Assembly (NCBI RefSeq): GCF_041260155.1
Contig: NC_091944.1
Location: 22,245,877-22,309,876, forward strand
Length of the DNA: 64,000 bases
Direction of reading: 5' to 3'
Origin: Ptychodera flava
Taxonomy: Eukaryota > Hemichordata > Enteropneusta > Ptychoderidae
The position numbers and the translations under genes were made by a program. Positions 1 through 64,000 of this stretch are shown piece after piece. Under the pieces are notes generated by a model. That model searched no databases. It was not told the DNA's origin and worked only from the letters and a program-made list of their open reading frames with translations. The first letter of the stretch is position 1, and each line of letters opens with the position of its first letter.

Positions 1-523
1 CCCTATGACATTGCCATTTTTCAATTACGTTGGCTTTACTTCATGAGTACAGTTCAACTGAAAATGTTTTTCATTACTGCGCATATGAGTCCAGGGAGTT
101 ATTATAAATTGAATGTTTGACTAATTTGTGAACAAAATTTGGTAACTGTCACTACATCGTCAAAATGCCGTTCTTTGGTCGAATGGGACTACACCATGTA
201 ACGCGTGTGTTCACTCAACACGGTTGTAAAATAACATCTGCAAAGGCTTTATCTAAATCTCGACATTATTAGTCAGGAAAGCACTGGGGCGCGTGCACGG
301 GTCGTGTCTTTCTACGCCACGCGACTTTCCCTGTCGTTTGAATTCAACGACTATTTCAGTGGTTGAAGAAAAAGAAACCATTTGGACCGCTTCTGACGGT
401 TAACAAATGAAGCCTGTTCACCCTTGATGAACATAAGACGTTGTTAGCTTAGTTTTCACGGCTTGAAATACATACAAACACAACCTGAAGGGCTTCGAGG
501 ATGAACGTTAAGTGCATACGTAC

Positions 524-1295
524 CTCGTCCAAAAACCGTGGTTTGTTCTGAGGTCTTTTCGACGTGATTTCGGAATATCTAAAGGAATTTGAAAAGAAAA
601 TGAAGTCAGGATAAAATCGCATTAAGGTTAAGAAAACAAATTGGCAGAATAGTTGAAACGTGTCACTTTCTTACAATGTTTCATACAGGTTGTTTGAATG
701 TTTTGTTTTGTGGGTGCCTAGTGCACAAAAGGAGGTAAGCCATTACGGAGAGTTTATGTCTTCACAGCGTTGAAGGGTCTCACTTGAAAATAGACACTCA
801 AACAAATACAATACGTAAAAAGTCTACTAAAACGTCGTACAGCCGACGTCAAACGACCAAGGAATCGTTTTGGGAATCATGACAGCTAGTCGTATTCTTT
901 AATTGCCTAAATACAACGTGGGTATGCTCACGCCACTCGACGCAATGCGATCGATCTTCACCCAGTGACTACCAATCGCGAGCACCAAGCATAAGCACCG
1001 GGCGACACGAAATTACTCACTCAATTTTCTTGAATCTTTCCATGCCAGCGGCAACGTAGGAGCTGCCGGTTTCTATTCTATCCAAATCATGGACTCGGTG
1101 GCCGTTGACCGGCGTATAAATGTTTCTGACAGCAGCATTTGCCCGGATCCCCGTCGTGACTTGATTCAGGAAGGAATCAAAGTTTCGGATCTGTTTCTGA
1201 TTCACCACAAATTTCCGCCCCGCGTAAAAACCGTCCCCGTTCCTGTAAATGTGAACGCTCTTTGCCGTCACAGGATCCACGGCCCTGGTCGTCAT
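524..1295 (-). CDS. DCDC2: DCDC2-family doublecortin-domain protein, first two coding exons (partial)
   Basis: Joined exons 1021..1295 and 524..578 (minus) encode the first 110 residues; the rest lies beyond the left edge. The ATG at 1295 is the first in frame, because a TGA lies upstream at 1320-1322. Residues about 10-92 form a doublecortin (DCX) domain: HIYRNGDGFYAGRKFVV, then VRNIYTPVNGHRVHDLD, then GSSYVAAGMERFKKI all match the first DCX domain of DCDC2/DCDC2B/DCDC2C. The donor after 1021 is GTGAGT (phase 2). The acceptor before 578 gives a 55-nt exon continuing EYSEITSKRPQNKPRFLDE, like the linker NYLDIGEIKKRP of human DCDC2, and ends at a GTACGT donor in phase 0. Known role: DCX domains bind microtubules, and DCDC2 proteins act in cilia. 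The second DCX domain was not found in bases 1-520. Which DCDC2 paralogue it matches is not decidable here. Confidence 0.85.
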
Positions 1296-1429
1296 CTTTG
1301 CGGAGTATCCCCGTGGACGTCAAAATCTTGGGTAACAGTTCGAACTACTTCAAAATCATAGCAGATGTTTTCCCACCGTACAGTATATGCAGACTTTGAT
1401 CGCCAACTCCACAGCAAAATCGAGAGTAG

Positions 1430-1445
1430 CGCGGTGCATTGTGGT
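1430..1445 (-). promoter_or_regulatory. ZNF143/SBS-type promoter motif of the DCDC2-like gene
   Basis: Read on the minus strand the bases are CCACAATGCACCGCG, close to the vertebrate SBS motif bound by ZNF143 (core CCCARMATGCANYGCG). It lies about 135 bases upstream of the DCDC2-like start codon in the same orientation, where a transcription start is expected. Function is inferred from motif and position. Confidence 0.45.
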
Positions 1446-1489
1446 ACTTGTGTATTGTTTACGACCCCTCGGTTTGTTAGAGTGACCGC

Positions 1490-1504
1490 GTTGCCAAGGA
1501 GATT
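1490..1504. promoter_or_regulatory. Possible RFX X-box
   Basis: GTTGCCAAGGAGATT has a strong left half-site (GTTGCC) and a weak right half compared with the RFX consensus GTTGCCATGGNAAC. RFX factors drive ciliary genes and DCDC2 is ciliary, so a site about 195 bases upstream of this start codon fits. The weak half-site keeps confidence low. Confidence 0.25.
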
Positions 1505-1739
1505 ACTATTAGCCGCGGGTTAATTTTGTACTTTATTGATCAATTGATCCATCCACCTGTTTTTTCTTCTCTGCGCATGCACAACACACAGTTCAAAGAG
1601 TCAGGTAATCAAGTGGCCCGTTTGCTTTATGGTCATTCCGTGACACATACCTCGGCGAGGAAGTATGTTGCTCGGGCGATGGCAGTCGAGTACGCGGACG
1701 GTCCGGACAGCAACACAAACCGTATACGCCGGAGCTGAT

Positions 1740-2898
1740 CAGTTTGGCGACGTTGAGAATAACAACACTTTGTTTTATTTTGCTTTGGTTTATGACATCG
1801 TCATTACACCGTAAACGTTAAACAAACAGTATTTGACTAGTCATAAAAAATAACAATAAACTTAAAAGTTAAAGTTATCATAAAAATCGAACACCGTGAA
1901 ATTTGGAAAATTCCCGAACCAGATCTCTGAGGCACGTCAAAGAAAAAGAAATTAAGAATCAATGCGTTAAATCTGCAAATCAATAGCCATGGTCGTGCAG
2001 GAAATACCAACGCTTTTGTCAAAAGTCAGTCAAAGAACCAGAAAGTGATGAATGCTATTGTTCGCGTATCTATTATCCATTTATTGTTAAGTTTTTCGAT
2101 ATATCTAACATTCATTTCTCGGCAGTCACAACAGACCGCTCACGGCGTGACCGTGATCAGCTGCAGCGTCGCACTGATTTCTACGTCTGTAGTTTGAGAG
2201 AAAGCTAACGGCGTATGCGAACCGTCATCGGCAAGAATTTCAGATCGCCAGCTATATTTCGTGTCGTGAGACAGGAATTGGCACTAACCACACTGACGAA
2301 CTTTGTGGAGATGAAAATTCCAATGGTTTGAGAAATCACGGGACCTCCAAAACTTGAAGCTCGTACGTTCAAACACTTTTCTTCGTGACCGTGTCCGATA
2401 CACAGATACTCTTGGACCAAAAATAAACAGCGGAACACAAATAAGGTATCCCTTTTCAAGGAATATTGGTGAAGAGAATGAATGCTAATTAAACATAAAA
2501 AACAGGACTTTGTTGCTTGTGAATAATCCTACATGTATATATAAAGCAAGCATTTCAAAAGAAAACTTTTTGACCGAAAGCAGTATAGACTATAATTTAG
2601 TAATAAGAAGTTCTCATTCCTAACTTTCCTATTATAGGCCTACTTATTCAAACAAGTTTGAGGGCTGGTAACTTTATGCGTTGCTCTAATAAGCTTACAT
2701 CTTTTAATACTAGTATGTGTGACTTAATTTGTTCACAAGATATCAACGTCTATTTCTATTTGATCTTGCCGACTTTCTGGGCAAGTCGATTTTAAATGAA
2801 GTTCAACATGAAAACAATGTCGATTTTATGTGCCGCCTATGAGGGCGCGCTTCAACGCAACACCCAGCTGGCAGAGCTGGCATTGTGTTGTAGACTGC
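1740..2898. other. Non-coding stretch, nothing recognised
   Basis: Short open frames only, none with family similarity or convincing splice sites. No repeat found that recurs elsewhere in the window. Confidence 0.4.
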
Positions 2899-2945
2899 AT
2901 TTGCTCATAGATCCTCGAGTTTTTCTCGACGGTCTATGATTTGCT
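2899..2945. mobile_element. Tiny hairpin insertion (33 bp) with 7-bp flanking direct repeat
   Basis: Arms CATAGATCCTCGAG (2906-2919) and CTCGACGGTCTATG (2925-2938) surround a TTTTT loop. The hairpin is flanked by exact copies of ATTTGCT at 2899-2905 and 2939-2945, as if the target had been duplicated. The same arm sequence, again with an exact 7-bp flanking repeat, occurs at 48814-48849. No transposase family with this end is known to me. Confidence 0.55.
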
Positions 2946-5400
2946 GCATGTCGAACGCAACATATCATTCACCTCGTGGTATTTTGAACACCGTCACGGC
3001 TGTCCAGATGATTCTGTTCTTGTTTTTAATCCTATTTTGAATAAATTAATTGATTGTAAAACTGCATTTTTATGATGCTGCAGAAGGACACGAAATATGA
3101 TGACCGTCTGTGAAAAACCAGTCTCTGAAGAAGCTTTCTGAGTTGGAATAAACGCGAACTTTAGAACTTAAAGGTATCGGATCCCCAGAAATATTGTATG
3201 TAAATTTTATCGCCGAAGCAAAAGTGACCCCACCCCATATAACATTTCCTGTATCAAACATAGCACTATGGGCAAAAAAAAAAACATTTTGTTCACTTTT
3301 GTTCACACAACTTCTCAAGCACTTTTCGCCACACACATACGTCGAGTAAGCGTACAAAGAGTCAACCGTTTTCCGCGCAATCTTGAAAATTTGGCCTAAT
3401 TTCCTAGCTGCACAGCTAAATATTTATGAAAGAGTTTCAGATTCAATTTCCTTATATGTTCCTCTTTCCATTATGACATTTTGGCAATAATTTCATTGAG
3501 GAATTCTTAAAATACCTAAGTGACAATGCTCATATGCAAAAATAGGTGAAAACACAGCAAACCTCACAAACGATCGCAAAGTCGTCATTTCATAAAAATG
3601 AGAGAGAAAATTAAAAAATTAAAATGACAGACTTTTAGTTAACCTTCATGAGATGCGTTATCTCAAATATTGTAAGAAATAATGGCGAAATGAAGAAGTT
3701 AAACAAACGGGTTTTTTAGATGTATTTTTCATTTCACGATGTGCGGAATAAGCTCGATTTCTCATAGAAAACAATGGCGCGCCATGGCGTCTAATGTACC
3801 AAACAGATTACACACTTTTTATCGAATAAACTTCTTAATTCTGAACCAATGATTAAAATGGCTTGGTGATCCTTTGATTGATATACAAAAATCGTATCGT
3901 TTTTAGATTTTTGAATTTCTTCATAAACCTTGTTTTATTTGCATTTTATTTATTCCGATCACTGAAATATACTGTTGCCGTCAATAATTTGGCGATCTGA
4001 TGGCGTTTACATCTGCAGAACAAGGCGTCTCTTAAGTTGTAAAGACCAAATACCTGTCAAGATGTTGTTTTTAAACCAGCTTTGGGTGAATATGAACAAT
4101 GAAAATTGCAGTAAATTGGTAAAAATAACAGAACGGCGGTGAACGGGCGCAGTCTCTACTGGGAGGGAGTATAGGGCGACATTTTTAATTTTTGTGTTTC
4201 TCATCTCCCAACCGACCGTTACAGCTCCGTCGGACATGAAAATAAAAAAATCTTTGTTTATTTGCGCCGCCTCTGAGGCGATCATCCTAGCATGTACTTA
4301 AAAATTGTAGTCTGACACTAAAGACAAGAAATTGCAGTGACTGAACGGACAGAACATTGAACTGAAACAAATAGAGTTTTTTTTATTTTGGTACTCGTTT
4401 TTTTTTTTATTTCGCCCGCCCGCCCTGCCTGAGTATTCCTCTGGAGATGAGAAAAAAAAAATAACAGAGTCACCGAGTAGTGAACGTAATCGATCGGTAT
4501 CCTTTTACCGGAAATTGATACAATGTTGTGTTGCACACTCGCTGATCGCGCAAAACTTTGCCAAGTACGCAAAACAAGCTGAAACAGAAAATCATCACCA
4601 ATTAAAACTGAACAAACTGTCATCGATTCAATTTGAGTGCAAGAAAACAACGGATACGTTGATTTTTATGGTATATAAGTCATAATATACGGGTTGTTAT
4701 GGAAATATTCATGATGTGACCTGAACACTCGCGAGCGGCACGCGAGCAGATTTCAATCGAATTTCAGTCTGTTTATTGAAATGAACGGGCCGAAAGTGCT
4801 GTCAGGCTGGGGGCCTGTACTTAAAGGGCCATTATTTGTAACTTTTGACCCACTTTTTTACCTCGGAAAATTCCATGTTGGAGGCTCATATTTGTTGCAA
4901 ATGTTGTTTTACGAAGAAACAAACATGATTAGTGATGTTATAGCCACAAAAACTGCTAATTTTTGTTCAAACGTGTTGCCCTTCCGAGCTCGTTTGTTGA
5001 CGTCTGGCATGCTCAGCGTGCTGGGGAGAACGCAGATATGGTGACGCCGCGATGACGCCACATGTACAAGTTCACGTTTATTGCAGGATCAAAACAACAT
5101 TGCGTCGTGGATTGCCAGACATCTGGCTACGCAACGTGCTTGGACAATGGACTACGACGTAAGTGCCGGGCATAAGTAATGAATATCTATTTTGAAATTG
5201 CTGTAAATTGCTCGCGCAGGTGCAGAAGAATGCCTACGTTGCAATCCGCGTGTCAACAGAGTTTGTATTTCTGTCCGGACAAAATTGAAATTTTCGTTGT
5301 AAAATCACATGATGATGTTATTTAGTTGTAGGGCACGTAATGTTTCCGAATAATATGCGATTCTCTGTTATTTGACAGGCTATTCAACATGAGCCAGTGA
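2946..5400. other. Non-coding stretch
   Basis: AT-rich, with T- and A-rich runs near 3280 and 4380-4460. No gene, RNA gene or window-wide repeat recognised. A TTAAAGGGCC sequence near 4820 resembles the ends of the TTAA MITEs, but no partner end was found. Confidence 0.35.
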
Positions 5401-5404
5401 TCAT

Positions 5405-6015
5405 TTCAATACTTTACTTTACTTTACTTTATTGCTCAACAACACACTCAACGAGTGCGGTAAGGCAAAAATTACAAAACTCAGCAAACACTGGATGACG
5501 CTGCTGCTGGGGGAGGAACTAACGTACAAGAAATAAATTTGGCAAGAGGTAGTTTGTTTTCGTGAGTAAAGATATACATGAACTTTTCTCTATCATTCAA
5601 ATCAAGAAAGCCAGGATTATACAAACTAGTGGATGAAAATAGACTATTTCGATAAGCTCTGTATTTTGGACATTCTATTACAAAGTGAAATTCATCCTCA
5701 ACTAAAGACTTACAATGCTTGCAGAATCTTTCATTTGCAGGAACTTTTGGAATTGACCTTCTACCCAGTTCTGTTTGGTGGTTGTGATCCGAAATTCTTA
5801 GTTTTGTCAGCCACCTCCTATAGGTAAAAGATCTTATATCTAGCAAGTAACTTTCAAATTCAAATTTTGTCTTAAATAGTCTGTAAGTTCGGAGCTTATT
5901 CCTCTGCATTCCACACTTCCTTGTATCATTATGAATGTTTCTCAACCATGTTTGTTCATAAGTTGCACATAAACTATCATATACATTATTTACTGTGCAG
6001 CTAATGGAACTTTAA
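5405..6015 (-). mobile_element. LINE (non-LTR retrotransposon) 3' fragment
   Basis: On the minus strand a frame open from about 6011 to the stop at 5483-5481 encodes the C-terminal part of a LINE polyprotein. It reads ...YEQTWLRNIHND, then KLRTYRLFKTKFEFESYLL, a RWLTKLRISDHN helix, and a zinc-binding block RFCKHCKSLVEDEFHFVIECPKY (C-x2-C-x8-H-x4-C), seen near the C terminus of many animal non-LTR elements. After the stop comes about 75 bases of 3' UTR and then a short (AAAGT)n tail at 5409-5432, the usual 3' microsatellite end of CR1/L2-like LINEs. The 5' part with endonuclease and reverse transcriptase is missing, a typical 5' truncation. The frame is intact over about 175 codons, so the insertion may be fairly recent. 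Confidence 0.8.
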
Positions 6016-6019
6016 CATT

Positions 6020-8030
6020 TCAAAGCTCATTTTGCCCAGAGTGAAGAGCCAGTTGGGCAGATCAAATTGGTGACAGATATCTATGGCATGGTTGGCTATG
6101 CGAATACGTACATTCATTCATAATCATCACAAAGCCGTCGATATATATGATTTCCTACACGTTACAGAAACTATAGGCCTAACTTTTGTTGTTGTTTTTT
6201 CATTATCTTTGTTCCATGTATCAACAACAACTTATTGGTCCACAAATTTTAAAATTACTAATACCAGAATTCAGTCTATCATTGCAGCGCGTCAGCGTTG
6301 TAATTGTTGACAACTGAATTCAAGTCCGGACCTGAATATGATTATCAATACTAACAATGCAGGACACACATAGACAATCAATATTGAAAAACTGAGAAAT
6401 ACGTTGTGGGGGCAGACCTACAAACTGCTGAGACTCACGAAACATAACCTTAAAACCTGGAAAATAATTGTCAAAAGTTTATACTTGGCCGTTGAAGTAA
6501 AACTGTTGTCATTATCTTAGGTACAGTCATAATCAATTTCACTGTAATGCTGGTAAGACGATGAAAAAAGAAGAGGAGATGTTTTGAGCATCTTCTTCTG
6601 AGTCGGACGAGCAAGTTGCGGGATTGACGGCTAACCTCTCTTCGTGTCAATGCCTTAGTGCTATACATGCCTCATTTTTGCTTCATCCATGGTTAGAAGT
6701 ATGGTATCAGCCACTTCCTATGGTTTGTATGTAGAAATACAAGAAAATATTGGCAATATTTTTATTTTCGCGAAACATAAAAAAACTTGGAATACACAGT
6801 TGGAAATCATATTCAGAAAAAGATGTCATAGTGCTAAATTTAGAGATAGAATGGCAAGATTATTACTTTCGGGACAAAAGAACTACGAACCTGCAAAAAA
6901 TGCTGGCTCTGCTGTTTTTTCAGTGATTTTGATAACTGTGTCATTCAATCATTTCGTGGTCAGCAACACAATTTTTTCTTTAACATTAAAGTCCTTAGGA
7001 ATGTTCTGGAACTCTTCGTTGCAGGAAATAGCTATTCTTCGTTTTCTTCATGTTTGAGATCTAAAATTTGTCATAAGGTAGTGTGAACTGCACAAAATAA
7101 AACAGTAGGCTCCGATCAATAGCGTATTTTTCTATACCATATATCTAGAATGACGTATTAAAAAAGTAAGATGGAAACAACTTTTTCTCGCCATATTTCT
7201 TGTCGACTCACTATACTTTACAACAAATGCAATTATAAGGAAAATTACGATATTTATTGTGCTTTTGCGCAGTCACAATCTGGTAATGGGAAGGTTAAAT
7301 GTCTTTCCAGCTCAAATAATGTCAACTGGCTGTTAGAGGGGATGATGTCCTAGGAAGTGCATTGCTCGCTATAAAATGCTTGTTCTCTGTGTTTTAGTCT
7401 TTGCTTGTCTCTCTGCAGATTTTTTTGCAGATTTTTTTTGCGTTCGGAATGCTGCTCCGCAGAAAGGAAGCTCATCCCGAATGAAATACTAACTTGGTTT
7501 TAGTGATATCAATGTTTCATAATTATGATTGATTATTTTTAATAATTACGAAAATATCATATTGTTAGACTATTTATGTCTAGTTCGCCTGTGCTTCTGA
7601 TCCGTTAGGCCTACTGGGCCCACATATTTGATTTGTTTATGGAAAACCGTACGTTTAGATTTTTTCGAGATAAATGTCATGAAATGTGACAAATTGTTCC
7701 AGATTTTATTTAATTATTACTAACATTAGAACAATTGGATGACATTATCAATAAAATGTTATTCATTTTGCACTGAATTACCTACCAAACTTTGGAATCG
7801 GAAGATGTAAAAAGTAAAAGGGAACCAAAAAATTTTCAGGTCCCCCTCAAAACTTTCAAGTCCCCTTCTACTACCCTCATATTTTCGAATCCCCCTGAAT
7901 TCCTCCCCCCCCCCCCCCCCCGTTTTTGTGAACGCAGCCTAATGTATTTAATTTCGATGCACTGTGCACTGCGGCAGAAAGTCAACGGAGTTTCATAGAC
8001 GTGGAGACGGAGGACGACCAGAGACGGAAT
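6020..8030. other. Non-coding stretch with a C-rich repeat piece
   Basis: AT-rich with no supported gene. The 122-aa frame at 6689-7057 has no family resemblance. Bases about 7830-7942 hold C-rich blocks and a 17-C run (7905-7921). Its complement (GCGTTCACAAAAACGGGGG) resembles the end of the Harbinger-like element at 9247, so it may be one end of a relative. Confidence 0.35.
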
Positions 8031-8038
8031 GCTGAAAT

Positions 8039-8051
8039 TACCCATAATGCA
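8039..8051 (+). promoter_or_regulatory. SBS-like motif at probable SLC25A51 promoter
   Basis: TACCCATAATGCA matches the core of the ZNF143/SBS element. It lies just upstream of the probable first exon on the plus strand. The role is inferred from motif and position only. Confidence 0.35.
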
Positions 8052-8234
8052 ACAACATTAGTTCACCAATGTTGAGGCCAAGGGTTATAGGTCATCATGG
8101 CGAAATGTTGAACACGACACGACATCGTGATCAGACTGGAGGCGAGCGTGAAACAGTTTTGCATTCATTTCCATACAAGTGCTTTTCCCTGGACGAACTC
8201 AACGCATATGGTATATTTACAAAATATCGCTCAG
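8050..8234 (+). other. Probable 5' exon (UTR) of SLC25A51
   Basis: The stretch ends at a strong 5' splice site, CTCAG|GTAAGA, at 8234/8235 and starts after the SBS-like motif. A matching acceptor may be the TTTAATTGTAG at 10671-10681, so the second exon would begin at 10682 and run into the start codon at 10851. It contains an ATG at 8069 that stays open to the donor (the frame reads MLRPRVIGHHGEML...), which would be an upstream ORF if the exon is joined as proposed. A separate small gene is the alternative. There is no transcript evidence here. Confidence 0.35.
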
Positions 8235-9243
8235 GTAAGATCGTCGATTATCCTGACTTTCAAAGAGAACATTCGGGACCCGACTGCTATCGTAGCGCAT
8301 AACGGTGTAATCTTACGCATGTTTTGCTTCTGCCCAATCATGCACTGGCCCAAACACTCCTTTCGTGTGTGTGACTGCACTGTTTTTCTATGCAGTGAAG
8401 CCCTTGACCTGTAATCTGTCACAAATGGAGCTGAGTGAATTCTTTGCGCCCAATTAATTCATTATTATAAAACTGCACTATGCAGTTTGTATTTATGGTC
8501 GAGATTGCTCAAAAATCCCCAATCTTGGATATTACATTCCCGTGTACGAAACTAAACAATATCATTCCATTGCCGTCAACTCGATCGAGTGATAATGTGA
8601 TGTTATTGTCTACCATTTGAGTTTCTAAGTTTTGTTATTCTCAGGAACCACCCGTTCCTAAACATTACCTTTACAAGTCAAAATTTCGTTATTTATCAGA
8701 CTAAATAAAGGCTTAGGTAGTGTAAACGCACGTACGTACGAAGAGCGGGTTTGGTCAGATGTTTGCGTGCGTAGAATACATAACAAGTAGGGTATTCGAT
8801 ACTTCACTATACGTGGATTGTTTATGGTATGCGTAGAAGGCAATACTTTGTCAATGCTCAAAGAAAAAATCCCTTACCAGTAAATGCAGAATGGAAATGC
8901 TAGACTGAATGTTTGGAAGATGTGGAACATTTTACCAAGTGATTTCTGCAGCTTTGACGTTCAGCAAGTGAAGTATCTTGTCACCCTCCTCTTGTGACCT
9001 TTGAAAGATTGATGATGACCTTTAAGTTTGGTGTACAACTATCTTCGTAAAACACAGACGATTAGATTTTGAAATAGCGGTTACATAAGATTAACAGTAG
9101 GCTTGTTTGTGAATTTTGCACAGATATGTATCAACCTATTTAAATATGTATGACTATGAGTGGACTTTGTCGATCAAATATTTTACTCCTACCTTTGAGC
9201 CCCCCGTAAGTCAGTATACTGTTGCTGACACATACAGTTATCT
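8235..9243. other. Non-coding stretch before the Harbinger-like element
   Basis: No coding signal. It would be intron 1 of SLC25A51 if the 5' exon above is correct. Confidence 0.35.
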
Positions 9244-10272
9244 TTAGGGACCGTTCAGTTTTTACGGCGGGGGGGGGGGGCGGCAAAGTCCAGGGGGGGG
9301 GGGTCATCGTAATTTTGGAATCCGCAAAGGAGGGAGGGGTTATCGCTTTTTCACTGGTAAGAAAGAGGGGGTCACCACATTTTCAAAAACATAATACCAA
9401 CAATAAAGTTCACTTTATGCCATGGCCATGATCGACCCTCTTTACCGGCAGGCCGCCTTCGGCGGCCCACTACAATAAATATACATTATGTATTACCCAT
9501 GACCCTCTTAACGGGCAGACGCCTTTGGCGGCCCACTCCAATTAGGTTTACTTCATGCAATGGCCATGATTGACCCTCTTTACCGGCGGGCCGCCTGCGG
9601 CGGCCCACTACAATAAATTGACTTTATGTAATACCCCACGGCAATCTTACCGTAAAATTCCCAATTGAAGCCGCGGCTTGTATTAGAAACATTTTTGAGG
9701 GACCCCTGGGATCACGCACTGAATAATGGTAATGGCCGCGCGCCTTCAGCGGCCCTGTCCAGTAAAGTCTACTTTATGCAATAGCCATGATCGACCCTCT
9801 TTACTGGCGTGCCACCTTTGGTGGCCCACTAGAATAAAGTTGACTTTACGTAATGGCCCATGACCCTCTTAACCGGAGGGCTGCCTTTGGCGAACCACTC
9901 CAATAAAGTTTACTTTATACAATGTCCATGGACATGAGTTGTCTATGGAAATGAAGTTAAAAATTGCCTTACAGTCGTCCTAATTAACAGACGTTTCAAT
10001 TGATGTGGCTGAGAAGTTTGTGCACTGGCATCTCTGCTACACGAATAAAGTGCACCACGTACCAGAGTTCAAATCCAAACCATGCGGGTAAATTGACATA
10101 TGAGTTTTGGTTATTTTTCGGAGGGGGGGGGGTCATCAATTTTTTTCGTCTGACAAGGGGGGGGGGGTCATCTTTTTTTCAAAAAAAATGCAGGGGGGGT
10201 CTCTATCTTTTTGAACACCGGCGGCAAGATTTTGCCAGCCCCCCCAGGACGTAAAAACTGAACGCTCCCTTA
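9244..10272. mobile_element. PIF/Harbinger-like non-autonomous DNA transposon (1,023 bp)
   Basis: Terminal inverted repeats GGGACCGTTCAGTTTTTACG (9247-9266) and its complement at 10250-10269 agree at 19 of 20 positions. They are flanked by TTA at 9244-9246 and 10270-10272, the 3-bp TWA target duplication typical of PIF/Harbinger. There is no transposase coding. Inside each end lie long G runs followed by TCATC (9272-9305 and 10122-10197), in the same orientation rather than inverted. The centre (about 9400-9960) is a tandem array described separately. The near-identical ends suggest a young copy. Confidence 0.8.
9400..9960. repeat. ~69-bp tandem repeat with GC hairpins, inside the Harbinger-like element
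   Basis: The phrase GACCCTCTT recurs at about 9435, 9501, 9572, 9793 and 9861, giving a period of 68-71 bases, about eight units in all including decayed ones between 9640 and 9790. Each unit has the form ATGGCCATGATCGACCCTCT, then a hairpin like GCCGCCTTCGGCGGC, then CCCACTACAATAAA and a TTTACTTTATG spacer. Hairpin arms co-vary in some units (GCCACCTTTGGTGGC at about 9811), so base pairing is kept while sequence changes. Confidence 0.75.
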
Positions 10273-10850
10273 ATACAACTAATGTTGTCTAATTTTACAT
10301 GGTATAATACAGAGGTTAGTTCCACTAAATACACAATCTACAAAGTGGTCTTTTTTGATCGCTGAAGCCTGAAGACATTCAAGTCTGTTCTGCAGTATGG
10401 TGGTTCCAAGAGAAAATTGAAATATCCAATATTGCATATCTTTGGTTATCATGTACGTGCATTACAGCATGTGTGAACTCAAAAGGCAATCTTTTCAATG
10501 GCTGGTAATATTTGGTAAAGTTTAAGTTCTAGTTTTCTTATGTGTAATTTGGTTCTAGGACTATAACCCCCTGGATATTAACTAACTGGACATTCACCCT
10601 AACCCTATCCCTAACTCGTGTCCCAAATAGTGCGTGGTAAAATTTCCAGGGGGTAACCATCCTCATTCTGTTTAATTGTAGGTAGCTGCTGCAGTGACTG
10701 AATTTGTATCAGGGAGTGGACCACTCTCAGAAATGTACCTAATGAAAGACCACTCACCAGTGTGGATATAGATGTCGCAGTTCGCCAAAAGTTTTCTGAA
10801 CAATTGCAATGACATGATACTCGTCTGGGAAGCCCCGAGGAGTTGACATC

Positions 10851-13800
10851 ATGCCTAACGGAAACAGCGTTGTGCAGGAGGAGGCAACCTGGACAGAGCG
10901 GTCGTTGCACAAACCGACTGGGAATGCCGACATGCACCCCCGCGAGTATTTTAGCATCCGACATGATGATAACACATATAAGGCAATTACACCGAAGGAA
11001 AACTCATCCCTTGAATTCCTGTGCGGGTGGATGGCAGCCTTTATCAACATCACTGTAACATTTCCGATGAACAAACTGATGTTCCGTCAGCAGCTTCATG
11101 GAATAAAATGCTGGCGTGCCATGAAGCAGCTTCAAAATGAAGGCCTGGTGAACTTGTACCGGGGACTTCTACCTCCGCTCATGCAAAAGACGGCATCGGT
11201 TTCTCTGATGTTTGGGCTGTACGATTACTTCCAGAAGGTTATCCGTAGTCATAATCCATCGCTATCACTTCCGGTTACTCAGGGAATGGCTGCACTGCTA
11301 GCAGGTAGGTTGCAGGGAAAAAGTCAATGATAGTGTCATTCTTCCACATTTTTCTTTTTAAGGCGGAGGAAAATCTATAGGTGAGTGCATTGTCAGCCAG
11401 TTTCAAGAACGTGACATAGTGATATGGTCATTTTCTTGGAACTTCTCAAAAAGATTCATTAGAGAAACGCGACTCAAATTTTAAAATTGGCTTTATCATT
11501 GTGCCAGATTTCAAGGTAAATCAGGTAAAATCTTTCTTTATTTCTTCCTTTCAGTGCCGAGAAAATAAACCTAGAGCTGCAAAAATGGCACTGGTTTTGA
11601 TTGGAAGTTAATTGAACATCAGTAGAGTTGATGTTGGGATAGGCGGCCATTTTGAATTCAAATATCTGTCAAATTTACTAAATTAGGCAATATTTTTTTT
11701 CTAATATTTTGCACAGTGACCCCAGAAGGTGAAAGAAAATGGTTTAAAGTTTCCATAAGGAAAGTTTGAGCAAAAATTTTGCTGTCTTTTATTATGTATA
11801 CTACCATACAGGACTGAATTGTGATTGTGTTTATTGCCATCACATAAATGAACATTCCCCCCCCCCCAAATGGTGATATGTCTTCCTGTACATAGGTCCT
11901 GCTACATATCAAAATTATCATTGATTAATGTTCTTGTTATTAAATTTTAGTCGTAATTGCCTGTAGGCTGTAAATTGTTTGTGCCTGGTTACAAAGAAAT
12001 GCACATGATAGCAAATCAGGCTTCTTCTACAACCATGGGCATATGTTGAAAATTCAAACTGACCGACTTTCATCATGTAAAAAATGTGCAACTGGGTATG
12101 ACTGAGTATCTCAGACATTAGCTTAATATTTATAAGAGGCAATGTCAAATACTGAATGTTAAAGGAAACTTTCGATCCATGTTTTCTACATACAGATCCA
12201 CACCTCCCTCTCCCAAGCTTATATTGAACCCAGAACTATGTTTGTCCAACTAAGGTGTCTAATTGAAAATAAAACCATAAAGAATGTTTCAAAGCTCTTA
12301 TATTTCATAAGTTTTACAAGTAGTGTATCAAAATAATTTTTTCCGATGGAACACAGGTTAACAGTAACAGTCAGTATTTTGATGTCAAAACTAGGTCACA
12401 AGCAGCTACAGTTGCATTTCAACAAAGTTCCCATTAGCTCAGTTACAAACAAAATTTCTGATTTCTACTTTAATTGTGAAATTGTACTTTTACTGGTCAT
12501 CAATTTGTCTGATCGAAACATTTAGGATCAGAACTACTCTCAATTCAAGGAATCCAGTTCTTCATTTGATATTGAACTTTTTATACTTCGTCGCTTTAGA
12601 AAATGACTAAAACATTGCTTTGAACAGTAAGGAACTTGTAGAGAGTTTTTTATTAGTCTGTGTGCTTTTCAAAGGACACTATCTATCCACTGAATAGAAA
12701 AGATGTGCAGTTGTATGCTGGTTGAAAGAGTTTGTAATTCTGAACTGATAATCAGCATGTCACTGCACATCAGCTGATAAAGAAAAATAACGGCACTTGA
12801 ACAAGTAGAAATATGTTTGGTACATGTTGTCATGAGTCCTAGTTTATTTGTGTTTTGATCAGTAGATACTTTACAGTTCTTTGGTTGGTTCTATGAGCAA
12901 ATTTAAACGTGAATGCAAATGTAGTATCAGCACTAAATATAGTTGCTCGCTTAACCCTTTGAGCACCAACGTCAATTTTTCTCACCTCTATAAAATATAC
13001 CACAGTCAATTTTTCTCAGATTTTTCTGAAAATTTTGATAAAAAACTGTAGCCAATAAAACATGATATCCATTTTATCTAAAATCATCAAAATATTTCAG
13101 AAAAATTCTTAAAAGATTGGTAAAATGTGGCAGTAAAATTTTGATGGGAAAAATTACAGCACTCAAAGGGTTGATATGGAACAACAGGTAAATGTTCCTT
13201 TGATTTGTCAGTGATTTCAATACAGTTCCCAGTGGTATCTCATGTACAGAAGTGCTGTAGAAATATTATCAGATTTCAAGACCATTTGTTAGACTCTCCG
13301 TAACCCCATAACCCTTGGTACCATGTTGGCCATCACTTGTCACTAACAGTGGCATCAGAATAAAAGTGCTTGCCCAGGTGTTCATGTCTTATGCCTTGCA
13401 GCACTGTTGTATAGGAAAACCTGCCATGTACTCAGTTCATGGCTTGGGGCTCTCGCTTTCAGTATTGTATTGTAATTGTATACGAGGGACTGATTACAGT
13501 TCAGTCAGCTTTGACACTAGTACTAACTCATGAAGAAGGCATCAATACACTGCGGACAATTGAACTGTTTATCTTTCGTCCTAATCATCCATAAAAATTT
13601 TGAAATAGGATTATCAGATAGAACTGCAGGACCAGTCATTAAATTTCACTACAGGACTACAAAAACTGGTAATCCTGGGCAACGAAATGCATTTGTTCAC
13701 CTCTCGTTCACCTTTGAGCCAATGGAAACTGTGATTTTACTTAGGAGATTTAAATGCTAAACACTAAAATAACATTTGAGCTGCTCCAAACTCAAATGAT

Positions 13801-16408
13801 ATGCACAACCATAAATTAGAATGCATAGCATACTTTATCTTCTGACAGAGCAGATAAACTGTCAGTTTTTGAATCCCAAGTCCCATTTAACAGGGAACAC
13901 AGCTGCATTTCACTTGGCATGAAAATATTCAAGAAGTTAGCAGCATTTAATCAATGTCAATAGAACAGACATTTCAGTATAAAACTTTGATACAGAGAAA
14001 GAGATAGATACATTTCAAATGTTGATTGATTGCTCTGAGTGCAGTTGGGAGATAACTTTGTAATCTGAAATGAACCCAAACTGTGACCTACATTCAACAG
14101 TGACAACATGTGACATATGCACAGATACGACTGTGATTGGCTGAAGTTTGGGTGCGCTGTTTTGGTTTTTGTTTTGTTGTTTTTTTTATGGGGACCTGAT
14201 GGTCATGGAACTGTAAATGACTTTAATAATGAAATCATTGCAAACTCACTTACGTCAATTCAGAAATGGAATCTGAGACCAGTGTCAAGATGACCTAGTT
14301 TTACTCCAGCCAGACTTTGTAGTTGCCAAAAAAGGCACTATCTCATTAGCATACATTACATGTCGGCACTAGAAATCATGTTAGACTCATCCCTTACTGT
14401 TCACTATAATTGGAGTTGAAAATACATCTCCTTAGAAATCCTCAGCAAGCTTCAGGATTTCAAACCTGAAATACTTTTCAATATTCCAAATTTGACAAGA
14501 CCACAGACATTGACTTTGTGGCTGGTAACACATTGGCATGCAGATTCTTAATTTTTTTCGAAGTACTCCAGATTTAAACACAGAACTTAGCAGGCTGTTT
14601 ATGTTTTTGAGAAGACTGGAAGAATTGTATGATTGAAGATTTTTATTGGAAATCTGTTATGATAACTTTTTCCCAGGGAACTTAAATTAATTTTTTTCAT
14701 GAAAAAAATAAATGATAGGCATGAGTGAATGTCCAGATATTCCTGTCTATTGATTCATCAACATTCTCTATACGTAGGAACAATTTTCATGTAATGACAT
14801 GTTCATGCTTGTACATGTACAATGAACTTTGCAGAAGTGTTCCCAGTGACTGAAAGAATCCGGAGAAATTTATTTGTAAAGAGGGGAAAACAGCAGTTAA
14901 GGTATCTGCACCGCAAAAACAGGAAGTTTGAAGCTTTCGTACAGGAAACTTCAGACCATTCTCCTTTGTAGTTTACAGTGGAAATCACGGGTCAGCAAGC
15001 GATGTTTACGATGAGGAACAAATTTTCTAATCACAGTGTACTGATAGAAAAATTCAAAATGGCAACTTTATCTAGTGTTAACTCTATTTTAGAGTTTATG
15101 GCAGGAATAATGAAATATATAGGGAGCAAAAATGCAAATTCTAGGAAACCAGGGATGGTACAGTTAACCATCCTCCTCCATATTTGTGGTAGATTCACAC
15201 ATTCAACTTGAAGGACACAAACATTATTGTTGGTGTTTTTGTCCTGTATGTTGAATGCCTTTGTACTTGTTTCAAAACACAAACCCACAAGTCAGGGAGG
15301 GATTCATGTAAGATTGTTGTATGTCAGCTGCAAGGAAATTCATGTTTATGTACATTATATGAAATCACAAATCAAAATTATATTGAATATGCAGCTTCAG
15401 AAAACCATAACTAATTTCACTTATGAGGTATTTATTTTGTCATTGATAGTAATTCTTTTCAATTTTGAAGTGTGATATAATAGCCAATGCATGCCAAGCA
15501 CAGCCAGTAGATTTTGGCTGGCCAGTCTGACACAAAAAATAATTTGTGATGGAAGGTTCATTAGTATGCAAATATTTGAAACCTATTACTGTTATATCTG
15601 TACACTACAAATACCTTGCCATGTCATGTTAAGTTTTTTCAGTACCAGCATTGACTGAACAAAATCTGGTGGCACTGTTTCTCATAGGAAGTGCAGCAAA
15701 GCCTTTGATCTTATGTGACCCTTAGCTGACCTTTTTAACGTGGCATTATTATCATAACAAAAATATTTAGCAAGACCTTTGAATCTTTCATTCATTGTGT
15801 TGATAGGTAGCAAAAGTAAATTTTGTTGTTTGTTTGTTTGTTTATTTGATTGTGAATTTTCATATTGTAAACATAATTTTTCTCTGCCTGAAGGTACGAC
15901 AGAGGCAGCTTTGACTCCATTTGAACGTGTACAAACCCTGCTTCAAGACCACAGGCACATGAAAAACTTCAACAACACAATACATGCCTTCAGAGTGCTG
16001 CGTCCATATGGAATAGGGGAATATTATCGTGGACTCACACCGATTCTCATTCGTAACGGCCCCAGTAACATCTGCTTCTTTGGACTACGAGGGCACTTCA
16101 AGTCAGCTCTGCCGGAGCCCTCCAGCCAAATTGGACATACTATCAATGATTTCTTAAGTGGTGCTATGCTCGGTGCCATGCTGGGTACGGTCTTTTACCC
16201 CATCAATGTTGTGAAGACCCGGATGCAAGTTCGTCTCGGCGGAAGGCACCAGTCGACTTTCAGGACATTGCAGGTCATTTGGAAAGAGCGTGGTCGCAGC
16301 ATGCGGCGGATGTTCTACGGCGTGCAGATCAATTTCACAAGGTCACTGGTTTCATGGGGTATCATCAATGCATCCTATGAGCTCATCAAGAAAACATTTT
16401 TCTCGTAA
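10851..16408 (+). CDS. SLC25A51: Mitochondrial NAD+ carrier SLC25A51
   Basis: Two coding exons, 10851..11304 and 15894..16408, joined in phase 1 (GCAG|GTAGGT donor, CTGAAG| acceptor), give 322 residues. The ATG is the first in frame after a TGA at 10815. Three mitochondrial-carrier repeats are visible: FPMNKLMFRQQLHG (about 71-84), TPFERVQTLLQDH (159-171) and YPINVVKTRMQVRLGG in the third. SLC25A51-specific blocks match human closely: NLYRGLLPPLMQKT, AGTTEAALTPFERVQ, GIGEYYRGLTPILIRNG and SWGIINASYEL. Lys113, Glu155 and Arg205 align with human Lys91, Glu132 and Arg182, residues tied to NAD+ transport. The family imports NAD+ into the matrix across the inner membrane. The N-terminal ~50 residues are longer than in human and not conserved. 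The 4.6-kb intron carries three MITEs. The human coding region is, as I recall, unsplit. Confidence 0.95.
11600..11795 (+). mobile_element. MITE family A, partial copy
   Basis: In the SLC25A51 intron. Recognised by GGCGGCCATTTTGAATTC (about 11642) followed in order by the later family blocks: GACCCC, GGTTTAAAGTTTCC and AAGGAAAGTTTGAGCAAAA. The left end is missing and the copy is diverged, so it is old. Confidence 0.6.
12951..13174. mobile_element. MITE family D (224 bp), TTAA type
   Basis: Ends TTAACCCTTTGAGCACC and GTGCTGTAA...-like complement GCACTCAAAGGGTTGA are inverted; the left flank is TTAA and the right one TTGA. The interior is AT-rich with repeated CAATTTTTCTCA blocks and no coding. 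It sits in the SLC25A51 intron. Confidence 0.65.
14897..15110 (-). mobile_element. MITE family A, partial copy
   Basis: Starts TTAAGGTATCTGCACCGC and continues with GAAACTTCAGACCATTCTCC, ATCACGGGTCAGCA and AATTCAAAATGGCAAC, the family order in reverse orientation. The far end is lost. Confidence 0.6.
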
Positions 16409-16690
16409 GCTTTCGTAAAAATTGTATTTGTACAAGATGGTGTCAAAGGTTATGTCAACTCAAGTGACCTTCAACCTTTGAGGTCATTGCAAGTGCTCAA
16501 AGTGTAGTGCCATTTAAAGCTGAAAATTGCAAAGAATTCGGAATATAGCCTATCACAGGGTCACATATCATATCAGTTAGCTGTCGGGTTCAAGATCAGT
16601 TCAAGAACAAACTTCAACGTGTACACAGTTTAATTTACGAGGCTAATGGTGATTCACCTGTAGGAAAATAAAAACTATGAAACATTGCCA
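16409..16690 (+). other. SLC25A51 3' UTR with poly(A) signal
   Basis: After the TAA at 16406-16408 the first AATAAA on the plus strand is at 16667-16672, so the transcript probably ends about 20 bases later. No other feature was seen in it. Confidence 0.5.
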
Positions 16691-17218
16691 GCAACAAGAT
16701 TTTTCCGTAAAAAATTTAATGTCTATGCACAATAGAGTGAAACCCACCTACACATTAAATGCTGATAAAATTTCATCTGCTCATAACTTATAGACTTTGT
16801 CATGTTAACTGCCATTTGATTGGTTCTCTGTATGTCAACTTGTATTGGCAAACGTGATTGGTCAGTCTCCTTCCAACACTGTTTCAAACTGCATTGATGA
16901 ACAAACTCAACGAGGCAGAGGCTTTCCCATTCGCTCACTTATAAATGATGAAATATCTCACTGCCTGAACTCATTGGATTGGCCAACCAGAGGACTAACG
17001 CATAAATTTGTTATGATCAGAGAAACATCACCGACAAAATAAACCACACACTGGCGGAGCACAGACTAGCGGTGGTGAGATGCACTACCAATTTATATAT
17101 AATATTCCGCCAGTCCTGGCAGGCAGTGAGAAGGGTCTACTTTTTACAGTTGTTACTATTTACTTATTCTTCCTGAAAACAAAGATCAAGAAATATACAT
17201 AAGATAGCTGATGATAAA

Positions 17219-17313
17219 ATAACCCTTTCACCAACATGGTATGGTCCAAAACCCCATAGTTTTCAGTGATTCAGCTGGACCTGTTTACAAAGAGGCAGGG
17301 GTGAAACTGTTAA
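17219..17313. mobile_element. MITE family E (95 bp)
   Basis: Ends ATAACCCTTTCACC and GGGGTGAAACTGTTAA form an imperfect inverted repeat around a TTAA-like site. Same length and layout as copies at 21764, 39084, 44983 and 63693. Confidence 0.55.
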
Positions 17314-18199
17314 TATTAGAAGGCCCGGTCAATAGAAAGGAAGATTACGATGCACTTCATGAGACATTAATTTTATGTGCTGTATATTTATTTGCATATT
17401 ATTAATTCAACTGATATTTTTTCTTTGTTGTAACAAACCTTTAGTTTTTATCATAACATCAAGAAATCTGGGCAGAAAGCTCTTTATTTTTGGTACTTAA
17501 ATTGTTCTCAAATTGCAAGGTAAAGTCATTTCCTTCTGACACAAGTGTTACATGTTTTCGTTCCCCTTTTTTTTTTTTGAAGTGATTCTCTATATTCTGG
17601 TGATTGTCAAAACATGCATGGTTGCACCATATTCACAATAATGTATTGTACAATACGGAAAATATGTCGTTCAGGTGTTCACACTGTTTTTGGCAAGGTT
17701 TAGGAGCAAGGTGTGTGACAGGTTTATGTAAGAATTCAGTTTTTCCCTGATATCATTTTTTTGAAGTTCAAGGGGAAACTTTGCTGATATATCTGGGAAA
17801 CCATAGCAAACTTCACTAGAGTACTGCCCCTAACAAAACACTGAATACATACTATACCCACTACTGGTCACCTCTCTGACCGTAGTCTACTGAAAGTACT
17901 TCAGCCAGGGAAAAATCTACTGGGGTATTTGTGTATGAAGTGACCACTGTGAATTGTTCACCAAAAGACAGTGAGCCTACATATTCTGTCTACAGAGAGG
18001 AAATTAATTTACAACAGAAAATGATGAAACACTTGCAAGATTTGTTGAAAATATATGCTATGATATGCTACACATGTTTTGTATTGTATGTCTGAGAAAC
18101 ACATCAAATGTTTCACCTATCTACTACGTCCAAGTGAAATGTCTCATCTTAAATTTCATTCGCATCTACACCTAGAGGGTGACCAAATTTGGAAATCAA

Positions 18200-18830
18200 T
18201 CATAGTAGCACTAGCTAGGACCCACAATTGGGCTGTATGCAAATGATGTCATTGTTTTCTCATTAATATGCAAAAATAAATATTTGTCTGTAAAGTTGTA
18301 TGACACTTTTGGAAATTGTGCATGCAAGAATGACGAAAATGCAACTTAATTGGCAACTGTCGATGTTACGATATATATACACAATGTATACAATGCAAGA
18401 TCCGAGGAATATTCCACATTGATTATGGGTCATTAGCATAGAATTTCAATACCGAAACAATGCTCATTAATGTGATCTGCATATTTGAATATCATTATAC
18501 CTCGCATCTTGCACTAATAGCGATAGAGACTAGAAAAGATCTATCAAAGACTCATATCACAATCTGCCTGAACAGCCGTGCATGCAACACTGACAAGATT
18601 TGTCTGAATTTCTAGAAGCAGTGTCTGATTTCAGGGGCGTTGAATACACGTACATACTTAGTAACAAACCTGCAACTGAAAACAACACTGTTCAGTTTCA
18701 TGAATAGCAGCAAATGCCAAATTCGTGACTTCAGTGTAAACACTTGCTTTACGTTTGCCCTAAGGTCCATTGAAATAAATTGTTGATATTTAAATCAGTT
18801 AATATTTTGAATAACCAACTGTGCCAAGTT
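18200..18830 (+). repeat. Old dispersed repeat, copy 1
   Basis: Shares ordered blocks with 40720-41110: AATATGCAAAAATAAATA then GCATGCAAGAATGACGAAAA then ATGCAACTTA, followed by AGTGTCTGATTT, ACTTAGTAACAAACC and ACAACACTGTTC. Family unknown; diverged, with insertions between blocks. Confidence 0.45.
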
Positions 18831-20220
18831 GTGAAAATGTTTTAACAGCAAACTTGAACCAAAGAAATCCTATGTAGATATGTTTACAATAGAAAACCAA
18901 AGAGCCCCGTAAAATTGACTAACTTGTAAGTTGTCGAATATGGTAGTTATTAACAAATTTAAAATACTATGAGGTTGAACTTGTCAGTGTGTTTAAAATG
19001 AAAAGTGTCTGATACAAAATTGTGCTGTTGAACTTGAAAATTCTGATAATTGGTGAAGACGTGATTGTTTCCCCATTAAATCCAGTAAATCTTATCTTTC
19101 ACAAATCTGATTAAAATCAGATGTATGGATTAGCAAGGTTTGTTTGTCTTGGCTTCATCCTTGAGTTGGTGCTGGCCTTCCCCGAGATGGACAACAAACA
19201 TGAAAGGCAATTGATCTGAGGACATGTGGCATCGGATCATAATAAAATAGATCTTCAGTTGTAAAACGATATTAGCTTTTTTGTAATGTCTTTCAAACAA
19301 TTATTTTTACACCATGGTCAATATTTTACCTTGTAAACATGTACAGATTGAAATCGATGAAACACCAATGTCACTTTCAGAGAAGCTTGTATTTTCGATG
19401 GCCCTGTGAATATCAAGTTCGCAAGATTGAACATTTGTCACTGACAATCGTGTAATCTGGGCAAGGTACTGAAGATGAACTGTAATCTAGTGAGTGCATA
19501 CCCATATACATGTAGTGTTCCACAGTGTAGTGGCATGCGTCTTGCTGCTTACAGATTCCCTAGCATAGAATCAGTCAGATTGACAAAACATCGGTGTGCA
19601 GCCGCTCAAATTTGGAAAGTGTCATGAAATGTGATTCTGAGGGTCGCGATCCAAACTCTCTTTCACGATTTTGCACAATATGCCCATATGCTTCAGGGTC
19701 AAATATTGATTGCTGGCATCAAAATAGGATGTACCATATAACATGAAACGTTACAAGAGGACAGCAACACATTTATGACCCTATTCTGCATTTCTGCAAA
19801 TACCTTTTCCCAGTACCCCTTGTCTTTGGAGTAAAGCCAATGTTTATGTCATGGTAGGTCCTATGTTATGTAGGATTTGTCAAAAAAATGTCAGAATATA
19901 GATATCAATGAACTGTCAGAAAGTTTACAATCCTTTGGAAAAAGATCAAAACGGAAAATGTGATCAATATTATATGTGTGCATGTTGTAAATCATGAAGG
20001 ATTTGGTGTGAACTTTGTTACGAAATCATAATAATAACACTCCATATCACTAGCACCTGTACAGCAGTTCATTTAGCATTTAGCACAAAGAAGGCGTTGT
20101 CTCTTAAAGCTGCATTTTTGTTCCATTATCAAACTGCAATATCTTGCTCTAATTCCAACATCATGTCGAAAAATGTAATGTTCAATTTTTCAACATTGCC
20201 TAATACATGTATGTAATGCC

Positions 20221-20285
20221 TATGTTACTGTTGACAAATAAATTTTAAGTCTGGATTCTTATTTATTTGTCAACAATAACTTTGC
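20221..20285. repeat. Inverted repeat, ~22-bp arms
   Basis: TATGTTACTGTTGACAAATA (20221-20240) pairs with TATTTGTCAACAATAAC further on (about 20264-20280) around a ~20-base loop. Possibly a small foldback element; no target duplication was seen. Confidence 0.5.
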
Positions 20286-21763
20286 ATAGCGTAAACAATT
20301 TGTGTTTGCGAGATTAAGAATTTGTATTTCAAGATACTTTAGGGAGAATATGAAAAGTGTACTTGGTTTCTTGAACAAAAAAAATGACAATTTTATCAAA
20401 GGTTAGAGTTATTGTGATTGCTATATAATATTTTGAACAAATCTGGTGGCTGATAGTTCTCCTTTTTTGTTGGTACATTCCCTGAGTGCAAAATTTAACG
20501 TTAACAGAAAATACATATTCTGTTCTGCTCTGTTCCATACACCTTCAACTTTTCATCAGTAAATTGTATTGCTTCGCCATATGTAATTTTTGGTACAACT
20601 GAAAAACATTGTTCCACATTCTCCTTATGGTATAAATCAATGCTTGTCTGAGGATACCTTTAATGGCGAACAAGTACAAAGATACCCCCTAAGATAGTGT
20701 TAAATTGTACTATGGCTTAGGATGGGTCAAATATTCTTCAGTCTAGCGTAATAGTCTTTCCATGTGTGTTCAAATATTAGATTACAGAACTGGTACCTCA
20801 GTGATGTCATTTGTAAAATGTTTCCTTGAAAACTTTAATCCGTTTCTGATCAGCTGCCATTTCATTTTGAAGGGAGGGTAAATATATTATTCTCAGTTTG
20901 AAACAACTAGTATATAGGCAAAATAAGATATCTTCAGAACCATGGAGACCAAAGATGAAGGGAACAAAATGAGATAAAAAAAGAAAGGATGATAGGATGT
21001 ACTCATTTACAAGTTTTTTTTATTTATTCCTAATATTGGCCAGGATCTTTCTGCATGGAAATGTTCAATTTTTGGATAACCATCACATAGCAAAATTTTC
21101 GGAAGTAATAATACTGCCACATTTTATTGTACCATTTCTGGTTTTGTGAAACGTACATGGTACTGTTCATAAACCTAGAACAATACGAATTTGCTGTGCT
21201 GTCCATTAGCTCATCACAATGCAATGGTAGCATTGCTTTGCCAGGATACAGTATACGAGATATTCCCAGTTATTCAAATAACACTTATTTTTCTGAATTC
21301 AAACATTCACGATGAGTGTCTTCAAAATTTTAATGACTTCCAAGCTAAAATTATTGTAATCTTCAGTCAGATGTGTACTTTTATTTAAATTTTGGTGAGA
21401 ACTTTTAAATTATTTTTTAATGGTTTATACTGGTCCATCTTGTTTTATACTTTACGGCAAATTCTGGAATTTCAAGGAACTCTTGTCATATCATTTCACT
21501 AGTTTAAAGTGTGAAATTTATTCTTTTTGACAAAAAATCATTTCCCTGAAATGGAACTCCGTGTGTCTGACAGAGAACACAATATTTTAGGAATTTAGCT
21601 GTAGCTTTTGAGTTCCACAGGCCAGTAACCACAAGACAGTTATACGTACTGGTAGTGGACTCAGTGATCAAATTTACGTTACAGTGTATTTGAAAATTAC
21701 AGCATGTATTGAAAGACAAATAAGACATGTAATTTTCTTTCAGGTGTTCTCAACCTGATTTCC

Positions 21764-21858
21764 CTGAACCCTTTCCCCACAATTGTTTGGCCCAAACCCA
21801 TATGTTATCAATGAGGAGTGTGAACTGGTTCACAGGAAATTAGGGGTGAATAAGTTAA
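21764..21858. mobile_element. MITE family E (95 bp)
   Basis: CTGAACCCTTTCCCCAC at the left, AGGGGTGAATAAGTTAA at the right, with GTTTGGCCCAAACCC inside. That inner block recurs as CGGCCAAACCATTG in the 44983 copy. Confidence 0.5.
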
Positions 21859-22635
21859 ATTCAAAGAATCACTTGTTTACCTTGTGTGCGACCATTTGAA
21901 ACGGTCCCTAGGTCAGTTATATGTACATTTTGTCGGACCATGGAAGATAATGGAGATACTGACTTCAAAACAACATCAAATCTTGCCATCTTCTGGAGAT
22001 TGACTGAAAAAGACTGATATAAATTTGTATGTCTGATCTCATTAACTAAGAAAAATATTTGCTTCCTGTTGTGACAAAGTAGGAAAAAATAGTTGTCAGG
22101 ATCTGTGTTGATTTTTGTAAAATCTCAGAATTCAATCAACAGGAAAATGACTTTTTTTTGTATTTGAGTAAGAGTTATGTGATAAATGCAAATTTTTTGG
22201 GCTCACAGAAGGTCATCACAATGTCACCGATAATTTGTGTAACCGATATCTGATCAGCTGAACTTTTATTTATGTGAACTAAACCTTCAAAATATTTGTT
22301 GCATACTGCAGCTGACCTTGATTTTATTATATTTTGTAGTGTATCTTTAATATGCCGCCATAATTGCTGGCTTTGACTGAACAAATACACATTAATGGCT
22401 ACAGATAGTTCAATTTCAAGGGGGATGCTACCTAAACACAAATTTTCAACATAGGAGAAAGTTTTTCAGCCGTTCTACTGTTTATGGTACTTTGCATTGG
22501 AAAGACCCACAACTTCAGGGTTTCAAGGCTCCATATTTATGAAGCATGGTGATTTGTTTTCCAATTTGGAATCCACACAGAGAATAGCAACTATCATGAA
22601 TTTCTTATATTGATGAACTGCAGATAATCTGGCTC

Positions 22636-22972
22636 TTAAAGTGATGTGCCACTCGAGAGTGAAAGATTTGAACTTTTGCTCAAACTTTCCTCAAGGAAAC
22701 TTCAAACCATTCTCTTTCAAAATCAAGAATAAAAATCAAGGGTCACAACTCAAATTTTGTTACTAGAGTTTAAGTTACTGAGGTTTAAAATTCAAAATGG
22801 CTACCATTGTTGTTTTAACTTTATGGGGAAAAAATTACATTTTCGATTTTCACAAAAATAAGGTGAAATTTTTATTTCCTGCAAGAGCCTTCAAAATTAT
22901 CCCACGCAAGTGGTAGATCAGAAAAGTATCAGAAAAATTTGAGTCTTGAATATCTGTCCTCGTGGGCATGCT
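22636..22972 (-). mobile_element. MITE family A copy
   Basis: TTAA, then GAGAGTGAAAGATTTGAAC, TTTGCTCAAACTTTCC, CAAAATCAAGAATAAAAATC, TTCAAAATGGCTACC and the distal AAGTGGTAGATCAGAAAAG and ATCTGTCCTCGTGGGCATGC. Close to full length; the right TTAA has been lost. Confidence 0.75.
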
Positions 22973-22999
22973 CAAAATTGGCTTAGAAAGACTTTTTAA

Positions 23000-24813
23000 G
23001 ACTTTTTAGTTCTGTAACCATCAGGTCTCAAAAATGTGATTTTGTATAACTTTTCTTTCAAGTAGCATCCTCCCCATAGAATTTTCTTTCATATTCCAAT
23101 GTTTCAGGGAGCATGCATAAGTCTTTTAATATATTGAGGCAGACAAAACTGCCTCACTTGCATGAACTCATTATAGTTTACCGGAAAAATTTTGTAAATA
23201 TATCATCGGATTAGATACGGCAATACTGAATAATTCTGTGACGCAAACCAAAGTGGATAATTTTGGAGGGAAACTATGCCTTCATGTTGTAGACGTATAG
23301 TCACCAATGTGTCTTGTTAATAGCAGTGCCGTATGATTTTTACACTGCAGCTTTTAGGAGAACGTATCTATGCCAGTAACGATTTTTGTTTTCCGAAGCA
23401 TTATGCTGAGATACTGTTCGCATCTTGATTACTGTGGAACAACTGTATTAAAGTTTGAAATATTTAGTACACACTATGAGTAATTGTCATTGAAGTCTGG
23501 TATCATTTACATGATTATTTAATATGTGCTTTATATTCATTGTGAGTGCAGTGTGACAGCCTCTTCTGCAGTGGACATTGCAACGAGAGGGCTATGCTTC
23601 AACATCAAAGCGTTACAGGAGACTAATAGTGTGCCATAATTAGCGTACCCCTCAGTGGTCATCCAAACGAGTCCCATGGAGGAAGCTGGCCTTGCAAACT
23701 TGTTGAATTGAGTTGCACTACGCTATGGTAGATGTTTGACAGCTTGTTTGGGCAAAAGACTTTAGCTGAATTCAAACTGTTCTTCAGAAGTCCTAGAATA
23801 CATAAATGTTCATGGAAAATCGCTGTACTGCCAAAGTCCTTCAAACAATTTTGCATTGCATATATTTCTTGTTCATCCCAAAGTGTCAGAAAAACATTGA
23901 AAAAATTTCTCAAAAGTCCATGAACTTTCAACGACTCTCGGTGCACAGACTCCATTGGTAATACAATTAGAAAGTTTTATGTTTAATACCATTGCTGAGT
24001 GAGACTGGCCAGCTTTAATCACACCACTGCCGTTGGGTCAGATTCCAGTATACAGGTAAAGATAAGCCTGTAGCATACTTTTATATCAAACAAACAAATC
24101 ACTAAAATATAAATAAATATATATGTAAAATCACAAGCTGCAACTGTATTTGGCTGTTGGACTGAATGAAGTAGTATTACAAGAGCGCCCCCTTGTGGTC
24201 AATCAGTTCACATACTTTTGTTATTAAACATCCTAAAGAGAAAATACAGCTCATATCAGAATTGTAACCATGGGTGTTTTACATGTTAAAGTACTGTGTT
24301 GAGATATTTTGAACAAAATGAAGATTAGGAGGGGAAAGTAAAAGCTGTTTGTAACTATCTTCCTGATATGATTTGCAGATGTGTTCCTCTTCCACCCCCA
24401 GTTTTTCCCTAATGTCCTCTCCGTGCTAGGAAAACAACCATTAGCCCTCATCAGACTATAAAACCATCCAGATGCAGGTGTACAATATATATACTTGGAG
24501 GCGGTAGAGTATCTGTTGTGCATGATATATCATTAGAAATACAATGATGTTTGGAAGGGGATGTATATGACCTCTGATGCCCAGATCATGCAATATTTGG
24601 ACAGAAATAATCACCAGGTGACACTGCAAGAGCGACTGTCAGGTTAGTGTATAGGCAACATCAGCAACATCTGGTTATAAGTTGCACACCTGGATAAGGG
24701 AATTGTTAAAGACTCAACTCTGAAAGTTTTACATTTTTACCGTGCCTATGCCTTTGCTCATTGAAACTTCTAAACTGTAATTATGTGTAAAAATCAGCAG
24801 TCTACCTGAAAGT
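23000..24813. other. Gene-free stretch
   Basis: Only short open frames without splice support. No RNA gene or recurring repeat recognised. Confidence 0.35.
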
Positions 24814-25006
24814 TTAAAGGTATACTGTCACCTGTTCGAATTTTGCCACAGCTACCATGGAAAGAGAAAATCTAACCAATCGCAGATTTTAAGAGGGTGG
24901 CCGCTTTTTAAAAACAGCGCCCTCACATGGGCATTTTGAATACCAAGGAACACCTCTTTGACCATATATGGGCATATTTAGATTACAGGTGACTGTATAT
25001 CTTTAA
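24814..25006. mobile_element. MITE family B (193 bp), TTAA type
   Basis: Ends TTAAAGGTATACTGTCACCT and its complement (CAGGTGACTGTATATCTTTAA) with TTAA at both sides. The interior CATGGAAAGAGAAAATCTAA and GGTGGCCGCTTTTTAAAAAC is shared with the second copy at 38026-38210. Confidence 0.8.
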
Positions 25007-25029
25007 AATCAAAGAAACAAATTGACCTA

Positions 25030-25230
25030 AAATTTATCAATATTTGAAAATCCAAATGGCCAATATACCTGTGTTCAGTCTGCTGGGAAAAATTAAATTT
25101 GTGATTCTGTCACAAACAAAACAAGACAGCAAAAATTTCATTTCCTCAACGGGCTCCAAAATGAATCCACACAAGCGGTAGACCGGTCAAGTATTGTGAA
25201 AACATGAGTGCACATATCTGGCACATTTGA
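25030..25230 (-). mobile_element. MITE family A, partial copy
   Basis: Distal half only: CAATATTTGAAAATCCAAATGG, GGGAAAAATTAAATTTGTG and CCACACAAGCGGTAGACC. It lies directly against family B, just past the 3' end of the histidine-rich gene. Confidence 0.6.
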
Positions 25231-25297
25231 CCTTCAAGGGACAGGAAATGACTGGCAAAACTTGTAAATTTGTATCTGTTCTGTGTATTTTACACAA

Positions 25298-25303
25298 TTT
25301 ATT
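25298..25303 (-). promoter_or_regulatory. Poly(A) signal of the histidine-rich gene
   Basis: AATAAA on the minus strand, 100 bases after the TGA at 25405-25403; no nearer signal was seen. Confidence 0.5.
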
Positions 25304-25402
25304 ACTAACTCTGTCCGGAGGGTTAATTAACATACATCTGAATCCAAAGAATTTACAAACAGATTCAGCGGAATATCACACAGGGAGGCTCCGTACACTG
25401 CG

Positions 25403-28400
25403 TCAAGTGTGGAGAATGACGATGGGTATCTTGCGATGGGCCAGCCAATTACTGAAGAACTCCGGAGGTGCATTCAAGATATTCTCTAAGACAAAGTAAA
25501 GTGCCATCTGCATATGAATAGTCATCAGTTCGTCGGCCGGCAGTGACATTACTATCAGACACAGCCTTTCCTGAAAGGGAGATAAAAATATTGTTAGTCA
25601 TGCAGTACACTGATACAGTCATGGTCATAAAACACAAATAAACATTGTTCTCATTTTGTCATTTAAAGAACTAGCTTGCAGTCTGCTATATCCATGTTTG
25701 GAAAACTTTTTTAAATTTTTGTAAAATGTCCGTATCTCATAATTTTCATTTTATGAATAAATGGTGAATCAAATTATGGAAACAACTACAACTTAGACCT
25801 TCAGAGAGAATACGAAAAATTAAGTGTACTTTGCAGGCACTTTCTGTGTTAGACAAAATGTGCAGACAATTTTCTAATCAGTTAAAACACTTTTAATAAA
25901 GGAAAGTGACAATGTGGCAATCTAAAAGAAGTCTTTCTTTGACGGTCTGATTGGAAACATATAAGGGTAAGAATTGTAAATTTGATTCAATGGATATAAA
26001 GTACTCTCTGTACTAAAACATTTTTACTACAAAGGCGCCTCAACAAAATTTGCAATTCAAGTACAGAAAAATTCTCATGCTTTATTACCAAAATTGTGAT
26101 ATCTTTTTTTCACTGCATTGCAGTGGTGATGGAAATGTTACCAGGTGTGATAAGAGATTTCAAAATACATTGAAGGCAGCAAAACTTCACGACCTTGAGA
26201 ATGATTGTGACCAGACCACAATGCTTGACAGAAGTTCAGATGGAGCAAACTGACTGAAGGAGAACTTAAACTTTGGAAGTTATTTGGACAAAGTACTAGT
26301 AGTTCATAAAGAGAGTGTTTCCATTAACTCCCAGGGTAATATGCAAATGCCATGATAGTCTAGTACATAAAGAAATATATCAAAACTTCCATCCACCATT
26401 AGATGGGCCAACACCCTCACAGATGTTCAACTGTGATATACTGAGAAGTTCAATGTTAGCTCTGAGAACAAAACTTCTTACCTTGCCACTTGGTATTGAC
26501 TTGGCATCTTCAAATGAAAATTTGTAGAGTTTCTTTAAGATGTCATTGATGTCGCAGTCATGGTTACCGACCACGTGATGGCAATCAGTTTTCAAATCTA
26601 TGTACCTATGACATGGGCAGGAAATACAACAGGTGTATTAGCACATACATCTTTCTTATACCAGATCTAGGCAATTCAAATAATGGACAGCCGTGGGAGA
26701 CTGATACAAAACATTCTGAAGACCTGTTGAGTGGATGAAATCTTCGCTGACTTGTTTTGTGAGAATTACAAACATACTTTGAAACCATTTACTATTCAAT
26801 TATGACTTATCATAAAATGAAAAAATTAAAACATAATGAATCTATTTTATATGACTAACTGAAATATACTCTTCCTTCTTGAACCAAAATTATCAGAAAT
26901 GATACTTTTCATCTCACCAAATAAATTTTTCTGTCACAATTACTACCATACTGATAGAACTGTATAGAAATATTGAACAATGATAGCATGGCATGCTGTG
27001 AAAACACTGCCAGCGTACAGAAAAAGATGTTATGAAGTCTTACCACTTGGACGGTTTGACATCGAAATCCATCTCCTGTCCGTTGGCGTGCTGTGCCGTG
27101 GCACTCCTCATAGCCCGCAGCTCTTTCTCAAATAACGGACTTAACTTCAGAGCCATGAACTTCTGTATAAATGTCTTGCATCTCTCCCTGTGCGGGATAT
27201 CCACAAAGGGATAGAAATTCAAACAAATGGTGGAATTTGCTGAAACTTTATCCATGTAAGGTGATGCTCACTTCAATGATGAGAGTTTTGAACTTTTGAT
27301 CGTATGTACCTCAAGGGAACAGAAATCTTTCATATTCAAGAACAGAATTCATGACAATAAAAACTTTTGGATCACATCATTACCAAACTACCCGATATTT
27401 TCAGCTTTGAAATTCAAAATGGCGGCTCATTCCCATCATAATTCTATGGGAAGAATTACATTTACTTCACTTTCTTTGCAGGTTCAAAATGAGTCGACAA
27501 AACCCCTAGTCCACTAAAGACTTGTAAAATTTCGAAAAATCCTGTTCTGGGGTGCATTATGCCAACGTGGTATCCTGGCACAGAATATTCCATGTGCCAA
27601 GATGCTGTCATTTACTGCACTGACTTAAAGCTTCATCTTTTGAAACTAATGACATATTTTTTTCTTATTCTGACAAAATACATGTCATATTCCATTTAAC
27701 TGTATTAGATGGTAAATTCTTACCAACCAGGAAGTAGTCTCATTGCCTTTAACTGTATTAGACTAATTAATTCTCATCAACCATGAAATCAACTCAGACT
27801 ATATTCCTAAAGGCAGCATTTTTATAATACTGACTTAAACTTCTAACTTCTAGCCGGCACCAACCTTTCCATCCTCTCTAAGTCTGTTAACACATCCCTA
27901 GTCATCTTACTCTGCACTTTATCAAATTCTGTCCTGAGACCCTCAACTGGACTTTCAATGTCATTGTCATCTTCCTCAGCTGGTTTATCTCCCTGGCTAG
28001 CGCTACCGTGAGCTGTCTTTTTGACTAAAAGATCCAGATAATAAGGTTAAAACAATGTATTTGTTTTTGCTGATTCCAGAATGCGTATTTGCTGAGTCCC
28101 CTCATGAAAAAGATGTACTCTACAGAATTTTATAGTTCTATAGCTTAGGCCAAGAAAAATAAAATGTTTGTTTCTCATCCTCGCGAGCGTCAATTCAGAC
28201 CTGCTGCGTCAACCTTTTTTTTCTGCTCATAAAGGAATGAAATGAAAAAAAAAACCTGCAAAAATACATGACGATAGTGCATAACACAGTGTTGTGTAAA
28301 ACGTAACTGTAACAAAATAACTGACACTAACATTCCATTCGGAACTGTACACGTATGTCACTGTTATATTAAGCTGTCAAAACTGCATTGCTGCATTAAA

Positions 28401-31400
28401 AGTCAAACCACAGAAATGTTGCTACAGTATACAAAAATACTGAAGCACACTGCTGTGCATGTATCTCTGTGTGCATTCTTATGCTGTTTTCATGTTTTTT
28501 ACTCGTTCTTGTTGGTTGAAGAATAAAAAAAATGAGAAGAACCTTTTGCCAATTTTTATGAATTTTTCTGCGATTTTTTTGATAATTTTGGACCAAATGG
28601 ACATCACATTTTGTTGGCTAAAGCTTTTTATCAAAACTTTGGCAGAAATCAGGAATCTGAAATCAAAATGTTTAATTTATAAACATTACTTATCATTATT
28701 TATAAATCAATGTATTGCTTGCTAACCCCTGTGATATTGGTCTCAAAAGCAGAAACTTTTTACTACGTCCGGATATGAAATGATTGGTAAAGGGAAAACT
28801 GATATAAAAAAGATGATGTAACGCATATATATTCCAAAGTCGTCTGAGTAAAATACCTTTGTCAGGCACGGTCACACCCTCTAACAGCCAATAGGGCGGC
28901 TTCTCATGGTGGTGATCATGGCGACGGTAGCTTCTGTAGCTGCTAACTATATGAGAGAAAACACCTAACATACATGGCAAACACGATCACATTCACAACA
29001 TACACAAAAGAAGTCATTACTACGGAGGAAACAATAGCCAGCGAGTAATCTCACGTGGAAATGAATAATCAAAATGTTTGAATGAAGAAGGGGTCGGGTG
29101 ATTTTTTCTCTATTCAGTTTGTCAGATGATAGAAAATTGACTTATTAAATAGTGGTATACTGTAATTACACGTCCTGACAACAGCTATAGAAATTGTGTA
29201 AAGCAATGGAAAAGAAACTCTAAAGGCCTGCTGCAAATTTGTATTGCACGAGAGATTGAAATTTAATATATTTTGACGCACATTGGGAAATAGAGAAGTC
29301 TCTCTCTCTCCCTCCCTAGATACAGATAAAAACGTTTCATTGTACTTCAGAACTGAAGTCTTAGTACATTACAGCATTAGAGTAGAGAGTACACATACTG
29401 TGCACAGCATGGATTGGACAGCATCAACTGTATTTTGATGGCCAGGGTTTTATATATTGTACTGCTAGTACTGCACATGGCATTCCTACCGAGGTGTTCA
29501 ATTTGTTGGGCAGTTTTGTTTTCAAGTATTTAGAAAAAAACTACCAGATGCACATAAGCAATTTCGAGTTTAAAACTGTTTTTTTTCCAGAGGTATATAC
29601 TTCTGACAATTCCATCTAGCTGTTACATCACCTCGATCAATATTCATTCCTCGTCCATGCTTTGATATTTAGCTGGTTTGAAATTTGGAATGGGGAGAGA
29701 ATATTGCCCACATACATGTGAATTTATAATTCTTGAAATATGAATTTCTAATTTCATAATCATTAAATGCAATTCTTGGCAAGACTGTAAAAAACTGGGC
29801 CCCACGATACAATTTTTACAAATCAACAGATTTCTAAGGGATCCAGTTGCTTCATCAATTCCTGAAAGGGCCCTATAAGACAAACCAGTTGTTGTCATGA
29901 CAACGATGATTGGGCCCAGTTATCTTCAGGTGAGCCCAATTACCATGAAATCGCTGATTATGATGAGGGTTAGGCTGACTGCTGAGACGATGTTGCACGG
30001 ATGACAGGGGGTTTAGTTTGTCTTTATCCTTTTCATGGCCGTGTCTTTCCGTGTGACCGGCATGGAGCAGGTCGTCCCAGGTGTCAACGCGGTGATCCCT
30101 GTCGTGGCGATGCTCCTTGTGCATCCTGTTCCCTAAATTTGACCGATACCTGGAAGAGAGGAATTTCACTCATTCATGAAACAGGTTGCATCATTCAGTT
30201 TTACAATGCATCCATGAAACTTGGTTTTGACAAAAATCGAGATCCTTACAAATTTGAATTTTGCTGAACCTAACCTGACCTATTCAAAACCTCCCAAACT
30301 TTTGCATATTTTAACTAATAACACATGATTAAGCCAAATTTTGCTGTTTTTTTTAATGGGTCATGCCCTAACTTATAAAATATAAGAAAACATTCCTGAC
30401 TGACCTACTTATCTTTTGACAGCATATAAAGGAACTCCACAGATTTCATTTGGTTTATATAAAAGTAAATTTTCTCCATCCTTTTACCAAACTGCAATTA
30501 AACCTCAATTGACTGTAATGATATTTGCAAGTCTTACAAATCTTTAAACTTGCGCCTTTTGCCTTTAAAGATCGGTTATTGCTCTATTAAATCACGTCAT
30601 TGTCAATGACATAGTCCCCACTTGGTCAATGAATTTGGAAACTATTGACGGAAATGATGGTCATATCGGATTGTATCTCAAAACAAATCAACTTGCATAT
30701 GGATGACATAGGCAATAATCCTTGTTTGAAAGAAACTGCTCCGACGCACGCATGGACATGACCAAATCTATAAGTCCCCCTGGACTTTGTCCATGGGGAC
30801 TAAAAAAAACGGCAATGCTGTGTTGAAGCTAGGTGGATGCGTAGTGTCCAATGTACTTATCAGCACCTAATTTGCAGTCTGAACTAGAATAGACGACAAT
30901 AAATTGCATATTGTATACGTTGTGTTGTCTTTGCAAAGCTGATACTTTGTACTTCACCATGATTTATTGAGAAAAAATGTACTCATCTGCTGTAATAAAA
31001 CGATGAAATGTATTCAAATGTTACCAAATATTGTCCCTTTAACTTTACTACGCAAGCATGTTATCAATATTCTTGCATTACCTGTTAATATGCAACAACC
31101 GAGTTTTCATTCGTAACCCGTATGATATATCTTCACAATTCATTTATTATCATAGAATCTGTGTCTCTTTTCTTCCTTACTTACTTTCGCCAAGTCTGCG
31201 TCGGTGTGACTGCCCTCAACATGGACAATGTGCGGTCTGTTCCGCCCGAGTGGTGGGCATCCTGATGATGCTTAGACGTGCCGGCGCCGTGGACCGAGGG
31301 ATGAGGATGAGAGTGAGGGTGGAGATGGGTGTGAGGGTGAGTGTGATGATGGTGGTAATGGTAGTGGTGGTGATGATGATGATGAGTGGAGTGGTGTCCT

Positions 31401-31556
31401 CCGGCACCATGGTGACCGTGTGGAGACAACGCCTCCATGGAGTGAATGGCATCAAGGTGAATGGCGTGTCCAGCATTGGCAAGCCTGTGTGGACGACTGT
31501 CAAAGAAAACAAAGAAAAGCAAGGAAGTCATTGTCAGCGAGCAGTAAATATATAGC

Positions 31557-31602
<46 letters not shown>

Positions 31603-34600
31603 ACAGGCTGTGATACATGTATGAAATAGATAATTCTATGTTTGATTTGGTAACTCATTGGTTAATAAAGAAAATGTATAACTGAAAACATTGACATTAC
31701 TTTAAATAAGTTGGTAAACATGTATTCACAGCATTTAGGAGCAAAAGGTATGAAATGATTATGTAGGATTAAGGGAATTTGATCACCATATCTATATGCA
31801 AATTTGCAGTAACAGGCAGCTTTAAGATAAAGTTTAAACCTTATATGGATATTTGCAAATTTGCAGTGAACTGGTAACATAATAAAATTTGCATTTACCT
31901 TATATGGATATATGCAAATTTGCAGTGAACTGGTAACTTTATAACAAAGTTTGCATTTACCATATACGAATATACAACTTTGCAATGACTGGTAATATTA
32001 ATTAACACTTTGAACCCGGCTCGGACATAAATGTCCGATGACGTCATAGAGTACCAGGGGGTAAGGGTGCAAAGGGTTAAGATAAAGTTTGCCCTTACCT
32101 TATATTAATATATGTAAATTTCCAGATAAGGGTAACAATACGATAAAGTTTGCATTTACCTTATGGCTGGCCTACCATTGTGATCTAAGATAACATCTTT
32201 CTTTGAGTATGTCTTCACAGTATCATGAGACAGTGGCACTCTAGATCTGAGATCGCGGCTCTTCACATTGTGCATACAACACAGGAGGGTGTGAATCGCC
32301 TCCAGTTTTCGTAACAACATCTTTCGAGATCGATAAAATGACATCCTATTTTCAAAGAGAGACAGTTGAATAGTTTCTGATTAAAAAAATTATTTTTACA
32401 TTAATATCTTCATATCTTGCAGTAATCTTCTGTCTGGAAATAAACAGTCTGGACAGGATGTTACTATTTACTTTGTAGACACCTGCAGGTCTTCAGAGGG
32501 TATATGTTCAAGTCAAATGTATGCAATCACTATCAATCCCAAGAAGTGACATCTTTCTTGGGAAAAACTTTTTTTCTCATTTTGACCATAGATAGGTCCA
32601 CCAACACTACTTGAAACAACAGGAATGAACCAGACTTTTTGACGCTGCAGACACTGCTATGCTGTACAACAGAATTGCGGTCAATGCAGTAGTAGTGTTT
32701 TATGCAGGGCTTTGAATCCCTAGGCCCTCTGTAAGAGTCTTTGATGAAATAATTGTCAGGCACCATTTTCTTTGTGATGCTTGATATTACCCAAGGCAAA
32801 ATATCTAGAAACATCTGACAAAACATCGACAACTTGTATCATGTAAATCAAACTATAATTCACATATTCTATTTCACCATCCACAGAGTTGAATGATTTA
32901 AAAAGCAATGAAATGAACAAAAATTATACTGAAAGGTCATGACACAGTCCCTCTGTGGATAGAGGGACTGTGGTCATGAATATGGTATACAATGTGAAAG
33001 CTCTTTGCTTTATGACTATGGCAATCATTATATCTTTTTGATATATGGATTTTACTGAGATCTTATCGTATTTGCTTTTTATATTTCAACAGGGACTTGT
33101 CACCGTAGGACTTGCTTTGAGCAACTGTTTGCAAGTAGTTAGTGACGCATTTAAATAGCCAGATAGTTATTTTTTTTGGTCCATTACTCCTGTCTGCATC
33201 AATGAGCATGATACCGATTCCTTCAACCAGGGAAATCTAACGCTATTTAACACCATTATACTGCGTTGTTGTGTTTTCATTGCAGCAGTTTTACCGGATA
33301 GAAAGTCATGTACACCCCAGACATGCAGTTTATTTCTCTGTCACTGTGATAATCATGTGGACACGGTTGTCAAAAGAGCATTTTGTAATTGAAATGAGCT
33401 GTAAAGAGACATTGATATCATATCAGCAGTGTCAACTTGTGTTGACATCTTTTTGTGAAAGTTTTCCTTTTCAAAGATAGAACACACAGTACTAAATATG
33501 TCTTCACTGTCTCACTGTCTCTCTTTTAATACACCTTTAGTTTCACCTCGACACATACAGACAGCTTTTAACTTTTTTGCATGTTTCTTCAAAGAAACTT
33601 TCCACCATTCTCTTCCATTATCGACAATACAATCAGTAATCACCAAGAAAGTTTACCAATATTTCAAATTCTGTTGATTGATGATTCTTTGGGAAAAAAT
33701 TAAATTTTCAAATTTTAGATAAACGAGATAGTGGAAAACTTTTCTTCTCTGGCTACAAAGTGAATACATAGCAGAAAACTTTTGCAAATTTTGATTTTCT
33801 AAAAAACATTCCACATTTATTTACTCATAATGACTGCAGTGATCTTTGCTTTATATTTCAAAGAACTTATATGTTTCTTCATCAAATCCATCAAATCATA
33901 TTTCACCATTCCCATACACTTAATCTTAAAAAACTTCATCCAGTTAATCAAAATTAAGGTAGAAGCATCATTGTGTTCATGAACTCGAGCGTTCCTGATT
34001 TAACCTTCATAAACTTATAAGTTACATGATTTTTACATTATTTTACATTCTAAGTTCCTTCATCCAACCCATCAAATTGTATTCCACAACTTACTTCATC
34101 ATGTCCATCTCATCATCGTCGTTGTTCATTATAGCTGGACTCGGTGTCATGATCAGTCTCATTGAGAGTGCTGATTTCACCGGAGCGACTGGTTTGCACG
34201 GGTAGCCATAGCGTGAGTATATTTTGCCTCTGGGCACTGGTGGCATGGTGGACAGAGACGACAACTGACTGTGGATACTTTCTTCAAGACTTTTCCTGGT
34301 TTGCTATGCACAGAGTACAAAAATGAAAGGTTTTGTCAGCAATCATTGATGTACGGTAAAAAGTTACACATACATTCTAAATTTGCATGTAAAAGAGATT
34401 TATTTTCTACTTAAAGATATCCCTCCATTGATTTTGACTACCAAGGAGTTTGTGGAAAGGGAATATAGCCTGCTCCTGAGAATACACACACAATGTGGTG
34501 TTCAGCTGAAGGCCAAAGTTGCATTTCCAAATACTAATTTGAATAAATCCTGTTAACCATGTTCAAGTGTAAACCTCCACATGATGTCATGGGTCAACAG

Positions 34601-37600
34601 AGGTCAGAATTCAATAGATTAATAAATCATTACGAACAGCTGTCCTACCTTTTTTGTAATACTATACTAACACATAATTTTACTTTCTGTAGCTCTTTCC
34701 CAGTTTATATTATGTGACATCTGACACAGATGTAAAAGATCTTCTCAATCTCGCATAAAGAAGCAACTACACATATGACAAAAATCTCTTTCTTTCAGTC
34801 TTAAAACTTTCAACAAATTCATGCCATGGTCATGTGACTAACTGAAAGTTAATTTCAGCGATGGCATTTGTAGAGTCTATGGTGAAACTTTTGCATAAAA
34901 TCTTCAGAGCTTACACCTGACTTGGTAAAGCCTTATTAGGGAAATGTTATCTGACATGTCCAGGGCAGCTTTCATCCCTGTCAGCGAGCAGATGTTGAAA
35001 ATTGTAATGCTTTGTGTACTAATTTTTAGTAGTATGTGCCTCGAAAGTGCACGATTTAAATTTTTGCTCAAACTTTCTGCAATGAAACTTTCAACCATTC
35101 TCTTGCCACATCAATCAGGGGTCACCATGCAAAGTTTGGTATTTGAGAAACAAACCATCTCAACATCTACCGATATTTGAAATTCAAAATAGCTTCATTC
35201 CCTGTGTTATCTCGATGAGGAACAATAAAATATTTGATTTTCAAAACACTAAGATAGTGAAAATTTTCCTAACTCCAACAGCTTTAAAATGAGCCCCCAC
35301 AAGTGGTATATCAGAGAAGTATTGGACAAATTTGAGTCTGACAATCTGTCCCCGAGGCGCATTCTACCTTAATGTATATGGTTTTGGCAAAATCACTACA
35401 ATTACTACAATGGCTTGCTTATATTTGCCTTATAATGAAGATGAAATGCAATTTCACTGGAAAAGCCAACAGAACAGCGCCTACAGAAATTTTGCATAAT
35501 TTTAATTATATAGGGCTGGAAAATATGTGTACATTACATCCTCAATATACACAAGTACCCAGGGGGGATGGTGGCAATTTGCTCAACGTGTAGCCGTTAA
35601 TGGTGGCCACTATACAAACACACCCACTGCTTCACTTGAGCAGAAATTTTTCTTGCAAAAACCCTAAATGAGATAAGAAGACAAACACATGCAAAATTGT
35701 GAATTGAAGAGAAAACGTATTTCTTCTAAATCAAAACACAACTCAACAATGCCCATCATTGCATGTACTTAATTTTCCTGGCAGGATGGCGGAGGTGCTG
35801 TGTGAGAATGTCAATATATATATTCATAGCACTCCAAAAACATGGGTATGCCTGGAAGGTATACACAATTGCGTAGAAGAATAATTTAATAATTACAGTC
35901 ATTCGCATTTATATTCCACTTGAATTTTTTTAATGGATGACTGATTGAGTCTTGACCTATTTTTTTTGTAAAATGTGCCGGTCGTTCTCCTTTCACGACA
36001 AACAGAGTTGAATTGTTGCAAGCCACCTTAAAGGCCCACAAGCTGCATATGTTTTGTAATTTGTTGCCATAAAAATATCTCCAATTTCTCAGGTATTTGT
36101 TGAAATCTTCCTATTACCTGGTAATACATTACAACAACACTTATTAGTAATGGGAATCTTTGAGAAAATTAAACTTTTCACTTCATTTTAAATTTCCCGC
36201 CATTTTGCCAAAACTGGGCATATTAAAAACAATGACACAAAACTACTTTTCATGCAAAAGTAAAATCGTAAAAGTAATACACAAAGTTGCAGTTGGTGGG
36301 CCTTTAATAAAGTTTCAATGGAAAACATCCTCCATGGTATTTGATCACTATATATTGTCTGCTGTAATGTGTGTTAAATGTTCTGTGGAAAATATTGGAA
36401 CTTGTGACGTTTTATCCTGCACACACTTCACACGATAATTATCCTTTGGTATCAACTCCTTATCTTATCACCACAGATACACTGGCCAAATCACTGTGTT
36501 AATGACCGTGATTGTCTTTATGTGTGTGTCTGTTATATAAAAAGGCAATTTCATGGAAGATAGAGCTATTATTTCTGTCTCATCACAGGAGAGAGAGAGC
36601 GATTGTGAAAGGTTTGGGAAAATAAACATATTGCAAGAAGTAACTCATTGATGACCCCCCTATAAAGGCAAAGAGCAGATGACTTTGACAAATTTCCACC
36701 TGAAACATGTCAATTTCTTACTTTATAATGGGAAAGTCACACATATACGCCTGATTCACAACACTATGGTAAACAATTATTGAAATGTCTCTTAAACCCT
36801 CTTGAAAATAATTTTACAACCATCAATCTATAGGATTACACCACTGGAATCAAGTTAAGTCCTAAAATTCTGTAACATACTAGGGGGGATATTATCAAAT
36901 ATTGATCAAATGTTAAATACAGTCCAATCATTGCCTACGCTGTGCACCCAGTTTTTCCATTCACGATATTCTGTCTGTAGTCGATGTGGTGATTGACAGT
37001 TGTCAGACACCAGTCTGACCTTTGACTCACGAAACCTTAGAGCAAATTCAGGAATTTCTAGAATTTGTTTGCACTGGCGCTCTATAACTATGTGTATTAT
37101 ATGTAACATTGTTCTGCGTCAGACAAAATAGCTTTAAAATGAGCCGCCCCACAAGTGGTATACCAGAAAAGTATAGGAAAAATTAAAGGGGTCTGAATAT
37201 CTGTCCCCGAGGTGAACTCTACATTAAAGAGTATGCAAAAGCTACAATCTTGTTCTCACCTCCAATTCTTTGACACATTTATCGAATGTCTGCCCTCCCT
37301 TGACTGCAGTCATAATGTCTTCTGAATCTTGCAGCTGATGTTTGATGTGAAGAAACCCCGCCGAAGCCACCGCTGCGTTCTTGACATTGGTCTTGCTGCC
37401 TTCAGATGGACCTTGAAATTTCTGCAGTGTTAAAAAAGTGACATAGTGCAGTTCATTGATCCATTGAGCAATTATATCAAAAACATTTACTGATTGCTAG
37501 GCTGCAGCTAATGGTACATTGAATACGTATATATTATAGTAAATTTTTAAAATACCATGTCTTCATTTACTTTTTTCTGACATTTACAGGCAAAAAGTGT

Positions 37601-40579
37601 GGTGCTATTGCTATAGGTATACCATTCAATGTTGTAGAACTATGTAGCATCAGGGTGAGATATTGCATGGTAAAGTAAGAAATGAACAGATGGTGTGAGA
37701 GACCACGGTCTAAGGTGCTGAAGTGATAATTTTCAATCAAATACTGATTAATCATACTATGATAAAATTTTATTTCAATTTGTACAGAAACTTCACTCAG
37801 TTTCTTTTCTCTGATTATCTTCATCTTTCATGTGATGATATTTCATAACCCATACCAATGTATCAATTAAATTACTGGAAATTGAGTTTGCATGCATATC
37901 TAAAATGCAGAAAATTACAAGTTTTCATCAATTATGACAGTATTTCAATTTCACTCCACAGGGTGTTCCTGAAGATTTTTTCACTCAAAAGTACACAAAA
38001 GACACTCTCACACGCACACATGGAGTTAAAGGTATACTGTCACCTGTTCCAATTTTGCCACAGTTACCATGGAAAGAGAAAAACTAACCAATCACAGATT
38101 TTAAGCAGGTGGCCGCTTTTTAAAAACAGCACCCTCACATGGGCATTTTGAATATAAGGCATGCCCCTTTGACCAGCATATTTAGATGACAGGTGACTGT
38201 ATACCTTTAAACCACTGTAAATAGACAAACCTGGAATGTAACATCAGGTGATGGACTTTCCGCGTTTTCCTGAGCTCTGCTTGATACACCCAGTGAGATT
38301 CCTGGCAGCTTGTGCTACAATATAACATTGAAGAGAAAGAAACGGAAGCATAAAAAGCTAAAACACGTAAAGAAAGTAACAATACTCTGTTAGTCATTTA
38401 AAACACTTGAATATCATATTTTCATGATATTTATCTGTATGAGTTACACTTTCTAAATGATGGTATGTGTATGATGTCTTTTCATGCTCATACAAAAATC
38501 ACTGCATTTTATTCAATACAGTCTACTAATACACTCCACTCTTATCATAGAGTTTTCAGCAAATTTTGCTTTTTTGTTTTGGTGCACACAGGGAGTGTGT
38601 CTGGGCTTGACAGGTGAAATGCAGGATAGCCGCAGATGGATATATCAAATTTCAAGTGCAATGCTGAGTTTGTACTGCATCAGCTACCTACAAAAAAGGG
38701 TGGCAAGTGTCAAAACATCTCATCCAAGTATGTCCACACCAGCATCTCCCAAAAAATATGTAAAGTCTCTCAGGTATAGGATTTCAAACTTGTTTTGATT
38801 GGACAAAATCAGCCATACACTGTGGGCTCACAGGCTAGCTGGTAAAGGCTGACTATAAACTCATCGTATTATAGAGAATGTATTCAGAGTTAAAAGCTCT
38901 TCTTTGAGTTTTACACCAATGCATCTTCAAGTCCAGAGGAACAACAAAGGCAACATGGATTTGTTTCTGCCCAGACAGAATACAACCAAGAATTTCTAAA
39001 GTTATTTTCAGTAGTTTCATTTTGTTGCATTCTTTACTGGACATCATCTTTGGCAGAGGTATAAATATTCCATTTTAATGTTCACTCTACCCTCTCATCC
39101 CCATTTACATTTGTAAAGTTCCAACTGTGCCACAGAATACAACAGGGCTATACCAAACTTTGATGGTGAAAGGGTTGACCCTTTGACCTCCTGTTCGTTT
39201 TAAAGATATCAAGCTTTACTATAGAAAACATTAGTTGTACTAAAAAATGAATATACACGGGTTAGGTTAGGTGATGGGTAACATGAACACTTCTTTTGTA
39301 TGGCATTGAAGCAACGATTGACATGTCAAACCTTCTCAGGCAGATGGTCTTTGAAGACATCAAAGACCAGCTGGCCAGTGTCCAGGGCAATGTCACCCAG
39401 TGAATGGTACGGTATGTGTTGAGGTGTGAAGAATCCATGTTGCATGTGTTTCTGTCTCCGTTCAAAGTGTCTCTTCCAAAGATCATCATCATATTCCGGT
39501 ACCAGCATCTGACTTGTGCGTGCCAGGATTTTTTCTGCTTTTCTCCTCCCTCCTGCAAATAAAATAAATAAAATTTATTCCGGCACTGTTCAGCCGGCTG
39601 CAATTGCACAAGATAAATCAAGAAAATTATTGTATTATAGCATTAGAGTAACATGTAGACATTATCAGGTCTTTAGATCTACCATGACTATACATATCTT
39701 ATTGCATGCCTCATTTATCAATTGTCACGCATGCCATGGGATTCAATGGTTACTTGTTGATGGTGAATTGGGCCGCGTAGTCATCATTTGACTGAAACTG
39801 ACTTGGTGGTACTTCTTTGAACTTGACAACTTTGGGCTTTAAAAATGATCAAATGACACAATTTTTATGAATGATATAGGGAATCCTATCTTTTACTAAA
39901 TTATGCAATAAAAATTGATAAACCACACAAGAGTGATGCCAATACATTCATGCACCTTCCAATACAGGAAATCATTTTATTTTTGTACATATTTTCATCT
40001 GTCAAGGAAACTAAGGAATATGAATATCATTTGTAAATCAATCCAAAATTTCAGTGCGAAAATCATAAGGGAGAGGCATTTAATAAAAACATTAAAGCCT
40101 CACCAACGCACTATGTATCCTCAAGGAGGGAGACCATTTGCCTTCCTGATATTAGGCAAACAGTCACTTTGCCCTCGAGCACATGGTCCCTTGTTGGGAA
40201 AATAATATATTACATTCATCCAAATATCATAAAACTGATATAATAACTATATCCTCAAGTAATGATTACACCAGTATAATACAACAGAATGTCCATAAAA
40301 AGCATCTTTAGAGTGATGAACTTACTACTGTGTTACAGGTATGCTTACTTATGTCAGCTTCAAAGTTATTTTTCAGATAATATACAAGCTCCTACAACTC
40401 CTCACTGGTGGTATTATTTAATTAAGAATGCATTGCTTACCTGTGTCAGCTTCAAAGTTATTTTTCAGATAACGCACTAGCTCTGTCACCCTACTGCAGT
40501 ACTGCACTGCAGTTGCTGCATTGCTGTGGTAATGGTCGTGATGCCCATGATGATGTGCTGTTGCCGTGCCAACAACCAT
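25403..40579 (-). CDS. Unrecognised 734-aa histidine-rich protein, 13 coding exons
   Basis: Exons in transcript order: 40579-40441, 39552-39332, 38314-38231, 37421-37260, 34303-34095, 32345-32160, 31496-31185, 30149-29944, 28946-28857, 28024-27865, 27187-27044, 26605-26482 and 25570-25403. All junctions are GT-AG, all phases agree, and the total is 2,205 nt ending in TGA. The weakest donor is at 27865 (AAAG|GTTGGT). The protein starts MVVGTATAHHHGHHDHYH. Residues 20-120 look helical (VTELVRYLKNNF, EYDDDLWKRHFERRQKHM). Residues 149-272 hold FLHIKHQLQDSEDIMTAV and a proline/serine linker. About 360-419 is a histidine tract (see separate entry). Residues 570-734 are the best-looking fold: LTDLERMERERCKTFIQKFM, LKLSPLFEKELRAMR and LPADELMTIHMQMALYFVLE, ending NWLAHRKIPIVILHT. 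No signal peptide or clear membrane span. I cannot name the family; metal binding is a guess from histidine content. Confidence 0.85.
26482..26605 (-). other. Exon 12 of the histidine-rich gene
   Basis: 124-nt exon. It completes Trp638 and encodes residues 639-679 (YIDLKTDCHHVVGNHDCD... to ...AKSIPSGK). Donor AAG|GTAAGA in phase 0 joins exactly to the last exon at 25570 (GAAAGGCTG = ERL). A further His/Cys cluster (DCHHVVGNHDCD) lies here, outside the main tract. Confidence 0.8.
27270..27570 (-). mobile_element. MITE family A copy, no clear ends
   Basis: In the intron next to exon 11. TTTTGAACTTTTGATCG, TTGAAATTCAAAATGGCGG and TTCTGGGGTGCATTATGCC follow family order. The terminal TTAA sequences are gone, so the copy is old. 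Confidence 0.6.
30612..30802. mobile_element. MITE with AGTCCCC ends (191 bp)
   Basis: Left end TAGTCCCCACTTGG, right end complement TAGTCCCCATGGACAAAG. Just inside the right end is a hairpin (CCCCATGGAC / GTCCAGGGGG) followed by ACTTATAGATTTGGTCATG, a phrase I know from repeats in many marine invertebrate genomes. TA may be the target site. It lies in an intron of the histidine-rich gene. Confidence 0.5.
31185..31496 (-). other. Exon 7 with the histidine tract
   Basis: 312-nt exon covering residues 335-437. Between about 360 and 419 roughly half the residues are histidine, in HH, HHHHHHH, HYHYHHHH and HPH/THP patterns, with few charged residues, then back to ordinary sequence (TLSMLRAVTPTQTW). 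The opposite strand reads as an open frame rich in Val/Met (31058-31555), which is only the mirror of the CAT/CAC codons. Such tracts can bind Zn or Cu, or drive speckle localisation; neither is shown here. Confidence 0.8.
31549..31597. repeat. (TA)n(TG)n microsatellite
   Basis: TATA repeats run into about 15 TG units, in the intron before exon 7. Confidence 0.9.
31780..32165 (-). repeat. ~61-bp minisatellite repeating the exon 6 splice donor
   Basis: Read on the minus strand, exon 6 ends ...CCATAAG|GTAAATGCAAAC at 32160. The following intron repeats ATAAGGTAAATGC-like units at about 32096, 31957 and 31897, and a decayed one near 31837. Unit spacing is 61-62 bases once the MITE at 32002-32080 is removed. 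Units carry CCAGTTCACTGCAAATTTGCATATAT. Each intact unit holds a possible 5' splice site. Confidence 0.7.
32002..32080. mobile_element. MITE (79 bp), TTAA type, inside the splice-site minisatellite
   Basis: Ends TTAACACTTTGAACCC and GGGTGCAAAGGGTTAA are inverted and bounded by TTAA. Removing it restores the 61-base period of the surrounding repeat, so it inserted after the array had formed. Confidence 0.65.
33570..33790 (-). mobile_element. MITE family A, partial copy
   Basis: AAGAAACTTTCCACCATTCTC, AATCAGTAATCACC, CCAATATTTCAAATTC and GGGAAAAAATTAAATTTTC in family order; no intact ends. Confidence 0.5.
35026..35372 (-). mobile_element. MITE family A, full-length copy
   Basis: From TTAGTAGTATGTGCCTCGAA to GAGGCGCATTCTACCTTAA, 347 bp, with the 20-bp inverted ends clearly readable. 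It lies in the large intron between exons 4 and 5. Confidence 0.85.
36028..36307. mobile_element. MITE family C (280 bp), TTAA type
   Basis: Ends TTAAAGGCCCACAAGCTGCA and complement TTAAAGGCCCACCAACTGCA agree at 17 of 20 positions; TTAA on both sides. Single copy in the window. Confidence 0.75.
37127..37227 (-). mobile_element. MITE family A, distal fragment
   Basis: GCTTTAAAATGAGCC, CACAAGTGGTATACCAGAAA and ATCTGTCCCCGAGGTGAACT end in TTAA 30 bases from the splice donor of exon 4. Confidence 0.7.
38026..38210. mobile_element. MITE family B (185 bp), second copy
   Basis: Same ends and interior as the copy at 24814, about 90% alike by eye. It ends about 20 bases from the exon 3 splice donor (38231). 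Confidence 0.8.
39084..39178. mobile_element. MITE family E, diverged copy
   Basis: CCTCTCATCCCCATTT at the left and CAAACTTTGATGGTGAAAGG at the right match the 44983 and 63693 copies; the left TTAA is not readable. Confidence 0.4.
40343..40410 (-). pseudogene. Decayed tandem copy of the exon 1 3' end
   Basis: TGTCAGCTTCAAAGTTATTT plus TTCAGATAA occurs here and again 92 bases to the right inside coding exon 1. On the minus strand the copy reads ELVYYLKNNFEADI where the exon reads ELVRYLKNNFEADT, and it keeps a GTAAGC donor in the same phase. A TAG lies four codons upstream of the matching part and no clear acceptor is seen, so it is probably a dead duplicated exon. Confidence 0.6.
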
Positions 40580-40719
40580 TTTCCTTTACTGTTTACTGTA
40601 AAATCAAAAGATGACATGTCATAGCTACAGCATTTATGACAGCAATTTCTTTTAGGCGTGGTGGAAATGGAGAAAATATGAACACATCTACATGTCAATG
40701 AATTGGCTTGTCAATACAG

Positions 40720-41110
40720 CTGCTTGCAAAAATGTCATTGTCCTCGTATAAATATGCAAATATAAATACTTCTCTGCAAAATTTGTATTAGGAACTTATG
40801 CATGTAAGAAAGACAAAAATACAACTTAGTAGGTGATGTGTTACAATGAACATTAAAAGACATGTTTACGGCTCAGACTACAAGCTGCAACAACATAGCT
40901 ACAGCCACAAACCCAACTGTGACAAACTTTGTCCGCATTTCAAGCAACAGACTGTCTGATTTAATGTGTGTACAGCTATGTTTACTAACAAACCAGTAAG
41001 TGCAAACAGCGCTGTTTCATCACATACACAATTATGCAGGACAAAACGTAACTGATTAAATCAGTGATAGTAACTGAGTTTGGCATATTTAAATTCTGTC
41101 CCAAATAACT
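40720..41110 (+). repeat. Old dispersed repeat, copy 2
   Basis: Ordered blocks shared with 18200-18830: AAATATGCAAATATAAATA, GCATGTAAGAAAGACAAAAA, CTGTCTGATTTA, TTACTAACAAACCAG and ACAGCGCTGTTTCATCA. In intron 1 of the histidine-rich gene. Confidence 0.45.
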
Positions 41111-42087
41111 AGCATCATGAACAGCTCTCAAGCTTGAATTGCTTTAATTGACTTTGCACAACATTTTTTGTCTATAAAATATAACAGGCAAAAGGTAAAG
41201 TTGCTGGCTATTCCCTTTCACACTTTCTATTAAATTGTTCTTCAACTCAACATACTCTGACTAAAGGAGGCTTGGAAATGCATCAGACAATTTGAATCAA
41301 TACTTAAGTGATGTACTCTCGCTCTCCTGATAGTCAAGGAGATGCCTGCGGTAATGGAAGTTTGTAATTCATTTAATGGAGCGTGCTCTCACATCTGCCC
41401 ATCAAGACACTCATGGATCCATCACAGATGCCGTTGATTGGTGATGTGGATTTAATACTTGTACTGAAAGTGTTCGCTAAAGCTGAGCTCCAATATAGCT
41501 CTACACCGGGGACTTTATGTGCCAAGTATTGATGAATCAATTGTTTTTAGTCCTAAGGATTTTCAGTTTTGTGTCGACTGTGAAAACACACTGAAACTGT
41601 TGCTTGACTCACAAGCCACCATGGAACTGTTACTTTTTATGTCAGGTATTTCGTGACAAAGTTCAGCAGTGAAATAGCAAAGGGTCTGGCAACACCAAAG
41701 AACAAGAAGACTGTGCGCTGTACGGGATGACCCCCTTGGGACACTGAGTTGATTTAAGCACAAGAATTCACTGCTTCAGTATTACCCAAAAGTTTCTGAA
41801 ATATGGCACTGAACTGCGTGATAATTACATGCCCATGGTGTGACTACAGAGGTATAACTGGTTGCAACCTCCACGGTATGAAGGAATTTCTCGTACAGTT
41901 ACCTGGGACAATAGAGGTAAAAAAAACAGAACTCCATGCTGGGACTAAGCCCTGTAAGTTCAAACGTGTACTTTCAATAATTAGCATAATGGCACCGATC
42001 TGGTTGGATGTGCACCGCTGCAGCACTGCACCAGCACACACGCGCATGGAGTGTTTTTTCTGCATATAACCAATACATGTAATATCA

Positions 42088-42513
42088 CAGGGAACCCAGA
42101 AATCTGGTTGTTGTTGTTGCTGTTGTTGTTGTTGTTGTTTGTATTGTTATGTCTATATTAGTCATGTTGTTGTTGTTGTTGACCAATAAAATTCAACGAA
42201 CATGTATACTGTGTTGCTATTGTTTCAACGTAAGGTAGATGTCATAAGAAACACAAGGACACTATCATTATTTGACGCAGTACACTCTCTCCGTATAGGG
42301 AGAAATTAGTGTACGTTGGAAGAGTTGCATAGCGTCAAATAATGATAGTGCCCTCGCAGTTTCTTATGACATCTACATTACGTTGAAAGAGCAACACATA
42401 ATATATGTTCGTTGAATTTTATTGTTCAACAACAACAACAACAACAACAAGACAAATATAAACACAAACAACAATACAAACAACAACAACCAGATTTCTG
42501 GGTTCCCTGTGAT
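42088..42513. mobile_element. Large foldback element (~425 bp)
   Basis: TCACAGGGAACCCAGAAATC at the left and its complement at the right begin arms that pair along almost the whole length. The arms contain (TTG)n and (CAA)n stretches, then AAATTCAACGAACAT, AGATGTCATAAGAAAC and CACTATCATTATTTGACGC. The fold turns near 42297 (CTCTCCGTATAGGGAGA). There is no coding, and no certain target duplication was found. In intron 1 of the histidine-rich gene. Confidence 0.85.
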
Positions 42514-42818
42514 GATCCAAGCGCCCGTGCAACACAGTCGTAACTCGTACATGCAATCAGTGGGGTAGGCCGGATGTATCGAGAAACAAGACCATAATCG
42601 TCAATACTGACCTTATTGTCTTCACATTTCCGTTGCATAAGTCCGAAACATGATTGTTACGGTTTAAAGCACGTCATTCATATCGCACCAGAAATTTGAG
42701 GCAGCATCATCGAAACAATTAAGCCCTCAACTTTTCGTAAACATTGAGCTCTTATGGCCAGTTGCGGGTCAAGCAGACGACGTCATGATAGAGAGTGTAA
42801 TATGTGCGCTACCTTTGA

Positions 42819-42826
42819 TCACGTGA
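42819..42826. promoter_or_regulatory. Palindromic E-box TCACGTGA
   Basis: Perfect 8-bp E-box just downstream of the first exon. A related TCACATGA lies at 42961-42968 on the other side of the start. Such boxes bind USF/MITF-TFE factors; a role here is inferred from position. Confidence 0.3.
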
Positions 42827-42880
42827 AACCTGACCCCTTAATACAACACTATAAACACTTCCACAAAATGTGATGCCTAC

Positions 42881-42953
42881 CTGATGTACCGTGAAATATT
42901 ACGTCAAATACATGTGCGTCCCAGCAGCACCTAAAAGTTCACACGCCATCTTG
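42881..42953 (-). other. Probable first (5' UTR) exon of the histidine-rich gene, with uORF
   Basis: Ends at CATCAG|GTAGGC (42881). The acceptor TGATTTTACAG| at 40595 then adds 16 bases of leader before the ATG at 40579. The exon contains AAGATGGCG, both a YY1-type start-site element and an ATG (42949) opening a 16-codon ORF, MACELLGAAGTHMYLT, that stops at 42899 before the splice. True start is unknown; a CCCAGGATGC close to the SBS core lies about 40 bases upstream. Confidence 0.5.
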
Positions 42954-43079
42954 TTCTGTGTCACATGATCAAAACTTTCTCTTTACCCAAGCATCCTGGG
43001 TGGTTCTCTTGTTCTCTTGCGATGTTCTTTTGTCCATGCGCAGTGTGTGTTCAATCGTGCTCGTTTGGCGCAAGTGTTT

Positions 43080-43153
43080 GGTCATGGCCTATTTATCCAA
43101 ATGTCCTATTTCTATTGGTCATGGCCTATTTATCCAAATGTCCTATTTCTATT
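43080..43153. repeat. Perfect 37-bp tandem duplication
   Basis: The unit starting GGTCATGGCCTATTTATCC occurs twice with no difference (43080-43116, 43117-43153), about 130 bases outside the first exon of the histidine-rich gene. Confidence 0.95.
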
Positions 43154-43159
43154 AAGAGA

Positions 43160-44982
43160 AAATTGATAAATCTTAACTTTTATGATGTTCCATACACATT
43201 ACATGTTATTTTATTTGATTGTGATTTTATTAAGTAACCTTGTCGACAACTTAGGCGATTTTGACACGACTTTGTTTTAGTAACGCATCAAATAGACTAT
43301 CCGAAAAGTGGTTTAACTCAAATAGCATCCGTAGGGTGTATAAAGATGGGTTATACAATTGAACTGGTGCAAAAACAAGACATAAAATCCGTTGATTTAT
43401 GTTATAATTTATATCGCAAATTCAATATGTTGTGATAGCAATGGCGTCATTTCACTGAGTTAAAAGATAGCAATTAGGCCTACATGTAAAATGGTCGTTT
43501 GTGATATATGTTGTAACGCCATAAGCTTAGACATGCACGTTTCTATTTGCCTCGTCATCGAGTTTTCTGACTGGATTTTCCCACTTTTACCAAAATAAGT
43601 TGAGCTGATTCGTCGGTATCTTGTCCGAACTGTATGAGAGAAAATATCGCCCAGTTGAGTAGAATGCTAGTTATTGGCTTCATTTGTCTCGAAATTGCGG
43701 TATGTAAAAGTCCCCATGATTTTAGTACAACGAGTCACCTTGTCTGTGATCAAGTACACTGTCTTACAGATCTAATCTTTCTGGTGAAATTTAAAACACT
43801 CAATTATTGTCGGCGAACATTTGAGAACATATCATTTTAAATGATAAGATGTTTCTCAATGACAGTAGACAAATCGGTTGAGGGCGTCACCTAAGCTTTT
43901 ATTACCCTACAGCTTACGTATAATGGCTCAGGCCATACTGTGTGCCTCGTCAAATACTCGTGCACTTAGGCGAAAATTCTTTCTGAAAGAAATCACACAA
44001 CCTGCCCAGCACGGACCCATTTCTTGTCGAGAAACGCCAACTGACAGATACTGTTCACCATTCAACGTTCGTAAGGTAGGGTTTTTTGCCAAGGTTATTG
44101 GTTCAGGCAGGTAGGCTACTGAGACCTGAATACTTCTGCATGCGCATGTGTATAGTACTGAATGAGCATATCAACGGTGCCCATGCGAAATATTAATATT
44201 GACATATTGACGATGTTTTTGGCTTATTCTTATCTCTTTAAGCAAATCAAAAAACCTTGCAATCCATCTGTTGTGACTGACGATGATAGGTATAACTTAT
44301 ATTGTAATGCCATAGATCCGAATCTGTGTTAATGTACAGTTTAACGAAACACGGGTGCCTAGTAATACTCTAAGATGGTACAGATATTATTAAGAAATGA
44401 AAAATACTTTATGCGATCACAGTATTGTGTCGTAGACATCAACTGTTGATTGTTCAAACATAGATTTATGAAAGTGAGAGACGGGTACCTATACCTTAGG
44501 CTACTTGATTTATCACACGACATTTTCACCGTTACGTTATTAGTTGTGGCTCAGATGTACGGCTGTCCTCAATATGTGATTATCACTGATCGATCACGCA
44601 GTGTGTTTAAAGACTGCTATAGTTTGCCAAACGAAAAGGTACTGTGAAGCAAGTGGTTATGGCGGGCAATATTCTTTTGTGCAAGGAGTTTGTGACTGAT
44701 AATTTCAAGCCCAGTCAGATGTAATGTTTGCATTCTTTTCACGATTTTACTTTCACTGCAAAATCAGTCCGTGTAAGTGTACTTGCTGAAATATTATATA
44801 CAAGTATAACTAACCACGCACTGGAACTACTTGTGAAAGTTTGAATGAGATAATTGGTAAATTGGTGCCCACTATAAAATGGTAGTCTCCATACAAACAG
44901 TGGAAAAGACGGTGGACATTGTGCATGCACGCAGTGCAATTCTCAAAAACAATATATTGTCAGTGAGTGGTATGCGTGGCAC
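43160..44982. other. Stretch without a supported gene
   Basis: One stretch at 43912-44073 (plus) has an acceptor-like start (TTATTACCCTACAG|), an open frame with MAQAILCASSNTRALRRKFF, and an AAG|GTAGGG donor, so it could be an exon of an unknown plus-strand gene. No partner exon was found. The rest shows nothing. Confidence 0.3.
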
Positions 44983-45074
44983 TTAACCTGTTCACCTCAA
45001 TTCCCTGTGAAGCGGTCCATTATTACCGTTGATAACAATCGGATTCGGCCAAACCATTGAGGTGAAAGGGTTAA
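44983..45074. mobile_element. MITE family E (92 bp), best-preserved copy
   Basis: TTAACCTGTTCACCTCAATT at the left pairs with AACCATTGAGGTGAAAGGGTTAA at the right, TTAA on both sides. Confidence 0.75.
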
Positions 45075-45952
45075 TGTCCACGACTTGGATGTTGCATTTT
45101 TGCTTCCACTGTGTGTTATGACCAACATTTGAAGAGGGGAGGAATTTTAAAACAGAGCGAAAACCGTTAAATTTAGCTGTCAATTCTGTCCCAAATACAG
45201 GCTGTTGTAACGTAGGATAAGACTGCTTCATTTGCGTGGTAGAATTGAAAGAATATCTGAGAAAATTTCAAGATAGTTTTATATCAACAAGTTACGATGA
45301 GGTGAAATCCACTGCCTATAACGTTTACCTACAATGCTTGACATGCTCCATGGTAACGTCAAAAACCCCTTAAGATAGAATGGAATTGAAAAGCAAAGGA
45401 ATAAAACAAAGCTTTGCACTAGGTATCGGCTTTAAGTGTAAGATTTTTTTACACCCTAGTGCAGATATCCAAATATGAAACCTTTTGAATATTAACAGCA
45501 GCCTAATTAGTTGCAACTAATTTCATTTGTTTTCGGGAAGTACACCCTCCTCACATAACCACCTTCATCAAGTTGAAGATGTTGCCAGTCATGCGCAACT
45601 GAAATGAAAAGGTATGGAATATAGCTGGAAAGATAAATCGGTTCAAGAAATTTGCATCTTGGGCTCTGAAAATGTCAGCTGTTTCTGTTGTTACAATGTC
45701 TTTGAGGCAAATCATTCCAGTCTTTGATAGTTTGCGAGAATTCTTTCCTGTCGTTTACAATAATATTGACGTGCCCTTTCTTGTCGCACTGATCTTCGAT
45801 CTCTGAAGTCATGTTCAGAGCAAAGTAATGGTCTAACCCTGAAGCAAATAGTACTCACGCCCGCCCCCGTGAAAATTGTCCGCCACCGCTATGATTGATC
45901 AACACATAGAGTTATCCTATAGGCAGTGAACAAATAGCACATTTGCGGCTTG

Positions 45953-46653
45953 ATAAGGTTGCATGCGCCTCGAAATTGAAAGACTTAAGATAGAACGCGC
46001 CTCGGGGACAGGTATTCGGACTCTCAAACTTTTACAATTTTTTTCTGATATACCACTTGTGGGAATTCATTTTAAAGCTCTTGATGTAAGAAAACTTTTC
46101 TCTTGCTTAGTTTTGCGAAATTCGAAAATTTTATTTTTCTTCATAGAGTTAACACAGGGGTGGCGGCCATTTTGAATCTTAAATATCGGTAAATCTTGGT
46201 TTATTTGTTTCTCTAGTACCAAAATTTGCATTGTGTCCCCCGGTTTTTATTCTTGATTTTGAAAGAGAACGGTTGAAAATTTCCTTAAGGAAAGTTTGAG
46301 CAAAAGTTTAAGTCTTTCACTTTCGAGGCACATACTTAAACTATTCCTTAAACTTACCGTACAGAAACTTTATACATTTCCTTTCGAAATCAAGAAGAGA
46401 ATTCAGGGGTCACGGAGAGTAAAGTTTGGTACCAGAGAAACAAATAACCCAAATAAGTACTGGCACTTGAGTTTCAAAAAATGGCAGCCAACCACATGTT
46501 AACTCTACGGGGGGAAATATAATTTTCGATTTAAAAAAATAAGCTGGTGAAAACTTCATTTGCTCCATAAACTTTAAATTTAAAAAGACTCGCTAAGTAT
46601 TGCAAAAGTTTGAGAGTTCGTATATGTCGCCCCTGTGGCGCATTCTGCCGTAA
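45953..46653 (-). mobile_element. MITE family A host copy, split by another copy
   Basis: Left piece 45953-45988 (ATAAGGTTGCATGCGCCTCG...AAAGACTTAA) and right piece 46336-46653 (TTAAACTATTCC... to GTGGCGCATTCTGCCGTAA) are continuous parts of one minus-oriented copy. The break falls at the family's own internal TTAA (GACTTAAAC). Confidence 0.8.
45985..46339 (+). mobile_element. MITE family A, full-length copy nested in the previous one
   Basis: 355 bp from TTAAGATAGAACGCGCCTCG to CGAGGCACATACTTAA. The TTAA at each side is shared with the interrupted host copy, which shows TTAA target duplication directly. The interior holds GGGTGGCGGCCATTTTGAAT. Confidence 0.85.
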
Positions 46654-46654
46654 C

Positions 46655-47198
46655 TTACGACTGTCGATATACTTTTAGTGGACACGATGCAACTAATAAA
46701 CAAATAAAACTGTTTAAGCCTACCTTGGATCAATTCAAACCGTAAATAAAAAAACAAATTTGTCCTGAAATTGCCTGAGATGTTATCGATAAATCGACTT
46801 CAGCATTTTGCCTCGTATCTAACGAAGCATGTCAATGGATTTCTCCTGTTAGTTAATGCACTGAGGCAATTTATCGCGATTGCTCACGTAATGGCAACAG
46901 CGCACTCACTTTGGATTTGATTGTTATTGCTGACGACACTTCGCAGCGAAGAACGCGAACATCAGGGCCTGGACTTAATTAACAGCGGGGGGTGCGATTG
47001 GGGGAGGTTACCGTTATTCATCCAATAGTTTAGGGGAGGGCCCTTTCATTTCGTGCGTGAATTAAAATCAGGGAGTTGGTCACCAATGTTTGTGTAAGTT
47101 GGGATGTGGAAAAGATCAACTGATATTGTAAAACTCTGCGCTGAAAAGTGCATGGAGAAATTATGAAATCTATAGATAGGGCATTGTAGTTTTTGTAG
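46655..47198. other. Non-coding stretch
   Basis: Nothing recognised apart from a short G-rich patch near 46985. Confidence 0.3.
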
Positions 47199-47222
47199 CA
47201 TCATCCTCCTCCTCCTCCTCCA

Positions 47223-47268
<46 letters not shown>

Positions 47269-47309
47269 GTCGTCGTCGTCGTCGTCATCATCATGATTAT
47301 CATGATCAT
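47199..47309. repeat. (CTC)n(CAT)n(CGT)n trinucleotide repeat
   Basis: CTC units, then about 15 CAT units, then CGT and CAT again. The long Asp- or Met-only frames across it are products of the repeat and are not called as genes. Confidence 0.95.
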
Positions 47310-48813
47310 CAAGACCGCCATTAAAAATAATACTTATTTTTAAACAGTCTGTGATTATATCCAATGCCCAAACAGCGATTTTCTCTCTCCCTTTCAGTGA
47401 CTTTATGTATTTTACTTAGTTTTCTGTGTTTCTAGGACAGAAATTGCACTTTTAATGGATATCTTAGTATAATTATAAGTATAAAGTAAATGAGTTTTTT
47501 TCTCTCCCTGTACAATATTGCATGTCTATTAGTTTGGTTGGCAACATGTCTTTGGTTGACACTCAAACTTTGTCGACAATACGCTGACTGGCTACATATA
47601 CATGAAAATACTGTATCGACATGCCAATAACAGGAAAATTCGCATTTTCTATTGGGAATAAACTATTGGAAAAAGGTATCATGCTCCCTATTTAAATTCA
47701 AATAATTTGTCACTGGGGAGGGACACTTGTTTTTGACCAAGGTTAAAGGGGAGGGTCAACATTTCTTGTGCAAGCAATCACGGGAAGGGTTGGTGTTTTT
47801 CACGCATCCGGCTTTTGAAAAGGACCCTCCCCTTCATGCGTGTTAATTCTGTCCGAGGCCCTTACCATGGACGAATGTTCTTCCTTAACCTTTATCATAG
47901 ACGAATGACCTTTCGGACTAATCCTAAGACGGGAGATCTCTGCTTCTCCCTGAGGTGGCGACAACATGTTTTTCTCGCGTTGTTTTTCAGCATCTCCGAT
48001 TCATTTATGGCACTCACAATGCATGGCCATGGCCATGGTACTAATGAGAGACGCTATCACGAGATGCCTGTACATAGTCAAATCGACATGATGCAAACCA
48101 GGAAATAAATCTTTCAGAATCGAAGTTGAAGTGAAAGACTTGGAGCAATCAATGCAATTCAGCAAGGAGACGCGTACAACGACTCCTACCCGAGCTCCAA
48201 TGTTCCAAATGACGTTATATCTACACATCAATTTAAATTATTGTATTACATTTCCCCGTGATTGCTGTCTGGTTAATAGTATGCATAGAGCCGTCATCGG
48301 GTTGGATGAGGAGACTGGTGCGATTTGTCAAATTCATAGACCAAATAAAGTCATCGCCTTTCAGAGTGTCTGTAACTTCTGGAGCTCATGTATCTCAAAA
48401 CCCAGGTTGGTGATCTTGTTTAATCAAAGAAAGGCAAGAGTCATTGTTAAACCATACCCTAAGGCCACGGCTAATTCAGTCATTTCGTTGCAGCCTTGCT
48501 GCAAAAGGTTACAATAAGCACAGAATCACCTTTAAAAGTCTGTCAATTTGCAATTTGGGGGATTGGACTTACATAACATCCATTACCCAAGCTGATTCTA
48601 ATGATGGATGAGGTAATAATATAGCAATCAAGCCGATCCCAGCGTGCGTTCACACTGACTGCATTGAGTAAATCTAATATGTGCTCGAATCCGTAAAACG
48701 CATATGCGTAAAGTGTGCTGTGTATTGTACCAAATTTTCCAATCCAGCGCAAACCACTCAGGTGCAGTTGGCCTGAAGCTTTTCCGATTCAGATTGCCAT
48801 ATACCCATGTTTG

Positions 48814-48849
48814 TGCAGACCATAGACCCTCGAGGGTCTATGTGCAGAC
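48814..48849. mobile_element. Tiny hairpin insertion (22 bp) with 7-bp flanking direct repeat
   Basis: Perfect 22-bp palindrome CATAGACCCTC/GAGGGTCTATG (48821-48842) between exact TGCAGAC copies (48814-48820, 48843-48849). Same arm as the hairpin at 2906-2938, without the loop. Confidence 0.6.
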
Positions 48850-48850
48850 A

Positions 48851-48851
<1 letters not shown>

Positions 48852-48945
<94 letters not shown>
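48852..48945. repeat. (CT)n microsatellite
   Basis: About 47 CT units with one interruption near 48888. Confidence 0.97.
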
Positions 48946-48946
<1 letters not shown>

Positions 48947-49432
48947 ACTGAACATATGGACATTTCAACCGTCCTCATGAGCCGTCGCACACTATCTAAT
49001 CCACATGTCCATTGATGACTGTCGAAGTAATTTCCTCTGAACAGGAGAATGAGCGGATGAGTGAGGGTAAGAAGTTGTCGCGCCCGCTTCCTTGAAAGTT
49101 CATGTAATCAGACTTATGTTTTGAATTAAATTCGAATTTAATATCACAACACACTGGGGATTATTTTTTGACAATTTCTTCTATGAGAGGAGTATTAAGC
49201 GCAGCCTGCCCACCTGTGACCGTGTGGTAAGCTTATCTGTTTGTTAATTGACTGCATTGCTGTCGACACGATTCGTAAGGATTTTGTTCGGGATAACAAA
49301 CAATCAGCGCCAAGATCTACCAGACGAGAGACAAAGTAGCCAAAGGATCAGCTGCAAGTTACCGTTCTTTCAATTCATACTTGTCATGACCGATGACGGA
49401 AAACGAACTGAAAACACGTCTTCTTCCTTTAC

Positions 49433-49778
49433 TGGAGGTAGAATGCGCCGCGGGGACAAATATTTGGAGTCTCAATATTTTACAATACTCTTTTGATCTA
49501 CCGTTTGTGTCGCGTGTCGGCTCATTTGAATCTCTTTGAATATCTAAAATGTTCACCGACTTATTTTTGTGAAAATCGAAAGCGGAATTTTCCCCATAAA
49601 TTTAACACAAGGATGGTGCTCATTTTGAATTTTTAATATCGTTAGGTAATTTCTTTCTCTGCTACCAAAATTTTAGACGTTTACCCCTGATTTTTATTTT
49701 TTATTTTGAAAGACGATGATTGAAGGGTAGTTTTAGCAGAAGATTAAGTTTTCACTTTTGAGTTGCGTAGTACCTTAA
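49433..49778 (+). mobile_element. MITE family A, full-length copy
   Basis: GGTAGAATGCGCCGCGGGGA to GAGTTGCGTAGTACCTTAA, 346 bp, somewhat diverged inside. Confidence 0.8.
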
Positions 49779-50231
49779 AATAGCCATCGAATGTCATTTT
49801 GGCGCACTCACGATCCGTAAACAGCTCGTACATTTTCATGATCTTCTGCTCTCATCCGCTGGCATGATAGTGCAGTGCATGTCAACTTCTTTACTTCCTA
49901 ATCTAGTGTCGTGACATTTTCACAAAGTTTACTCATCCGGAAGAAAGGTGCCATCTGGGAAAGCGATGGTTCTCGCGGAACCCTGCGATGCCATACGGTA
50001 TCCCAGCTAAGTAAACGGACGGTCACACACAAATACATACGGAAATCAATGTCAGATATATTATACAGACGGGAACGAAACATTTAATGATATACGTACC
50101 GTAAGGTCAGATATTTTGCTCATGTAGTAACTTCAAATGGTGTACTGAATACCAGGTCAACAATCTAGGATTATGTTAGTTACACTCAAGCTGCAACTAT
50201 TTCATATTTGTGTACCTTTTAGGCTCTCGAT

Positions 50232-50590
50232 TTAAGATAGAACGCTCCTAGGGGACAGATATTCGGACTTTCATATTTCTACAATTCTTTTCTGATCTAC
50301 CACTTGTGGGGGCTCTTTTTAAAGCTCTTGGAGAAAGAAAAACTTTCATTATCTTAGTTTTTCGAAAATCAAAAATTTTATTTTTCGCCATAGAGTTCAC
50401 ACAGGGATGGCGGCCATTTTGAATTTCAAAAATAGCATATTGTTGTGGAATTTGTTTCGCTAGTTCCAAACTTTTCACGGTGAACACTGATTTTTATCGT
50501 TGATTTGATAAGAGAATGGTTGAAAGTTTTATTTAGGAAAGTTTGAGCAAAAGTTTAAGTCTTTCACTTTGGAGGCGCATACTACCTTAA
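50232..50590 (+). mobile_element. MITE family A, full-length copy
   Basis: TTAAGATAGAACGCTCCTAG to GGAGGCGCATACTACCTTAA, 359 bp, TTAA at both ends; useful as family reference. Confidence 0.9.
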
Positions 50591-50991
50591 TAAGAAATGT
50601 CAAAATAGTTTGGAAGCTGATCTTGTTTAGATATGCACCGCTCGGCGTCAGCGTTAGCTGTTGAAAACAATTTCCTTGCGTGCTCATAAGCTCTAGGGAC
50701 CTTGCAGCGAAACGTATGTTAGCTCATTACACATTAACATCCGACTAACAGCAAGTTGAGTATTGACGCTCTTTTTTAAGCAATTGCACACTATCAACTT
50801 GTGGGTTGATCACAGAAAAACCTCAGCAAAACTTCACTGTTCATTTTACACCTTACTATGTACCAAAGGTCGCTTTTTTGTGAGAATAGCAATTGATAAC
50901 ATTCGGCGGCAAACAGACACGTGCACAAAAAAATAACAAAACGACTCAGGCCGAGCACTGTGGGCCAAGCTACTTCGAAGAAAGACGTAGG

Positions 50992-51326
50992 TGGCACAGG
51001 GTTACATTTTTCATAAATTTTGTTTGATAGGAGAATCTGATACTACTTATATTGTTTGACATGTTGAAAGATACTGAATGAATGAGTGACCATGCATATA
51101 TTTGACCCCGGTTTTAGACAAAATCAAATGAAACCATCGCAAAAATGAATTAATGGTCATGACCATTAATTCATTTTCGCGTTGATTTCATGTATTGTGT
51201 CTAAAACCGGGGTCGAATATATGCATGGACACTCATTCATTCAGTATCTTTCAACATGTCAAACAATATAAGTAATATCTCCTATCAAACATAATTTATG
51301 AAAAATGGCCGACTTTGTCCCTTTAA
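50992..51326. mobile_element. Foldback element (~310-335 bp), TTAA type
   Basis: Near-perfect arms from 51005 to 51158 and 51159 to about 51302 meet at GGTCATGACC (centre about 51159). The right end reads TTAAAGGGACAAAGTCGGCC on the minus strand; the left end has decayed outside CATTTTTCATAAATTTTG. No coding. Confidence 0.85.
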
Positions 51327-51329
51327 ACT

Positions 51330-53590
51330 CACCACGAGGGCACACCCATGATTGACTTAGAAATATTCGAACAGAAAGACAAGTTTGTTTTTTTCTGTCG
51401 CGAATAAACGAAAGCTTCGTCAACTTTTCTGGGTGCATAAAATTTATGTAAACTGTCACCAGCTCCCAATAAGTCACATAAGCCTTGGTTGTAAACATAG
51501 TCAACAACCATTCCGTCACCACGGAAATTTCAGTTGGCTTTTCATCGCGGTGCGCTCATGAGATGGAGTGTTCAAAATGATTGACAAGTCTGCAGCATAC
51601 CGTGGCACGATAACTTTAATAATATCCATCGTGAATTAGAGTTGATTACTCTTGAAACACGCTCACTGAGAAACTCAGGACGGATTGAAACTGTGATAAA
51701 AATGCAAGTGGGTCAATGGGAGGTATCGATGAAGTGTATTTGTGAATAGAGCGAATGCTTCTCTGATTGGAGAGCATTACACGATCTTTATGCGAAAAAT
51801 CTACGTAAAGGATATTACTTCTTTTGTGAAGGGACGCATGTATGCAGGTGGCCCTAACAGCACAAAGAATATTAGTACTTTTCATATGCGCATGTTTGAG
51901 AGCCTGTGAGTAAATACTATCGGTGGTTAATGGGTAGACAGCGTCCAGCAGTCATACTTGGAACCTTGAATGCATCAGCAGGTAACGCGACGTATACAAG
52001 ATTTGTTTCAAAATAGTTAGGAACGAAATAAATCTTCATAACTGTGAGTTGAACAATTTTTTATGGACGATTCGAGTTGGTTATCCAAGAAGAAGTGAAT
52101 TAATAACATCGTCGGCGAAAGCACAATATGGTAATAAGCAGAGAGAAAAAATGTACGGCCTTGAAGTAACTTCGGTTGGTTGTAATAACCAAGTTTGTCT
52201 AAGCAAGCGTGATGTTTGAACGTTGATGTTCGACAGTGAGAGAAAATGTATCGCCTTTCACCAATTACTTCGAATTCGGATTGAGCGAACGGACGGTCAA
52301 TTTTAATGGAAAAGTAATTTCCATTCAATATGAAGTTACCTTCCGTTTCAATCTTCCAGTAAACCATCCGGCAGGAATACGGCGTCGTTCCGACCTTCCC
52401 TGCTGTCATTGATGTATTAGATGACGCGTTCGTTGGGACGGGGGGGGGGGGGGGGGGGGGGAGGGGTTACAATATCGTGCTTGAATAGTATTTTGCGAAG
52501 GCCAAATATTCGGTTCAATGCATGAAAAGTAGCGCTATAACTTTGGTCTCAATAATCATTAATCCGTGTGGTTAATAATTGTCCCCCAGGATATTAATAG
52601 ATTGTATCTGTTTTATTAGAATGATGTCAAGCTTCTTTAAAGCTATATAAATAAGATATACAAATAGTACGAAGAATATCGATTCAAAAACGACTTACGT
52701 AAAGAAAACGTGTTTGGTAGGTTTTCTCTCCTCGGGAATGGTTCTTATAATTAAGAGAGGAAATTTATCTGATCACGTGTAAACGCTTATTCAGTAATAA
52801 TCATGGCGTCTCGCTACATTCAGATGGCTCGGATGAAATAACAAGAGGTAATCAATCGTGAAAACTACAAATTGGTCGGCCGGGACATGTTCTGTTGATA
52901 CCATAACTGGGCAGTACTGTGTGCAGTGACGATGAAATAGCAAATGCATGTCGGGCTGCTAATTTTGGCTCAACGCTGGTTGAATATGGAATAAACAAAC
53001 CTTGTTCCTAGCCTGAGTTTAACAAATTTAGATCCATCCCGGAAACTTTAGAGTCGTGAATATCTTTGTCGCCACCAAAACATTTCCTTATTGTCTCGTC
53101 GAGCTGAAATATATTGCATCCCTTTCGAGACTTTCAGTACTGGGATGTATGACTGGCAGCGCTCTACGTTAAGTTTGAACGTTGTTTGTACCCAAAGTAA
53201 TGCAGATAGATAACAGACTCTCATGTGTAACAGCAGGGTTGTTCTTCCCAGGGCATGTGCAGCCAGACGTAGTTTTTATATTTTTTCGTTTTATTTTAAT
53301 GTTTCAGACCGATAGTTTGAGCCCAAAGAAAAATTATACAGCAAATCTCGGGCATTTCAATTAACTACATATGACCAACAATCTGACTAAATCACTAAAA
53401 AACTATCTTAGTTAGTAGCTGGCTTATAACTAAGTTACTGATCAAGCAGCTAACCAGACGATAATGCACATTAACAAATAAATGACAGAAATAAGTGAAT
53501 AAATAACTATTAAAGGAAGTGTTTCAGATAAAATAAATATTGTTTTGTTTGAAGAAAGTCATGCTCACGCTCGCATCAAGAAATGCAATG
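51330..53590. other. Stretch without a supported gene
   Basis: A 130-codon frame at 52017-52409 (minus) has no family resemblance or repeat content and is left uncalled. A 22-G run sits at 52440-52461. Confidence 0.3.
52440..52461. repeat. Poly-G run
   Basis: Twenty-two G in a row, followed by GAGGGG; a likely assembly and sequencing weak point. Confidence 0.95.
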
Positions 53591-53946
53591 TTAAGGTTGT
53601 ATGCCCCTCGGAAGTGAAAGATTTGAACTTTTGCTCAAACTGCCCTCAAGGAATCTTTTAACCATTCTCTTTCAAAACCAAGAATAAAAATCGGGAGTCA
53701 CCGTGCAATTTATTGTACTAAAAAACAAATTACCCAAAAATTGTCGATATTTGAAATTCAAAATGGTCGCCATCCCCGTGTTAACTCTATGGAAATAAAT
53801 AAAATTTTCGATTTTTGAAAAACTAGGAGGGTGAAAAGTTTTCTTAAACAAAAGCTTTAAAAAGAGCTCCACAAGTGGTAGATCAGAAAAGAGTTGTAAA
53901 TGTTTGAGAGTCCGAATATCTGTCCCCGATGCACATTCTACCTCAA
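53591..53946 (-). mobile_element. MITE family A, full-length copy
   Basis: TTAAGGTTGTATGCCCCTCG to GATGCACATTCTACCTCAA, 356 bp. Confidence 0.85.
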
Positions 53947-53949
53947 CAT

Positions 53950-57072
<3,123 letters not shown>

Positions 57073-57314
57073 AGGGACATGAGTTACCGTTCTCGTGCAT
57101 CCGGCGCGAAACCGGCAGTTCAAAGTGTCATCCTGCCCACAAGGTCAGGTGGCACTTATTGGTACAGATCGAGGTTAAATCGAACACACTGACACACACT
57201 GAGGCTGAGTAAGTACCACCTAACCTTGTGGGAAGGATGACCACATGAGCAGGATTACAATTCTAGGAATCAGCTTCGCGCCCGATGCACGGGAATGGAA
57301 ACTCATGTCACCTA
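57073..57314. mobile_element. Foldback element (~240 bp)
   Basis: ACATGAGTTACCGTTCTCGT at the left pairs with the complement at 57285-57309 (ATGAGTTTCCATTCCCGTGC), then TGCATCCGGCGCGAA and TCATCCTGCCCACAAGGTC pair inward. Loop about 57170-57205. No coding; ends read AGG.ACATGAGTT. Confidence 0.8.
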
Positions 57315-59000
57315 AGGAAATAAAACTCATTTACATATTTCAAATCCTTAGTATTAAGGTATCAGCGTCATTATAATCGGATAAACTTTCACAATGAAAT
57401 ATAATCTGAGGGTGAATTATGGTTCTGCTGGTGAACTGATAAAAACTTTAATGTTTTATTGATATCGCAGCATCTCCATTGCCAGTGTAGCCTCCAGGTG
57501 TTACAGAAATTTCAATCTGATTTAACCTAATATACATCGCTCGTCAACGCACTGACAAACTCCGTTTATACTAATGTACGTAATAGGAGCAAAACCCAAT
57601 TACAGAAATTAGCGTCTTCGACAAGACTTTCATGCGTCTTAAGGACAATCAAGCTTGGCACAAGGACGAAATATCGAGAATATTAGATACGTTTTCAGAC
57701 AGCATGCAAATTCAGAATACTTAAAGGTATTTTGTTTTTAGTTCACACCTTTCCGCTGTGGTACTAGATCTTAAGATTATTGATAAGATAATTATTAATT
57801 GGTCCAGAGTTTCAAACTTAGAAATCTATAGGTATACCTATCACATATATATGCCCAATTAGTAGCTGTCAAATATACAAGAAATTTCGAGACAAATTGG
57901 ACTCGTTATACAGGCAATTGGATGACTATTGTTAAAACCACGAAATAATAAACTTGCGTATTAAAAATCTTATGTCTGTATGTAAAAAATACTAATAGTT
58001 TCTGCCGGTTTGGCTCCTTTACGTAGCATTTTAAATCTGTAAAACCGAATTCAATTTTACTGTCTTTTGTCTCAGGAAAACGAACTCTGTTCATAATTTG
58101 ATATATTTAAGAGTTCCCAGTATTAAGTTTAAAAGCGTAGGACATCCCAAGTCATTCTGATTTCTCGGCACTTCGACGCCATGACAAGAGCTGCTGTATC
58201 AAAGTGTAATTGATAGATTTTTCACACCATTCTCCATCCAAACCCTTGTTCGTCGACGATGATACACTTGAGAATTCAATCTTAATTACGTGTTCCCTGA
58301 CAATTTCCCCTCACTTAGTGCGTAAACAAATACGCGAGGTATCAACGCAGCTGCAAAATTACCGACTTGTTTACTGCTTAGGTCAAAACATCCAGTCGGA
58401 GGTGCAAATTGAGTGACATTGAAGACACATGAACAAGACGTGTGCAGTGAATCATTTATGTTCGAAGTGATAAAGCTGAGCACATTTTGGGTTGTGAAAT
58501 TGCTTTAACACATGAGGTCACTGACGCCCTCAAAACACATTTTCTTTGACCTTTGATAGTTCAAGAGCCTTATAGAGGTAATTTATGGCTAGATTATTTG
58601 AAAGGTACTTATCTGTCGATTATCAATGCTGCGCAGAATTCTACTCAACGTATTTGGGCGTTCTTTGCGCGCAGCTTTGTGCGATCATTTATTCAAAAGA
58701 ACAACATTAAAGGTAAAATAGGTGTAATATCTTTTAGTAATTTCATAATTTTTTTCTTTTAAACGAATATATTTTCCCCCTTTCCCCCTTAGGGATGTTG
58801 AAATGCCCAAAATTCTGGCCTATACGCCACATTGTATACAATTTGCAATTTATTGTTGACAAATGAGCTCCAGTCCAAACTAAAATGGATATTTATTCAC
58901 TTCAACTTTACAATATTGCGATACAAGTGAAAAAAAATGTAAATACAAAGCTCATCGAAGTGAAAGGCGATAGGTAGTTAAAATTAACTAATCTAGTTTA
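57315..59000. other. Stretch without a supported gene
   Basis: Only short frames; no splice-supported exon or repeat recognised. Confidence 0.3.
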
Positions 59001-59191
59001 GCTTCAACTCTAATAGATACATGTACTAAGTTTACAGGTTACTGCAAGTTTGAAAAATTACACTTAGAACACAGGCGACTCCAACTCTACTGCACATAAG
59101 AAAATTACTTTAAGAATTCAGCTGGATGATTATGTTAACAAAGGTTCGGAAAAGTGAAAAAATCTGACAGAATCTTCGCAAATACTGGTGA

Positions 59192-59385
59192 TTATTCACA
59201 CCGGTTTAATAATAAAAATTTGCATTCTCTTTTGAACCTGTTACTGCTTTTAATATTTCTTATGTGATCTGGGATATTGTTCCAAGTCTTTGGTCCAGCA
59301 AACCTAATAGAAAAGTCACCAGAATTGCTTTTATACTTTAAAGTATGACGATTAATCATCGGCAGCGTGACGTGTGCCATACATG
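59192..59385 (-). mobile_element. LINE reverse-transcriptase C-terminal fragment
   Basis: Frame ending in a stop at 59194-59192 reads FSIRFAGPKTWNNIPDHIRN, then SSNRFKRECKFLLLNRC. This is the conserved tail of many non-LTR reverse transcriptase ORFs (Y/F-x-GP-x-x-WN-x-(I/L)P ... FK...L). A TGA lies eight codons before the visible part, so the copy is broken. Different family from the LINE at 5405. Confidence 0.75.
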
Positions 59386-59559
59386 TGTGTCACAAAAGTA
59401 AAAAGTTTCTCAATTCAGTTGTCAATCGTACATTACAAAAAACACAAGGCTTTGTTTATAGTTCGAACATCGGGCGTCTTGACATGATTTTAAGAGTCGA
59501 TCTAGGAGCTGTATTAGGACAGCAAATAATGAGAAATGCCAATAAATATTACAGCTAAT

Positions 59560-62500
59560 TGAGCTTTAACATGTACACGCACTAACAGACTATAAGCGAC
59601 TCTGCTCACAGAACTATATTTTGTTGGATAGAAAATATCATTTTTAGTGTCGTCACTTTCGTGAAGTTGTGCACACAGCTCAGTGTGAACAAATTAAACC
59701 TGACAGTTTGATAAAATTTAATTTTCACCCGCCGAAATTTTGAGAGAAACTTCATTATATGTTCCCACAGGCAACCACTGGTAAACAAATTGATCCAATG
59801 TGATTAAGGCTTTATCGTGACAATTTACAGGCCCTGAAGCGCAATATGGGCACTTTTCTATTTACAAGTAGCGTTATGTCGGAAGAAGTAGACCTCATCG
59901 GGCTTTTTATGAAAAAGCATGAATGTAGTTATCAGAAGGTAATTAAAAAGTGTGTCACGTTGACCTTTTACGTAAACGGTAAACAGGGTTCGAAACACGC
60001 TGCTATTAGCCGTTTGTTTTTACGAGCAGGATTTCCTCCACCAAAAGACATTCTCGATATGAATTCCCAAGACCCCAGTTTTTTGCATCTTAACTAGATA
60101 CATGCAAATTATATCAGTTTCTCTTACAGCCCTCTTGAATCTTTGCATGTATCAATCTTAAGTGTACAGCTTCTAAAACACATTTCTAGTGACTTTCTGG
60201 TATGGTAAAGTGTAGATCGCAGTAGAAAGTTACCCGGTGACCCTCCTAGAGCTCCTTGGGCTTTATCGAATGTCAAAGACACGTATTAATGTAGAATTTC
60301 ATTAGCATCGTAATCGTACATTTCGAGGACATTGTGAATCAAAAATTGAATGAATATTATAGTGACAGGTAAACTTGAAATGCGTTTTAGAAGGGGCTAA
60401 CAGATCATAATTGTATTTATTATACCTATAAAGGGTAAATCGGATCGTTTTCCTATCGTCATCAATAAATACACCGGACCGGTCAGTCAGAAAAAATTAC
60501 TTTATAACGGTGAGTTATCTGGGTGTATGATTCGACGTGGCAGTCGTTGGTACATTGACTTCAGAGCAATGGATGTTCCAGTTGGCGGTTATTCAGCTTG
60601 AACTTAGCCATAAATATTGATGTTCGCATGCGTTTGTGGTTGAATAGTCCAAGTTTGACTGTTTTTGAGGACAACCAATCACAACTTCGCTATTTGACAT
60701 TCCCTTGTCGATCGTTAACCAGGAAATCCTTTCCTTTCCACGACCGGCAACTTTGCGGCAAATTGTTTACGGGGTGCATAATCTTCAAATGATTTTACGC
60801 GCCATACTACATTGTATGCTTCGTTTCATAGCATTGTATTCGTCACATATGTTAACGTAGAGAAGGTTTGAGTGTCTCCAAGGGAAGACGGCTGTCTTTT
60901 CAATGCTTATTAGCGGTATTGCGGAAGAGAGGTAATAAACAGCTTCTGATCTACTGAAGTGGCATTAAAGTATTAAAGTATACGAAGTGCGGAAGGCCAC
61001 CTTTTCCTGTTTTGCATGGACCGTGGTACGGCGGAAGAGAAAACGTGTAGTTAAATTGTGAAAACAACATATACGACACCAAGGACAGCTCTCAATAACA
61101 CAGGTTCAATCCCTTTATTGATTATTTTCGAATCCCTGTAGTCAGAGCAGGAGATAGATATCACACGCCGGATGTTACTAAATCCCAAATGTTGGTTTGA
61201 CCGAATTCACTCCTCAAAACTTAATCGCCGGAAGGAAACTTCCCTGACAACAATATCTGGTGTTAAATCAGTTCAGTTGAAGCGTTCACCATACGACTTA
61301 TTTGATATTAGACTTAATATCTTTGATATTTGACTGTCTTGTAATACATATTTGACGTGACGCAATGCTGTGCTTATGAATTAGATGGCAGCAGTGTTTA
61401 TGAGTTTTTCCTACATCGGGTCTGATCTTTTAAACGGAAGGTTTCTTGCATGTTATTACAATCGAGCTAAGAATAATGAAAATACTAGACTCAGTGCAGC
61501 TTATGATTCAAAACGTTCAATGTTGCTTTTTGACAAATGAATTATCGTCTCGACTACAATTCAACTCTCAATGCTAACATAGGAAATCGCACACTTGTAG
61601 GCCACAGGTGTTGGCAAGTTGAGAACCTGATATTCCCGCTCCTTTTTCACAAGCACAAGAAAAATATTGGAAGATTCATAAAAAATTACTGCCGAGACAA
61701 ACACAGGAACTGATCTCATTCTGTCAAAGGAGCAAGGTCACTTCTTTTGACAATAATAATGTCAATAGTGCTTTCTTTGAGACGTCTGCTAATAGTGTTC
61801 GACAGTTGTAAAAATGTCAAAAGAGTGATCGATCTAATAAAGATACAACCCCCGCTGACCTACAGGACGCCAACGATGACAGTTTTCTGGTATCTATCAA
61901 ATACACATATGTTAATAAAGTGACAACAAGCACGCTTCGAAAACGATATACATTGTTGTTATAGTTTATACTCAGTATATCAAGCACACGATACTATTCC
62001 AGATCACCATTGATTTTTCGGTTGGTGTTGAATTATTCTTCGACGGGAAAGGAACAGTGAAGATACCGATATCGTCTTATTAAGTCAGTCTACATCGATA
62101 GTTGACCTGCAGGCTGTGCAAACCGCGATTGTCAATCTAGGGCCTGTTGGAAGTGTAATTATGGTGATGCAGAACTTCGATTTAGAGAAAACGTCGATTT
62201 AATATTGATACCACCTGTAAGAATGAACTAGGTAATGGCAAGAAGCCGGTTCCATATTTTTTTTTCATCAAATTTTGCGCACATATACCCGCGCTAGCAG
62301 TTTCTATAGCGTGATCTTATCCAAATGGTGCTCATTTCAAGCGTAGCCACACCACGCAGTCAGTTTTGCGGTGCGTTGTGGGTAAAAATCCGCGTTGGAC
62401 TACGTTGATTTCACTGCTTGATTTCAGTGCCTTGGTACTTACATGAAATTGGTGGCAAGGTTATCTTGATGCATTTGCTTTTCAAATTATAGCTTTTTAC

Positions 62501-63553
62501 ACATGCCATTCGTCATAAAATATCGGAGTGTTAATTATATTTACGGTGGGTAGCTCTAAAAATACTAAAAATTACCATCTGTACCAAGAAGAAGAAAAAA
62601 TTCAGGGGCGAGATTGTTGAATAGATACCCGAAGAAAAAATTCAGTGGCGAGATTGTTGAATAGATACCCTTAAAATATCAACAAAAAGGCAGTTCTAGA
62701 AACACCAAAAAGTTTAGAGAGGTTAGTACACGCATGTTTATTTCAGCGACTCCGTGGGGGTGACGCGGGCAATTATTTCAAATATCAGCACACTTGGAGT
62801 CGTTCCTGTCATCGTTAGTCAATTTACGGCGCAGTAAATGTGTTTTTGTAAAGTCTTTAGGTACTCTGTGGCAGCTGAATCAATCGGAGAGACCAGCGTA
62901 CGTCGACCGATCGAATTCCTCCTTTAGAAATCGCGACTCGTATACGGTCTGATTGCCTTTACGATAATCAAGTCTGTCGGCTAGGTACACAGGTGCGATG
63001 CCTTTTTTTTGTCCAATTCTTTGTGAAATGATCGATTACATTCATCGCCGTGTAGATGAGGAAAAACTCGAGCTCCACTCCGACAATTAAACGGGTTCGT
63101 CACATTATTTCCCTCGGATGTAAATGAAGGCTTGCTAACGATCAGAAGTCTACACATGTACAGCTTGGTACAACAACAAGGGTCGGCTCTGTGTCCTAAT
63201 TTGCAGGTAAAAGAGGCCGCGCCACTACCAAATTGAAAAGTACCGGACTCAGACAAAAGATCAAACAAGAACAATTGCGCAAGTCAGCCGATACATAGAT
63301 GCATTTCGCAGTCAGACTTAATCTAAATCTTAATCTAAATTCATTCAACTAAACCATAATTTGCAAATTTTTGTTAGTTTTTTCGCGCTTCAGAAAACAT
63401 TCAATTATTTTAAACCCAAAGAACAGATTTTTAATATCCTAATATATTTTAATAGTTCAGTTTCTTATAAATAATGATTATATTGGCATAGTTGCAATTA
63501 ATGTAAAAGGTTTGCTATTAGTCTTTCTACCGATCACGACAACAATGATCCAT
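59560..63553. other. Stretch without a supported gene
   Basis: The 83-codon frame at 59846-60097 (plus) starts with MGTFLFTSSVMSEEVDLIGL and includes a GTAATT after CAGAAG, but no partner exon or family. A direct repeat of about 40 bases (GAAGAAAAAATTCAGNGGCG...TAGATACCC) occurs twice at 62589-62669. Confidence 0.3.
62589..62670. repeat. ~41-bp tandem duplication
   Basis: GAAGAAAAAATTCAGGGGCG and GAAGAAAAAATTCAGTGGCG each continue AGATTGTTGAATAGATACCC; one base differs across the two units. Confidence 0.85.
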
Positions 63554-63608
63554 CACACAGACACGGACACAGACACAGACACACAGACACAGACACAGAC
63601 ACAGACAC
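63554..63608. repeat. (ACAGAC)n microsatellite
   Basis: Hexamer/tetramer mix of CAGACA over 55 bases; the Val-Cys and Val-Ser frames on the minus strand come from it. Confidence 0.9.
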
Positions 63609-63692
63609 ATCTTGTACGAACTTCAAGTTGGGCCTCTAACGTCCTCCCGCCAAAATTACCATGACAGAACAATCGCGACGTTGTCATCTTGT

Positions 63693-63785
63693 TTAAACTA
63701 TTCACTCCCCACCCCACCCCATATCCCTGTAGACAGGTCCATGCTAACGACGGGATCGGGCCAAACCATAGTGGTGAAGGGTTGA
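63693..63785. mobile_element. MITE family E (93 bp)
   Basis: TTAAACTATTCACTCCCCAC at the left and CATAGTGGTGAAGGGTTGA at the right; inner CGGGCCAAACCAT shared with the 44983 copy. Confidence 0.6.
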
Positions 63786-64000
63786 GTATCACCTAGGTCA
63801 CAATCCTTGATTTTACAAACCCCTAACGTATGTTCAAAGTGCTCAACAACCTCCTATATCTGCATGACCTTTCGAATAAAATCTGAGATTGTGTGTATAA
63901 ATATCTCGCCTGGGAAATTGTCAGTTATTAAAGCCATTTGCTGGATAGGACTGAAGTTTATGGAAAGAGCTTGTAAAACGATTTTTGATTTCAGCAGGGA

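Follow-up and report, generated by a model that had tools for sequence, protein, structure and literature searches.

The P transposase binds internal 10-bp sites and cuts 17 nt inside the ends of its element. After its excision, the two direct repeats remain with no more than 17 nt from either end between them, and the 17-nt stagger has been named as a feature setting P elements apart from other characterized cut-and-paste transposons. Excision by piggyBac is footprint-free, that of Tc1/mariner generates a 2- to 3-nt overhang, and in hAT excision hairpins form on the flanking DNA.

A Drosophila study provides joins for comparison. In flies devoid of Rad51, each of the two ends produced by excision of P{wa} carries an 8-bp duplication and 17 nt of the inverted repeat (PMC5466332). 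Its tables list joins of 33 bp (one isolate in Table 1, n = 34), 30 bp (3/34 in Table 1 and 10/29 in Table 2, the latter from flies with an ATPase-dead Pol theta), and 22 bp (2/29 in Table 2), the last also being a perfect palindrome. A common outcome was a 4- or 7-bp scar (14 of the 34 and 8 of the 29 isolates). These long-microhomology joins were left out of our join-length tally, and as such scars are invisible to a hairpin scan, the sample described here is biased to longer ones. Five of the 34 isolates in Table 1 exceeded 34 bp because of inserted bases, and thus 34 bp is no absolute limit. As for other members of the superfamily, Galileo has target-site duplications mostly of 7 bp and sometimes of 8 bp (PMC4168063), and the P-type transposase of zebrafish Pdre2/THAP9 is active in excision (PMC10983969). 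The well-studied fly and zebrafish elements, as described in these sources, generate 8-bp and not 7-bp duplications, which counts against a P-type reading of the sites presented below.

The window, i.e., the whole 64-kb stretch of DNA that was analyzed, contains two short hairpins reported in the first-pass annotation, here called sites A and C. Re-reading of the sequence confirmed both of them, together with the exact 7-bp direct repeats that touch each one (Table 1). Site A covers positions 2899 to 2945 in total, and 12 of its 14 arm positions pair. A window scan blind to arm sequence yielded a third hairpin with exact 7-bp repeats, site B (32936 to 32979), in which the 30-bp sequence CACAGTCCCTCTGTGGATAGAGGGACTGTG is enclosed by two copies of GTCATGA. 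Its arm resembles the other two, giving the consensus CAYAGWCCCTC, and the units at all three sites start with CA and finish with TG. Site B does not appear in the first-pass annotation.

Table 1. Coordinates of the three hairpins and of their flanking repeats in the window.
Feature	Positions	Strand	Remark
Site A, putative left target-site duplication ATTTGCT	2899..2905	.	Repeat observed
Site A, 33-bp hairpin, CATAGATCCTCGAG + TTTTT + CTCGACGGTCTATG	2906..2938	.	Read as ~16-17 nt per transposon end
Site A, putative right target-site duplication ATTTGCT	2939..2945	.	Repeat observed
Site B, putative left target-site duplication GTCATGA	32936..32942	.	From scan and sequence; new
Site B, 30-bp hairpin, CACAGTCCCTCT + GTGGAT + AGAGGGACTGTG	32943..32972	.	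Related arm; new
Site B, putative right target-site duplication GTCATGA	32973..32979	.	From scan and sequence; new
Site C, putative left target-site duplication TGCAGAC	48814..48820	.	Repeat observed
Site C, perfect 22-bp palindrome, CATAGACCCTCGAGGGTCTATG	48821..48842	.	Interpreted as a join of two ends at the self-complementary CTCGAG
Site C, putative right target-site duplication TGCAGAC	48843..48849	.	Repeat observed

The scan, set for hairpins of 20 to 40 nt with arms of 8 and at most one mismatch, returned 916 start-end pairs, to which one hairpin may contribute several. Exact touching repeats of 4, 5, 6, 7, 8, and 9 bp were found in 3, 3, 0, 4, 0, and 0 pairs, respectively. The four 7-bp cases correspond to sites A, B, and C and to a hairpin at 11096 to 11124. 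The latter was rejected as a fourth scar, since it is an inverted repeat whose arm extends into the near-palindromic flank AGCAGCT. It sits inside a frame for a carrier protein. hAT elements duplicate 8 bp, and a hAT origin was discarded as well, with site A sharing exactly 7 bases and no 8-bp case with a symmetrical hairpin among the 916 pairs. Thirty windows simulated with a first-order Markov model contained a mean of 718 such pairs each and, together, a single exact 7-bp case and 12 6-bp cases. With the arm length raised to 10 and one mismatch still allowed, a 7-bp repeat flanked 2 of 134 pairs, namely, sites B and C, site A being missed because of its two arm mismatches. A wider scan (loops up to 25 nt, 1255 pairs) recovered these four exact cases again and added five 7-bp repeats carrying a single mismatch, along with an exact 6-bp repeat inside a CAT microsatellite.

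At site A, the two flanks share exactly 7 bases. Without a symmetry assumption, the shared run lengthens to 8 at site B and 9 at site C, because the final base or bases of the hairpin also precede the left 7-mer; taking the unit as a symmetrical CA...TG sets the repeat length to 7 at both sites. As single strands, all three folded better than shuffled sequences, with z values of -5.84 (A), -7.16 (B), and -3.45 (C), and 3 of 200 shuffles of site C folded equally well. The hairpins with touching 7-bp repeats noted earlier are a real observation, which our analyses confirm.

Could they be chance hairpins, or regulatory palindromes, lying beside chance repeats? Hairpins are common in the window, with 916 parses, the exact 7-bp case at 11096 is explained without a transposon, and the arm CATAGACCCTC is also present in two bacterial hairpins. 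A search of GTDB genomes with one pattern gave two matches, both terminator-like and located between bacterial reading frames, and neither had flank repeats. However, the occurrence of three related arms with exact 7-bp repeats has to be set against one case in 30 simulated windows, and in 15 other loci, which total 135,182 bases and comprise the two bacterial ones, none of the hairpins was flanked by an exact 7-bp repeat. We consider such a coincidence barely conceivable.

Cut-and-paste insertion most likely produced the 7-mers as target-site duplications, with the arms most likely being transposon ends; to this extent, the transposition proposed in the first-pass annotation stands. That annotation also inferred mobility of the units of 22 to 33 bp themselves, and we do not follow it there, since their lengths and middles differ and the layout fits P-type joins. 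Ends-only units mobilized in trans would account for three sites at which the arms are related while the exact 7-bp repeats differ. Nevertheless, copies of a mobile minimal MITE would be expected to agree in interior or length from site to site, whereas the three copies in the window have three lengths (33, 30, and 22 bp) and three different middles. Such units would also be without room for the internal 10-bp binding sites of the P transposase, and 22 bp would leave little space for pairing two ends. As footprinting covers the same facts by way of a demonstrated reaction, we regard mobility of the units as highly improbable, and the footprint reading, if right, would remove the basis for claiming a mobile element of record-small size.

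The repeat-end-end-repeat layout, together with the join lengths in flies and the 7-bp duplications of Galileo, points to P-type footprints and not to mobile units. The three hairpins are therefore probably what cut-and-paste transposons of the P superfamily left behind on excision. An element bearing CAYAGWCCCTC... ends would have inserted, duplicating 7 bp of target, the repeats being what is seen of this event, and its own transposase would later have excised it. One strand would be cut at the duplication junction and the other ~17 nt within the element, as established for Drosophila P. With such a staggered cut, each broken chromosome end would retain as much as 17 nt of the element end as a 3' overhang, before the break is sealed by end joining. 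Both overhangs may have been joined near-complete at site A and with a few bases trimmed at site B, whereas at site C they may have annealed at the self-complementary CTCGAG, with trimming of the tips. The hairpin shape would result from the head-to-head joining of two inverted repeats, and hence no hairpin function need be assumed. Two 14-nt ends CATAGACCCTCGAG, one of them reverse-complemented, reproduce site C exactly when annealed at the 6-bp self-complementary CTCGAG tip. Near-full joining would be consistent with what is seen at sites A and B. All three units are within 34 bp (2 x 17). It is also conceivable, if rather doubtful, that the ends of this P-type family carry in their 17-nt overhang a self-complementary CTCGAG tip steering end joining to one clean 22-bp scar that spares the host flanks, the element thereby shaping its own repair.

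Internal deletions that left only the ends represent another possible origin, whether in P or in another superfamily: gap repair on the sister chromatid would copy a few end bases, stop, and join. According to one report (PMC8951532), gap repair following P excision is known to abort, and this yields the same duplication-end-end-duplication layout. The products should not stop at 34 bp, however, and all three units are 33 bp or less, even though with only three sites this size limit is weak evidence against gap repair. Longer units were not above background either: a search of the window for elements of 20 to 4000 bp, which required a 7-bp repeat and agreement of the ends at 10 of 12 positions, gave five matches, i.e., sites A, B, and C and two without a CA start, against 30 in 20 simulations. 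A looser search up to 12 kb gave 28 matches against 442 in 20 simulations (~22 expected). Thus, the longer element with the same ends, which the first-pass annotation had suggested looking for, did not emerge from background in the window up to 12 kb. We deem gap repair unlikely. Two candidates were rejected individually. CATAGACC at 48335 would form a 508-bp element with site C, but its flank is without TGCAGAC, and for the palindrome at 32466 to 32505, with a similar end (AGAGGGTATATG), no matching duplication was seen by eye in the inspected flanks.

The transposase itself was not seen, and 7-bp duplications are not exclusive to P. The scars might hence be footprints of a non-P superfamily with internal cleavage of its ends and 7-bp duplications, for which superfamilies with unstudied cleavage leave room. 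Among the mechanisms compared, however, only with P does much of both ends stay behind where the element was cut out, and we hold a non-P origin to be quite unlikely. Of the 47 reading frames of 95 aa or more in the window, 40 were scanned, and none of them had a P or THAP domain. Like the number of sites, only three, and the lack of a longer element above background in the window, this counts against the P-type footprint reading. A PDB search with the frame at 5481 to 6011 gave no match, and the window had no Rfam match at the gathering score. Three palindrome patterns had no match in viral contigs. The 14-mer CATAGACCCTCGAG occurs in 13 viral contigs, in whose retrieved DNA no partner end (up to 3 mismatches) with a 7-bp repeat was present. 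When six end strings were searched in literature text, no title among the matches listed dealt with transposons.

If the P-type footprint reading is correct, the presence of three such scars within 64 kb implies that P-type elements were often excised in the past of this animal. Short hairpins with 7-bp flanks would then reveal, genome-wide, the cut depth of a transposase and the break repair of its host, and sequence alone would suffice to read the long stagger that biochemistry has established in Drosophila. If steering by CTCGAG also holds, the scars would constitute a genome-wide record of past excisions and, in a non-model animal, give the cut position with no need for biochemistry.

MITEs possess an interior, and their copies form families of similar sequences. 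Minimal MITEs resemble the present sites in having two inverted ends between target-site duplications, but here the interior is absent or reduced to a few bases and each copy has its own junction. Galileo is a P-superfamily element with duplications of the same length, 7 bp or sometimes 8 bp, but it differs by its preferred target, GTANTAC, and its long inverted repeats (PMC4168063); no motif common to ATTTGCT, GTCATGA, and TGCAGAC was discerned by eye (n = 3). The 13-bp inverted repeats of zebrafish Pdre2/THAP9 start with CATA, as in its end CATACCTGTCAAC, whereas its duplications are of 8 bp and the end sequence diverges after CATA (PMC10983969). Drosophila P has an 8-bp duplication and the end CATGATGAAATAACATA, in contrast with 7 bp and CAYAGWCCCTC here, and its scars were induced in repair-mutant flies (PMC5466332), while the putative scars reported here are natural. 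No natural P footprints of this kind appeared in titles or abstract beginnings among the matches listed in the open-licence literature. Drosophila P ends (CATGATG), like those of Pdre2, also start with CA and finish with TG. The P{wa} footprints resemble our sites in layout, with as many as 17 nt from each inverted repeat set head to head between the two direct repeats, and in the lengths of 22, 30, and 33 bp; annealing at internal self-complementary bases, as proposed for site C, occurs in them as well (PMC5466332).

With a doublecortin-domain frame and a pair of mitochondrial-carrier frames, the window is most likely animal DNA. Direct inspection of the sequence confirmed, exactly as described, the two hairpins of the first-pass annotation (sites A and C), and a scan blind to arm sequence, which looked for short hairpins directly bounded by exact repeats, returned a further one beside them, site B. 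The same type of scan gave no 7-bp case in five simulated windows. The arm of site B, CACAGTCCCTC, is identical to CATAGACCCTC at 9 of 11 positions, indicating that the family is broader than a single arm; the consensus of the arms is CAYAGWCCCTC.

Features of the window, and control hairpins from bacterial loci
Feature	Position	Strand	Characteristics
Site A	2899-2945		33-bp hairpin (2906-2938) between ATTTGCT repeats; arms mismatched at 2 of 14 positions
Site B	32936-32979		30-bp hairpin (32943-32972) between GTCATGA repeats; 12-bp arm, middle GTGGAT
Site C	48814-48849		22-bp perfect palindrome (48821-48842) between TGCAGAC repeats
Right duplication of site C and long CT microsatellite	48843-48945		TGCAGACAGACTCTCT...; right duplication of site C passes straight into it
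Doublecortin-domain coding frame	1017-1319	minus	E 2.2e-18; about 1.6 kb from site A
Mitochondrial-carrier domain frames, separated	10818-11330, 15758-16408	plus	probably exons of a single carrier gene
98-nt unit, three times	9401-9857		each with a GC-rich inverted core such as GGCCGCCTTCGGCGGCC
Dispersed repeat copies	22636-22778, 35029-35380, 45982-46336, 50229-50590, 53591-53954	both orientations	few hundred bases; about 72-87% alike over longer matched stretches
Inverted repeat, about 315 bp	42147-42461		75-nt arms, 83% complementary; GTT and CAA microsatellites on its two sides
Near-perfect palindrome, about 270 bp	51021-51291		TTTGATAGGAGA at both ends; arms 51039-51124 and 51194-51279, 95% complementary; inner palindrome 51128-51191
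Bacterial hairpins	L001 3267-3303, L002 5145-5181		exact CATAGACCCTC arm; between reading frames, no flank repeats

We counted all start-end pairs forming hairpins of 20 to 40 bp with 8-nt arms and at most one mismatch, in which a given hairpin may count repeatedly. The window holds 916 such pairs, with exact touching repeats of 4, 5, 6, 7, 8 and 9 bp in 3, 3, 0, 4, 0 and 0 cases, respectively, and sites A, B and C make up three of the four 7-bp cases. Thirty Markov windows yielded one 7-bp case altogether. The fourth case, at 11096-11124 inside a mitochondrial-carrier frame, was rejected as a transposon-type duplication: its flank AGCAGCT is almost its own reverse complement, and the repeat is therefore a continuation of the inverted arm. 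A wider scan (1,255 pairs) gave the same four exact 7-bp cases plus five with one mismatch; its one 6-bp case falls within a CAT microsatellite. A transposase whose target stagger is 7 bp produces just such a peak at exactly 7, the value itself depending on site A and on the assumption of symmetrical units; with the last bases of the hairpin included, the shared run is 8 in site B and 9 in site C.

The control loci are bacterial and viral and thus control for chance, not for host relatives. Three exact-arm palindrome patterns had no match among viral contigs. One such pattern matched twice in GTDB genomes, in intergenic hairpins that are terminator-like chance matches. No partner end with a duplication was found in 13 viral contigs with the bare 14-mer, nor any hairpin with an exact 7-bp flank in 15 fetched loci (135,182 bases).

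With several well-studied transposases, little of the element stays in place: according to PMC3878927, piggyBac excision leaves nothing of it and Tc1/mariner excision leaves a 2- to 3-nt overhang, while in hAT excision hairpins form on the flanking DNA. P transposase is described as making its second-strand cut 17 nt inside the inverted repeat (PMC7776569), so the broken chromosome retains no more than 17 nt from either end of the element. In this scheme the transposase would excise an element bounded by inverted ends, and the end stretches left behind would be joined head to head, yielding a palindrome between two target duplications. The hairpins are probably best read as P-type excision scars of this sort. 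For site C, the overhang would start with CATAGACCCTCGAG, and two copies could anneal at the self-complementary CTCGAG; in a computed join, annealing there, trimming beyond and fill-in give CATAGACCCTCGAGGGTCTATG, the 22 bp of site C exactly. Site A can be read as 16 to 17 nt of each transposon end, its arm mismatches stemming from either unlike ends or later mutation, and the middle of site B would come from the inner stretch of one end or of both, where the two ends differ.

The first-pass annotation had taken the hairpins for mobile mini-elements of 22 to 33 bp in their own right, which we consider highly improbable. Such elements should be similar in length and middle, whereas each of the three copies has a length and a middle of its own. 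In addition, 10-bp binding sites for P transposase lie internal to the ends (PMC7776569), and a 22-bp unit would have no room for them. Mobility is a likely property of the parent elements; for the hairpins themselves the inference is most likely wrong.

The P superfamily is suggested by the CA...TG ends, the 7-bp duplication and the limit on size; its member Galileo is reported to make a 7-bp duplication (PMC4168063). Counting against it, the duplications described for P and Pdre2 are 8 bp compared with 7 bp at sites A to C, and no transposase was found: the window has 47 frames of 95 aa or longer, and the 40 that were scanned showed no P or THAP domain, repetitive or overlapping frames being among the seven outside the scan. 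We expect the parent elements to lie outside the window, at other places in the genome. Separately, the palindrome at 51021-51291 looks like a foldback MITE, with AATTT or CATAA as candidate 5-bp duplications.

For a P insertion in flies, PMC5466332 prints the excision ends and lists joins sequenced in Rad51-deficient animals, either Pol theta proficient (its Table 1) or Pol theta ATPase-dead (its Table 2). Our length tally takes in 20 of 34 isolates of the former and 21 of 29 of the latter, omitting long-microhomology joins (14 and 8, respectively), in which the duplications are just 4 or 7 bp apart. Joins in Table 1 measure 7, 10 and 14 bp (one each), 20 (two), 30 (three), 32 (two), 33 (one), 34 (four), 35 (three) and 44 bp (two); one of the four 34-bp joins holds inserted bases, and all five longer ones carry 3 to 11 inserted bases and are classed by the authors as insertions. 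Those in Table 2 measure 10 bp (one), 17 (three), 20 (three), 22 (two), 28 (one), 30 (ten) and 34 bp (one, with inserted bases). Internal microhomology is often used in these joins, the most used containing several GCs, and among short microhomologies those close to the overhang tips are preferred. The lengths of sites A, B and C all occur among the fly joins, 33 bp in Table 1, 30 bp in both tables and 22 bp in Table 2, and the 22-bp join of the fly, formed by annealing at TA, is constructed like site C with its CTCGAG. Read as scars, the hairpins are a natural instance of the reaction known from flies, with a different end sequence.
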